Positions 1-64,000 of a stretch of 64,000 bases of DNA are shown piece after piece; the first letter of the stretch is position 1, and every line of letters begins with the position of its first letter. Origin of the DNA: Rhytidiadelphus loreus. Lineage: Eukaryota > Streptophyta > Bryopsida > Hypnales > Hylocomiaceae. The notes under the pieces were generated by a model that saw only the letters and a program-made list of their open reading frames with translations, was not told the origin of the DNA and did not search any database. The translations under genes were made by a program, and so were the position numbers. The stretch lies in NCBI GenBank assembly GCA_947034895.1, contig OX344762.1, positions 6,143,501 through 6,207,500 on the forward strand, in the 5' to 3' direction.

Positions 1-15
1 TAGCCTCCTACCTTA
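1..15 (-). mobile_element. Terminal fragment of an AGGTAG-family MITE
   Basis: The first bases read TAGCCTCCTACCTTA, matching the terminus of the MITE copies at 6133-6546 and 8980-9396. The rest of this copy lies outside the window. Confidence 0.5.
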
Positions 16-256
16 TGTCAAACAGTTTGCCACATGAGCATGGACTGGAGCTATTGAGACACAATCTATTCAGCAGTGTGAAACAGATTTCAAAGGTGAA
101 GTACAATCTACTTGGAGCTATAGTGCATTGTGCTTTAGTTGCCACCACACACAAGTGAGGAATAGGAAAAACATTCTATACAGTACAATGCCCTCTCAAA
201 ATGATTGCTTACCCCCTTTCTCCCATTCAACAGTCTACTGAGAAGGCATTGTACTA
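16..256. other. Intergenic, no feature recognised
   Basis: No coding exon or clear repeat boundary is visible between the truncated MITE end and the next MITE copy. Confidence 0.4.
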
Positions 257-670
257 TAAGGTAGGAGGTTCTCAAATGGAGCGGGCATTAAGAATTGACC
301 CTATAAATGGTTGTGAAATGGACAAACAATAGTTTGTAAATTGACCTCCACAGTCATTGAATGATTCAAAGAAAAAAACATTATTAATTGCAAGAGCCAA
401 TCATTATCTTTGCTTTCCCATTTTTCTTTAGAAGTTGCAAGTGAACAGTTTATGGATGACCTAGGGACATAAATAGGTACCTATGATACAACTCCTTTGA
501 AAATCCATAAATAATTCAAAAATGCTCCAAAAAATATGAAACCACTTGTGTTAGATTCCTCTTCTATTTTTCTTTCTCTATAAAATGAGCAAAAAATATT
601 TTCATTTAAAAGAATACATGAAAAAGGTGGATCAGCCCTTAGATGAGCCATTTCTGAGCCTTCTACCTTA
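257..670. mobile_element. AGGTAG-family MITE, diverged copy
   Basis: Begins TAAGGTAGGAGG and ends TTCTACCTTA, so short inverted ends AGGTAG/CTACCT are flanked by TA on both sides. The interior (CCTATAAATGG, TTCATAAATAATTCAAAAATG-like text) aligns by eye with the copies at 2764, 6133, 7628 and 8980. It has no coding capacity. A TA target duplication would suit a Tc1/mariner-mobilised element, but TA could also be part of the inverted repeat. Confidence 0.65.
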
Positions 671-901
671 CAGCTCTCCCCATGCACAACAACATGCACT
701 GAGAAGATTGTATGTCCTGTGGCATGCTCCCCTCATACTGGGAAGATGACCTTTGGCATGTTCCCAGATGCATCTTCAGCACTGCAGGAGAAAGACTAGG
801 CTTGCTCCATGATCAACAAAAGGGACTGCAACCTCAGAGGAAATTCACCTTGTGTGCACTCCTGCTAACAGACTGGCTCATCAAAACAAAGGAACAACTA
901 G
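671..901. repeat. Diverged copy of a block also found at ~4850-5310
   Basis: Phrases such as GTGTGCACTC..GACTGGCTCATCAAAACA and the GAGAAGATG..GGCATGCT start recur at 4850-5310, so this is one copy of a dispersed duplicated block. No intact reading frame is seen. Confidence 0.45.
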
Positions 902-1273
902 AGTAAACTTGCCATTCACCGCACACATCCAATAACCACACAACAATAGTTGCCAATTACCACACGCCAACCGCGCACCAACCGCATGATGCAACTACCA
1001 ATTCACTTGGGATGGAAGCATAATTTTGTATCACCGTCCAATGACCGCACACCGTGCGGTCAAGGGGTGCAAGAAATTTTTAATAGGTTTTCAACTTCAT
1101 CACCTTTTAATTGCAATAAAATTTGTACGAAGAATTTTTTTTGCATTTCGTTTGTTGAAGGTGAATCTAATCATGACATTTAATAATCACACCAAATTTC
1201 AAAACATATAAATCTATATATTTATGTGGAAAAGGGTTTGAATTTTGTCCGTGCGGTGATTGGCAAGTTTACT
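902..1273. mobile_element. MITE with 20+ bp terminal inverted repeats
   Basis: The left end AGTAAACTTGCCATTCACCG is matched by the reverse complement of the right end (CGGTGATTGGCAAGTTTACT) with one mismatch in 20. The ~370 bp interior has no coding capacity. The target duplication could not be resolved, so the superfamily is open. Confidence 0.7.
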
Positions 1274-1289
1274 ATAAGCCAATCTCTGT

Positions 1290-2075
1290 TTGATGAGGCC
1301 ACTCTGCACTGTCCCAGAAAACCACCAGCTAGGGTGCTAAGACGATGTAAGCTTAACACAAGCAATCTCTGAAATATCCTTTCCATTCACCTGATCCTCC
1401 TGCTCATTTTCTGGCAGAAAAATGGTTTAAAAAACAAGATGCTCTGCAGTTTGCAAAAGAAACTACCACTATTTTTATGGGACTTATGGGACTGTAATTC
1501 ACTGGCCCCTCAAACAAGCAGCAGCTGCCAAGTAAACAGCATACAATCTCTCAGACAATCACTCATGGCAGGGTGTGGCCTATGAAACACCATGGTAGAG
1601 TGGTCCAATTTGTCAACCAACTAGAGTCCCCTGGACTTACAATCACCACAACAATATAGTTAAAATATAGAGATATGTACATTTTACAAAATTTAGTTGT
1701 ATAATACTTCACATTTGAACTCCTCTGGACAAGATCATATTTATTTTTGTCACTAAGTAGGGTGTCTTTGAACATGAAAGTCGAGCATATGGATGTTTCC
1801 TAGATATCTATGCAGTCGAATTGAAAAAAATAAAGCTCCAATGGTTGTCAATCAATTAGCATATAAATCCATGAATATGAAATGAAAGAATTCACCAAGT
1901 ATGGAGTTTTGGTTTGTTGAAATTGAAATTTGGTATGTTTGATTGGGATTGCACAAGAATTGACTGTTAATTATGTAAAGCAAAATATGCCAATTGTATT
2001 CTATACTATGCAAAATTCTTTGAATGGCACAATAGGCAATTTGTAAGATTATTGCACCTTATTGTCCAAGAATCA
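1290..2075. repeat. Segmental duplicate of 9404-10580
   Basis: Two colinear parts match the later block. The first (around 1352-1470, ACACAAGCAATCTCTGAAAT and CTGGCAGAAAAATGG) matches 9404-9530. The second (1640-2075, from AGTTAAAATATAGA to GCAATTTGTAAGA) matches 10155-10580. Extra sequence separates the parts in the second copy. No gene is recognisable in either. Confidence 0.7.
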
Positions 2076-2763
2076 CTCCCATCACTCCCAAGTGCCTCAG
2101 CTAGATTTGGAGCCGGAACAACGTGCTGCATTGCACAATCACAGAAGGGTGTTAGTATGTTTTCACACAAACAGGCTCTATGGATGAGTTCAGTGTAACT
2201 TGTAGAAGCTTACTCTCCATGAGGATGTTATGATTTGGGGCATGATCAAGTACTGCAGAAAGCAATTCTGGACTGAATGCTCAGCTTTCAAATAAAAAGT
2301 GGAAAGAGGAGTATGATTGTGGATTACAACAGAGCTGTTATTACAAATATATTGATCACACATAGAACTGCCATAGCCAGCTACTCTTAAAACACACTCT
2401 TCAAAAGACAATAAGCTTAGTGCATAATTATGTATTGCCATTGCTTTTGAATTGAGTACTGGTAGAAAAAACTATTTGGAGTGGATGATCCTTGCCTCTT
2501 CTCTGGTTTGTGAACATAACCTGACTTATGAAAGAATAAGATACCATCACTCTTTTCTTTCTTTTCTTTTGGTAACAAAATGAACGATTTTATTCCAATG
2601 CACATAGGCAGTCAACAATAAGATGCCAAATAGAACCATCACTCTTGCTGGTGAAACCATACAGCTTCTCTCCAACCATCTATAGCAAATCAGGTCATGC
2701 TTATGAAGAGAATAATTATTGAAAAAGAAATTCAAATATCAATTAGTAGTTCAAATTCATCAA
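2076..2763. other. Intergenic AT-rich stretch
   Basis: Only short open frames without family signatures are present; no repeat boundaries were found. Confidence 0.35.
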
Positions 2764-3183
2764 TAAGGTAGTATGCTCTAAAAGCGACCATTTAAGAGCT
2801 GGTCCACCTTTTTGAATGGCTTACATGCACAAATGTATTTTTAGAACATTTTTCAGAGAAAGAAAAATGGATGTGGAAACTGGAAACTAACACAAGTGGT
2901 TTGTACTTTTCCAAGCATTTTTGAATTACTTATAAATTTTCAAAGATTCAGGGCATAGGCACCTATTTGTGACCATAGGTCTCCCAAAATCTGTTCAATT
3001 GTAATTTGTAAATAGATGTGTAGAAATCAAAGGCAATGATTGGCTTTTGCAATAGAAAAATATTTTTTTCTCAATGCATTTAATTGCTACAATGGTCCAT
3101 TTATGGATCACCTTGTCTCCATTCTTCACCTCAAAATAGGGACGGTTTGAAGAAGGCAAGCGCTTTTAGAGCATACTACGTTA
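2764..3183. mobile_element. AGGTAG-family MITE, subtype A copy 1
   Basis: Runs from TAAGGTAGTATGCTCTAAAA to AGAGCATACTACGTTA. It is near-identical in the same orientation to 7628-8040, making a pair of direct repeats about 4.9 kb apart. It lies 120 bp beyond the 3' end of the terpene synthase gene. Confidence 0.75.
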
Positions 3184-3305
3184 CTTTAGATTTGACAAAG
3201 AGTATTCTATCCAAAGAGTGTTCTATCCCTTCTAGGAATTAAAGCTAATGAAAGCATACATTGGTAGATGAAATTGTTCAACAAACGACATGACAAGCCT
3301 TAAAA

Positions 3306-4430
3306 CTAAACCCTTGGCCCTTTGGCATGAGGACGGATTTTCCAACTACTAGTCATATCTCTCAGTTCAGAAAAAACTGAATCAGGTTGCCGATAGCGAT
3401 AGTCCATGGAACTAAAGTAAACATTTCCAGCAATGAGTGCTTTGATACCTTCGATGTAGTATCGCAAAGTAGAGCTCCAAGCTTGAGACTCCAAATCCAA
3501 GATTGCACGAGCATATGTGTTTGCCAAGCCTATTGCCATATGCACTGTCTGAACAAAAGGCTTTCCTTCACATGTCAACAATATAGAGATCAAATTGCGA
3601 GGGTTTTGTTCTAGCAAGCTCTCTTTGTGGTATGAGAAGATATCGTTTACAAATCCAAGGTGGATGGAAGTTATTGTGGTTAAGTTTTCGAAGTATGAAT
3701 TTGTCCTCAATGTACTCGGAATGTAGCTATCGTTGGCAAGTTCTACCATCAACTGAACAAATGTCCCACCAACATTTCCACCACGCATAATAGCATAGGA
3801 CTCCACATCCTTGAAGCATAAGTTCCGGCCTTGGACAATATCCGCATGGCTAGCAACACCTGCATGGTGGTGTTCCACGAGACCTTCAACATAAAGATTA
3901 AACCATTCAAGGTTGGTCAACTCCAACGTGTATTGTCCTGCCTCCCACAAAATGGTTTCAATCAAGGGAGCATGATTGCATGGTTGCACTTGTAGACCAA
4001 AAACTGCATCCAAGTGGTCAAGATATTCTTGAATTTTTTGGGAGCTTCCACGTGTATCACGGCTAATGCCATATTGGTCTTGAAGAAACTCATTTGGGGT
4101 GTCGAAGAAGAGATCATCTATCAAGAACTGTAATGCATAGCTAATGGAAATTGCTACAAGACGATCGACGTTGATTACTCCAGGGTGCCCATAGGCTGCT
4201 GAAGAAAGACCTACACGATAATAGGAGTCCAAGGCACTAACATTTTGATAGCGCTCGACATATTGGTGCAAGCGTTTCTCGGCCTCATCTACGTACTTAG
4301 ATATTTGGAATGATGGGAGTCCATCAATGACCATTGAGAACAAGGATGGAAGCTGATCATCAATAAGTTTGACTGGTGAAGTTGGATCCATGAGTTCCAC
4401 AATATTGGTCCCTGTGCAAGTGATTTTCAA
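3306..4430 (-). CDS. MTPSL: Microbial-terpene-synthase-like protein (MTPSL), class I terpene synthase
   Basis: A 374-residue, single-exon open frame encoding a class I terpene synthase. Such enzymes ionise a prenyl diphosphate (usually farnesyl or geranyl diphosphate) with Mg2+ and cyclise the carbocation to a mono- or sesquiterpene. Visible signatures, in order: aspartate-rich motif DDLFFD at residues 105-110; the pyrophosphate-sensing Arg at 216, 46 residues before the second metal motif; NSE/DTE motif NDIFSYHKE at 262-270; and the C-terminal RY pair at about 345-346. Length and the single alpha domain fit the bacterial/fungal-like MTPSL family of non-seed plants rather than the 550-850 residue seed-plant enzymes. 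There is no transit peptide, so cytosolic action is likely. The ATG at 4430 follows a TATA box by ~100 bp. No stop or frameshift was seen. The product cannot be predicted from sequence alone. Confidence 0.94.
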   Translation of the reverse strand: MKITCTGTNIVELMDPTSPVKLIDDQLPSLFSMVIDGLPSFQISKYVDEAEKRLHQYVERYQNVSALDSYYRVGLSSAAYGHPGVINVDRLVAISISYALQFLIDDLFFDTPNEFLQDQYGISRDTRGSSQKIQEYLDHLDAVFGLQVQPCNHAPLIETILWEAGQYTLELTNLEWFNLYVEGLVEHHHAGVASHADIVQGRNLCFKDVESYAIMRGGNVGGTFVQLMVELANDSYIPSTLRTNSYFENLTTITSIHLGFVNDIFSYHKESLLEQNPRNLISILLTCEGKPFVQTVHMAIGLANTYARAILDLESQAWSSTLRYYIEGIKALIAGNVYFSSMDYRYRQPDSVFSELRDMTSSWKIRPHAKGPRV

Positions 4431-4509
4431 TATTTGGATCTTTAGAATGGACTCAAATTAAAAGAGTAATTAGTCTCATGTTCTATAGTGAAGGATGGGT
4501 GTTTTATAG

Positions 4510-4768
4510 GTAAATAGCTAAAAGTCCCATTTATACACTATCTACCTTTTCATAGAGAACCTTTGGTGGATAGTCAAAGATGTTTTGCACTTGGGTGAAG
4601 AACAATCAAGAAATCATACAAGCAACTCAAGTGGTATGGGAATAAGTATCTCTAAAGCAATTGTGAAGGTTCATTTTTTATATGTATCATTGAATACACA
4701 TTGTATTTTCACAAATGTTGGCAACACTAGATAGTACATAGTGTATAGAAAACATCAAACTCTTTGTT
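4510..4768 (-). repeat. MTPSL upstream region, inverted repeat partner of 10752-10995
   Basis: Contains the MTPSL TATA region and upstream sequence. The reverse complement matches 10752-10995 closely (shared AGGTTCTCTATGA, CATACCACTTGA, ATGTTTTCTATACACTATGT). The two copies point in opposite directions and lie about 6 kb apart. Confidence 0.8.
4529..4535 (-). promoter_or_regulatory. TATA box of the MTPSL gene
   Basis: On the minus strand the sequence reads TATAAATGGGAC, ~100 bp upstream of the ATG at 4430. The surrounding segment (4510-4768) recurs in inverted orientation at 10752-10995, with the TATA element kept as TATATAAAAGG. Confidence 0.65.
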
Positions 4769-4829
4769 TCATTATTTCTGACTACATATTTTTTTACCAC
4801 TGTTTGTAGCATCCTCAGCAGGGAATCAG

Positions 4830-5520
4830 GGTTGAACTGCAGGAAATGCAGTGAGAAGATGTAAGCTTACTTTGGCATGCTTCCCTCGTACTGTCCATCT
4901 ACTTATTTCTTTGTAAAATTTTAGGCCAAATTTAGGCCAGAAAACATACAAGGGCGGGCTGAATGGTTGGAGGCTTACCAGAAAAATCCAGCACAGCTGA
5001 GTCCTCACCAGGGACTTCATCATCGGATGCATCTTCACCACCTGAGGAGAAAGGCAAGGCTTGCTTGTTGATGGCCAAGGTGCTGTGACCTCGGCGCTTC
5101 TGATGAACACCACTCGACCATTGGAGACCTGCTCCTCTCCTCAAGGCGGAAAGTGAGACTGGGGACTTTGTGCTGCAAGTTCTTCCCTGCTGTGGGATAC
5201 GAGGGGAGCACACACAAAGCATCGGTGTGGAAATCATCATTCTGAAGTGGAATTTGACAAAACCTTCAATGTGTGCACTCATGGACTGGCTCATCAAAAC
5301 AATGAAACGACTGTGTTTTGTAGGCCACATTGTCCCCCAAAAATGCCAGGGTGGAAAGATGACGTAACACAAGCAATCTCTGAAATATTTCATTTTCTCC
5401 TTTTATCAATGGAAATTGTCCATGTGTTTCACGGGGAAAAAAATGATTTCCATGATTGAGGGTTGAAAAAGAAAAGCTCTGCAGTTTGCAAAAGGAACTT
5501 TCACATACTACTTTACAGTA
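4830..5520. repeat. Second copy of the dispersed block (see 671-901 and 1290-2075)
   Basis: Shares TCATCAAAACA, ACACAAGCAATCTCTGAAAT and GCTCTGCAGTTTGCAAAAG with the blocks near 690-900, 1352-1470 and 9404-9530. Overlapping open frames on the minus strand (for example 4932-5393) match no family I recognise and are probably incidental. Confidence 0.5.
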
Positions 5521-5530
5521 CCTCTGGGAC

Positions 5531-6002
5531 GGCCAGGGTGAACTGACCCCCTCGCTTGGCCCTGCGGGCAAACCCTTGGAATTATTTATTTTCTGCACAT
5601 GAATTTTTTTGCAAAATTTTAATTCATTTTTGCGATCAGAAACCCCAAATTAGTTAGGAGAGGTCAAGAGTATACCTTAGAATGGCCCAAAATAGGAGGC
5701 TGTTTTCTTTACATGCACCCCTGGTAAGGCCGAGCGAAGGGGGCAATCCACCCCGATCCTCTGGGACTGGACTTTAGATCAGGGTGGATTGACCCCCTCG
5801 CTCGGCCTTACCAGGGGTGCATGTAAAAAAAAGGCCCCCTATTTTGGGCCATTCTAGGATATACTCTCGACCTTCATAGACTAATTTGGGGTCTCTGATC
5901 GCAAAAATGAATTAAAATTTTGCAAAAAAAATCATGTGCGGAAAATAAAAAATTCCAGGGTTTGCCCGCAGGGCTGAGCGAGGGGGTCAGTTCTCCCTGG
6001 CC
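5531..6002. repeat. Long fold-back: ~230 bp inverted arms, ~20 bp loop
   Basis: The segment from GGCCAGGGTGAACTGACC to about 5750 is repeated in reverse complement to GTCAGTTCTCCCTGGCC at 6002. The arms share CCCCTCGCT..GGCC, TGCGGGCAAACCC, GCATGTAAA and CAAAATAGG/CCTATTTTG text with few mismatches. A transcript would form a near-perfect hairpin. One more arm without its partner lies at 7428-7621. Confidence 0.85.
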
Positions 6003-6132
6003 TGGACTTTACTGGTCCATCCAAGCAGCAGCAGCCATGTAAACATGGAGAGTATGGCCCAATAAAACACCATGACATGTGGCGCACAACTGTACATGTC
6101 ACCTGGACTTCCAAACACTCATAAAGTTACAC

Positions 6133-6546
6133 TAAGGTAGTCGGTTCATAAACCGACCATCTAAGCACTGGAACTGAAATTTGGGCAGGTGAAACTGCTC
6201 AAAATATTTTTGAATAAATTTTCCTTGAAAGAGAAGAAGAATTGGCATGTAACCCAAGTTGTTTCATATTTTTTGGATCATTTTTGAATTAGTTATGAAT
6301 TTTCAAACGAGATGTGTCGTAGGTCCCTATTTGTGATCCTAGGTCTTTCATAAAGTGTTCACTGCGACTTCTATATAGAAATGGGATAAAAAAGGAAACT
6401 GATTGGTTCTTGCAATAATAAATAGTATTTTTCTTGATTCATTTAATGACAATGAAGGTCAATTCAAGAACCACCTCCAGCCCATTCCAATACCATTTAT
6501 AGGGGCGGTTCTAAATGCCCAAACGGAGTTCGAGCCTCCTACCTTA
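6133..6546 (+). mobile_element. AGGTAG-family MITE, subtype B copy 1
   Basis: Begins TAAGGTAGTCGGTTCAT and ends GAGCCTCCTACCTTA. It is almost identical, in inverted orientation, to 8980-9396, so the two form a long inverted repeat with ~2.4 kb between them. Confidence 0.85.
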
Positions 6547-7427
6547 AGATCAGGTCCCTGTCTGTTAGTTTTTGGTTTCCATGTCTCTGTTGTCCCCTCA
6601 GGCCACCTGTGGTTGGGGGGGTCTTGTTCATAACATTGTTAATTGGCTTTGAGATCTCCCCGCAGGTGGAGGTATAATCCTCCCCTAGATACCTGGGGGG
6701 AGGAATTCAGTTATAATGTTGATAATCTCATTGGCTTACACAAGGCCGTGCCACTGGGCTGTTAGAGTGGTGGTGGTTGTGATTGGTTGAACATAACTAC
6801 TTTATTGCTAGGGGGGTAGATTTTGAGGGAGCAAAAGGGAAACCTCTAAGGTAGAAGGCTCAGTAATGGTGCATGTAAGGAAATATATGTTGTTTGGATA
6901 AGCCAGTGAAAGTATGTAATTTCTTTTTCATGGCTAGAGAAAGAAGAGGAGCTGTTATTCCATTTTTTATAGAAAATTTGCAATAAAAATGAAAGTTTGG
7001 CAATTTCTGTAAGGCAAAAGTGCATTAGTTGATCATTATGCACATAGACTGCAGTTGTAAAGAATATAAAAACACTAGTGAATGGGTCAAATGACAACTT
7101 AAAGTGTTCATGGCGCTCTCTAAATCATGCAAAACACATCTTAATTCAGTTTAGTTCCAACTTACAATTAAAAATTACTACATCTCAATAACTCCACTTT
7201 ACTTCTAGTGTGAGGTACATCATCATTCATTCATTACTAAATACTATACACTACAATCACCTTTTCCACCCTAAAATTATTCTACAATGAACCACTTTGG
7301 ATGGGCGGTTCTCAACATAAAAAGTCTACATCACACAAAACTGTTTCTGCACAAATTTCACAGAATTTGTAGGGGCGATTGTAAATGACGGAGCAATTCT
7401 ACAATCCCCTCTTATAAGATCAGGGTA
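6547..7427. other. Intergenic; orphan MITE end
   Basis: A single left terminus (TAAGGTAGAAGGCTC, from 6847) has no matching right end nearby. Otherwise no gene or repeat is recognised. Confidence 0.35.
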
Positions 7428-7621
7428 TATTGGCCCCCTCACTAAAAAAAAAGTCCACTATTTTGGGCCGTTCTAGGGTATACTCTTGACCTCTTTTAAC
7501 TAATTTGGGATCTCTGATCGCAAAAACGAATCAAAAATTTGCAAAAAAATTCATGTGTGGAAAATAAATTATTCTAGGGTTTGCCCGCTGGGCTGAGCGA
7601 GGGGATCAATCCACCCTGTCC
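7428..7621. repeat. Single arm of the 5531-6002 fold-back family
   Basis: Starts GATCAGGGTATATTGG and ends near GATCAATCCACCCTGTCC. It matches the right arm of the fold-back (CTATTTTGGGCC, CTCTGATCGCAAAAA, GGGTTTGCCCGC.GGGCTGAGCGA), but the opposing arm is absent. Confidence 0.7.
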
Positions 7622-7627
7622 CTCCTA

Positions 7628-8040
7628 TAAGGTAGTATGCTCTAAAAGTAATCATTTAAGAGTTGGTCTGCCTTTTTCATAGGCTTACGGGGATATAATT
7701 ATTTTTAGATCATTTTTCAGAGAAAGAGGAATGGATGTGGAAACTATCACAAGTGGTTTTGTATTTTCCAAGCATTTTTGAATTACTTGTAAATTTTCAA
7801 AGATTCAGGACATAGGCACCTATTTGTGACCATAGGTCTTCTAAAATTTGTCCACTTGCAATTTCTAAAGAGATGTGCGGAAATCAAAGGCAATGATTGG
7901 CTCTTGCAATAAAAAAATAATTTTTCCTTGATGCATTCAATTACTAAAGTGGTCCATTTAAGGATCACCCCATCTCCATTCTTCACTCCAAAATAGGGGC
8001 GGTTTGAAGAAGGCGAGCACTTTTAGAGCATGCTACCTTA
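7628..8040. mobile_element. AGGTAG-family MITE, subtype A copy 2
   Basis: From TAAGGTAGTATGCTCTAAAA to AGAGCATGCTACCTTA. It is the direct repeat partner of 2764-3183 and has no coding capacity. Confidence 0.8.
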
Positions 8041-8979
8041 GTGAAGGTTAACAATGTTATGTTCCTTGTTTTCTCCAAAAAATCATTTTATACAAGTGTG
8101 TTACTTGTACTTCAACACATCCAAAATATGCTCATAAAACTCTAATTTTTCAATTAATTATGGAATTTTTTTAATTTAATGTGTTTGTTCACTTTATTTG
8201 CAAGATCCATAGAAAGATGAATGAACACTTTATTTGTTTTAAGTGTTATCAATTTTTTTACAAGTCCTATGAGAACTTCAAAAAATGTTGTTCCAATTGA
8301 TTCACAGAATGTTGTTTTTATAAAACTTTGAAAAAAATTGTTTGGACTTGGTCCTTCTCTAATTTAAAAAAAAAAATCATCCATTTGAAATAGGCCCATG
8401 TTGATGTGGCATGCCCCCACATCTATTTCACTTTGCTTCAAAAGCCATTCATGCATGATTTGTGGTATGAGTTGAAAAGACAACTTATTATATACACATG
8501 GGGTGGTAGAAGGTAACACAAAGAATATGGGATATGTAAATAAGTTCACAGTTAAAAGAAGACTCCGAAAACCTAAACCGCCACCCTAAATCCTAAAACC
8601 GTCGCCCCCTTGTGTAGGACGTAAATTGAAATTTTCAAAATCGTTGTCCTACATGATCGTGTCCTACAGGTCCTGTGTTTGTGTAGGACGAGGACGTAGA
8701 CGGGGTTGTTCCGTCGCTCCATCCGTCGGGTTTGTATGTGGACGGAGGTGGGCTGGCCGGACCCATGGTCTGACCCGGGCGCCAGGTAGGCTGGGCCCAC
8801 TTTCAAATGTAGGATTTAACATCCTGCAATTGCCAAGTCGACCAAGGGCTGGTTGCAGTATTGACAACCTTACAGTCCATCATAATGTGCCATGACTGCT
8901 TGTTGCTCTGTGTCACAACTTCACGGAAACAGAGCAGTCTATATGGGGTTGGAAATGGGGTCATCACAAATGGGTCCAC
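8041..8979. other. Intergenic, with a GC-richer patch at ~8570-8830
   Basis: 8041-8550 is AT-rich without recognisable features. 8570-8830 is GC-rich and contains several GTAGGACG / GTCCTAC words in both orientations. Its short open frames resemble no family I know. Confidence 0.35.
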
Positions 8980-9396
8980 TAAGGTAGGAGGCTCGAACTC
9001 CGTTCGGGCATTTAGAACCGCCCCTATAAATGGTATTGGAATGGGCTGGAGGTGGTTCTTGAATTGACCTTTGTTGTCATTAAATGAATCAAGAAAAATA
9101 CTATTTATTATTGCAAGAACCAATCAGTTTCCTTTTTTTATCCCATTTCTATTTAGAAGTCGCAGTGAACACTTTATGAAAGACCTAGGATCACAAATAG
9201 GGACCTACGACACATCTCGTTTGAAAATTCATAACTAATTCAAAAATGATCCAAAAAATATATGAAACAACTTGGGTTAGATGCCAATTCTTCTTCTCTT
9301 TCAAGGAAAATTTATTCAAAAATATTTTGAGCAGTTTCACCTGCCCAAATTTCAGTTCCAGTGCTTAGATGGTCGGTTTATGAACAGACTACCTTA
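8980..9396 (-). mobile_element. AGGTAG-family MITE, subtype B copy 2 (inverted)
   Basis: Reverse-complement copy of 6133-6546, beginning TAAGGTAGGAGGCTCGAAC and ending GAACAGACTACCTTA. Similarity is close to complete, implying recent movement or duplication. Confidence 0.85.
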
Positions 9397-9403
9397 CTAA
9401 GCT

Positions 9404-10580
9404 TATAACACAAGCAATCTCTGAAATTTGCATTCCATTCACCCCCTTGGCCTGGGCCTCGGTGATGCTCATTTTCTGGCAGAAAAATGGTTTAAAAAAA
9501 AGAAGATGCTTTGCCTTTTGCAAAAGAAGCTACCACTCCTTGTATGGTACATCTGGGACTGTACCATCCAAGCAGCAGTAGAGAAGTAAATATCAGGACA
9601 TTTGGTGCACTCATACACCATAAGTAGTATGCTGTAAAAGTGATCATGGTACAGAGGTACATTTTACTTTCTTCAATGTACCAGTTGTTTTGTTTTGTTT
9701 GTTATATTCTCTAGAATTGTGCATCTGCCGGTCTTGTCCTTGGTAACATTTGAAAGCTCTCTGAAACAAAGGGTGCACTAGCTTTATTTCATGGTGTTTG
9801 GACCTATGGTGTGAACGTTATTGAATTTCAAAGTTTTTATAAATTAGAAAAATATAAAAATATTTTTATTTTTATTTTATATTATATTGTGGCAATGGTA
9901 CAAGATAGGCTAGTCCACACATTAAAATAGGTTGTGTATTTTGTTTTGTTTGTTATGGTGAAATCTCCAAAATTATGCATCCCTCGGTCATGTTCTTGGT
10001 ATTGTCAAAAATTTCTCAGCAAAGAAGGGTGCACAAAATTTGTTTCGTAGCGTTCCAACTCATGGTAGAAAAGTTGTTGAATTTCAAAGTTTTTATGAAT
10101 TAAAAAAATAGAATATTATTGTTACTTTTATTTTCATTGCATTAGTGGTACATGGCACACCAATATAGTTAAAATATAGATAAATCTTTTTTATAAGATT
10201 TAGTTGTTTAATATCTTACAATTCAACTCTTCAAAGATCATATTTAATTTTGTTACGTAGTGGGGTGTCTTTAAACATGAAGGTTGTGCATATAGATGTT
10301 TCTTATATATCTATGCAATCAAATTTGAAGAACAAATTAAGCTTCAATGATTTTCAATCAATTATCATGTAAATCCATGAATATTAAATGAAACAATTCA
10401 CCATGTATAGAGGTTTTTGGTTTGTTGAAATTGAAATTTGGTATGCTTGATTGGGATTGTATAAGAATTGAATGTTAATTATGTACGACAAAAAATGTCA
10501 ATTGTATTTTATATTATGCAAAATTCTTTGAATGGCACAATAGGCAATTTGTAAGACTATTGCACCCTATTGTACAGTGG
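9404..10580. repeat. Segmental duplicate of 1290-2075 with an internal tandem pair
   Basis: Carries the same two colinear parts as 1290-2075. Between them, 9656-9902 and 9903-10150 form a diverged tandem pair of ~250 bp (TTTTGTTTTGTTTGTTAT..GAATTTCAAAGTTTTTAT in both). No gene is seen. Confidence 0.65.
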
Positions 10581-10751
10581 GGTACAATTCATTTACAAAT
10601 TTTTGATCCTCTTAAGATTAGGAGAAATTTAGGAGGCTTGTGTGCACTACAAAAGGAACGAAATTTTGAATTTTGAATTGTGTTGGAATCACACTAAAGT
10701 CAACTTTATCATCATTACAAACACACGTATGTAATTGAAAATCATACAAGG

Positions 10752-10995
10752 AGTTTGATGTTTTCTATACACTATGTACTATCTAGTGTTGCTAACATTG
10801 TAGAAATTATGACTTGTATTCAATGATACATATAAGAAATGAACCTTCACAATTGCTTTAGAGATACTTATTCCCATACCACTTGAATTGCTTGTATGAT
10901 TTCTTACTTGTTCTTCACCCAAATGCAAAACATCATTGACTATCCTCCCAAGGTTCTCTATGAGATGGTAGATAATATATAAAAGGAATCCAAAT
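10752..10995 (+). repeat. Orphan copy of the MTPSL promoter region
   Basis: Inverted copy of 4510-4768, including the TATA element (TATATAAAA near 10976-10984) facing right. No terpene synthase frame follows. The downstream sequence is AT-rich and unrelated to the MTPSL coding region, so this is a promoter copy cut off from its gene or a mobile segment shared with the MTPSL promoter. Confidence 0.75.
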
Positions 10996-11224
10996 TGTTG
11001 TATGATTTTAAATGATTCATTTTTCACTTGTTATGACATTGAAGTTCACTTCTTCATTGCAATTCCAATGCAATTTGCGGTTTCACAATTAGTTCATTTT
11101 TGAGCATGCTAGAGCTTTCTAAAATTGTTGCACTTTCTATTGTAAATTGACTGAAAAATTTGTAAATGAATTGTACCCCATTGTATAGTAGGGTACCAAT
11201 CAAAATGTCATTTTTGCATTCCCA

Positions 11225-11760
11225 AGGAAAGAACTTTTATTGTTGCAAACTTTGCCCTCCCGAGGGCTGAAAAATTGTTCTTTGACTATGAATTCTTTTG
11301 CACAATATCACATTTATGTTAGTGACATGTATGCTAAATATTAAGGCCAAAAGGTTCACACAAGAAAAGATATTTGAAATCCACCAACATGTGTAGTTGT
11401 GGAAAAAATTTCATTGTTGCTGACTTTGATACCTTCCAAAGGATTGAAAAGAAAAATTTTCCCATTAAATTTTTGGTAAGAGACCATCTCTATGTTGATT
11501 ACATTTGTGAAAAATTTAAAGTCCAAAAGATCCTCTCAAGAAATGATATTTAAAATCTACCAACTTTGACACCCTCCCTAATGCTGAAAATAGTTACATT
11601 ACTATGAATTTTTTGCCACAAGATCACCTCTATGTTGATAACATGTGTGCCAAATTTCAAGGCCAAAACATGAATACAAAAAAAGATATTCAAAATCTAA
11701 TGACATGTGTAATTATGAGAAACAATTTTAAAGACATACTAAAAATGTTGCAATATCTTT
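11225..11760. repeat. Degenerate tandem repeat, unit ~170 bp, about 3 copies
   Basis: The words AACTTTG.CACCCTCC, ATCACCTCTATGTTGATAACATGTGTGCC and AAGGCCAAAA recur in order with a spacing of about 160-175 bp. Copies are heavily diverged. Confidence 0.55.
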
Positions 11761-12162
11761 GACACCTCATGCTTTTGCACTGAAATTATCCATCTAACTC
11801 AATCCTTAAATATAAATGCTTCTAAAACGAAATTAGTAACAAATAAATCTAGAAGTTTGTATTTGTTGCATCTAGAAGAATTCACTTGCTTATTAATTGT
11901 GTATCATACACGCACGATAAAGCTTTCTCTTATGAATATCAATGCTTGCATTTTGAATTGAGCATTATAGAGAGTGTGACTTGTGATGAACTTAAGGACT
12001 AGGTGATGAATGAGTGCATGAGGGCTAGTTACTGAGATTTTTGAGTGGGTGATGTGTGAATGCATTAGGGTTGGTTATTGAGATTTGAGGATCTAATTTA
12101 CATTGTGAAAGAGAGTGGATGATAACAATTTTAGTTGAAATTCATGCTTGCATTATAGGTTT

Positions 12163-12690
12163 GAATGAGGCAGGGACTTCAAGAGTTCACATTGCAGCCA
12201 TTGTTGGAGTTCCTATTAAAATAGTTCAAAGGTCAATGTAGAAATTTAGAGAAGATGTAACTTACAAGAATAAACCTTGTGGTGAAAGTCACTCTAAGAA
12301 ACTTAGTGATAGAGATATTTGTACTATTGTGCAATACTCAAAAACTAATTGTCGCTCATCACTTTCAAAGATTACCAATATATGTCCTACGCAGGTGAGT
12401 GGAAGTACTATTCAAAGAACCTTACATAGAAGTGACATTTTAAGTTGAATTGTAGTCAAAAAAACTTTTTTGACAATTTGTTACATGTCTTAGTGATTGA
12501 CTTTTGCTTAGAACTATTGTGGATGGAGTGTAGAAGAGTGGGAGCATATTATTTGGATAAATGAATTTACCTTTGAAGTTGGGAAAAACTCCTAGACAAA
12601 TTCATGTTTGGAGAACTACATATGAGTGCTACTTATCTAGTTGTATAAAATCCTTGGTGGAGATGCTTTGAAAAATCAAAATGATGTTGC
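12163..12690 (+). pseudogene. Tc1/mariner-like transposase remnant
   Basis: Broken frames on the plus strand read as a Tc1-type transposase. First comes a helix-turn-helix segment (NEAGTSRVHIAAIVGVP). Next is a second one ending STIQRTLHR at ~12395-12430. Then comes the catalytic-domain start, WINEFTFEVGKNS, near 12560-12592, where functional relatives have W-S-D-E-x-T-F, so the first catalytic Asp is Asn here. It continues as VWRTTYEC. At least two stops and two frameshifts interrupt it, and the later catalytic residues are not recognisable. An active element would cut and paste at TA; this copy cannot. Confidence 0.7.
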
Positions 12691-15626
12691 ATCACTTAAG
12701 GAATAAGACAATTGTTTCTTGAACATGAGAAAAATACATTTGAGCCTATCTTAGCTACCATGTGTTTGAGTAGTGTCTAGATACCCTAACGGAAAATAAG
12801 ATAACATGTGTCAATCAGGATTGAAGGAAATCACAAGATAAAATATTCAAAATTATTCTCAAATCTAGGACCAAAGATTGTAAACACAAGTACTTACAAA
12901 ACAATGAAGTTTATGACTAAGTTTCAATGATTGAATTGATGAGAGAATAGCAAGCTTGCCATTTAAAAAGTGTGAGTATAAAATGATAGCCAACAAGGAG
13001 GAAGGTTTATAATTACAAAACTTTGAATCCGAGGCACAATATTGTCAAACTATTACTCTTTAGAATATCATGTATTTGTTGACATTTGTATATACTCAAC
13101 AAAAATGATGAAATCTATATAGGCTTCAATAGACCAAAAGTAGCGTTCTTGAGGGGTGCTACAAAAATATAAGATCAACAGACAAAATGGCTGGTTCACA
13201 TAGAAATAAAAAGTGTGCAACATGAATAGTAGTATTGTTCATGTTGTTGCCTAATGCAAAATTAGAAATAGACTCGCTTGTTATGAAAGTCAATTATTGG
13301 GTAGTTTGCAATAGGAGACAAAATGACTTTCAACAAACCATGATTTTGGTACACAAAAGCATTCAACAAGTGCCAATGCTTGTCAACAAATCTTATAAAA
13401 GTCATTGTTCTCTCTTTTTCCAATCCAATTTCAAGGCTTCTTGAGGGTGCCATGGCCCACCAAGGGGACACTGGAGAGAAATTTAGGCCTACCGAATGAG
13501 ATACTTCCACTTTCTTTATTTCAAATATTGTCACATTTTGTCCAAAGTCCATTTTGGACCACCACCATGCCTCCAAACCCACCTCCACTACCATTCATGT
13601 AATTTCCCCTACTCTTAGTTCCCTAAGTAGTACATCATTGACCACATCCTTGGTAGATAGACGACAACTCTATACCATCCAACAAGTTGTCACTAGCTCA
13701 CAACACTAGAAATGTGCTTAGAACAAGAAAAAAAACCCCACCAATGTTCTCAACTTTAAAACCCAAACAAAAAATTTACAATCTTCTAGGATCCAATTTG
13801 TCAAAACCCCACTTGTTATTGTTGTGTGTGACACTAATTGGCCGCATTCACACAAAGTTGCATTGTTTGTAAAACATTTATTTAATTCAAGCTAAAAATA
13901 ACATGATATTTTATCAATATTTTCAAAAATAATTTATTTTTCTAATATTGTTTTTGTAGAAGACACAATCATCCTTTTTAGAATGAAAAGTAAATAGAAT
14001 CCCTATGTACTTCAAATCAAACTTTTTTAGGATTATAGAAGACTTTTTATCTTTTTATCTTCGTTCAACTTATTAGATGATGCTGAAGAAGTATTGTTTA
14101 TTATTCACTTTACAAATCAAATTGAAAATTGAAAATTCCTAAAGAATCTGAAGTTATTTTCTAAAATACTTGCAATTTTTTATAGTGTATTTTAAGATAT
14201 ATCTCTTGAAAAAATATAAATTCTTCAATCGCATTCTTTAAAGTGAATGCACATCTACTCCACAATTTAAGAAAAAAGAATTGTATTAATAGAGAATAGC
14301 TAATAATTTGCAATTGAAAAGCAACGTTGTTCATTCAATATGGAGTCATCTAATTTAAACATGCATTAATAATTTTTTGATGTATCCTTCATACATATAT
14401 TTCTAAACTTTGTATTTTTATGTAAATAATTAACTTTGTCTTATTCTTGAAGGTGGGAAAAATTGTGTGTTGGTTTTGTGTGGAATTGTAACAATTAAAG
14501 AGAGTCTTTGGTATTAAAAATTCCTATGGAGGATTTTCAATTGTATTTTCTTAGAATTTTGTACTTCATAACTAATAAATGGTTTTTATTTTGATTCTAC
14601 CAAGTTTATCAATTTATACCCAATTGAATGTGTATCTTTGAAGATGAGTAGGAAAAAATTGTGTATACTAGGCTTGTTTGGAATTGTAAAAATGAAATAT
14701 AGTGTATAATATTTAAGTCTTTAAGACTTTTGGGAAGGCAATTTTTAAGTTTTTAAATATGTAACATTGAGTTTATTTCTTCTTTTTGAAGCAAAGGTTT
14801 CAATTGAAAGGGGAGGTTACACAAAGTGATTTTAAAGATATAAATTCTTTAATGGCCTTGATCTAAAGATGCTCTAAATCACAACTCCTAAAATTGTGGG
14901 AGACAATATGGAAAAACAACATTCCTACAATGCTTGTGCATACATTGCAAGACACCACTTTTTACAGTCTTTTGGGTTTTCAATGGTAATGCTATCAATG
15001 GTCATTCAATTTGAACATTCTAGTTTTAGCAGAAGTTTGATTTGGCTTCTTATTGAAATTTATCTTTGTGTGGTGAAATTCTACAAAGTTTGAGTTTATT
15101 TTGAATGACATAGGTCATGATGTCCCAATGTACACTAAGTCTTGTGGATGCTCTTGCTTTGTGACAAAGAAACAACTTTGAAAGATAATCCATTCAATTG
15201 AAGCTCCATGAGATTATGTATGCCAAAGAATTCTCAAGAGCATACCTCATTCAAAGGCTTTAGAAACTTGCTAGGGAGTAGGTCCTCATTGAATTAGACA
15301 AAGGTAATGATTCATAGTCAATTTCTAACAAAGAGTGTTGATCAGAAGTTCCCTATACTTAGTCACCTGAATGTCACTATCACCAGGGATAAAAATCAAT
15401 AAATACTGACAAATTTGATAATGTTATGGTGTGCCTCTCAAACTCTTGAATGATCAAAGTTAACCTGCAAATAAACATCCAACATCAAGACAAAAAAAAA
15501 AATCCAGAATAGAATACAAGCTCAATGTATTGAAGTAGTGGCCCTTGTAGTCTCATTACATTTTGATTCATGTATGTGAAAAAGAAAATTAACAGATTGC
15601 CAACAGTTGAAATGCTTCAACTAATT
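12691..15626. other. AT-rich intergenic region, no gene recognised
   Basis: Contains only short open frames without recognisable domains (the longest, about 110 codons near 13262-13594, overlaps an equally open frame on the other strand). No terminal repeats or RNA genes were found. Confidence 0.4.
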
Positions 15627-18600
15627 CTAATTTGATCTCAAATGGTTTAGGATTCCGCTAAGAAGCACTCGTTTGACCTCATTGAAACTGAATGTTGAAG
15701 CATGGATGAAGTCATCCGAGGAAGACTGAAGGTTGCAAATGACATTGAAAACAAAGTATAGATGCTTGCAATTTGTCCAAGCTCCACGCTTACCCAAGCA
15801 TTTCAGCTTCATGTCCTTGAAATAGGGGCACGTGCAGTCCGGAAATGAAGAAATAGTGATCATATACTTCTCAATCCGTGGCTCTATACCAGAGTCCAGT
15901 GATACTATGCATCCAAATCTAGGATGGGGGACCATAGTTACGCCGATAATGCGGGCACTTAGAGTTAAGGCCGATGCACAATTGTTCTGGTGCTTTGTAG
16001 TGGGCGCCTTTGGATTTCGGCGAACAACCTTACCACCTCGAGTTGTAGGATGTTCATTGGCTGAATCTGGGATACGATAAGTACGCACAATTTCAATGTT
16101 TGCTTCTCCACCGAACAACCTCCGAGGGGAAATGACCTGGCGTTGTGGAAGCTGAAAACCGGCTGCTTCAAGTGCTAGTATCTCGGCCATCGACAATTGG
16201 GTGCCTAATTTCACCGGCCAGATAGCAGGAACAGGTTGTATAGAGAGCACCCATTTGCGCCATTTGCCTTTGACACATCGTTCAATGTCGTCATTGCAAA
16301 AGAAAAATTGCATACGGTCATTACGATTGTTCTTGTAATTCACCATCATACCTGTATAGGTTGGAGCTGCTATTGCACTGTTGTTTTGCACTATTTGTGC
16401 CGTGCATTTTTTCTTCGTCATTGCTTGAAGAGCAAAGGACGCCTTTGCTGATGTTTTCGGAAGTCGTGAAATATGCCACTCCATCTTGTTACACTCGCTT
16501 TCTTGAATTGCTGACACATGAGTTGAATTAGAAATCGTACTTTGCATCAGATTATTCTACATTGAAAAAGCATCTTCAATTTCAACATCTGTACTTGGAG
16601 GAATGTCCTCCAATATATTGAACACTGGAACCGGCTTTGAAGGATCTGGTCTGTCGACGAGGATGGGAAAAATTAACTTTGTCGGGTATGTGTGAGTCGA
16701 ACACGCACCCAAGGGGCATATCAACTTTCCTCTTCTGTGATCCAAACACTTCTTGACCTTCGAGATGAGACTCCCTATTGACGAAAGCTTCAACACTTGG
16801 AATAGACGAGATAGCTTCACTGAGTGATTTTGGGTTGCCAGTTCTCTCTGCCGAATGTTGGGCAACTCTTAGCAATAACTCTTCCTTCCCCGGACCCGTC
16901 CCTACTTCATTTCCCTTCAAATACTGGTGGTATTTGACCATTTGCATAAAAACTCTGACGAAGTCATCGACAGTAGCTACGTATAAGTCGTTTCTACGCT
17001 TTCCAGATTGCTGAAGCCACTTGTTGTGCACAGTTTCGGCAAGGTTGCATGACGGCATCTCGGCTTTCTCACAAGCAGTGAGATTTTGAAATCATAGAGG
17101 GTACATAGTGTTGTTAGTTCCTATAGTCTTCCATGTATGAACCTCTCTCTCATGCCACTCTAAAGCAGTAACATATTTATCTGAGACCATATAAGAATTA
17201 GGTATACGCCCGCATATGACAAAGTTGAAGTACACTTTAAAAGCGTCAATGGTGCAGAGCGTTGTGGCTAGCAAAGATCGTCTCGGGACAGAGACGACTG
17301 TAGAAGAGAACCTAACTCTGCACCAAATTGAACCAAAGCCAAGTACTGCGCATTTTAAAGGAAAGGGCAATAGCTTATTCCTTATTGGAAGGGTATATAG
17401 GAGCATGAACCATATGATATAAACCTAAACAAACATTGTTCCAAGCTAATGAGGAAATAGAGATAAACTTACTAGTTCCATTAAGCCTCCCCACTAGCGA
17501 TAACAAAAATGCCAGAACGACAACTATAATTCTAATTTGCGCAATCCTTCTTCTGTGGTGGCACCAGACGACAACCACCACGCGCTTATGGCTAAGTACC
17601 GTTCTTCCGATTGTTGCGTAGAACTAGCGTTCTTGTATTGCCTACATAGCAAACGGTGTTGGTCTTGTAGGTCTCCTCGAATGTCTGCCTTTGTATGCTT
17701 CTCCATGGATTGAGTCCAGTGAAAAAGGCATGTCCGTTCACGGTTGAGCATTGGTATGGAAATGTCCCCAGACCCATACACCGTCGTCACTGCATTTTAG
17801 TTTGCTTGCGTACTGTCTGCCATGAAGCCCTTGAATTGAGTCCTTGCCACACCATGTCGTTCTACAACTGAATTGTGGTTTGTCCAAAAAAGAACCTGTG
17901 CTACGCAATCCTTAGATTGCATGTCACAACAGGCGATTGTCATGACACGACAGAATCCGGAGTCATAAACGTGACACGCCATGGTCGTCCAATCTTTTAC
18001 ACGCTTAACGTGATCAAACATGATCCATGCTTCCTGAAGGTCTCCTCCAGATTGCATTCGCTTCACCAAATCGACTCCACTTCCTGGCCCTAATTCAGAC
18101 ATTTTGAAAAGGAAAACCTTATCTATGTCGGTCCCTTGACCTGGGAATTTGCTCTCCTGTACAAAAGCCCATGTGCTTGACCCCCTCAACCTAGTAATGC
18201 TATCTAGCACTCTGAATTTACGCAAGAACTTGAAGGAAGTTACTTCATTCCTTATGCTTGGGGAACTTAAGTATTTTCATTTCTCAAGTACAAGAACAAG
18301 GGAGGCAAGGTCCATACTCTTCGGTTGCATTCCGTCAGGACATAGAAAAAGACCTCCTAACAGCTCCTTTGTTGCCTCTAGGACTATAGCGGAATTCGTG
18401 GCAGAAGGAGTCCATTCCAACTGCTCCCCAATAAGAGTTTGTGATATGGATTTCATATCTCTGAGTTCACCATCCTTAACCGGATGCTCGTGATGACCAA
18501 GATGGACGTATGCCCTACTGAAAGTGCACTTGCCTGCAACGTAATACACGTGTACATTACAACGTGCAACACAATCAGGAGGCTCCTTACAAATCTTGCA

Positions 18601-19566
18601 TACAAGCGTGGAACCAGGCGGATGTGGTTGTCCAACATCTAGTAGTAGCGGAGATAGTCCTTCCCACTCTAATTCGTTTACATCTCTCATTCTGTGAACT
18701 CGATGAAGGAAGTCACATTCAGTATTCACACAACGAAGATGACCCACGCAAACGGATTTGCGGAACGACAAGCCCATTGGATTGACAATATTCGTGGTCA
18801 CAATCTTTGACCAGATGTGTCCATCGTAACGCTTGTCCATCCCCGACATTTGTTTCGCTGAAGAGACGGTACTACTGTTATCAAGAGCTAGCAATTCAAA
18901 TATGACATCGCCATTAAACGATAGAGGCAATACAATCACTTTATGAATTTGAATATTACCATAGTCTATTTTAGACAAGACGTTCCTACATCCTTTCAAT
19001 GTACGCAATCCCCTCAAGCAATTAACTACCGATGTTCCTGAATCATCCGATGGACCTACGTTAGGCGACTCAATTGAATTCAATACGCAAGAAGGTGGCA
19101 ATGACTCTACCGAAGATGAAGTCTTCATAGTGAATTGAGTTACTGGAGAAATCCCATCAGAGTCAGAGCTCAGATTGGTGACCATGTCTGCAGAACTTTC
19201 TAGCTTGACATTGGTCAAAGGCGGAGTTTGAAATCTAGAAGCAGAGGACCCAGGAAAACTTCCCGTATCCGTAGGCTTGGACTCAATGGCAATAGGCACT
19301 CCGTAGGCTTGATAACTACCAGGTTTCAAGTTCTACAGAATATCCGAGGCCCCAACTTCTGGCATCTGCCCAACACTGTGACGAAGGTTATCAGACTCAT
19401 TTTCAAAGACCTCTTCATCTACATGAATGGAATCAAGCCTAAAGTGAAATCTCAGGGATAATCTTAAAGCTGAAACAACGGCAAGCCCATCTGTTTCTAC
19501 TGGGAAAATTATAGGCACACCTTCATCGTTAGCTCAGATGACCACCATATGTATATAGGCCTCCAT
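15627..19566 (-). pseudogene. Mutator-like (MULE) transposase with SWIM zinc finger, inactivated
   Basis: Reading leftwards from an ATG at 19566, one nearly continuous frame encodes a transposase of over 1,000 residues. In order: a low-complexity N-terminal part; a Cys/His cluster at ~18450-18700 with CVGHLRCVNTEC, CKICKEPPDC and HLGHHEHPV, resembling WRKY/GCM-type zinc-binding folds; a DDE-type core at ~17500-18240 with FMADSTQAN followed by VYGSGDISIPM, and FHWTQSMEKH; and a C-terminal SWIM zinc finger (CTCPYF..WTNCKHLYFVF) at ~15770-15850. DDE core plus SWIM is the usual MULE arrangement. In-frame stops occur near 19333, 18277, 17787, 17524, 17092 and 16557, with a frameshift near 16600. 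Apart from these the frame is well kept, so loss was fairly recent. The element's terminal inverted repeats were not found. Confidence 0.75.
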
Positions 19567-20001
19567 GATGGAGAAACTGAATTGAATTAGTGAATACCAG
19601 GAATCCAAGGTAGGTTTTGCACTAAACTAAATCTGAAGTTTGAAGTCCAAGAAGAATTTCAATAGAAGAAAAAAAACACCCCTCCAAATGAAAAGAAAGA
19701 AGAAGGAATTCGGCACCATTGATATATGTGGATCAATTCAAAGTTTCTAACGGATATATGAAACCTATGGTTCATAACACAATTAGTCTCCATATTTGTT
19801 GATGAGGGGATGTCCTCATCAAATGGTGGCGACGAGCATTAATACTCATACCAGAAGATGTATATTTGATGTCCTCAATCAAACAATATTCCTGATGTGT
19901 AAATGCAGTAAAGAGACTTGTATTAAATAACTAAATTTTACTGTCAGGGAACCATCCTGTCTAGTTATATAATTTCGTTTATTTGTGCACAAAATCCATG
20001 A
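19567..20001. other. Upstream of the MULE pseudogene, no feature
   Basis: AT-rich sequence with no recognised element end or coding exon. Confidence 0.35.
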
Positions 20002-20005
20002 TTAA

Positions 20006-20950
20006 CCCCTAAATGCTCAAACTGCGTTTTTTGACAACATAGCGATTTTGGGCAGCTCACTACAAATGGAGTTTTTATTTTTTTTCTTTGAAATTTTCAC
20101 ACAGCATGTGTTCGAGGAGTAGCTTTGAGGCCCAACAATTTTCATAACTTTTGACTACATGGTTCAAAAGTTATTGTATAATATGTTGTTTTCAATGCTT
20201 GGCGGGCAGTCCGGGCAGCAAAAAAAACTTCTTGAAAAATCATTTAAAAAAAAAATTAAAATTTGAAATTGGTTCTCTAGATCTATGTATACATGAAAAT
20301 GTTTGAATCATTCCATTTGGATAAACGAGATGAAAGTTATGAGAGTTTGAGTTTGCGGGTAGTTTAAAGGTAGTTATGGATTCTCTACTCTAAAATAAAC
20401 TTTGAAGTCTTTTATTTAACTCAATTTTCAATATTTTTGAAAACAAATTGAAAAAATGGATTCAGATTGTTTATCACAATATTCCAACCATTGGGATTGG
20501 AGTTTTTCAATTCCAAAAATAAATTATTAACAATTTGGTATTTTGAATCATTTTTTACTCCTTTCTACTTATTGTTTTTTTTCTATATGTTCTACAACTC
20601 CAAATGATGTGAAATTTTTCAAGCATGTAGCCAACTTGATTTTCACAATGAATCCAAAGAGTAACAACCATTTTGAGCATTTTTGTATATAAATATGACC
20701 TTCTGAAGCGCAGCTGCCCGTTTTTTGGCAGGGTCAAAAAATGAATTTTAGTCATTTCAAACACTAATATCTTGCAATCTACAAGGTGGAAAATTCTGAA
20801 ATTTTTTCCACATCTTTTCAAGATAGTTAACTACAAGATCCTACGGTTACATGTTTCCAAAAATTCTTTAAAGAAAATAAATTGGATCTTGCACTAGAAA
20901 TGGCAGTTTTGGAGCACTTTTGTGAAAACATAGTCAAATTCATTTAGGGC
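20006..20950. mobile_element. piggyBac-like non-autonomous element, TTAA target duplication
   Basis: Flanked by TTAA on both sides (20002-20005, 20951-20954). Ends are CCCCTAAATG and CATTTAGGGC, inverted with one mismatch. Internal text (AAGATCCTACGGTTACAT, CACTAGAAATGGCAGTTTTG, AATTTTTTCCACA) recurs in the elements at 35779-36303 and 46663-47579 and in the relic at 40485-41340. There is no transposase. This is the most diverged copy. Confidence 0.75.
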
Positions 20951-20954
20951 TTAA

Positions 20955-21598
20955 TAATCTAACCGCCAATGACTTATCCCGCAAATGATATGATTTATAC
21001 CAATTGATACTACATATTTTTCATGTATAAGCTATGTACAATTGAAATCACAAAAATAAGCATTGTGGAAAAGTGGCGTGATGAACATTCCTTAGACATT
21101 AATCGATATTAGACACACATGGGAGATATGAAGGTAGAAGGTCTATGGTGCTAAATGAATGAACTAAGTGATGCCAACATGCATGGGATCCACATGAAGG
21201 AATGTCATAGGGAACATGCTTAACCTACTTAGAGTCTACTCAAAATGAATTACATGATTTGGTAACACTTCCAATTCCATCAATTTATTGGAAGCCATGA
21301 CCACAACATCCAATGACAGTGACAAGTATGGTTAAATACAGTAAGGCACAGAGAGGGTATTTAATACAGAACACGTGACTATTGATAGAATTATAGAGCT
21401 GAATCCAACGTAGTCTACTTCATACAGATAATGAAATATGATAAAGTACTTTCATATAGGAAGAAATGAATTTATCCTAAGTTCATATTCTAGGTTAAGT
21501 ACAAGAAGTAGGCATGTGACGTAAGTGATCAAGAATAATTCCAGACAAGACATCCATGTCACTGCATTGACAAAGGAGAGTGCAAATCAAATTCCGGT
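20955..21598. other. Intergenic, no feature recognised
   Basis: No coding exon or element end visible. Confidence 0.35.
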
Positions 21599-21915
21599 AA
21601 GGTGGGAAGTTGTAAAACGGAGGGGGCATTAAAATGAAACATGACTCAGAGGTACATTATGCAGGCTTCAATATACCACATATGCACATATTGGTAGGTT
21701 GTCCATTTGGTTGACGACAGATGACCACATTTTCTAAACCTTCAAATATTTGTGACGAATTCCACAAAGTTCCTATAATCATGAAACGACTAGGGCTAGA
21801 TTGCAATTCCACTGGTCTTCGAAGGAAAATTTACGCAAGAGTATTTTGAGATGTTTTACCTCCCCAAAATTCAGTTCCAGTGCCCAGATGCTCCTCATTT
21901 GAACCTCGTATAGTA
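21599..21915 (+). mobile_element. Diverged or truncated AGGTAG-family MITE
   Basis: Starts GGTAAGGTGGGAAG and contains ATTTTGAGATGTTTTACCTCC and AATTCAGTTCCAGTGCCCAGATG, aligning with the interior of 8980-9396. A clear right end is missing. Confidence 0.55.
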
Positions 21916-22089
21916 TTTAAGTTATACAGTTTGAAAGCGGAAATACTTCAAGGCGTTGAAAAATCCAAATGTCATCAAAGTACCATGAGACCGCGATCCC
22001 CAAATATATTAGAAATGACATCCTAACTACCATCTGCAATGAATTCCAAAACTAGTGAAGTCGTAAGCAGTCTTGTAACAAAGAAGGAA

Positions 22090-22385
22090 GGATGTATCTC
22101 ATCCAGTTTGACCTTTGCCGCTGTCCTTCATCCTCGCTCAGGGTCGTCATGCACCTGCTGTATCCTAAGGGACCAAAGATGTGCCGCCTCCTCCCCTTTG
22201 ACTCTCTTTTGTCGCTCTCCACGGCGAATCTGGAAGCTTTCGAAATGTATGCTCAACTAGGCAATCGCCGCGCTTGTATCAAGCTGTACAATCTGCGTTA
22301 TAGCGGACCGGAACTTGCGGTCAAAGAGGGGTCAAACTGGAATCACAGAAGCGGGACGCGATGCATCCAACCGGATTAGGGAGGT
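22090..22385 (+). other. Possible 5' exon of the ParB-methyltransferase gene
   Basis: A GC-richer, open stretch (MCRLLPFDSLLSLSTANLE) ends at a strong-looking donor, GAG|GTACGT at 22383. It precedes the minisatellite intron-like region and the ATG at 23746, so it could be a 5' UTR or upstream coding exon. No domain is recognisable and a frame change would be needed to reach the donor. Confidence 0.25.
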
Positions 22386-22454
22386 ACGTTCTTGTACTCA
22401 GGGGTTTGATTCAATTTTCTTTTGTATGTGAAATCAACATCGGCGTGTCCACAG

Positions 22455-23690
22455 TGAAGCTTGTTGGCGGAGTCATTCCCCGAGGGCAAGGAATCCACGC
22501 TGTTGGGCTTAGCCCTGGGCCACCGATGTTTGTGATTGCGATTTGGTTTTCATTTGTTGGGGTGCCGCCTGTGAGGCCAGCTCCTCGAGGTCACGGAGCC
22601 CAGATTGTTGGGCTTGCAACTGGGCCACCGATGATGGTGTATGCGGTTTGGTTTTCATTTGTTGGGGTGCAGCTTATGAGGCCAGCTCCCCAAGGTCTCG
22701 GCCCCGAGGGCACGGAGGCCACGCTGTTGGGCTTGCCCCAGGCCCCCCGAGTTTGTTTTTGCGGTTTGGTTTTCATTTGTTGGGGTGCAGCTTGTGAGGC
22801 CAGCTCCCCAAGGTCTGGGCCCCGAAGGGAGGGAGTCCACGCTGTTGGGCTTGCCTTTGGCTACCCGAGTTTTTGTTTGCGGTTTGGTTTTCATTTGTTG
22901 GGGTGCAACACTGAAGGCCAGCTCCCCTAGGTCTCGGCCCCGAGGGCAGGGAGGCCACGCTGTTGGGCTTGCCCTAGGCCACCTGAATTTGTGTATGCGG
23001 TTTGGTTTTCATTTGTTGGGATGCAGCTTGTGAGGCCAGCTCCCTTGGGGCACGGAGTCCATGCTGTTTTGGGCTTGCCCTTGGCCATTCGAGTTTGTGT
23101 ATGCGGCTTGGTTTTCATTTGGTGGAGTGCAGCTTGTGAGGCCATCTCCCTAAGGTCTCGGCCCCGAAGGCAGGGAGGCCACATTGTTGGGCTTGCCCCA
23201 GGCTATCCAATTTTGTGTATGTGGTTTGATTTTCATTTGTTGGGGTGCATCTTGTGAGGCCAGCTCCCCAAGGTCGCGGCCCCGAAGGGAGGGAGTCCAC
23301 ACTGTTGGACTTGCCCTTGGCCATTCGAGTTTGTGTATGCGGTTTGGTTTTCATTTGGTGGGGTGCAGCACTGAAGGCCAGCTCCCCTAGGTCTCAGGCC
23401 CGAGGGCAGGGAGGCCACGCTGTTGGGCTTGCCCTTGGCTATCCGAGTTTGTGTTTGCAATTTGGTTTTCATTTGGTGGGGTGCAGCTTGTGAGGCCAGC
23501 TCCCCAAGGTCTCAGTTCCAAAGGGAGGGAGGCCACGCTGTTGGGCTTGCCCCAGGCCACCCGAGTTTGTGTATGCGGTTTGGTTTTCTTTTGGTGGGGT
23601 GCAGAACTAGGGTGTAGCCTGTGGGGCCAGCTCCACGACGTTTTGGAGTCCACATTGTTGGACTTGCTCAGTGGCTTCTTCTTATTCCTT
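22455..23690. repeat. 118 bp minisatellite, about 10 copies
   Basis: A unit of ~118 bp starting TTTGGTTTTCATTTGTTGGG and containing GTGAGGCCAGCTCCCC and CACGCTGTTGGGCTTGCC is repeated head to tail (starts near 22542, 22648, 22766, 22883, 23001, 23107, 23225, 23343, 23461, 23579). Two shorter units (~106 bp) lack part of the middle. Overlapping open frames in both directions are a by-product of the repeat, not genes. Confidence 0.9.
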
Positions 23691-23745
23691 CGGCTTACGT
23701 TCAGGGTGATGTGCTGATGTTCAAGTTGTGATAGTCTCGTCTAAA

Positions 23746-23847
23746 ATGGGACCAACTGTGGAGGTTCCTATGCCCCCCCCTTGTGGATGAAGACTCTGAG
23801 GTTCAACCATTGGAGGTGGAGGACTGCGTCGAGACACTGGCGGTGGG
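23746..23847 (+). pseudogene. Exon 1, 5' part of the ParB-methyltransferase gene
   Basis: Begins ATGGGACCAACTGTGGAGG. A run of eight C at 23773-23780 puts the rest of the exon in the wrong frame; with seven C it reads on as LVDEDSEVQPLEVE up to the element insertion. The last five bases, GTGGG, are the target duplication. The ATG is the first in the joined frame. An upstream acceptor (TTACGTTCAG, ~23702) suggests a non-coding or further coding exon before it. Confidence 0.6.
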
Positions 23848-25408
23848 TGTGAGCCCTCAAGTTGGCACTTGGAACTCTGAACTTATTTTTCGCGATTTTT
23901 AGTTAATTTTTAAGTGAAAAATAGGAAAAAATATATAAAAATACAATTATTGTGGGTTTTGGTAGAAGTCCCTACCAAAGGGGTATGTCATGGCCTTAAA
24001 TGCGTGAAACACGTAAGACGTTACATTTTCACTAATTTTAGGTCTTATTAGTAGAAATAAGTAGTTAAGTTAGTAATTCCGAGCGATGTGAGAATTTGAG
24101 AGTTAACCAGTCCTAGTGTCTTGTTCATGTAATACAACAGCTATAAGTATACATGTAACAAACTGGTTAAAAGTTAGAGTCTAGTCCGAGTCAGTCCAAA
24201 TCAAACTCGAAAGAGTTAGATTTATTGTTTGCAGGTAATTTTGAGAAATACATTCATTCACAGACCAAGATGGAGGAAATGATGATTGGAACATACAGAG
24301 AGGTGCGTTTCTAGGTCAAAGCATGCCAGGAGGTCAAATAGAAGCCCGATCATCCAAGATTCCCCCGGTATCAAGAATAATTTCCCCCCCGGGTGGAAAT
24401 TATTAAAGAATTGCTAAAAATAGCATTCTTATTGGAGATTTGGTTTTGCCCTTAGTTGATGGACATCTTGTAGAAGATTGCCCAAAAGTTTCGGGATTTT
24501 ACAAAACTCCATGATGACTCCATGGGAAGTCAACCGCTTAAAACTGCATTCGTAAATTCCTAGAAATTACCAATGTTGCGGTAAAATCTCACTAAAAATT
24601 AGGATAGAGTTTTGTGTGCCAATAAAGAGCCTTGTCAAGTTTGAAGACATTCCGACATTCCCAAGTACCAGAATTAGGACCGACAGCGAATTTTACAAGA
24701 ATTTACAACTTGGCGGCGGGTTGACCGGCAAACCAGGAGCTAGCGGTGTCCGAATGGAGTGTTTCAAGGGTCAATTCTTACTCCCACAAATATTCTAAAC
24801 CACCCAGGACCAACAGTTTCATCAAAAGACGCAAACTCCAAAAGTTAGCTTTTTAACTTTTGTTCTGAGTTACCGTGACTCAAATTTGCGCTTTAAAACG
24901 GCTAGAGAGGTAGGGGTTAGGGGTCCCTTAGGCTAATTGGGGTCTTCTGAACACGATGGCGCAGTTTGTTTTCAGTTTCGAGTTGTCCCTCAAAAGATAG
25001 AGAGGGTCAGCCCTTAGTTTGACTTTTAAAAGGTAAATTTTGATTAATCTGAGTTGATTTTGCAAATATCTCTTGTAAAATCGAAGATTGGATTTGCCCA
25101 AGATACTTGTCTTGCGTAAGAAGCCATCTTTTGGACTAAAGAAAGCCAATTTAGAACTAACCCTAGATTAAAACACAAAATATCTCGGTTAATTAGGTAG
25201 GTTTTCAAAATATCTTTGGGAAAATCAAATATTTGATTTGGGAAAAGATTCTAAGGCTATTTAGGGCCTAGAAGGAACTCGCTTGAGAACCTTCCTTCCC
25301 ATTAAACAAAGATTATTTTGAAAATACGTTTAGGTAGTTTAGCAAAATATCTAGATTGAAAGTAAAAGATAATTTACGAACAACTTACTGGGGGGGGCCT
25401 GGAGCGAG

Positions 25409-25416
25409 TATATAAG
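25409..25416 (+). promoter_or_regulatory. TATA box of the first LTR-type element
   Basis: TATATAAG, followed by GGCCCTTCCTCGAGG, 1.56 kb from the element start. The corresponding position in the second element holds TATAAAAG followed by GGGGCCCTTC, so promoter position and context are conserved. Confidence 0.6.
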
Positions 25417-26109
25417 GCCCTTCCTCGAGGTTGTTCGTGGCCCTCATTCTTTGTTTCATTCTTGCTGTTGCTCTTGTCGTGCTACCGACACTTGTCGGAG
25501 CACTTTTTAAGCCAAATTTTGGCTCTTTTCTTCTATTTTCTTCTATTCTCTTGTACTTTGAAGGTCCGGAGGGCCCCTTCAAAGCTTTGTTTTCTCTTCT
25601 TGTTTGAATTTGGAGGCTTCAAGCCCCAAAACTTTGCTTTTCAAAGAGTTTAGGTGGAGGAAATCCCCTAATTCTAGTATTGTTTGTGTTAACTAACTTA
25701 TTTCTTGAATTTGGAGGCTTCAAGCCCCAAAACTTTGATATTTTGGGAGTTGTGGGAGTAGTGCCCAAACTCTACTTTGATTTTATTGTTCTTTTGGATA
25801 CTAACTAACTATTTGTGCGAATTGATACTAGTCTGTGAACTTAAAACTTTAAAGCGGCAAGGCTGGACTTTGCCAAAAGGTTTTAAGAATCACCACGTGC
25901 CAAAACTCGTTGTATAACGGGTGTTTGGTTTGAATAGTTGCTAATGTTCGGTTAAACACTGTCATGTGTACCTCCTTTAGTGATTAAACTAAAACTTTGC
26001 CTTGAATTTTGGAAATTAGTTTTTAATGTTCAGTTAAACACTGTCATGTGTACCTCCTTTAAGAATTAAGTTTCAAAATACTAGTTTGGATCCTTGGATA
26101 CTGGTTATT

Positions 26110-26290
26110 CCTGGGATTGCTCCCGCACGGCGGAGCTTTGACTTTGAAACCTGAAAACGGGTACTTGAAACTTTGATTTGACCATTAATTCCTGGGGTTG
26201 CTCCCGCACGGCGGAGCTTTAACTTTTAAAAAAGGTTAAAATTTGCCATTGGAAACCTCGAATTATCTCACACGGCGAAGCTTTGACTTT
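26110..26290 (+). repeat. CGGCGRAGCTTTG repeats, first element
   Basis: The word CACGGCGGAGCTTTGAC or a close variant occurs three times (near 26128, 26206 and 26270), twice preceded by TGCTCCCG. The same word recurs at least four times at the equivalent place in the second element (32752-33070). Confidence 0.6.
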
Positions 26291-26779
26291 AAAAATAAGA
26301 ATTTGTGGAAAAAGATTCTTTTTGAACTACATTTAAAGTCCAAAGTTCCGTCGTCTTAATTCTCTTTGCTTGGCGCATGTGGTGAAGGTATTTTTTGCCT
26401 CCAAGTGGCCATTGATTGCTTGCTTTATCCAAATTGTTTTGTTTTGCTTTGGTTTTCCTTTCTTTCTTTCATTAAAAGGGTTGGTTTATCTTTTTATTTT
26501 GTTTGAATTTAAACGGGAAAAAACTTATTTTTTCTTATTACAAGTGATTAATTAAAATTATCATTCATCTAAAATTTCAGTACATGCACATAAGCTTAAA
26601 AGATTAGCTTTATTTCGTTGCTTATTTGTTCTGCTTAATTATTTAGTTTCCATTGGAAAGGTAGCTAGGTTGGCTTGGATTCGGGAACCAGCAGGAGAGT
26701 TAACAAGACAGGCAAGGGAACGAACGGGGGCTCGAAGTCAACCCTGCCGTGACACGTGTCCCTTGCCGATTGGTTGTAA

Positions 26780-27063
26780 AACGAACGGGGATGACCAGCA
26801 GACGGATGAACGGAAGACCAGCACGCGGACGAACGGAAGAGACCAGTCACGAACTAACGGACGGAATCAAAACGAACAAACGAGGGAGCAGCTAATTATG
26901 CCTCGACACGTGGCGCCTTCCAGCTGGAGGACCGAGACACAAGAAAACCAGCAGACGGACGAACGGAAGAGACCAGCCAACGAACTAACGAACGGAATCA
27001 AAACGAACGAACGGAAGGGCAGCCTATTACGCCCCGACACGTGGCGTCTCCCAACGAGAAACA
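26780..27063 (+). repeat. Imperfect direct repeat of ~150 bp
   Basis: GACGAACGGAAGAGACCAG..CGAACTAACG..GGAATCAAAACGAAC and CGACACGTGGCG occur twice in the same order. The open frame through it (26670-27068) is a consequence of the repeat. Confidence 0.6.
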
Positions 27064-27825
27064 GCTGAAGACAAGGCTGCATATCACAGAGCGTACGGTG
27101 GACAGGGTCGGCCAAGACCTCCAAAGCAACTTAACGAAATCAGTACACTGATAAGCAAATTCTGAAATAAACCAAAGCTCAGGCGGTTGATTGCCACGCA
27201 AAGAAATTTCTTTAAGATTCACATAAGTACATCAAACCACTTAGCTTCCACAATAGCTCCGTCTCTCTCCTCCAAAAACATGGAATACAAATGAAGGGAG
27301 ATTAAGAGAAGAAGGGAGAAATACGGTTGCAAAACGGAAGTAAGCAATTAAAAAATATATTAGGGAAGAATCTAACTATTCATCGATTAATTGTTTTTGA
27401 TTGTTTATTAGGTTTATTCTTTCTACTATTCATCGATAGATTTGTTTTTGATTGTTTTTGATTATTTTATTAGAATACTATTCATCCATTTGGTTTTAGT
27501 TATTAATTAGGATTCCAAATCCAAATTAGTTGTTTGTTTGTAGTTTGGGGGATTTGTTTTATTAGGCCTAATAAGCCAAAACAATAAAAACAAACAACAA
27601 CTAATATCTTGGAATACTTAATAAAATAACTATTAAAAAATTGGCAATCGAATAAAACTACTATTCATTGAAAACTTAGGAAATATGAATTAAATTTATC
27701 ATTTAATTTAAATTCCTAAAATCAAAGGATTAGTTTTAAAATTGCCAAAACTAACAAATTTGGACTTTTTAGATAGGTTTTAAAAAACAAGAATACTAAG
27801 ATTTCTTCCAAATTCATGAAAGACA

Positions 27826-27897
27826 ATGGAGAATTTCGAGGAGACGATTATGATGGTGTTTTGCGATGATGGGACGATCGACATTCTCGACACCAAG
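27826..27897 (+). other. Short ATG exon with splice donor inside LTR-type element 1
   Basis: A 24-codon open stretch beginning MENFEETIMMVF ends at CCAAG|GTATGA. The second element has an equivalent 21-codon stretch (33861-33923) ending at a GTGAGT donor. A conserved short coding exon before a donor suggests a spliced leader used by the parental retrotransposon. Confidence 0.4.
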
Positions 27898-29053
27898 GTA
27901 TGATTTCAAATTCTATCTTTTGTCTTTTCTTTTGCTTTCATTCTTTAAAAATTTAGATTAGAAAATTAAAACTAACAAAACTAACCATTACAAATCCAAT
28001 AGCTAGTAGAATTTAAATTGTTAGAAAACCTTTGAAAATTTAACTAAAATCGTAAGGTAATAATTAGAATAACTTTGAATTCATTTGGAAAACGAAATAG
28101 TAATCTCATCCAAAAGAATCTCAAAAGGAATCTAATTTAATTTAGGAACTTAGGGAATATTAGAATAATTAGGGAAAGTCAAAACCTAATTTATCTACTT
28201 ATTCTCTTGAAAATTATTAAAGGAAGGAATTCCATCCAACCAAGGGGGATTTTCATCCATTTAAAAGTTTTCACCTAAAAGTTCTAAATTCTTACTTTTT
28301 ATTTTAACAAGAAGTTAATTAATCACTTTACTCATAAAAACCCTAAAACCCTAAAGATTCACTAAAATTAGAATAATAACTTAGAATTAGGATTAATTAA
28401 GGAACAATTAGGAATATTCTCAAGGCACGACTAGGGAATCTTTTGGAAACATAATCTTTTAAAGAATCTTTTGAAGATTCTAAATCTACCTTTTACTTTT
28501 TAAATTACTTTAATTTGGAAAGATTTAAGGGTGGATGAAGTTTTGACCTAATTTTGGATGAAAAATCTTAAAATAGGTCAAAATTAGGTTTTCTCTAAAA
28601 ATTCCGTTAAATAACTTAATTAACCTTTGAACCCTGAAATTTAGATTTATTTTACATTATTTTGCTATTCTTAGTTGACGGATGAAGTTTTTAGGATAGA
28701 ATTAAGTACGAATTTCATCCACACATAACTTTCATTTGGTATATCAGAATCCAACTTGCTTTACCATTTTGGAAATGGCAAATTGTATTCTTTGATTTAG
28801 TTTAGGTAAAATTTTAGTTTAGCTAGAAGTTGAAATCACAATTAACTAACCCTCAACAACCTTTATTTCTTAACTATTAGAGTGTCTTGAAATACTTAAA
28901 TTAGGTAAAAATCAACATAACAAAGTGTCCATTGCTTGGAAGGCCAAAGAACACTAAGTTTACATTTCACCCTTACAATTTACTAACTTATGCCGCTAGA
29001 ACCTGTGTGCAATTTTCTGACTTAAGGGTGGAGTTAGAAACACTCACAGTGGG

Positions 29054-29411
29054 GGACCAACCACTGGAGGTGGAGGTCGAGCTCCTTCGGAACACGTCGA
29101 CGGAGACGGGTGACCAAGCCCAGATTCCATCACAACCACTAGTAAGTTTTGCGAGGCAACATGGAATACGAATTCAGTGTGGTGGTAGAGGCTTAGTGAG
29201 TCGTGTGGATGGAGATAGGTCCAAGAGTTCATCTATTGGATCAACAAACGATAGTGATTCGAATTATGTAACTCATGAGACTATTAAGTATTGTACTTGT
29301 GATCACGCAGAATTAGAGGTGACATCCGCAGTTGACACGGATGCCAAAATCTTGATCTGGTGTTGTGGACATTATAGACCATTGAACGTCAAATGCGACT
29401 GTGGCATTTGA
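29054..29411 (+). pseudogene. Exon 1, 3' part of the ParB-methyltransferase gene
   Basis: Continues the frame broken at 23847 (ETLAVG then DQPLEVEVELLRN). It contains a Cys/His-rich segment, CTCDH..CCGH..KCDC, that could bind zinc. The donor to exon 2 is not certain: the frame meets a stop at 29409, and the best GT sites lie just before or after it. Confidence 0.6.
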
Positions 29412-29548
29412 ATGTGATTCTCATTTATATATTTATATTTGATGAGACATATTTTTACAACTTGATCTAGGAGTGTGAAATGACACCTATACATATAGCT
29501 ACTCGTCACATTATAATAATCATGCATGACATTCTTACCTTGTCTCAG

Positions 29549-30204
29549 ACTAGCGTAATGTCGAAGTCAATGTTGAAGCCCCCCACTGTCACTAGTTCTG
29601 CAATGTTGGAGGATGAGCGAAATCCCGAAATTATTTCTGAATCAGATGAGGAAGATATGGATATTCCAGGAGTGGGCAAGGATGCAATGGAGGATGACAT
29701 CAAGAAGTCACAAAAATTGGACACTGTTTCAATTCTTCACGGTCTGAGGTTGACATCCACAGAGGCATCACATATGAAGATCCCATTGTGCAGGCTGGTG
29801 CCTAGGCCAATAGTGCGTCCAACTTTGGCCTGCGATATTACATTGTTGGAGCATCAGTTCACGGGGGGCTACAAAGAAGGGGCCCAAGTGTTTTATGTTT
29901 CTATCTCAAATGAAGATGGGGACGGTGAGGTATTCTCTGATGCAAAGAAGATTGAATGGGGATTATTGTAGAATTCCGTCAATGATGAATTCAACAACTT
30001 CTTGAGGTCCGACCCTATGCTCAAGCATTTGGTGGATCAAAAGTTTTTCATTTGTGATGGAAACCACCGGAGAATTGCGTGGATGAACCACATTACTCGG
30101 CTACATGCCACGGACAGGAGTTGACACATCAGCGTCAACTCTATCGTATTGGATACACGAGGACGTATTGGGGTCGTGATGCAAGCTATACACGACATCA
30201 ACAA
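29549..30204 (+). pseudogene. Exon 2: ParB/sulfiredoxin-fold domain
   Basis: Follows the acceptor CTTGTCTCAG. An acidic linker (SESDEEDMD) leads into the ParB-like fold: IPLCRLVPRPIVRP, then GGYKEGAQVFYVSI, then KFFICDGNHRRIAWM. The D-G-N-H-R signature corresponds to the GxxR/HR nucleotide-binding motif of ParB and sulfiredoxin proteins. In bacterial relatives this domain binds CTP or acts as a nuclease. Two in-frame stops interrupt it: TAG at 29969 and TGA at 30121; each becomes a sense codon (CAG, CGA) by one C-to-T reversal. The exon ends AACAA|GTGAGC and joins exon 3 in frame (..DINK-HIESYH..). Confidence 0.75.
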
Positions 30205-30311
30205 GTGAGCTTCCCGTTTCCAATTTATATCATTGTTATATTTAGATTTTAAACTCCAATATATTTTCTTCTGGTTTGATGATCCAAATTGTAATGTCTT
30301 TTGAGATACAG

Positions 30312-30501
30312 GCATATAGAGAGCTATCATGTCAAAACCAATCTCGTACACACCCTTTTTCAAGTGCAGAAATACGAGACAATGGAACTGGACAAGTTCA
30401 CTGAGTTGCTATCCGCCGAAGAGTTCAAGATCTGTCAGAACAATACTCGATCTAAATGGTATACGGTGCCATTAGAGGTCTTCACTTCATTCATCTTCAA
30501 G
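30312..30501 (+). pseudogene. Exon 3 of the ParB-methyltransferase gene
   Basis: Bounded by ATACAG| and AAG|GTGAGC. It encodes HIESYHVKTNLVHTL and a helical region, completing the ParB-like domain. No defect seen. Confidence 0.7.
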
Positions 30502-30596
30502 GTGAGCAATTGTCACTATTGGACTCACGTACAAGGTCTACGCATTTGATTCTCTTTTTCATTGTTGTTGGGTGATATGCATTGTCTCAACAAGAG

Positions 30597-30785
30597 ATTT
30601 CTGCAGCGGCGGAGGTGGCTATTTGTAAATATAAAGAGGACATTTTGGCTGAGGATGTGATGCCTGATGGAGTTGCCATGGCCATGAGGGTCTCCATCAA
30701 AGACTCAAACGAGAAGTACCAAAAGAAATTGTCAAAGATAGTGGCAGTCGCCAATCCCGCCCTAGGACCTGATTGGCTATTGGAG
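30597..30785 (+). pseudogene. Exon 4 of the ParB-methyltransferase gene
   Basis: Bounded by CAAGAG| and GAG|GTATGT; 63 codons, phase 0 at both ends. It encodes a predicted helical stretch (AAAEVAICKYKEDILAEDV). No defect seen. Confidence 0.65.
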
Positions 30786-30872
30786 GTATGTTGTATTCCA
30801 TACTTCATTGTTTACTTGCTGATACTCTGAGATATAAATGGTGATTCATTACTTCTTCACCAATTGATGCAG

Positions 30873-31070
30873 ATCGAACGACACTGGAATCTATTTTCAG
30901 TTCCAGAGTTAACTCTAGAGAAGCTGCAAATGATGGCCACTGCAAATGCTACTGCAGAGTCCAAAGTGAAATGGCTGAAGTGGATGAATGCATCCGGATC
31001 CACTAGAGAGGCGCGTCGATTTCCACCTCGTCCCATTAACGAGGAGAAATTGGCATTGTTTCTGGCTAGG
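30873..31070 (+). pseudogene. Exon 5, 5' part of the ParB-methyltransferase gene
   Basis: Follows TTGATGCAG|. It encodes IERHWNLFSVPELTLEKL and ends in CTAGG, the target duplication of the second LTR-type element. The frame resumes at 34946 (LAR then ACWYSG) and ends at a GTATGC donor after 34963. Confidence 0.75.
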
Positions 31071-32332
31071 TGTGAGCCCCAAATTCGTCACTTGGGACTC
31101 ATTGTTTTCTTTTTTTTAGTTTATTACAAATTAAGTCATAAAGTACTACAAAAAGCCCAAAAAAGAGTGTAGAACCAAAATAGGTATGTCACGTACCAGT
31201 ATAGCATTTGGTCATATATAGCCTTTTATCCATAGATCACCCATAAAACCCACTTGTATATAGGTTAGAACCCGTAATTAGTGGGAGACAATAGGGCTAC
31301 TGGGAATTTACCCAAATTAGCCCAAACCTAGTGCATGTGACCATGATAGGCTAAATTAGTCTTAGGAGAGTTAAGGGGGTCCCCACGTAAATCTCCAAAG
31401 ATAGGTTCTAGTTTCCCCATTCCACCGACGAAACATTAGGAATCCAAATTGTTAGCTTGCAGGTGTTACTTGTCCCAGACAGGCCGCATGGAGGAATCCA
31501 CAGCCGCCGGATAGTGTTCTCGGATCTGGAACATGTCGGGATGTCCACGGCAAACCCCATTCGCCAAGATTCCCTCACATGTAAAAGATTCCCTGACTGC
31601 CGGTGATTCAACCGAAGTCAGTTTTCACCTCGCCACCAACTGTGTGCTATAATAGCCTAAGACTTGGCACGTGGCTTGGGGGACTCCATGAGAGGTTCCC
31701 CAAAAAGTCTCGGTTTTTTCTGATCTCCAAAGGATCTTTTTCCGAGCAGTCAAACCGTCAAAGGCCACATTGAGAAATTCATGGAAAATACCCAGGCCGC
31801 GGTAAAATCTCACTAAAAATTAGACTAGCATATTTTATGTTAATAATGCGCCCCGACAAATTTCATGGTGTTCCAATAGCGGGAAGCAGCCGAAACTGAC
31901 AACATCCCCCCAATTAATAATTACGGCAAGATCTTTGCGGGGTTGACCGGCGTCTCGGGAGCGTACGAAGTCGGAACAAAGACATCAAGGAGCCTTTTCT
32001 TACTCCCTAGAGCCTCCCCAACAACCCTAGCTAGTTACCCAAGCCAAAAGAGGTAAAACCCAAAAGTTAGGTTTTTACCCTTTTAATTGGCTCTAGTTGG
32101 CACTAGTTTCCGATGGGTTTTTTGTGATAGAAATAGGGGGTAGGGAGTACCTTAGACTAAAAATGACATTCTGAAGCCATTGGCGCAATCCATTTGCAAT
32201 TCCGAGCTAAACTCCAAAAGTTAGAGGATAGGACCAGCATAAAACCCAAAATTAGGTGAAAATCTCAAACTTGGATGAAAATCCGGATGGATGAGGTTAC
32301 TCGTCGAGGGGGGGAGTGGGCCCTTGGAAACC

Positions 32333-32340
32333 TATAAAAG
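32333..32340 (+). promoter_or_regulatory. TATA box of the second LTR-type element
   Basis: TATAAAAG in a GGAAACC..GGGGGCCC context, 1.26 kb from the element start, matching the promoter at 25409-25416. Confidence 0.6.
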
Positions 32341-33860
32341 GGGGCCCTTCTCTCTCCCAAAACACCCCCAATACTTGTTTTGGGTCCGTGGGTCCAAGTT
32401 ATCTTGGAATTTTTGGCCTTTCAAGCCAAAAAACCTCTACGGTGTTTTTGGAGCACTTTTGGCTCCCGTTGTTGTTCTATTTCAAGCTTCCGAAGGTCCC
32501 TTTGGGCCCTTCTATCTTACCTTGTACCTTGTTGTGGGTCGAGTGAGTTTCACTTACGCTTGCGTGTCCCCGTTGTACCTTGTACTAATCCTAAAGTCAC
32601 CCCCCACCGTACCTTGGCGATGTCGCTTTGGGGGGCCTTTAGTATGTAAGTCTGGCCTTGTTTATGCTTACTTTGTGGGTACGGTTGCCTTGTATTTCAG
32701 TCCTAACCATAGTCAACCTTCCGTGTGTTGGGTGTGGGCCCCACTGCCCTGAAGGCGGCGAAGCTTTGAACCTATAAACTACCCTAGTCTTAGAGTGTGT
32801 GTCAAAAACCAGGCCTTAGACGGCGAAGCTTTGGACCCAGGGGCATCCCAAGTCTTAGAATTGGTGTCAAAACCAATTTGGCGGCGAAGCTTTGCACCCC
32901 ATACATTTTTGGCTCCAAAGTTTAGTTCCCAAGATCTTCTTGGGAAAAGCCAAAGTTTAGCCCCCAAGAGTTGCCTTAGGTTGTAGGAAAGTAGCAGCCC
33001 CCCCCGTCACGAGATAGCGAGATTAGGAGTCACAAAGTCCAAGGTTAACCCCCACGGCGAAGCTTTGACCTTGACCCTAGGCAAACGGCTTCCGGTTTAA
33101 TTTTGTGTAGGTGGGTTCCCATACGGGAACCCGAGGGTGAGGAAATTTTGGGTTAAGCCAAGCCAGCCCAGCCCAACTAGCCAGCCAGCCAACCCGCCAA
33201 TCCAGCGGCCGGTACAGCAAGCGATCCAGCAAGCCGGTCCAGCAGCTGGTTGCTCTTAGCAGCTGGTTGCTCTCACAACTGGTTGCTCTCACAAAACGGG
33301 ACGATGCCCTGCGGGGCCCCAACCTACCTTTTTTTTGGATTTTTTTCCCAACAAGACTAAAAATTGGGGGTCTAGTTAGTGGGTATTAAAAAAAACGTTG
33401 ATCAATCCTAAGAGCAAACAAAGGGAGGAGGGAGGAAAAGAAGTCGCCGTCTGCACACCCGACCTGCACATGCAACCAAACGCTCTCACATCCCTCCAAC
33501 AAGACAAAACAAACAATGGAGCGAAATTAGAGAGGGACATGACTAAGTAGGGAAGGAAGGAGAGAGAAGATCAATAGTAAAGTAGGCTTAGGGGTGTAAG
33601 GAAATCCCCAAAAGGGTCTCTCCAACCATTAGAGGAAGGATGAGAATGACGCGGAGCATGACGACGTAAGGGGGTAGTTAGGCTCACAAGAAGTTAGCGT
33701 CATAGTTGTAAGACTCCATTAAGAGTTTGGTAGGAATAGTGTGGGAGTAAAAGAGGGGGAGACAAAGAGAAAGAAAGGGACCATTAAGGGTCATTATAGT
33801 GCACTACTTCGCCAAAGACTAAGCCGTAGGCATTTGACCGCTTCAAAATACGTGTCTACT

Positions 33861-33923
33861 ATGGAATACGAGCACGCGGCTGGAGGTATGGAGAAAAATG
33901 CCGCGCATGCCAACGACAATCAG
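33861..33923 (+). other. Short ATG exon with splice donor inside LTR-type element 2
   Basis: Twenty-one codons (MEYEHAAGGMEKN..) end at CAG|GTGAGT, the counterpart of 27826-27897. The peptides differ, but the position, size, ATG and donor are kept. Confidence 0.4.
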
Positions 33924-34239
33924 GTGAGTCAGTAAACTAATCCCCGGTGCTTTTTCTTTTAATTTACGCTAAACTCTGTTAAGTAGTGATGAATTTCGAT
34001 TAGCAAATAGGAATTAGGGGGGGACCTTAAGTTTAGACATAAAAGTTTATCAATAGGACTAGAAGTATCCAAACCCATCTCATACATAGAAGTTGACCAT
34101 AAAAGTAACCAAATTAGACTAAGATCGATAGGACTAGGAATTAGTAACCGTTAAGGTCAGAACTCAACCAAGAAGTAAACACTAGATTAAGACAAAATAA
34201 TCTAATTAGGAGTTAGGGTTAAATTAGCAAATCAAAAAT

Positions 34240-34600
34240 TGCCTTAGGTAATAAAGACTTAGGGAAAAAAGATAAATTAAATTAGAAGATAAATTAGGGA
34301 AAAAAGATAAATTAAATCAGAAGTTAAATTAGGAAAAAAGATAAATTAAATTAGGAAAAAAAGATAAATTAAATTAAGAGAAAAATAAATTAAATTAGGA
34401 AAAAAGATAAATTAAATTAGGAAAAAAGATAAATTAAATTAGGAAAAAAGATAGATTAAATTAAGAAAAAAGATAAATTAAATTAGGAAAAAAGATAAAT
34501 TAAATTAGAAAAAAAGATAGATTAAATTAAGAGAAAAAAAAATTAAATTAGGAAGAAAAAAACAATAAAATTAGATTAGAAGGGAGATAACTTAGATTAG
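34240..34600. repeat. ~22 bp AT-rich tandem repeat
   Basis: Units of roughly 22 bp containing AAATTAGGAAAAAAGAT are repeated about fourteen times. They lie inside the second LTR-type element. Confidence 0.8.
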
Positions 34601-34945
34601 GAAAAAAAACCAATCAACTTAGGAAACCATGGAAGGGACTTAGGTAATCCCTCCTCAGTCTTAGGAGAGGTCAATTAACCTCAAATTCCCATAGATTAGG
34701 ATAGATTCGGTGGTAGTTCGCATAGGTTGCCGTTAGGGGACGGTTAGCCCGAACTATTCCCTCGCCAATTGGGGCAACTCCATTGTCACCTGCGGAAACT
34801 AGGAACTTAGTAAAGAAGATCCATTGCTTGGAAGGCACAATGGACCTATGCTTAGTCACCCTTTAGGTTAGAATTTAGTTAATCCCTAGGACCTGGTTGT
34901 GTCCGATTAATTACCAAGGGTGGGTAATTAAGCGCCCACACTAGG

Positions 34946-35235
34946 GCGTGTTGGTACTCGGGGGTATGCATTCTATGAATCGTTGTCGATTCTCCCTCAC
35001 TATTTGTTTTAGTCATTTCTCTCAAAGTTGATTTCTGATTGTAAATCTAACATCCGTGATACTGTATGTGATAGTTGGAAGAGGCGGCTTCCGAGTTGTT
35101 ACTCTGTAATGCGGGCAGATAATGTTCCTGTGAACATGTCCATTCCAACTGAGCCAGAAACACTGAAGGAATATATTGAGGGATGGAGAATGAAGGTGTG
35201 GGATATTGCCTACACGGGTATGTTTAGGGGGGGAG
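34946..35235 (+). pseudogene. End of exon 5, intron, and exon 6 (5' part)
   Basis: 34946-34963 finishes exon 5 (ACWYSG|GTATGC). After a 49 bp intron ending TTGTTTTAG, exon 6 runs from 35013 in phase 0 (SFLSKLISDCKSN..). It continues to VWDIAYTGMFRGG, ending in the 9 bp duplication of the next element. This middle part matches no domain I know. Confidence 0.7.
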
Positions 35236-35778
35236 CAGGGTTGTCTACCCGGACAACTCGACAAACTTGACGTCGAAGACGTCTAGTAGAGGGTCTCGTC
35301 CGTCTAATAGAGTCAACTTTACCCTTTGACTTTTTCAGAATTTATCCCCCATTTACCTAGGCTTACTTGGCTGCCATGTGGCAGCCACGTCACAAATTTA
35401 GGGCGACTACGGGTAGAGGGCGACCGCGGGTAGGGGCAAATTCTGTACTACAATTCAAAACTGCCACTTTTGCTGCATTCATCCAAAAAAATAGATTTTT
35501 TTTAGAATCTAACCGTAAGATCTTGTACTTCACTTGTCTAAGATCACGTGGTAAAAATTTCATGAAGTTTGACCGTATAGATTGGAAGATATTAACAATC
35601 AAAGTTGGAAAAAAAAAATTCTGAACTGTGACCTGCAATTTCAGTTGACTTTGACTGTCATTTGTGGAAATCTTTTGCACTACATACTTTGAATTAAAAG
35701 ACACATACGTTGAATAAATAAGTTGAAAGTCTAGGGAAAAATATTCACTAATAAAAGCACTTGATTTGCATTCTTTAA

Positions 35779-36303
35779 CCCCTAAAGGACCATCGTCCCT
35801 TTGGTTGACAAATTGGATTTTGGGCATGTACCTACAGTCTCATTTTTTGTCATAATTTTTTTAAACTTTTTTTAAAGATAGAAAAACTAATTATCTTTGT
35901 GGAAATATAACGTTTTCTCAAGTAGTGCCTAGGAACAAAAGTTGTGCCCAAATAAGTTCAAAACAAGGGCAACAAAAAAAAATTCAAAAATTTTAATTTT
36001 TTTTCCTCATATATTATATTTTTTTTCTCAACGAAAGCTTTGATTCATTTCATTTGGATAAGTGGTGTGAAAGTTATAGACAATCTTGTTTTTCTAGCAA
36101 TCTAAGAATCTTCTTCAAAAAATAACTTGCAAGTTTCATTTCTGAAATTTATTCCACACATTTTTATACTAATTATGTATAAGATCCTATAGTTAAACGA
36201 TTAGATATGCAAAAGAAACAATTTCCAAATTTTGTACTCTTTGCAATAGAAATGGCAATTTTGAATGTTTTTCGGCAAGAAAAAGGCCTTGGTCCTTTAG
36301 GGG
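35779..36303. mobile_element. piggyBac-like MITE, TTAA target duplication
   Basis: TTAA at 35775-35778 and 36304-36307. Ends CCCCTAAAGGACCA and TGGTCCTTTAGGGG are perfect inverted repeats. At 525 bp it is the shortest copy. Interior text matches 46663-47579 and 20006-20950. Confidence 0.85.
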
Positions 36304-36307
36304 TTAA

Positions 36308-38060
36308 GAAATTTTAAAGTAGAAGTAGGTCCAAGATTGAACAAAAAAATTAAATTGTTAAGAGCTCTAAGATGGAATTGAAACGCAATAATTCCAATGA
36401 TGAGATTGTTCTAGTGAGCAAATTTAACCTTGTCAAATAAATTTTTAGAAAAATTGTGAAAATTGCATTAAAAAATGAACCCTCAAAGTTTTGTTTTCAA
36501 GAAAATGCTAAGTTTGTCCAATAAACAAGATTGTCCATAACTTTTGCATTACTAGTCCAATTACAATGAATCAAAGCTTCACATGTAGACAAAAATATAA
36601 TATTTGAGGTGTCTACTAACCTCCATTTTTGGCTTTAGGGTAGCATAACTTTTTCTTTCAAACACTAATTGAAAAAATGCTATATTCCTACAAAGATGAT
36701 ATATTCTTCTATCTTCAAAAAAAGTTTCAAAAAAATCATGATGAGAATTGAGACTCTAAGCATTATGTGAACCGAGATGAGAATTCCTTAAGAACTCTTA
36801 ATCTTCTATGGGTTAAAATTCAACTTCATTTTTGTAAAATTTCTCACACAATAGTTTAGAAGCAAATAAACTATAATTAATTGTTTGACAAAAATTACAA
36901 AATATTTGCACAAGAGAATTGAAATTTGAAATTCTATACAATAACTTTTGCACTTTGCATTTAGAATATTCAATTCATTTTTTTAAATGTCACATTATAT
37001 AAAAGTCGTTAATATATTTACATTGCTCTTCAAAATTTAAATGCATGCAATGTGACCTACGTTTCTATTTATACTAATCTGGTATTATCATGTCCTATTA
37101 CAAAAATATTAGTGTGGAAAACAACTTTAAGGGGCATCATCAACCATGGTTTATCAATGAGAAAGTTTGTCACCTATCCACATATTAATTGCTTCTTTAG
37201 ATTAGGCTCAATAAGGTCACCTAACTTCCTTACAAAGTATCTCACTATCAATGTATTTTCAAATACTTCATTGTCGTATTTTTCCATATCATTCATATTC
37301 ATTAAGTGGACAATTTTTCTAATAGAATACAAGATGGATTTCATCGTATATTTATGATTTTCTTGCATGATCTCTATGGTCCTCTCTGAATGTTGCAGCC
37401 CATATACATACGTTAGAGACACCCGCCAACAATTCTTTATATCCTCCAACTTCTTTTCCTTAATAGGTTAATATCTGTAATGAATCTTAGGAGACTAAAA
37501 AATGATAGCAAGGCACTTAACAGTAATCCATATAGTTAGCCAATATGTCCTTTTAGTGATAATCACTCATTCTTGAGTGACATCAAATGTTTCAATTGAA
37601 CAACCAAATTGATTATTTGCAATGGACAATTACAAGAAAGAACTTGCAAATCATAATAACAATTTTTGCATTAAAATTAGGGAAAATTAAAAAAAAAAGG
37701 AAATTTAAAAAGACCCCACCTTATAAAGACCCTAGGAATCAAGAAGAAATTCTATAAACATTCCCAATGGAGTTCCTAAAAATTAGGTCATGTATGTATT
37801 AACAACTCCAATGTAATGAAAGAAATCGAGGGGAAATAAACAATAAATGATTTATACTAATTTAAAAAATATATATTTTGAAATTGATATGAAATATCAA
37901 GGGTCTAAAAAAAATATTATTAAGAAACTTTCAAAATCAAAAAGAAAAAGAAGAAAGATGTTTAAAATCTCTTATTTATGTAGGAAATTGTAAAAAAAGG
38001 ACATCCTCAAAGCAATGGCTCCCACATCCATCCACAGTTGCACAATAAAAGAGGTCCCTT
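36308..38060. other. AT-rich interior of the Mutator-like element
   Basis: 36308-36760 resembles the interior of the 46663-47579 element (CCATAACTTTTGCAT..AATGAATCAAAGCTT). The rest is AT-rich. A 91-codon minus-strand open frame at 37174-37449 has no recognisable domain. Confidence 0.4.
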
Positions 38061-38069
38061 TCACCCGTG

Positions 38070-38745
38070 TTCTTTTCTAATAAAGAAGTCGCCCAAGACC
38101 CGAAGTCGCCCCTAGAAGCCCTCCAAAGGCCCAAATTTGCTAATTTTGGGCCTTTGGGAGGCCAATTCTTCCCACCTCCACCTGCGGTTGCCCCCTACCC
38201 CGAGGTCGCCCTACTCGAGGTCGCCCTACCCGAGGTCGCCCTCACCCGCGTTCTCCTCCCAAAGAGGTCGCCTTGACCCGAAGTCGCCCCTAGAAGCCCT
38301 CCAAAGGCCCAAATTTGCCAATTTGGGCCCTTTGGGAGGCCAATTCTTCTCGCCTCCACCTGCGGTCGCCCCCTACCCGAGGTCGCCCTCACCCGCGTTC
38401 TCCTCCCAAAGAGGTCGCCTTGACCCGAAGTCGCCCCTAGAAGCCCCCCAAAGGCCCAAATTTGCCAATTTGGGCCCTTTGGGAGGCCAATTCTTCCCGC
38501 CTCCACCTGCGGTCGCCCCCTACCCGAGGTCGCCCTCACCCGTGTTCTCCTCCCAAAGAGGTCGCCTTGACTTGAAGTCGCCCTCACCCACGTTCTCCTC
38601 CCAAAGAGGTCGCCTTGACCCGAAGTCGCCCCTAGAAGCCCTCCAAAGGCCCAAATTTGCCAATTTTTGGGCAAAAGGAGGCCAATTCTTCCCGCCTCCA
38701 CCCGCAGTCGCCCTGACCCGCGTTCTCCTCCAAGAGAGGTCGCCG
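38070..38745. repeat. GGTCGCC-rich tandem array, units of ~147-195 bp
   Basis: About four copies of a unit with CGAAGTCGCCCCTAGAAGCC, CCAAATTTGCCAATTTGGGC and several GAGGTCGCC words. The GAGGTCGCC sub-repeats vary in number, which changes unit length. The long plus- and minus-strand open frames here are repeat artefacts. Confidence 0.85.
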
Positions 38746-39235
38746 AAGACTCAAAGTCACTTGAAGAACGCGTTCGATTGCTTTTTGTAGGTGTTGAAAG
38801 TAGAAATTGAGAGCTTCATTAGAGTCAATTACTTTTGTTTTAGTTTGCTAGGTATATTAGTGGACCCTCTTTGTTAGGTGAGCTAAATAAATGGACCTTG
38901 ATGAGATCAAATTTTGTAGCTTAAACACCTAATCTCATTTATTAGAAATGAAAGCTCTTCTAAAAATCTAGTTGCTTTGGATTCTCTATAGTACAACTTG
39001 AATTTGACAATATTTTGTTTGATCTATTAATATCGCTCTAGTATATTAATTTTATGACAAGATGTCATCTTCCATTGAACACTCAGTTTTTGCAAACATG
39101 CAATTTTTTTAAATATATATCAATGGTTCATTATCATTTATTCAATTGTGATTACATGATATGAAATAAAATAAAATAAGAAAGATCATACATATCTATC
39201 AATCTATTTTTTTGTATTTTGAAATTCATTTGATA

Positions 39236-40010
39236 AATTATACACTTGTAGAATGACTATTTGAGATTTGCTTAAATCCATAGGGAAAGTTTTTATTTAA
39301 ATCTCTTTCCTCTAGTTTTAGGTTAGAGGTGAAGATAGTAAGTAATTCATAAGTACAAAGATGCTTGGTGAATCAAAAAAATTAAATGGGGAAGGTATTG
39401 CAAATATCTTCATGCATTATTCTGTATTTTGAAATACACTTGATAAATTGTAGACCCATAGGGTAAATCTTTGAGCTTTGCATAAATTAAATCAAAAGGG
39501 GAAGTTTTCATTTAAATCCCTTCCTCACTAATTTTTTAAGTTAGAGATGAAGGTGGTAAATCATGCATGACTACAAAGATGCTTAGAGAATCAAGAAAAA
39601 TACCCTTGATAAATTGTAGACCCATAGGATAAATCTTTGAGCTTTGCATAAATTAAATCAAAAGGGGAAGTTTTCATTTAAATCCCTTCCTCACTAATTT
39701 TTTAAGTTAGAGATGAAGGTGGTAAATCATGCATGACTACAAAGATGCTTAGAGAATTAAAAAAAAATACCCTTGATAAATTGTAGACCCATAGGATAAA
39801 TCTTTGAGATTTGCATAAATTAAATCAAAAAGAGAAGTTTTCATTTAAATCCCTTCCCTACTATTTTTTTAAATTAGAGATGAAGGTGGTAATAATTCAT
39901 GAGTACAAAGATGTCTGGAGAATCAAAAAAATTAAATGGAGAAGGTATTGTAAATATCTTCATGCATTATTTTGTATTTTGAAATACACTTCATAAATTA
40001 TAGGTCCTTT
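39236..40010. repeat. Satellite-like AT-rich tandem array, unit ~167-210 bp
   Basis: Five copies of a unit starting TAAATT(G/A)TA(G/C)A and containing GAAGTTTTCATTTAAATC and GTACAAAGATG.TTGG, with starts near 39236, 39445, 39611, 39777 and 39991. Long units include an extra GAAGGTATTG..CATGCATTAT segment. Confidence 0.75.
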
Positions 40011-40484
40011 AGTAGGATAATTCGTTGATATATACATAAATTAAATCTAAAAGGGAAATTTTTCTTTAAATCACTTCCATCTAATTTTTAAGTTAGGGAT
40101 GATGGATTGATGGTGGTAAATAATTTATGAGTACAAGAATACTTGGAAAAAAGAAGAATTCAAGTGGGAAAGTTTTTTATACAAATCTTTGTGCATTATT
40201 TTGTATTTTAAAATCCACCTCATGAATAATCACTAGAAGAGAAAGGAATGTTTTAGGTATGGTCTTAGCAATATAGTTCTATAATTTATGACCTTCTAGC
40301 AAATTATAGTAAATATTTATTAGAAATACATTTGTTTTCAATAAAAATTTACTAAAAATCTCCCTAAAGATCAGAAGATTGTAGGACTGTACTACTAGGT
40401 TGTACTTAAAACAACCTTTTCTCTTGTAGAGAATACATTGTTAGGATGTTAAGCTCTAAAGTCTCAATTGTCTTTGTAGCTTGG

Positions 40485-41340
40485 AAAATGGATTTCGGGC
40501 AACTTCATATAAGGTCAATTTTTTATGAAGCTTTTTATACTTTTTCATGATATAGATAAACTTGTTAGTTTTATGGGATTGTAATTTGTATTTTAATTGG
40601 TGCCAAAGAGCAAGAGTTATACCACAATAAGCCTAAATATAAATTAGGTGAACAAAAAAAATTCACAAAAATTTGAATTAAAAATTAAAGTTTTTTTGTT
40701 CTCATAGATTGGAATTTTTTTGTACTTCAAAAGCTTTGGTTCATTTTTGGGGGATTGATGGTATGAAAGTTATAGAGCATCTTTTTTTGTGAGCAATCAT
40801 AGTATCATATTAAAAAAAATTAAGCATAGGATTCTTTTGGGCCACTCAAGTTTCAAACTTTTTCAAAACAATTAAACAAATAAGTTCAAAAAATTAACTT
40901 TGATTCATAGAACAATCTCACCATTGGGATTAGTGTGTTTTAATTCCATTTTAAAGCTATTAATGATAAAGTTTTTTCTCTCTATGATGTACTTTCTTCT
41001 ACTTAATAATTTTTTAAAGAATGAAACCACATTATTTTTAAATTTTAAATTTTTTATATTTTCAAATCAATTTTGAATGATGAAATTTTTTTAATTCAAG
41101 ACTATAATGTAAACTTTTTTAAGTTAAGAAGATTCAAAGTAGCTTGTCAATATGTCACAAATGTGATTTCTTCACTTTGAACGCATTTACCTTACAATCT
41201 ATGTGGTGAAAGTGTTTGAAATTTTTTCCACACATTGTCATACTATTCTACTTTAAGATCCTACGATTACATATTCAAAAATACCATTAATTTTTTTTTC
41301 TTTTTGTACTAGAAATAGTAGTTTTGAAAGTTTTTTTGGA
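40485..41340. mobile_element. Relic of a piggyBac-like element
   Basis: Shares TTTTTTCCACACATTGTC, AAGATCCTACGATTACAT and TACTAGAAATAGTAGTTTTG with the TTAA elements. Its own ends and TTAA duplication are not preserved. Confidence 0.45.
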
Positions 41341-41346
41341 CAATTG

Positions 41347-41580
41347 CAACAAAGAGGTCGCCCCTAGGGACCAGAAGTCGCCCCTAAGGACTAGAGGTCG
41401 CCCCTAGGGACCAGAGGTCGCCTCTAAGGACCAGAGGTCGCCCCTAGACCTGCAGTCGCCCTAGATTTTGGACCCGCAGTCGCCCCCTACCCGCGGTTGC
41501 CCCTAGACCCGCAGTCGCCCTAGATTTTGGACCCGCAGTCGCCCCCTACCCGTGGTCGCCCCTACCCGCGGTCGCCCCTC
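41347..41580. repeat. GTCGCCCCTA short tandem array near the element's right end
   Basis: At least ten GTCGCCCC or GGTCGCCT words spaced about 20-25 bp. The inverted counterpart at the left end (35400-35440) has only two or three. Confidence 0.75.
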
Positions 41581-41774
41581 ATGAAGCACGCCACGTCACA
41601 GCCACGTAGGACAGTTCGTTTTACCTAGGGGTAAAAAAATTTGAAATCCGAAATCCGTACACGACAACAAAAACCGCCCATACTCGACAACTCGACAATT
41701 CGACATGCGACATGCGACGTCTATTAGACACAAAAACCCAAAATTCTGTCAGACAAGACAACCATGGGGGGGAG

Positions 41775-42407
41775 ACGCTTACAAGAAGTCAGACAACTTC
41801 AAAGACTACAAGGGCGCAATGCTAGCGGTTCACCATGTCATCTATAGGTATTTTTCACTCCTTCCTTCATGTACTTGTTTTACCGATTCTCCTCGTTTGT
41901 GCATGCTTAGGGTCCTTGGGATGGTAGTCTCGGTGCCGAGACTACTGAAATTAGTGCTTCACTCTTGCAACATGGGCTGCTTGCTAAAACTGCCTTTCAT
42001 TCATTTTACTCTCATTTAAACCCTTGTTGGTGGTTCATTCAATTAAGCTTTAGAGTACGTGCTTGGTATGCTTCACTAAATTTGGTGAGATGTCTTCAAA
42101 TTGGTGTGATTAATCCAAACAAGCATTTGTAACTGACATGTTCCATCATTGTCATCTTCCTTTTCATATGCACAGGTATTTCAAGTTCGAGTTGTATGCC
42201 AAGAAGGCCATAGCCAAGTCTGACTTGCCACCATTCCTGACGGCTTGGTTGGATAGATCGAGGGATGACTGCATGTTCTCAGCATGGCAACTCCAAAACT
42301 GGACCACTCCACATCTTCAAGCCTGCCCTTGGTACATTGAGTGCAACTTGGGATCCATTCCACCCGAGGAGGCACCTTTGTTCAAGACATTGAAGGAACA
42401 CTACTAG
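41775..42407 (+). pseudogene. Exon 6 (3' part) and exon 7
   Basis: 41775-41847 resumes the frame after the Mutator-like element (MFRGG then DAYKKSDNFKDYKG) and ends TATAG|GTATTT. Exon 7 starts at 42176 after ATATGCACAG and joins in frame (HVIYRYFKFELYAKK). It ends at a TAG at 42405, after LFKTLKEHY. The stop is one C-to-T change from CAG. It could be the original end of an exon, but methyltransferase motifs continue downstream. Confidence 0.7.
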
Positions 42408-42699
42408 AGAAGTAGTGAAAACCAAGACAAAATCAACAAATTTCTGCTGGAATCAACATGAAAATGATTTTTCCTCATCAAACACAATTTTTTAGACACG
42501 TTTTGTGTTGGTTAAATAAAAACCAACATAATTTTGTTACATTTTTTAGAATTTTGGAATCTTTTGGAATCTTTTGAAATCTTTTTGGAATCTTTTGAAA
42601 TACCATAATAATACTAGAAAATTTGCAAACATCACCTTAAAACACCAAAAAAACACTCAAAAAATTTAAAACACCACCTACAAATGCCCTAAAAACAAC

Positions 42700-43215
42700 G
42701 CAGAAATGCAAAACAGCACTCCCCAGTGCCCAAAAAACGACTCAAAAATGCAAAACAACACTTCCAAGTGCCCAAAAAACAACTCAAAAATGGAAATCAG
42801 CACTCCCAAGTGCCCAGAAAACAACTCAAAAATCCACAACAGCACTCCCAAGTGCCCAAAAAAACAACTCAAAAAAGCAAATCAGCACTTCCAAGTACCC
42901 AAAAAACGACTCAAAAATGCAAAACAGCACTTCTAACTTCCCCAAAATCAACTCAAAAATGGAAATCAGCACTCCCAAGTGCCCCCAAAACAACTCAAAA
43001 TTGGAAATCAGCACTCCCAAGTGCCCAGAAAACAACTCAAAAAAGCAAATCAGCACTCCCAAGTGCCCAAAAATCAACTCAAAAATGAAAATTAGCACTC
43101 CCCCAAGTGCCCAGAAAACAACTCGAAAATGCAAAACAACACTTCCAAGTGCCCAAAAAACAACTCAAAAATGGAAATCAGCACTTAAAAGTGCTCAAGA
43201 AACAACTCAAAAATG
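42700..43215. repeat. 42 bp minisatellite, ~12 copies
   Basis: Unit CCCAAAAAACAACTCAAAAA + TGGAAATCAGCACTCCCAAGTG. The period is a multiple of three, so all three plus frames and one minus frame stay open with a 14-residue period. There is no sign of true coding. Confidence 0.9.
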
Positions 43216-43275
43216 AAAAAAATGAAAAACTTTGGAATTTGGTGTTTCTTTAATTTCAGAAGATTTCAACAGTCA

Positions 43276-43590
43276 TTTAGGCATAGTAAAATAACTTTTT
43301 TCAAGAAACTTCAAACTAAGAAAAGTTTTAAGATGAATTTAAGTTTCATCTCCAAAAAACCGTTTGATATTTCAATCATCCAATCAAAAGTTATGGACAA
43401 AACATCAGAGGGGGGTTCAAATGGACATTTTTTCTACATTTTCAAACACCCTCTCTTATTTTTTTCCATAACTTTTTATTGGAGAATTGAAATCCCAAAC
43501 GGATTTTTGGAGATGAATCTTAGATTCATTTAGCAACTTTTCTTAGTTCAAAGTTTTTTCAAAAAAAATAATTTGCTATGCCTAAACGGC
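43276..43590. mobile_element. Fold-back MITE
   Basis: Left arm TTTAGGCATAGTAAAATAAC.. and right arm ..AATAATTTGCTATGCCTAAA are inverted. The arms continue through AACTAAGAAAAG/CTTTTCTTAGTT and GGAGATGAA/TTCATCTCC for about 120 bp. Confidence 0.7.
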
Positions 43591-43674
43591 TACCAAAGTC
43601 AGCTGACTTAAGAAACATAGAATTTTAAATGGTTAAGTATATTTTTTATTTCCAAATAGACATGTAGTTGCAAT

Positions 43675-43745
43675 GGGTGGTGTGGTAGTTAGTTCATGGG
43701 GCTTGTACATGGGAGGTCTCGAGTTCGACCCCCCATGGCGGCAAT
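43675..43745 (+). mobile_element. tRNA-derived SINE head (fragment)
   Basis: GGTGGTGTGGTAGTTAG..GGGCTTGTACATGGGAGG followed by GAGTTCGACCC resembles pol III A and B boxes (B-box consensus GGTTCGANTCC). No intact tRNA cloverleaf and no clear SINE tail were seen. Confidence 0.45.
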
Positions 43746-43997
43746 GGCCTAATGGCGAGACTGTCCGGAATTTCCGGGCAGCGGACAGTTTCTATAAATA
43801 GCAATTTTGTCCTGCCCGGAAATTTCGGGCAGCCCCCAAAAAATTCGATTTTTTTTTTATTTTTTAAATGTGTCCAATCCAAGAGAAAATCAGCAGAAAA
43901 TGTGTTAATAAGGAGTCCGAACCAAGTGTTCCTAACCCACAGAGAAAACCAACACATTTTCTGTTGAATTTGTCTTCATTTGGACTGTTTTCTTCTG

Positions 43998-44441
43998 GTA
44001 GTGGAAACACTGGTTGTTGAGCCTGAATTCGATGAGTTTGCTGGACTTGATCCAGAAGCCCGATCGAAGGCCATTGCCAAACGGGATGCGTTTGACAAGA
44101 AGAAGGTGGAGAGGCTGGAAGAGGCAAAGAAGAAGACGGAGGATATAAAACTCAAGAGATTGGCAGCAAAGGCCGAGAAGGAGCAAGAGAGGGCAAAAAA
44201 GAAGGGCAAGAAGAGGAAGGCCGAGACTCCCTTGCAGAAGCCAGCAACTAGCGCCGCAGACGTCAAGGACACGTCATCTAGCTTTTCATTGACTCAGGAT
44301 CGACTCGTTCATGGTCTCACGCCACCTGTTCATCACTTGGATTTTGACCCAGCTATTGACGAATGCATTTTGAATATTTCGTTGCGGGGTCTAACCCGTG
44401 ACAAAAAGGCCCTTAAAGCCGTCGAAGGCTTCTTATCCATG
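43998..44441 (+). pseudogene. Exon 8 of the ParB-methyltransferase gene
   Basis: Encodes VVETLVVEPEFDEFAGLDPE, then a strongly basic coiled-coil-like region (KKKVERLEEAKKKTED.., KKGKKRKAE, a likely nuclear localisation signal). It then opens the methyltransferase domain (LDFDPAIDECILNISLRGL). Ends at TCCATG|GTATTT. The acceptor is uncertain because the upstream edge is an insertion or repeat. Confidence 0.65.
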
Positions 44442-44618
44442 GTATTTTGGTTGTGTGCCTTATTTTCTATTGAATTCAATCCTTCATGGAACATGAATAT
44501 GATGCATGCCTATTTCATATTCATTTTGTTCATTGCTTGTCTAATAATTTTAATCTGTCTTTAAATCCATTTTTGAAATTTTCCAAATTCTTAATCTCCT
44601 CTGAATGTTTTCATGCAG

Positions 44619-44942
44619 CATGCTAGCGACAAGCAACGCTACTTTGATGGAGTCTTGACTATAGAGTCTGCGGTGGACTTGATTCTTGTTGATGTTCCAG
44701 AAGGACTCCATGTGCCTACCGTATCAGCTCCTCCTGCACCGATTCTGACGTGGAACTACTTCTCAGATGATTGGTTGATTCCAGTCTTTGACTTTGCAGC
44801 TGGTTATCTACACGACAATGGAGCACTTATTGTGATGTACCCATCCTCTTCGAAGTCGCACAGGAGCTAGCTTCTTGGATGCTGCAAAGAATATGGATTC
44901 AACATTCTCGTGGATTGGTGGGGTATGAACCACCTTCACTTG
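44619..44942 (+). pseudogene. Exon 9, 5' part: methyltransferase motif IV region
   Basis: Starts after TTTTCATGCAG. AVDLILVDVPEG sits where beta-class DNA amino-methyltransferases have D-L-I-x-x-D-P-P-Y, so the catalytic [DNS]PP[YFW] is replaced by DVPE. LHDNGALIVMYP follows, corresponding to the LKPGGxLxV strand. A TAG at 44868 interrupts the frame, which otherwise runs on through EYGFNILVDWWGMNHLHL to the CACTA element; TAG is one C-to-T change from CAG. The last three bases, TTG, are the CACTA target duplication. Confidence 0.75.
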
Positions 44943-45349
44943 CACTATAAGAAAACTGTGTTTTTTGAGATTTTGAGATTTAGACATCCACACGTCTGTA
45001 CTGACGTTTTTCTACGTCTGCAAGGACATCTTGAAACTTGCGTCTTGCGCAGACATGCCAAAAACATCGAAAATCTGGTCGGACATCACAAATTATTCGC
45101 CAGACATCACAAAAAACATGGGTCAACGGGGTCCTGAAAGGTCGCCATGTGGCTGCCACCTAAGTGCCACACATGCGTGGGAAGCCATGTAGGATTTTTT
45201 TTCCATCAATGCCCGTCCATGACGTGGCATCTGAGGTGGCATCTGAGGTGGCATCTGACATTGCATTTAGTAAGGATGATATGGCATGCCACGTCAGCAC
45301 ATTTCTTTGCCACATCAACGCATTTTCCTGTTGTTTAAGAAATTTAATA

Positions 45350-45550
45350 TTGTTTTTGAAGACATCAACTTAGACGTCTAGACGTTTTGAAAGACATCAA
45401 TTTAGACATCTAGACGTTTTGAAAGACATCAACTTAGACATCTAGACGTTTTCTAAGACATCACCTTAGACGTCTAGACGTTTTCTAAGACGTCATTGTA
45501 GATGTCTAGACATTTATTGAGACGTCAACTTAAACATCTAGATGTTGTGG
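45350..45550. repeat. CACTA sub-terminal repeat array
   Basis: Six to seven units of about 37 bp of the form GACATCAACTTAGACGTCTA + GACGTTTT..A. Such sub-terminal palindromes are where CACTA transposases bind. The TCTAGA core is itself palindromic. Confidence 0.75.
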
Positions 45551-46662
45551 GATGTCAATGTAGATGCCCTAATTTCACCATAAATATTTCTTGCAACGTC
45601 CAATATGATTTAGAAGAACAAAATGATGTCACTTTTGACATTTATGTGGTCAAATGTGCTATTTGGCATAATGTCAATATGGACAATTACACAAGTCCTA
45701 CATAATGCACATCCAAATTTCATATATAATATACCATATACAATACATAATATGCCATACAAAATACATTGTATTAAGAATTATGTCATATAACTCCAAA
45801 TGTATTTCAAAAATGTCCAATACAACATGTCATACATAGTACACCATATACAATACAAAATACACCAAACAAAATACACCATATTTGGATATTATAGTAC
45901 ATGACTTAAAAGTCACTTGATGTGATTATATAGAGAGGAGAAGACAACCTCTTTATACAAGAGGGATGGTGGAAAGTTAGACAAACAATATGGGATATGG
46001 AAAACACAAGAATTGTTACAAGTAGAAATGCAGACTGCATTTAAACGTCTAGACATTTTCTGAGACGTCATGGAAAACATCAAAAGTACATGTTGATGTC
46101 TCCTATGATGTTGGTATCAACACTAATATATAAGTAGATGTCGTAGGTAGTTGTCTTTACAAACTTAGACACCGATCAAAAAGCATCAGTGTAGACATTT
46201 GTAGTTCTCATATATGGTGTTAAGGCATTGCATACAATTGTTTAGACCAGTGCTCTAAATGATACCAAGCAATGTATCATACAAGGAATACATCTTGACA
46301 AAGGCCTAGAGATGGAAAGGATGTGGAGTTTTTTGTCTATAGTCAAGGCTCTTGCAACCACAAAGAGTTGTTTGTTATCCACCCTAAATAAAATTCTTAC
46401 CTTTTGCGGAGTGGTTGACATTTGTGAGAAAGAAAATTGAACATTTTGAAAAGTTGTGTGCCGAATAGAGGTTAGGAGTAATGGAAGGCACTATACGTAC
46501 TCCACCCAATCCATCCTGAACATGGTTCAATTGCAAAATGATAGGGACTTTGATGGACTACAACCAATGCAAGAAGTTGACTCAATGTAGCATTCCATAG
46601 ATGAAAAAAGAGCCTACTTTGTCATTGTGGGTGACAATGCAATTCTTGAGGTTGGAGCTTAA

Positions 46663-47579
46663 CCCCTAAAGGACCAAGGTCTTTTTCCTGCCAAAAAACA
46701 GTCAAAATTGCCATATCTATAGCAAAGAGTGAAAAAAAATGAAAATTGTTTTTTTTTCATATCTAACCGTAGGATCTTACATCTAACTAGTATAAGAGTG
46801 TGGAAAAAAATTTAGAATTTTTGACCGCACAGATTGCAAGATATCTGAGTTTAAAGTGAAAAAAATAAGTTTTCAGCACCTTGTAGGACTAGATTTTCTT
46901 ACTTTGAACATTTTTAACTTAAAACTTTTGCACTACAGAGTTTTGAGATTTAAATATTTATGGTGGATAATTGAGTTGAGAGTCTAGGGGAAAAAAAATT
47001 CAAAAAAACTTAAGTATCATTCTTAAAAAAATTGTTAAATAGAAATAGGTACAAGATAGAAGGAAAATCTAAAATATCAATATATTTTAGATGGAATTAA
47101 AATGCACTAATCTCAATGGTAGGATTGTTCTAGAAAGTAAATCAGACCATGTAAGAAAAAATTGAAAAAAAAAAATTGCATTAAATAATGAATCCTACAA
47201 GTTATTTTTTTCAAGAAGACGCTCTAACTGCCTGAAAAACAAGAATGTCCATAACTTGCTCATAACAAATCCAAATGAAATGAATCAAAGCTTTCTAGAT
47301 AGAAAAAAATATAATCTATGAGAAAAAAATATTAAAAAAAAAATTCAAATTTTTGTCTATTTTTTTTTTGCTGCCCGGACTGCCCATCCCCTCGTTTGAG
47401 CTTATTTGGTCATAACTTTTGTTCCCAGGCATCAATTGTGAAAAAAATTATATTCTCACAAAGCTTATCAATTTTTCCATCTCCAAAAGAAGTTTCAAAA
47501 AATCACAACAAAATTTCTGCTCGTAAGTACCTGCCCAAAAACACATTTGTCCCCTGAGGGGACAATGGTCCTTTAGGGG
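46663..47579. mobile_element. piggyBac-like non-autonomous element nested in the CACTA element
   Basis: TTAA at 46659-46662 and 47580-47583. Ends CCCCTAAAGGACCA and TGGTCCTTTAGGGG are identical to those at 35779-36303. The 917 bp interior shares many phrases with the other copies. Confidence 0.88.
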
Positions 47580-49326
47580 TTAATACGTCCATGTTCTTTG
47601 TATATATGTGTGATAGCTTGCAAATGTCATGTAGAACATCTAAAGGATAGGGCAGCTTGTCCACTTCTATATCTTCTACAAGAAATTGTTGTCTTGAAAA
47701 CATTCATCGGGTGACAAAGTAATGATTGTGGATGTTGGGTGTAATGTGTATGTGACATCATCTGAACAGGGAAGGTTCACTATAAGAAACCCGCATTTTT
47801 TTGAACGTTAGCAACAAACAAGGATGTTTTTCAAAACAAGAGCACAAAGATGGGATTGCAGCCATAGGAGGTAGAATTGAGTTTGATGTTTCAAAAAACG
47901 TTTGCATGTCATAGGTGGAACAAATTGATGTCTTGTGCAACGGTAATGTTCTAAAAGACATCAAGAAAAATATAGTTGTGTTTTGTACAACGTCCAAGAA
48001 AACACAGAAATGTCACGTTGGCAAGAGCTTTTGGTTTAACTTTGGTTAAATTAGAGAAAGTTACTATGGATTGAGGTAAAACCCTAACCAAATATAAAAT
48101 GCAGGGGAAGGTCACTAGGTCAGCCATTAGACAAGTTTTTTTTTTACATTTAAAAAAATTTAAAAAGTGCCAAGTGATGTGGCATTTGATTTATTTTTTA
48201 TTTTTTATTTTTTATTTTCATTTGGCTTAGGTGCATCCCAACTCCATGATAATAAAAAATAAATCATAGTATAAACTAAACTTGGTAAACTTCACTTCAC
48301 TTAAATAGACTCAAATTCAAAAAATATCAAAAAATATGGCATCCAGCAAGGATGAAGTGGCATGCCACATCAGTACACCTAGACACCATTCAAAAAGTTT
48401 AATAGTGTTTTTTTTGACATCAACTGAGACATCAATTGAGATGTCTAGATGTTTTTTGCAATATCAACTAAGATGTCAAATTTGACAGCTTTGTATAATT
48501 TTGAAAAATTACATATCCCATATAGTTTGTCATGCCTCCTACATCCCTACTTGTATAAATAGTATGCCTTTTCATGTCTATTTACACACAATAATTGGCT
48601 TTTAAGTCATGTGACATAAATACCAAATATTGTGTATAGCATATTGTGTATAATGTATTGTGTATTTTGTACAATGTACTATGTATTTGTATGGGCTATT
48701 TTTTATGGTGTATGTGAAAGTTGATGTTGCAAAATATTTCAATGTCAAAGCTAACATCTCAGAAAATGTGTCAAAAGACATCTGAATAGATGTCGCCAAA
48801 AACAATATCAAATTTTTTGTTGACGTCTAAGTTGATGTTATTCAAAACAACATTAATCTTCTCAGACAATGTCACGTCAGATGCCACGTCAGCATTTTTC
48901 ATGCCATGTCAACATTTTTCATGTCCACGTCATTGAATTTCATGTCATATACCACATCACATGCCACATTAGCTTTTTTTTTCACCTTGGGCAGTTATTT
49001 TCTTCTAGACTACAGTAATTTCTACTAATTTATCCATGGTTAAAATGAACTAGGGATGCTGACGTGGCAATGATTGTTTCCTCGGACAATCTTTGAAACA
49101 TCATTATGTCTGCAGTCATGTCTTTAACGGCATAGTTGTTTTTGCTAGCACCTAATGCTATGACCATAATTTTCCTCTATTTTCTACAACATCCACATAA
49201 ACGTACACTTTCATTGCATCTGTCTAGTAAACATCTCAATGTTCATGTGGACATAATATGTCTAGCCAAAGACATGCTACGTTTTGGGTTCGACATCCAA
49301 AAAAACACAGTTTTCTTATAGTGTTG

Positions 49327-50354
49327 ACATCAGCAATTGATCCCAAGAAAACGGTAATAACCATTTCATATTCATTTTCATGATTTCCATAAATTTACCT
49401 AAACGATTGACTAATCAATGATTCTTTCTTGTTTCAAACCCAACGGTTTTCAATCGCGCTTGTGGTCAAGAAGTCTAGACCAAAAACGGAGGACGACTTT
49501 CCGTTCCAGCATGTTCCTTCACACGCGAAGGTCGGCGTCACCGTAGGCAAGGATGATTGCCTAAGGAACCTATGCTTCGCCGAGGAGGTCACTATAAATG
49601 GTAACAAACCATGGCGTGGTCCTAGAGAGAAGGCGTCGGGTTTCATGGCGATGCTTATGGAAGGGTGCTGTGAACCTGGATCCGTTGTCGTCGACTGCAC
49701 GGCAGCTACAAGTACATTTCAATGAGTATTTAATACATTCTGTTGTCACCTTCATTTTGTATAATTTGGAAGACATCTCATAAATGTGACGGATGCGCAG
49801 GTACTAGCATTCTGGCTTGCCGAGCCACTGGACGTCATGTTTTAGCCTTCGAGGAAGATGAGGCTATCTTTGAGGCACTTAACAAACCAATCATTCGTCA
49901 AGTTCCGTTTCTTCCTACCGCAGTCACACGCGGCGTTGATGCTGCAGTTGATTTGGATGAGGAAGAAGTGCCAGCACAACAAATTGTGAAGACTTCATTC
50001 TTCAGTAAGTAAGTTACACCGGTTCAGCTTCCTCATTGATAAATTTATTTGGATCTAATTTACCCTTCATCTAATATATGGTTTACTTGATTGTATAGGC
50101 AAGCGGCAAAAGTGAGACCCGACTCACATATTCCATTCTTCGGAAACCCTATGTTTTTTCCGAGTCCACCAAAACCGTTTCTACTTCCCGAATACGCGGA
50201 ATTTCTTTCTAGGGATTATGTTGCCTTAAACCCTAGGCCTAGTTATAGGGCTAATCTTGTTGATCCTCGTGTTCTTCAGTTCATTGATGATAGCGCTGTC
50301 GAGTCAGATATGGAAACATCTGACAATGAGGGAAGTTCTTTATCATCTGACTAA
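49327..50354 (+). pseudogene. Exons 9 (3' end) to 12: C-terminal methyltransferase part
   Basis: 49327-49353 completes exon 9 (TSAIDPKKT|GTAATA). Exon 10 (~49438-49711) reads RFSIALVVKKSRPK, then PREKASGFMAMLMEGCCEPGSV; exon 11 (49801-50008) follows in frame. Together they give VVVDCTAATSTSILACRATG and a VLAFEEDE strand, which is the position of SAM-binding motif I (normally DPFxGxGTT) and the acidic loop after it. Exon 12 (50099-50354) encodes a Pro-rich then acidic tail and ends in TAA at 50352. The exon 10 acceptor reads TTTCAA rather than CAG and may be lost. Introns GTACAT..GCGCAG and GTAAGT..TATAG are normal. Confidence 0.75.
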
Positions 50355-51240
50355 TGTTGAAGTCATTACTTCACATTACCGTTTTCATTTTGGTTGACGA
50401 ATATTACTTTTTTCATGTATCACATTTGTATTATCTACATGTTCACATCAAAGTTACTTTGTAGTAGTCATGATTGAATAGGCATTACATCTTTGTTGTT
50501 CATGCTCCAATTATTATTAATCCAGTACATCCGCCTTACCATACCCTCTAGGACCTATGTCGCTGTTTTCACTTATTATCCCTGAGTTGGTGTTCATTAT
50601 GTTATGCATCAAAACAATTCAATGAAATACAACCGTAATTCACAATCGAAATTGTGACTGACACTTTTCCGTTCTAATTTAAAATCACAGCTGCATTCGT
50701 CAGTAATTTGATTCATTCTAGTAATCTCTCGCTTATTTGATTCATGGAATAGGGGGGGTAATTGCAAATACTGTCATTTCAAATGATACTAGAGTCCTCC
50801 GCGGCGTTGAGGATTTCTCAACCACACCCTAAAACCTTTTTCTTCAATTGTTGGTTTTCCAATTCCTTTCCCTATCAATGAATCATTGATTCCACTGAGC
50901 AAGATGAATGCAATTGAAACATTGGTCTCAGTCTTGAGAGCTAGTCCTTCCCTAAACATAGTTTGCCCCTCCAAACCAAAATTAGGATTATACTTTACTT
51001 CCTTCACTACTTAAATCTTGCCCTTCAATGTCAACACATGGACTACACAATGACAAATAGTATTACTATCGTAATTAATTTACATGTACAAGAATATAGA
51101 GCTTTATCAATATCATATTCTAGATTGATGATAGTCTCCACTCCCCCCTTAGCCCCACTCCCGGATCCGTGCTGCCCTCAAGCAGTCTTGCCAAGGGTCT
51201 ATGTTCCCCCCCGAAGTCCTATTTGAGGCTCTGAGCTGCC
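50355..51240. other. 3' flank of the methyltransferase gene
   Basis: No gene recognised. A 72-codon minus-strand open frame at 50789-51007 has no known domain. No clear polyadenylation signal was picked out. Confidence 0.35.
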
Positions 51241-51299
51241 ACTTGGAAATCCCGCTCGACAGAGAGTGCGCTGTGTTGCAACATCCCCTCGTAGGGTTT

Positions 51300-51700
51300 G
51301 TACTGCATCGTGATAGCACAAATAGGGGTTTGTGCTGCCCGCGGTAGCCCCTCCCACGGAGGTTGCGGTGCTCCGCAGCAGCCCTTCCAAGAGAAGATAC
51401 GCTGCCCCAAGGTAGCCCCTCACGGGGACCACGCTTCCCGGTGGCAGCCTTCCGGGGATGGCGTTGCCCCAAGGCAGCCCCTTCGCGGGGAGGGCGCTGC
51501 CCCGCGGCAGCCCCTCGCGGGGATGGCGCTACCTTGGGGCAGCCCCTCGAAGGGTCTATGCTACCTTGGGGCAGCTCCTCACGGAGACTGTGCTACCTTG
51601 AGGCGGCGCCTCGCAAGGACTGTGCTGCCTTGTAGTAGCCCAGAGCAAGAGCTTGCGTTGTCCCACGGCAATCCTTCGCGGGAGGTTGTGCTACCGCGCA
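51300..51700. repeat. GC-rich ~42 bp minisatellite
   Basis: About nine units built around GCAGCCCCTCGCGGGGA and GCGCTGCCCC/GCTACCTTGG, each partly palindromic. GC content is far above the surroundings. Open frames in both directions follow from the repeat. Confidence 0.8.
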
Positions 51701-51953
51701 AGTTTAGGGGCCGACGATTTTATGTTGCTATTGTTTGTAATTGATAACCAAAATAATAATCATATAATATCATTAGACGCACACCAGATTCATGCAGAAG
51801 GAGAAGAAGACCGCTTTCATGAAGAATTGAGGTGCACTATAAAGAAATGGAGTCTTTAGAAATTTCTGAAAACTCGGATTTAAAAGTAGTTGGTACGAGA
51901 AACTATGGACATGGATTGCAATTCTCCGAATCTTGCAAGTTCAACATGGGTGA

Positions 51954-52669
51954 TTGCAAGAAACACTTGTTCTATTTTTTGTCCCCTTGACCTTAGACAG
52001 GTGGTTTTTTGCTCATAACTTTTGCATCGTGTGTCCATCTTCTATGAAACTTGAAATGAAGGTACATGTGGTAGTTTTAAATGTTGAGTAATTTTTTGGG
52101 TTTTCTTTAAATTATTTTACTATTTTTAAACTGCCCCCGATTGGATGTCTACCTTGGCCATTTTGGGGGTTTGTAGTACTATTTTTGATCCAAAAATAAG
52201 AATTTGAAGCTCAAAATTGGTATACAAGGACTTATACTAAAGTTACACAATCTCACGAATTTTTTTTCTAAAAATAGTAAACTGTTCACCCTCCACATGT
52301 GCTCAAAGAGCACTACCTTTGCGCAAGTGTAGAGAACACAATTTTATTTTTCCAATAGTGAAAATTGGTGAAAAGGAATATCTATAAGTTAGGAAAAACG
52401 GCTTTTTTTTTAGAATTTTTTTACTATTTTTTTACTATTTTTTAAGAATTAAATTCCAAACTATCTATTTTCTTCCATTTTTCAACCCTCTTTGACCGTG
52501 CATAACTCTTAGAGATAAAAAAAATTAGGTCTGAATTTTTGCACATATCATTTTTTTAATGCTTTACACATTATCCATATTTTTTTTATTTAAAAAAAAA
52601 TTATTCCAAAATCCACGAACAGGAGTGAAATTGCCGTTTTGAACGAAAATCGGCAGGTGTTTCTTGCAA
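51954..52669. mobile_element. MITE with 16 bp inverted ends
   Basis: Left end TTGCAAGAAACACTTG, right end CAGGTGTTTCTTGCAA: inverted with one mismatch. The interior is non-coding and shares the CATAACTTTTGCAT phrase with the TTAA elements. Target duplication unclear. The flanks share a separate duplicated segment (TTAGGGGCCGACGATT at 51708, TTAGGAGCCGACGATT at 52698). Confidence 0.7.
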
Positions 52670-53195
52670 CTGCCCACATGTGCGAATCGATTGTGGATTT
52701 AGGAGCCGACGATTCTATTCTCCTACAATTATTAATAGATTACAATAAGAATAACTGCGATACACCATATGCCTAATCATAATCCATGTGGTAGGTTCTG
52801 ATGGCAAATTAGATGAAGAACTTCTAGAACCCACCCTGACCCCATTATATTTGAATTTATAAATCCTTTCCATACATCCACTACAATCCATTTAGCTAAT
52901 CTTCTTGAAACGAATTGTACTTTCATTTTTTCTTCTTGCATATTGCTCTCTTCAAATAGCACTGTAATCTTCACTTCAGTTTTCATTATTCTTGTTCTCG
53001 GTGAATGTGGGTCCCTGCATCGATGCTCCTTGTGCCACGTGTTACAATGTTGTAGCTTCTTCAAATGATAAGGTTATCTTTAAAGCTCTGATAGCTCCGT
53101 GGGGACTGACTGGCTGTAGTTTGTCGATAGAATTTGTGTGACCCGGTGTCCAGACTATATATCTAGAGTTCTAGACAACACCACATATCCATTGT
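52670..53195. other. Intergenic; one unrecognised minus-strand frame
   Basis: A 95-codon frame at 52777-53064 (minus) is open but matches nothing I recognise. Confidence 0.3.
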
Positions 53196-53299
53196 ATGTT
53201 TTCTAAAGTCCTCGTTAAGCAGTACGTCACTTTTTTCTTGATTCTTGTCAAGCCAACTACGTTCACAGTGTATACATCTTATTATCTAAGATTTGGTTT

Positions 53300-53960
53300 T
53301 CATGTTTGTGTAGGCGGAGCAGTGTTTGAGCAATGTCTCAGTTGCACAGGGCCTGCCAAAGCAGAGGTCTTTGTATGCCCAACTACAATGATTTTGCTAC
53401 TACTATACAGGGAAGAGATACACCCAGATATTTCCCCCCCTGTGAGTTATATACACCATTTGCTAAATACTTGCCTTGGTCTTCAATTACTTGGTATTGC
53501 ACAATACGATCTTGAAGTAGGATCCAAATACAACAGTTCAGTATAGAGTAACTGAAGCTCAATTACATGTACATGAACGTATTCCTAGCAATGCTTATTC
53601 ACGTTACTTGCTTGTCCAGGTTGTTGGTCCGCTTCCAGCTTACAAACCGACTGTATAAGTTACATGTGCTGCTAGAGAGGAAAAATATCATACAAGAACA
53701 CCATCTTCTAACATTCATCGTGCATTTTCTTCAACCAAATGACGTAATTGTCCATTACAACTTTTTAATTTTTTAATTATAGTTCGACATTGATCCTAAC
53801 TCGCTTAATTTGGACTTTGTTTCCAAAAATTTTGCACAAAATTCGTTTTGTGATCTATCTCTTCTTCAATTCATTAGTTCAAGAGTAATAATAGTCAATA
53901 TCGATATATGGCAAAGAAAGTGTATGATGAATGTTATAACATGGTGAGCTTAAAGATTTC
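53300..53960 (+). other. Exon-like fragments of an unidentified gene
   Basis: Three short stretches look spliced: after TTTGTGTAG at ~53313 (CQSRGLCMPNYNDF, then QGRDTPRYFPPCELY); after TTGTCCAG at ~53619 (VVGPLPAYKPTV); and after TTCAAG at ~53884 (YMAKKVYDECYNM, before GTGAGC at 53944). They do not join into one frame and no family is recognised. Confidence 0.25.
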
Positions 53961-54267
53961 AAGACGTATTCAATTCTGCAGTGTACTTATATTCTAATCT
54001 TTTGAAATTTGTTGAATCTTGGAAGTTCCAAGACATGTAGTTCGGGTTTCAAAAACCACCTATTTAATAAATTCCAAGGGCATGTATTGTATAGTCCTAC
54101 GTAGTGTTTTCTTACAATGTAGCCTTCATTCTCTACATACAGTTCTCTGTTGGATATGGAGTTCCTGTTGGATTTTCTACAACATGCTATTCATAATTAT
54201 GGTGTATGCTTTTCTTCACGGAGGAATTCTCTGTGATTTTCTTTGTATTATTTAGCGTCACTTATGT

Positions 54268-54480
54268 ATGCTTTTAATCTCGTTAGAAGACCCTACATCG
54301 ATTTCATGCCTCAAATATCATCCATTATTTTCATCCACTTCCCCAAGTTACATCCATGTCTTCCATCCACTTTCATCATCTACATTCATCCATTTTTTTC
54401 ATCCACTTTCATCATCTACATTCATTCATTTTTTTCATCCACTTTCATCCATTTTTTTAAACTTCGTGCACCCATTTTCT
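54268..54480. repeat. TTTCATCCA-type low-complexity repeat
   Basis: Repeated TTTTTCATCCACTTTCATC words of variable length. The overlapping open frames are repeat artefacts. Confidence 0.6.
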
Positions 54481-54669
54481 TAAGCACTTTCATTAGTTTA
54501 CCTTCAATCCTAAACCCAAAACTTTTGCTGCAAAATCTCATCCATTTTACTGACCCTTCCATGTATTCTTTTTTTAACTTTCATAGAAATTTTCCTAAAC
54601 TTTTGTTCCAATTATCATCCATTTTTTCCAATCTATTTGATCAAAAATTTCAAAATAGTCTCTTCCCAC

Positions 54670-54726
54670 TCACCAATCCTCGCTCTCTGCTCGCCGCTCG
54701 CCGCTCCCCGCTCACGTACCAACATT
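54670..54726. mobile_element. Truncated end of the 56495-58673 element family
   Basis: GCTCGCCGCTCGCCGCTCCC + CGCTCACG matches the right end of the larger element (GCTCGTCGCTTGTCGCTCCC + CACTCACG). The other end is missing. Confidence 0.5.
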
Positions 54727-56494
54727 CCCCGCACCGGCAAAGGGGGCGAGTAAAGGAGTGGTTGTAAAACCACTTTCAATACTTGTGTACTGAGTATTAT
54801 GGGATTTTATTTCTTTACTATGCTATGGATGTCACCAATGTTAGTGCTTATGGTGATAGGATGTTTTTTGCATTACTATCATTGTTTGCAGGCTTTTATC
54901 GTAGTTGTAACTCACATCACAAGTCACAAGGCATTCTTCCTATGACCACGGTGTCCACCGTTGGTTAGGAGCCATTGGATTTTGGTGTGGTTAGGTTGCT
55001 AGCCAATGACAGGGTCCATTGTTAACTTATTGCACACTTTCTCTCATGTTGGCTCAATATATATGATCTTGGCACGATGTGTTTGTACACAACAAATGAC
55101 TCTTTAACTAAGATAACTAAAAGAATGAAAAATCACAAGAAAAAAAGGTATTCTGACATTATTTTCTTATAAAAAATAGAAAAATAATTAAAAACATAAA
55201 ATTGGATTTTTTTTCCATTTATAACAACTTTGTAAAGATTTTAATGCACCAAAAGAATCTCTAATATAGTTTTTTGCAAATTTGAAAATGCATTTCACAA
55301 TTTGTAAACTTGTAAATTTGAAATTAACTACCAATTTCAACCACATCAAATTATTACTCCCAAAGTTGTGGCAAATTTTATCAATTTTAATCAAATATTA
55401 TTTTGGCAAACTCTAAATTTATTAGGAATTATTGGAGTGCACCACCTTGGAAACCGAATTTGGCACTAGTTCACTCCAAATCTAACAAAATGTACATTCG
55501 TAGAAGTCATCTTACTCATTTAAAATGGTCTCAATATTTTCTTTAACTACTAAATATCCAAGGCACCCAATTTTGGTGTTGAAAATACTTTGAAGTTAAA
55601 TAAAACCTTACCAAATTATTATTTGTAGTGGGTAGTTTATAGTTTTCAAGTACTAGTTTTGGCATCAAAAATTTGATTTTGAAAGTGAATGATTATGATT
55701 TTTCTATTCAAGATTTTGTGCAAGGGTGTCCGTTGCAAATCTTGATCTTTTAGTGTTGAGGGCTCTTAGAAATGAGCCTCAAATACAATAGATCTTGGAG
55801 AAAAAAATCATATTAAAAATTCGTTTAAAAAAATTGTAGCGTAAATTTTGAAAAACCATAACTTGATTGGGATTATGCATATTAGGGCTTTCTTTTGGCT
55901 TTCTCGTGCTAGATTGCACTAGGAAAAAAATAATTTGGCTAAAAAATGGCAAAAAACTTCAAATTAAAAAAAAATCTTGAATGAAATTGTTAGACTGTAG
56001 ATGAAAACCAAATTATAGACATGTAATATGTACTAATGTGATATTTTCTATCCAATATGTGGATAGATGTTGAAATTTGGAGCACCACTATAACATTTTA
56101 TATTGCTACTTTGGCATTTCTTAAAAAATGAAAAAAAAAAAAGCCCTAATGCATATTATCCCTTTAAACTTTTGTGTTTTTGAAAGACCAATTTTTAGTT
56201 TTGACATGTGAAAGAGGATTAAAAGACTTTAAATCACTTTGACAATTTTAACAACCCCATGATCAAACATTATAGTCTTTCAATCCATGAATGTTATTAT
56301 TGTGGGGTTTTTTCTCATGTGATCCCTACCAACAGAGTTAGCATGTGAGCTCAAAGATGTGATCCTATGAGCCTTGAATCTAGTTGTAAGTATGTACCTA
56401 CAACCATTTGAAGGTGTTTATAATATATGTACTTATAACATAGGTACACTATAACATGGAATAAGTCAATAACATAGGTACTTATAACATAGGG
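54727..56494. other. AT-rich intergenic region
   Basis: No gene, RNA or repeat boundary recognised. Confidence 0.35.
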
Positions 56495-58673
56495 TTGCTA
56501 AAGTATGAGCAGGGAGCGACAAGCGATGAGCGATGAGCGTTGAAGTGTGACCAATTTTTAAAAATCTTGTGAAAAATTGAAAACTTTTCACTATAAGATG
56601 CCTATATCCGTGGTTAAGAATAAACATTTATGGTTATAAATGAGTTTAAAGATGATGAATGGAGATGAATGGGGATGAATGGATTTCAATAAAAAAATTG
56701 TAGTTGGCTTTGATGGATGAAATACATCTATTGTTCATTGCATTAAATGATAAATGTATATTGAATGGGATTAAAAACTTAGTTGTTTAGGATAAAGATT
56801 GATGTTCAAGTACCTTTAATTAAAGATAAAGAAGTTGCCAAAAGACCCTCCTTTAATTAATGTGGGAGTTTTTGAAATTCAAATTTTAAAACTTCATAAT
56901 TATTTTTTTCAAAAGAAAATTTGTATTTTGAAAAAAAATTAAATTAAATAATTATATAGATGGCTCTTCGGATTCAAGGAGCATTACTAAAGGCACCTTT
57001 CCCACATTAATTTGGAAAAAATTTAAACCACTATTGAATAAAATTCAATTATCTTTTTCAAAAAATAATTCAAATTTTTTTTCAAAAAAAAATTATTTAA
57101 AAGAAATAATAATAATTACTCCCTCTGTCCCAAAATGATCTTCCCGTTTGACAAAATGTTCCAAATTAAGGCTAAAAATAACTTTTTTAAGACCCATTTC
57201 GCATAGTAGGTAGAGTTTAGTATACTCTTAGTGTCCTGCAAACATTGACTTTAGAAGCCTTTTTCAAAGTGCAGTTTTAAATGATTGAAAAGTAGAATTT
57301 TTTGGGCATTTTTAAATAGCACCAGTGGGCATTTAGTTGTTGAGTGTGAGGTTATAATTTTATGGGCATTTAGAATAAGCCAAAGCCCATGTGTGGACTT
57401 CAATATTGACTCCAAAAGTTTCTTCTCCTTCAATTAGACAATACTCAAAGAGATGCAAAAAAAAAAATTTAACAATGTTGATTGACCCCTTGAATCATTT
57501 CATGTGTCTTTTGATTGATGATTGAATGGATGGAGGGGGAGCTATTCCTCAAAATTGTTTTGTTGATCCTAGAGAGCAATTGAAAATTGAATCTGACCAA
57601 TTTGCAGCATCACAAATGCAATAGGAAGATCATTTTGGGACAAAAAATTAGAGCCAATAAGAAGATCATTATGGGACGGAGGGAGTAATTAATTAGGGCT
57701 CCTTGGATTCCGAAGAGCCTCTCTTTTGCTAGTGCTAACTACCAAGAGAAGCCTCCTTGGTGGCAAAGAGCCCATTTGGGATGCCAAGAAAAGTTGTCTT
57801 GGGGGTATAGAAAGGCTTAAAGTCCTTTAAGAAGATCCGTTTGGGCTAGTAGAAGGCTTTTCGGAGCTCAACAAAGGCTCTTCGGATTCAAAAGGCTCTT
57901 CGTCTAAGGAGCTTTGAACTAAATTATTTTATTTATTTTTAAAAATATTTTTTGAAATATTAAAAATAAAATAAAATAAAATTTAAATTTAAAGATTATC
58001 TAAATGAATAGAAGGAAGGTGTCTCTAGCAACAAGAAATTGCTCCTCGGATCCTAACAGACATTGTTGATTTTTAAAAAATGAATTTTATTTTTATGGGT
58101 TTAAACAAATTTTGACCAAAAAATCAATTAATTTTTCAAAAATCTTGCTTTTACCAAAAAATAATTTTGAATTTCTTTTGCCTTTTAAATTACATTTCAA
58201 ATAACCCCCAAATTTGTAGAAGGAAGGTCCTTTAGCAATAAGAAATGTCTCCCTAGATCCAATGAGCTGTTTGCTACATTAATTTTTTTTTTGTTAATTG
58301 ATTCTCATAGTATTTGAAATTATTTTTCAATTATTTCAAAAAAATGAATGGATGACATGGATGAAATTCATTTGTACATCACTTCACTTGTACTACCTTT
58401 CATGTTGTGAGAGAGGTTAGGCAATTATTCTTGGCCCTACCTACAACATTTGAGTGCTAAATAATTACCTTAAATTAAACATGTTTTAGCAATAAATTGA
58501 TTTTTAGTGATTTTTATTTTGGTAATTTTGACATTACTATTTTGGATCTGACATCACTATTATGATTCTAACATGTCTATTTTTAGTAAAAAAGATCTTA
58601 ATGAGCGTTCAAGTCTAAATGCTTGCCGCTCAATGCTCGTCGCTTGTCGCTCCCCACTCACGCTCTAGCATCG
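56495..58673. mobile_element. 2.2 kb non-autonomous element with ~35 bp inverted ends
   Basis: Left end TTGCTAAAGTATGAGC..GGGAGCGACAAGCGATGAGC; right end, reverse-complemented, GATGCTAGAGCGTGAGTGGG + GAGCGACAAGCGACGAGC. No coding capacity. Target duplication not resolved, so superfamily (perhaps hAT) is open. A Stowaway-like MITE is nested inside. Confidence 0.65.
57119..57685. mobile_element. Stowaway-like MITE, TA target duplication
   Basis: Starts CTCCCTCTGTCCCAAAATG and ends CATTATGGGACGGAGGGAG, with TA outside both ends (57117-57118, 57686-57687). The ends match the CTCCCTCCGTCCCA consensus of Stowaway elements, which are moved by Tc1/mariner transposases. 567 bp, non-coding. Confidence 0.85.
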
Positions 58674-59714
58674 TTAATTTATAATATAAACACCTATAAC
58701 CATAGAAGGTGTCTATAATATAGATTCTTAGGCTCATGGACTCAACAATTCTATGCTCACATACTAACAGTCTCTTGATCTCTAACATTGGTTAAAATTC
58801 AAGAAAATTGATAAAATTTATCAAAATGTTGGCTTCTTGTTCAATCTAGAGCAAATTCCAAAAAGCTCATAAAAGCTCATTTAGAGGTTAAAAAGCCATG
58901 AATAACAATGCCCTATAATATCCATGTCTTTTGATTGTTTTACATCAAAAAGATATGAGATCCTTCTAAGATAGGGAGTTCCATGCATAGCACAAAAAGT
59001 ATCACTTTCACAATGCCAAGAGTGTCCATTTTCTCATTATTCAAAAAGATCACATTCATTATGACAATTATGGAGACTTCAATTAGGTGACACAAATATT
59101 TCACATGACACAAATACAATGGTATACCTTACATGGAATGTACATAACATTATCAACCAACGTTAGGGGGGCCTTTTGCTCTCCTCGAAAGCGGAAGTCC
59201 CAATGTTGCAAATTCCCAATCAACCAATGACTCTCTATAGGATGAACTAAATTGACTCCCATGGAGGGATTATCCCAATCTCCAAGGGGAAATGGTTTAG
59301 GATAGTTAACAAGTTCTTATTTCTTTTTGAAAATTGAAAATTCAAGAAACTGAGTGTTACAATTATGTGGTGAATTTAATATTGCAAAGTCCATCCTATT
59401 GAGCACCTTAAAATCTTCGTTATTTTATATTATGCAATCTTACATTCTTTCTTTTATACAATGTTCTGGGCGACTAGAATCATGAGCTTGATTATCGAAA
59501 CCAGAACATGCTAATAAGTTGCTAACGTGCACTCGCAACAAAGGATCGGATGATCAGGTCCTTAAAACCAGGCTACAGATTCCAATTCCCTAACACTAAT
59601 CCTTTGGCAAAATTCCTTGGACATCGTGCTTCATCGATAGGGGAAAATTCTAAAGCATGGTTATGAACATACGGAAGTGAAAACAATTTCAAGTGTTTTG
59701 GAACGGCTGATTGT
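58674..59714. other. AT-rich intergenic region
   Basis: No gene or repeat recognised. Confidence 0.35.
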
Positions 59715-59792
59715 ACGAGGCGCCTACTACGGCACGCAAGTTATCACTGAAACTGTGACGTAATGAGGTCTCTGCAGCAGTAGGCGCCTCGT
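59715..59792. repeat. Short perfect hairpin, 14 bp arms
   Basis: ACGAGGCGCCTACT is followed 50 bp later by its exact reverse complement, AGTAGGCGCCTCGT. It lies about 540 bp beyond the MPH1 stop codon. Confidence 0.7.
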
Positions 59793-60334
59793 TTGTAGTG
59801 TGAATACTTAGTTCAATGCGCAAATCATGTGCCAAGCTGCACATATTTCAGTAACTACAAATATGGTCAGTTCAGTAAAAACTATAACTTCAATAGAAAA
59901 CTCTTTCAGGAGGTTTCTGTTGAGAGGAGAACTCATCATTCATGGTGTGATCATGACTATTGATTGTGGCTGTCAAATCCAATCGCAATCCAAAGAATGC
60001 TTCAAAAACAGATGGCACGTTTCAGTTTTCCAGGAGTTTCAGGCGAGTGTCCCACATCGCCAATCCTTAGCTTCTCTCTGATGCTCTGAAACGAAACATC
60101 CGATTTCGGCTTCCATAAGCCTGTGCGCTGTAAGATACTCATGAGCTAAACTATCGCCGAACGAGAAAACAGATTTTTCACCGAATTAGAAGAACGATCA
60201 ATATACTACAAAGGGGAATGGCCCTCAATGGATGGTGCAAGCCTCAAGCTAGACCTACAATTCAAAACTCTAAACTGGAAATAGCTTCACAGATCATGAC
60301 CCGGAGCATCCTCCTTACAGAGTTCAGAAGCGTC
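59793..60334. other. 3' flank of MPH1
   Basis: Probably includes the 3' UTR of the minus-strand gene. Short open frames here show no domain. Confidence 0.35.
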
Positions 60335-62100
60335 TCACTGTCCGGAAACTGCAACCTCAGGTTGTGAGATGGACAAGTCTTCCGAGAGTGGTGGAGATTC
60401 CGGGATGGGGGGGACCTTGGCTGAAAACGCAGGAGGGGAGGTGGTTTGAGCAGAAAATTTGGAGACGTAGTAGCTCAATGGGGGACCAGAATAAGACGTC
60501 GCCGGGGTTGCATTCTTGCCTGTAGTCAGGAGAACGGCAGCTGCACCAGCAATGGCGACAAGACCGATTCCTCCTACAACAGCAAGGATCCCCTCAGAGC
60601 CTCCAGAGTTACTTCCGGCAGAACCTGTGCTGATAGCACTCTCCGCAACGTAAATTGTTGGCTGCCACATTCCATACAATTACATCTGTGAGACATGTAA
60701 ACATAAACAACCATGGTCCACGTCTTCACTTACCATCAAGTCATTCAAAAAAGATAGCCGATTCAACAATTGCAATGCCATTATCAATGTTCATTATCAA
60801 TGCCATTACAACAAAATAACTGGAAACTTCACGTAACTCACCTCGACAGCGTAAATGTTAGTCTGTCCTGCTGTGTCCTTCTCCACGTATCCGGTCCACT
60901 TACGTTCACTACGAGCCATCGGAGGGTACGTTCCCGTCACTCTGGAGTTATCTTCAGTCTTCCAGTCCATGCTGAGCTTTCCAACCTGCAGAGAGACACC
61001 ATACGCTTCCTCATGAGCGGATGACCTTGACAGCCTTGTAATATTCGAGTTGAATTCTAGACTACTCAAGTAAAGCCCTAAGAGACTCAATGATCTTTAA
61101 CCATGTCATGATCTTAGGGTGAGAATTCTATAGTTGCAACAAACTACCGAGTGATGCAATCTGCGTCGCGTGTAGGAGGATATCACCCCAACCGTCGAAC
61201 CGCCGCCACAAATAGGGTCACACACATCTGACGCCTAACGTGGATTCATCAACCAGGACGTGTTTTAACCTCAATAGAGTCGATTTCTGTGAAGGAGACA
61301 ATAAAGCATTGGAAAAGAGAATATGCTTGTGTCTCATACTCATGATCTTTTTTAGCTTTATCGTGTTGTTTTGAAACCCTTGGTTCAGCATGATTAAACA
61401 AGATCCAACCATTGAATTTAAGTCCGGTGACCTTTAAGCGTAATCTCTTAAGGCTCAAATCGATTCAAGAGCTGAAGCCCTTCCAAGGTATAGGGCATAA
61501 TACTAAGCTGTACTCTTTCAATCAAGAATGTCCCAGGGTGAACTCTTCGATTCACGAAAGGACTCACATTGAACAGAACAACACGGGTCATAAACTTCTT
61601 CCTCTCAACCCATAAACACTATGTATTCCATAAACCCACAAAACAGGCATTCTCTAAAACTAAGAATTGAGAGATTAATTTCGGTAACCGGAGCATGCGC
61701 CCTATCTTTACATTACTCTCTCAAATGGACCCAGCGGAAGCTCAAATGCGCTGAGCACTCAACCATCGACTTGAACACTAAAAATCCACTACGAATCCAA
61801 ATTTAGACTACTAAAACGCAAATTCACCGTCAGAAATATCCCCGAATTCAAATCGACCAGAACTTCGGTAGTGCCCAGATCAAGAACAGCCAAGGACAGA
61901 CGAAAACCACGTACCTCCTTGACAGGCGCGCATTCCTCCTCGTTGCATTCCTCGGGGGTCTTGACAGCCGAAATCCGGGGCACGGCCACAACGCGGCCGG
62001 ACTTGGCAGGGGAGGGCGTGAGGCCCGACCCCCCCATGAAGGAGGACGTATGGCCCCTCAAAGCGGTGCAATTCATCATGGTCTGGGCCAGTCCTGCCAT
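60335..62100 (-). CDS. MPH1: Thylakoid proline-rich protein MPH1 (PSII maintenance under high light)
   Basis: Three exons on the minus strand: 61915-62100, 60842-60985 and 60335-60661, giving 218 residues. Introns have donors GAG|GTACGT and GAG|GTGAGT and acceptors CTGCAG| and GGCAG|, all in phase 0. Residues 1-~46 are a Ser/Ala-rich chloroplast transit peptide, with likely processing near PRISAV. The mature part starts with an acidic Cys-containing segment (ECNEEECAP), then a conserved core (SMDWKTED.., KWTGYVEKDTAGQTNIYAVE), one membrane span at ~134-156 (GILAVVGGIGLVAIAGAAAV) and a Pro/Ser-rich tail. This matches the land-plant MPH1 family, which associates with photosystem II and helps protect or repair it in strong light. 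The ATG at 62100 is preferred over an in-frame GTG two codons upstream. The gene looks intact. Confidence 0.9.
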
Positions 62101-62508
62101 GGCCACCCACAGCTCTCAACCCAAACACCAATTCACTCCACACAATCTGACCACAACCTGGACACAACAGTCTGACCACAATCTGAACTCAATCTGAGCA
62201 CAATTTGAAGATGAAGTAGGGTGCAACAGCAATCGTGTCGAAATGGAAGTCTGGATTCGGCGGGGGAGGAGGAGAAGGAGGAACACCACAGCCGGGAGAT
62301 CGCCGTGTGTGGGCAAGGGCAAGCTTGGGAGGTGGAGCTGCAGGAGCCACCCACATCCCATCCCTGGCCGTTCTTCATGCTTCCGCGCCTCTTCTGGACC
62401 ACTTTGCATGACAACCCTCAGATCTGGGGCAGCTTCCACTTCACCTTCTTTACAGGTTTGTCCAATCGGATGATGGCATGTGGCAATTGGAGTAAATTGG
62501 TGAGCTTA
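62101..62508 (-). promoter_or_regulatory. MPH1 upstream region
   Basis: Probable 5' UTR and promoter between the MPH1 start and a Tourist-like MITE. No convincing TATA box was seen. Open frames across it on both strands are attributed to local GC richness. Confidence 0.4.
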
Positions 62509-62941
62509 GGCCTGGTTCACACCACTGGCCGGACAAACGGAGGAGAAATCTGATTGGATGAAATGACGGTCTTGTCCAGTAGAGATTTCAGACTGGGAGT
62601 TTGTCCGCTACTTGAAGTTGCCAAGTCACGAGTTGAGTTAGCCACCTCAGCGGACGAAAAGGAGGGGTTTTGGGTCTTCCTCTCGAGGTGGCTTCAAACT
62701 TCTCCAGTGGAGAAGCACTCCTCTTTCGTTGCAACATTCATCTTTTTTCTCGCAACGATCTCCTCACGAATTTGACTTACAAAACTTTGAAGGGTTACGT
62801 CCGGCCGGTGGTCTGAAAACCACATCCTCCGAACTGGTCGGCACCAGCAACGGGATCCGATGTGGAAGGAAAGAGTTGGATGAATTGTTGCCCCTGAAGT
62901 TCCTCACCTCTGTTTGTCCGGCCAGTGGTGTGAACCGGGCC
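62509..62941. mobile_element. Tourist-like (PIF/Harbinger) MITE, TTA target duplication
   Basis: Begins GGCCTGGTTCACACCACTGG and ends CCAGTGGTGTGAACCGGGCC. The reverse complement of the end matches the start with one mismatch over 29 bp. TTA lies outside both ends (62506-62508, 62942-62944). 433 bp, non-coding. Confidence 0.85.
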
Positions 62942-62944
62942 TTA

Positions 62945-64000
62945 CATTCATTGTTGCTATCAAAATTACTGTCATTTGCAAAATTTCTCCCAAGAGAGTT
63001 CTTAAGAGGAAGGTGGATGACTGTAGATTGTGAGCATTGGGGGCAAAATAAATCATGGTGTGAGAAGAATTTAGATATTCCTATTTCTACTTGAACTCAT
63101 TTAGAACCTTGTACTAAAATTATGAAGCACCAAGTGAACTTGCTAATCATATTGTCAAAAAATAGACAAAAATTGATTTTTCCAACATATTTGGATGCAC
63201 TCCATCTAGTTCATGTAGCTCCAGCATTAAGCTCTTGAAAATCATTGATAATTTATCTTGAGGATGCCAACTCTCTTAGGGTCAATGTCACTAAAAGTTC
63301 TAATTTTTAGAACATCTACTACACATGCAACCAATATATTGGCCCTCTCTCTATAACTATATTTTCATTAGTTTCTAATTAGAGCTTGGAATTTATATCA
63401 TTAGAAATGCATCCAAAAGTACCTTGAAAAGATGCCAAAAAAACTAAAATTGGACATTGGACAACTGAAATATATCCCACTAAAAGCTAGCTAAAAAACA
63501 AAAAAATATGGAGGCCTTGGTAAATTAAGCAAAATCTTGCTAGTAGCATAGCATTTAAATATACATTTTATACTTGAATTTAGCAATTTTCTTTTGTTTT
63601 GCTCATGGACTTGATAAACTTTAGTCCAAATTTGTCATACATAATAACTAAAATTCAAGGCCTCACAAAAAATATAATAAATGTCATCCATTTCTGACTC
63701 ATTTCTAGTCTATTCATAAATTAAAATATTCATTGCAAGCCCATTAAAATTTAGAATTTGGTAAATTTTAATTCTCTAGAAAGCTATTGGAAAATCCAAT
63801 TCTTTGAATAAAAAATTAAATCTCGTAGTACATCCTATCCCAATCAATGATTCTAAGATTCTAGCATTAGATGTGATTCGGAGGGCTGGAGGGCCGTTTC
63901 AGGTTGTTCCCAGCTCCGTTCCCCCGTCCGTTCCCCCGGGCCCCATTGAACGCGATTGACAGTTTTTTTTGTTTTCAAAAAAAAAATATATATATATATA
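62945..64000. other. AT-rich intergenic region, ends in (AT)n
   Basis: No gene recognised. A short GC-rich patch at ~63880-63950 (CCGTTCCCCCG twice) precedes a T-run and an AT dinucleotide run at the window edge. Confidence 0.4.

Follow-up and report, generated by a model that had tools for sequence, protein, structure and literature searches.

The window, that is the whole 64,000-nucleotide stretch of Rhytidiadelphus loreus DNA analysed here, contains a degraded copy of a large DNA transposon carrying two divergent genes, one transposase-like and one methylase-like (Table 1). The preliminary description had read the exons of the latter as those of a plant nuclear host gene; the exons are real, but they make up one of the two genes of a transposon that is present in many copies. 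This gene has 10 exons and encodes a 1076-aa protein in which an N-terminal domain with a DGNHR motif is followed by a basic linker and, C-terminally, by a domain derived from methyltransferases. The same exons occur in the same order in relatives elsewhere in the genome, indicating one spliced gene. In the window it is broken: exons 1 and 7 contain in-frame stops, exons 3 and 8 have lost their splice acceptors and exons 4, 5, 6 and 7 are interrupted by insertions.

Most segments by which the gene had originally been recognized are present, namely DGNHR, AVDLILVDVPEG (44670-44705), LHDNGALIVMYP (44808-44843) and RFSIALVVKK (49444-49473). PGSVVVDCTAATSTS was found as well but is not contiguous, as it spans an intron (VVDCTA at 49687-49704, the remainder from about 49801). 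The splice sites described as good are so for the most part, but not throughout. The start had been placed at 23746, whereas the gene model begins near 29558; positions 23746-23847 are element DNA 5' of the gene.

Table 1. Features of the transposon copy and of the insertions nested in it (positions in the window).
Feature	Position	Strand	Remark
Degraded transposon copy	15498..54730	.	collinear with C2 and C4
Second large ORF of transposase-like gene, SWIM-like C-x-C...C-x-H	15630..17091	-	85-88% identity to 491-aa ORF of C2
Palindromic site, 1 mismatch	17282..17295	-	presumed transposase intron
First large ORF of transposase-like gene	17395..19626	-	broken; 90% identity to 755-aa ORF of C2
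118-bp tandem array	22478..23604	+	core AAGGTCTCGGCCCCGAGGGCATG
Nested insertion, LTR-like TG..CA	23848..29048	.	5-bp TSD GTGGG; foreign to element
Exon 1	29558..30204	+	DGNHR at 30056-30070; two in-frame stops
Exon 2	30312..30501	+	
Exon 3	30591..30785	+	acceptor lost
Exon 4, first part	30873..31070	+	
Nested insertion in exon 4, TG..CA	31071..34940	.	TSD CTAGG
Exon 4, second part	34941..34963	+	starts with 5-bp target duplication
Exon 5, first part	35075..35235	+	
Nested insertion in exon 5	35236..41765	.	9-bp TSD
Exon 5, second part	41766..41847	+	starts with 9-bp target duplication
Palindrome GTCTCGGTGCCGAGAC	41927..41942	+	intron 5 of methylase-like gene
Exon 6, first part	42176..42398	+	BLAST edge 42401
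Nested CACTA-type insertion in exon 6	42399..44003	.	TSD GAA
Exon 6, second part	44004..44441	+	basic K/E-rich linker; BLAST edge 44003
Exon 7, first part	44619..44942	+	motif IV region DVPEG; one in-frame stop
Nested CACTA-type insertion in exon 7	44943..49323	.	TIR CACTATAAGAAAACTGTG; TSD TTG
Exon 7, second part	49324..49353	+	
Exon 8	49438..49710	+	to motif I (VVDCTAA); acceptor lost
Exon 9	49801..50008	+	remaining motif I and next helix
Exon 10	50099..50354	+	C-terminal tail, stop
32-bp tandem array	51400..51632	+	3' of methylase-like gene
Right terminus	54660..54730	.	matches inverted end of C2 and C4; right end common to the three copies

The gene in the window lies in a decayed transposon copy and is not a single-copy host gene; a complete element measures about 20 kb. 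In the 407-Mb R. loreus genome at least 103 loci, the window copy included, match the N-terminal part of the methylase-like protein; this is a lower bound since it counts the matches listed, with 103 candidates scored and 3035 passing the first look. Two copies are complete at both termini, C2 (5044-24366, 19.3 kb) and C4 (4258-24312, 20.1 kb), and both are flanked by 10-bp target site duplications (TSDs). One TSD, GAAGGTGCTG, matches at 10/10 bases between flanks; the other, CGTC(A/G)GTTGC, matches at 9/10 and was read by eye from the flanks of a copy at which the exact-match script found none. The inverted termini (TIRs) are imperfect and about 54 bp long, with a score of 51 compared to a shuffle mean of 16.8 (reached by 0/500 shuffles). 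The window copy aligns to C2 and C4 in collinear blocks of 87-95% identity, apart from one block, array included, at 79-80%; the left terminal ~1.3 kb of the element was not found within the 64-kb window. Spread has been recent, C2 and C1 differing by a dS of 0.007.

Both genes are found together in C2, C4, the window and all five other lineages examined, in which the first transposase-like ORF lies divergent and upstream of the methylase-like gene, with an identity as low as 36%. At an E value of 10, Pfam returned no transposase domain, MULE included, for the transposase-like gene; a SWIM match (PF04434) to one ORF is weak (E 0.3, 11.1 bits for a cut-off of 19.6). A pattern of D, D and C-x2-H was noted by eye only.

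Known MULEs have TSDs of 8-11 bp and may carry additional domains such as SET, PMD, DUF, FAR1 and others, according to the available text of PMC6446971. The 10-bp TSD, a possible SWIM-like motif and the precedent of accessory ORFs are shared with the moss element (PMC6446971). SWIM zinc fingers are common in MULEs, whereas TIRs, present here in imperfect form, are missing from some of them. It differs in having no match to a MULE transposase profile and in its cargo, the word methyltransferase being absent from the main text of PMC6446971. We describe the element as MULE-like instead of MULE because Pfam gives no MULE transposase domain.

Among six loci modelled by a landmark script, stop-free frames of the methylase-like gene were obtained from three, C2 and C1 (from start codon) and F61 (start not located), in agreement with the earlier expectation of intact paralogues elsewhere in the genome; C4, F66 and F84 gave no full model, a landmark having been missed. 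With tblastn, in-frame stops were seen in exons of F66, F84 and F56. Outside R. loreus, a protein database search using the N-terminal region as query returned one relative, the Ceratodon purpureus hypothetical protein M758_1G295400 (P0001), with 38% identity over the region searched; a three-row alignment returned P0001 again and nothing else, and the full-length spliced query gave no match. P0001 is a predicted 1147-aa protein of like architecture, so the two parts do sit in one chain in a homologue, as had been proposed; it differs in motif IV, which reads DTPF. A single-sequence structure model of P0001 was of no use (pLDDT 35.5).

The methylase-like gene is under constraint between distant lineages, with dN/dS of 0.06-0.21 where a ratio could be formed. 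Between C2 and F61, dN is 0.246 over 1023 codons with dS saturated. No dN/dS is available for the ParB-like and methyltransferase parts taken separately because dS is infinite (for the methyltransferase part, dN is 0.298 and dS saturated). The ratio of 0.57 for the young pair C2-C1 cannot show constraint because it rests on 15 changes, which are too few.

On profile evidence, the C-terminal domain can securely be considered a derivative of beta-class N6/N4 amino-methyltransferases, as the preliminary description had recognized. Aligned to amino-methyltransferases with hhalign, it gives a probability of 96.8 and an E value of 2.3e-10; P0001 scores 30.4 bits against PF01555 (cut-off 26.7), for which copies from the R. 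loreus genome remain below cut-off at 17, 24.6 and 24.9 bits. The motif order, IV ahead of I, is of the beta type. The methyltransferase part also matches a PHROGs DNA methyltransferase family (E 6e-4) and, less well, DNA methyltransferases in a PDB sequence search (best E 0.062); tblastn against phages was weak (best E 0.01 among 20 of 164 records listed), and viral contigs gave no match with this part as query. Other matches to PF01555 and PF02195 in the genome fall on small contigs; the genes on those read look bacterial, and we disregarded these matches as probable contamination.

Compared to the beta-class enzymes, including the bdelloid N4CMT (PMC8885841), the moss protein is alike in profile match and motif order; it differs in a replaced motif IV and in its fusion to a long N-terminal part with DGNHR and helical segments. 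Motif IV reads DVPEG in C2, F66, F84 and F61 and DVSEG in F56. Hence the catalytic (D/N/S)PP(Y/F/W) is absent from all five own-genome lineages in which this exon was read, and from Ceratodon. In motif I, the FxGxG AdoMet loop corresponds to DCTAATGTS, DCVASTGAS or DLSASTGAS, with one glycine retained; C2, F61 and Ceratodon all preserve A-x-T-G. Ordinary catalysis appears doubtful because motif IV is DVPE or DVSE, not (D/N/S)PPY, and with this catalytic motif altered the protein is unlikely to deposit 4mC or 6mA by the ordinary route, as had been suggested. We therefore file the protein as methyltransferase-derived and not as a working enzyme.

The N-terminal part had been assigned to the ParB family, an assignment that the profile tests did not support: Pfam found no ParBc/ParB_N (PF02195) match, and hhalign no match to four bacterial ParB proteins encoded on small contigs of this genome (two controls in which unrelated alignments were compared were likewise negative). 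ParB_N proteins carry a DGxHR/GERR motif; what remains here is the DGNHR motif and its position. The motif is constant in three aligned relatives, with DGNHC in the decayed F56 and NGNHR in L030. Searches with this part gave nothing significant in phages (tblastn, best E 3-4) and no match in PDB. To obtain a yardstick, we looked for a ParB-methylase fusion in phages; three phage loci were fetched and two long methylases scanned, with a ParB domain in neither.

Bacterial parS is a 16-bp palindrome. A palindrome of this size, GTCTCGGnnCCGAGAC, is located in one presumed intron of each gene of the element, with a one-sided version in the 118-bp array, and is absent from 24.6 kb of flanking DNA. 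Its core, CTCGGnnCCGAG, occurs 23 times inside the element and 0 times outside in C2 (12,677 bp of flanks), 27 and 0 times in C4 (11,945 bp) and 3 and 0 times in the window (24,767 bp). In array units of C2 and F84, both found independently by TRF, the core is identical at 23/23 bases and the whole unit at 65/118, in an alignment anchored on the core itself. The palindrome was not found in F66 and F56; in F61 and the L060 lineage, the 4 kb upstream contain no array other than a 19-mer in 2.2 copies. Arrays turn over: that of F66 is of another kind, with a motif that recurs in inverted orientation on the far side of the gene (score reached by 0/500 shuffles). Kinship between the upstream and downstream arrays of C2 is unconvincing (19/500 shuffles direct, 66/500 inverted); the upstream array of C2 gave 152/500 and 26/500 with that of F66, and 7/500 and 0/500 with that of F56, a weak GC-rich similarity.

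Sequence-specific anti-silencing by transposons is already known from VANC in Arabidopsis. VANC binds motifs in VANDAL tandem repeats, and those repeats turn over (available text of PMC5735166). Like the moss element, VANDAL elements pair their transposase with another protein specific to the element, carry short motifs in many copies within tandem repeats of non-coding DNA, introns included, and have repeats that vary among related elements (PMC5735166, PMC13317346). The moss accessory protein differs in being methyltransferase-derived with a DGNHR domain, the likeness being one of design. A short motif in the element's own non-coding tandem repeats, as for VANC, is present in the form of candidate sites. 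These could also be bound by the transposase or by a host factor.

We propose, giving this reading about an even chance, that the locus is a wrecked MULE-like transposon whose second protein binds element-specific sites, most likely in anti-silencing or in aiding transposition assembly. By analogy with VANC, but via a parS-sized palindrome, the methylase-like protein would bind the palindromes or array sites in the element's non-coding DNA and, once bound, would most likely keep that DNA clear of host silencing marks; alternatively, it may help to assemble the element for transposition. Tentatively, one may go further and imagine a parS-like partition or anti-silencing system, in which a ParB-like protein with a dead methyltransferase would sit on the 16-bp palindromes of arrays and introns and shield them from host methylation. 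Likeness to bacterial ParB-parS consists of the DGNHR-type motif and the 16-bp palindromic sites (similar in length and palindromy), whereas the moss protein lacks profile homology to ParB_N in the tests made.

Transposases commonly bind subterminal repeats, and the two genes each have such sites in a presumed intron, as does the array beside the transposase. It is thus possible, though we would not expect it, that the palindromes are transposase sites and that the methylase-like protein has some other role, for example structural or accessory in transposition. However, the outermost 100 bp on each side of C2 and C4 showed no palindrome, and the second gene accompanies the first in 5/5 other lineages, which calls for an element-linked role. 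A working amino-methyltransferase marking the element with 6mA or 4mC would fit the secure domain homology, the preserved A-x-T-G and the dN of the methyltransferase part under saturated dS; we consider it improbable given the replaced motif IV, also in Ceratodon, as the bdelloid N4CMT needs its catalytic SPPY according to the available text of PMC8885841.

The original view, in which a nuclear gene of the host with paralogues had been gained by lateral transfer from phage or bacteria, could draw on the introns and on a Ceratodon homologue predicted as an ordinary gene. For the R. loreus genome it is contradicted by copies embedded in an element whose ends are defined and flanked by target duplications, by the number of loci and by two copies at near-identity, leaving it very unlikely. 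Still more remote is a provirus or virus-derived element: size and a methylase-like cargo would suit it, but no viral hallmark was seen by eye among ORFs of the window and stretches of C2, or by Pfam on ten of those ORFs, and the target duplications fall within the MULE range (PMC6446971).

If our preferred reading of element-specific binding by the second protein is true, the moss element would provide a second, methyltransferase-derived anti-silencing system with candidate sites, suggesting that this strategy has arisen at least twice. It would also offer a compact test case of how elements evade silencing in early land plants. Furthermore, plant PF01555 matches may be transposon genes and not host writers of 4mC or 6mA.

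The preliminary description had proposed a plant nuclear host gene fusing a ParB-like domain to a DNA amino-methyltransferase. Its peptide segments were recovered on the plus strand where it had placed them, except that the last spans an intron, and they are exons of one gene, since the same exons recur in the same order in copies elsewhere in the genome. These exons belong, however, to a multi-copy transposon with defined ends and 10-bp direct repeats; what lies in the window is part of a transposon copy, not a host gene. More specifically, a search of the genome (407 Mb, 489 contigs) with the N-terminal part of the methylase-like protein returned at least 103 loci among the matches listed, the window's own included (56–95% identity; 103 candidates scored out of 3035 from the first look), and the family is probably larger. 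Three other copies, C1, C2 and C4, are mutually ~94–97% identical in long aligned blocks, and the window exons share 92–98% DNA identity with those of C2. Both ends were obtained by extending two copies (C2, 19,323 bp; C4, 20,055 bp). An exact 10-bp direct repeat flanks C2; the repeat flanking C4 matches at 9/10 positions as read by eye, an exact-match script finding no exact repeat there. The two ends are imperfect inverted repeats of each other (score 51 compared to a shuffle mean of 16.8; 0/500 shuffles). Six later insertions, each with its own end signatures, interrupt the window copy.

The methylase-like protein (plus strand, 1076 aa) is stop-free in C2 and C1. Because these copies differ by only 15 substitutions (dS 0.007), their spread is recent; the corresponding dN/dS of 0.57 comes from too few changes to judge constraint. 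In F61, a lineage at 61% identity, the gene model runs 1023 aa without stops, its start not located. Between C2 and F61, dN is 0.246 with dS saturated, and dN/dS is 0.06–0.21 where the ratio could be formed, showing that the protein evolves under purifying selection between lineages.

The amino-methyltransferase assignment holds for ancestry: aligned with beta-class enzymes of bacteria and phages, the C-terminal part gives a match of 205 columns (probability 96.8, E 2.3e-10). Neither crossed control matched (N-terminal part against amino-methyltransferases, methyltransferase part against ParB), so the comparison discriminates. Both parts lie in one chain in the only protein relative found, the predicted Ceratodon purpureus protein P0001 (1147 aa), which scores above the PF01555 cut-off (30.4 vs 26.7 bits). 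Motif I reads DCTAATGTS, DCVASTGAS or DLSASTGAS, and motif IV reads DVPEG in C2 and the F66, F84 and F61 lineages, DVSEG in F56 and DTPF in Ceratodon; no copy read retains the canonical (D/N/S)PPY. Given this loss, and since SPPY is essential in bdelloid N4CMT (PMC8885841), ordinary catalysis is doubtful. DGNHR lies within a conserved block of the N-terminal part in three aligned relatives (DGNHC in the decayed F56), and no profile test run supported a ParB domain; the ParB name remains a lead at motif level.

The C2 minus strand carries ORFs of 755 and 491 aa that, by eye, look like parts of a single transposase: the N-terminal region is rich in histidine, there is a D...D...C-x2-H stretch, and the C-terminus resembles SWIM. 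Pfam reported SWIM alone in these ORFs, at E 0.3, hence our term 'MULE-like'. The first ORF lies divergently upstream of the methylase-like gene in all five other lineages examined (36–82% identity), so the gene pair is old.

Tandem arrays precede the methylase-like gene in four of six lineages examined; none was found within ~4 kb in the L060 lineage, and in F61 a 19-mer is repeated just 2.2 times. Between C2 and F84, the 118-bp units are identical at 65/118 positions overall and at 23/23 within AAGGTCTCGGCCCCGAGGGCATG. A 16-bp palindrome, GTCTCGGnnCCGAGAC, has the same core as these units. Occurrences of the 12-bp core CTCGGnnCCGAG number 23 within C2, 27 within C4 and 3 within the window copy, against 0 in the respective flanks (12,677, 11,945 and 24,767 bp). 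Related palindromes occur in F61 (three sites) and L060 (one site); in F66 and F56 the palindrome was not found and arrays of different sequence are present. The F66 upstream motif is the reverse complement of the downstream motif (0/500 shuffles). Core counts in C1, C2 and C4 indicate that array length varies much among near-identical copies.

Features of the element, its repeats and its surroundings
Feature	Location	Position	Details
Element copy	Window	15498-54730	Homology ends at left position; right end retained
Nested insertion	Window	20006-20950	TTAA-bounded, with ends CCCTAAATG; signature, judged by eye, is piggyBac-like
CACTA-type element	Window	44943-49323	TIR CACTATAAGAAAACTGTG, TSD TTG; contains 32-bp repeats with GACATCTAGACG
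383-aa ORF	Window	3306-4457 (-)	Terpene_syn_C_2 (E 6e-12); microbial-type terpene synthase
118-bp array	C1 (locus L043)	1-7125	Fills ~7 kb; 59 core matches, vs 22 in C2 and 28 in C4 (stretches scanned)
Facing arrays	F66 (66% lineage)	L053 1623-3425; L055 305-2051	GGGGATCAGTATGCCTTCACGCCCCC upstream of gene, reverse complement downstream; arrays face each other across gene
Upstream array unit	C2 type, F84		118 bp
Upstream array unit	F66		61-307 bp
Upstream array unit	F56		139 bp
Palindrome GTCTCGGnnCCGAGAC	Presumed intron separating the two transposase ORFs; intron 5 of methylase-like gene
Variant of GTCTCGGnnCCGAGAC	3' of methylase-like gene

Outside the element, the terpene synthase is of a type that fits a non-seed plant. 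The Ceratodon relative suggests that the plant is a moss. Small assembly contigs (L001-L008, L062-L066) carry bacterial-looking methyltransferase and ParB genes (50–64% GC in the two loci read) and are probably contaminants or associated bacteria.

Bacterial parS sites are 16 bp long and palindromic, a form shared by the element's candidate site, although this is suggestive only. In the literature searched (titles and abstract openings, most subscription papers being outside reach), no plant transposon encoding a protein of this kind was described, which is weak evidence of absence, and the word 'methyltransferase' was not found in the main text of a MULE survey (PMC6446971). The arrangement resembles VANDAL elements and their VANC proteins: a transposase is accompanied by another protein under constraint, and the arrays and introns contain short sites that turn over from lineage to lineage. 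VANC itself binds tandem-repeat motifs, with loss of methylation as a result (PMC5735166, PMC13317346). By analogy, the methylase-derived protein would be the site-binding factor of the element, and may bind the candidate sites and counter silencing.
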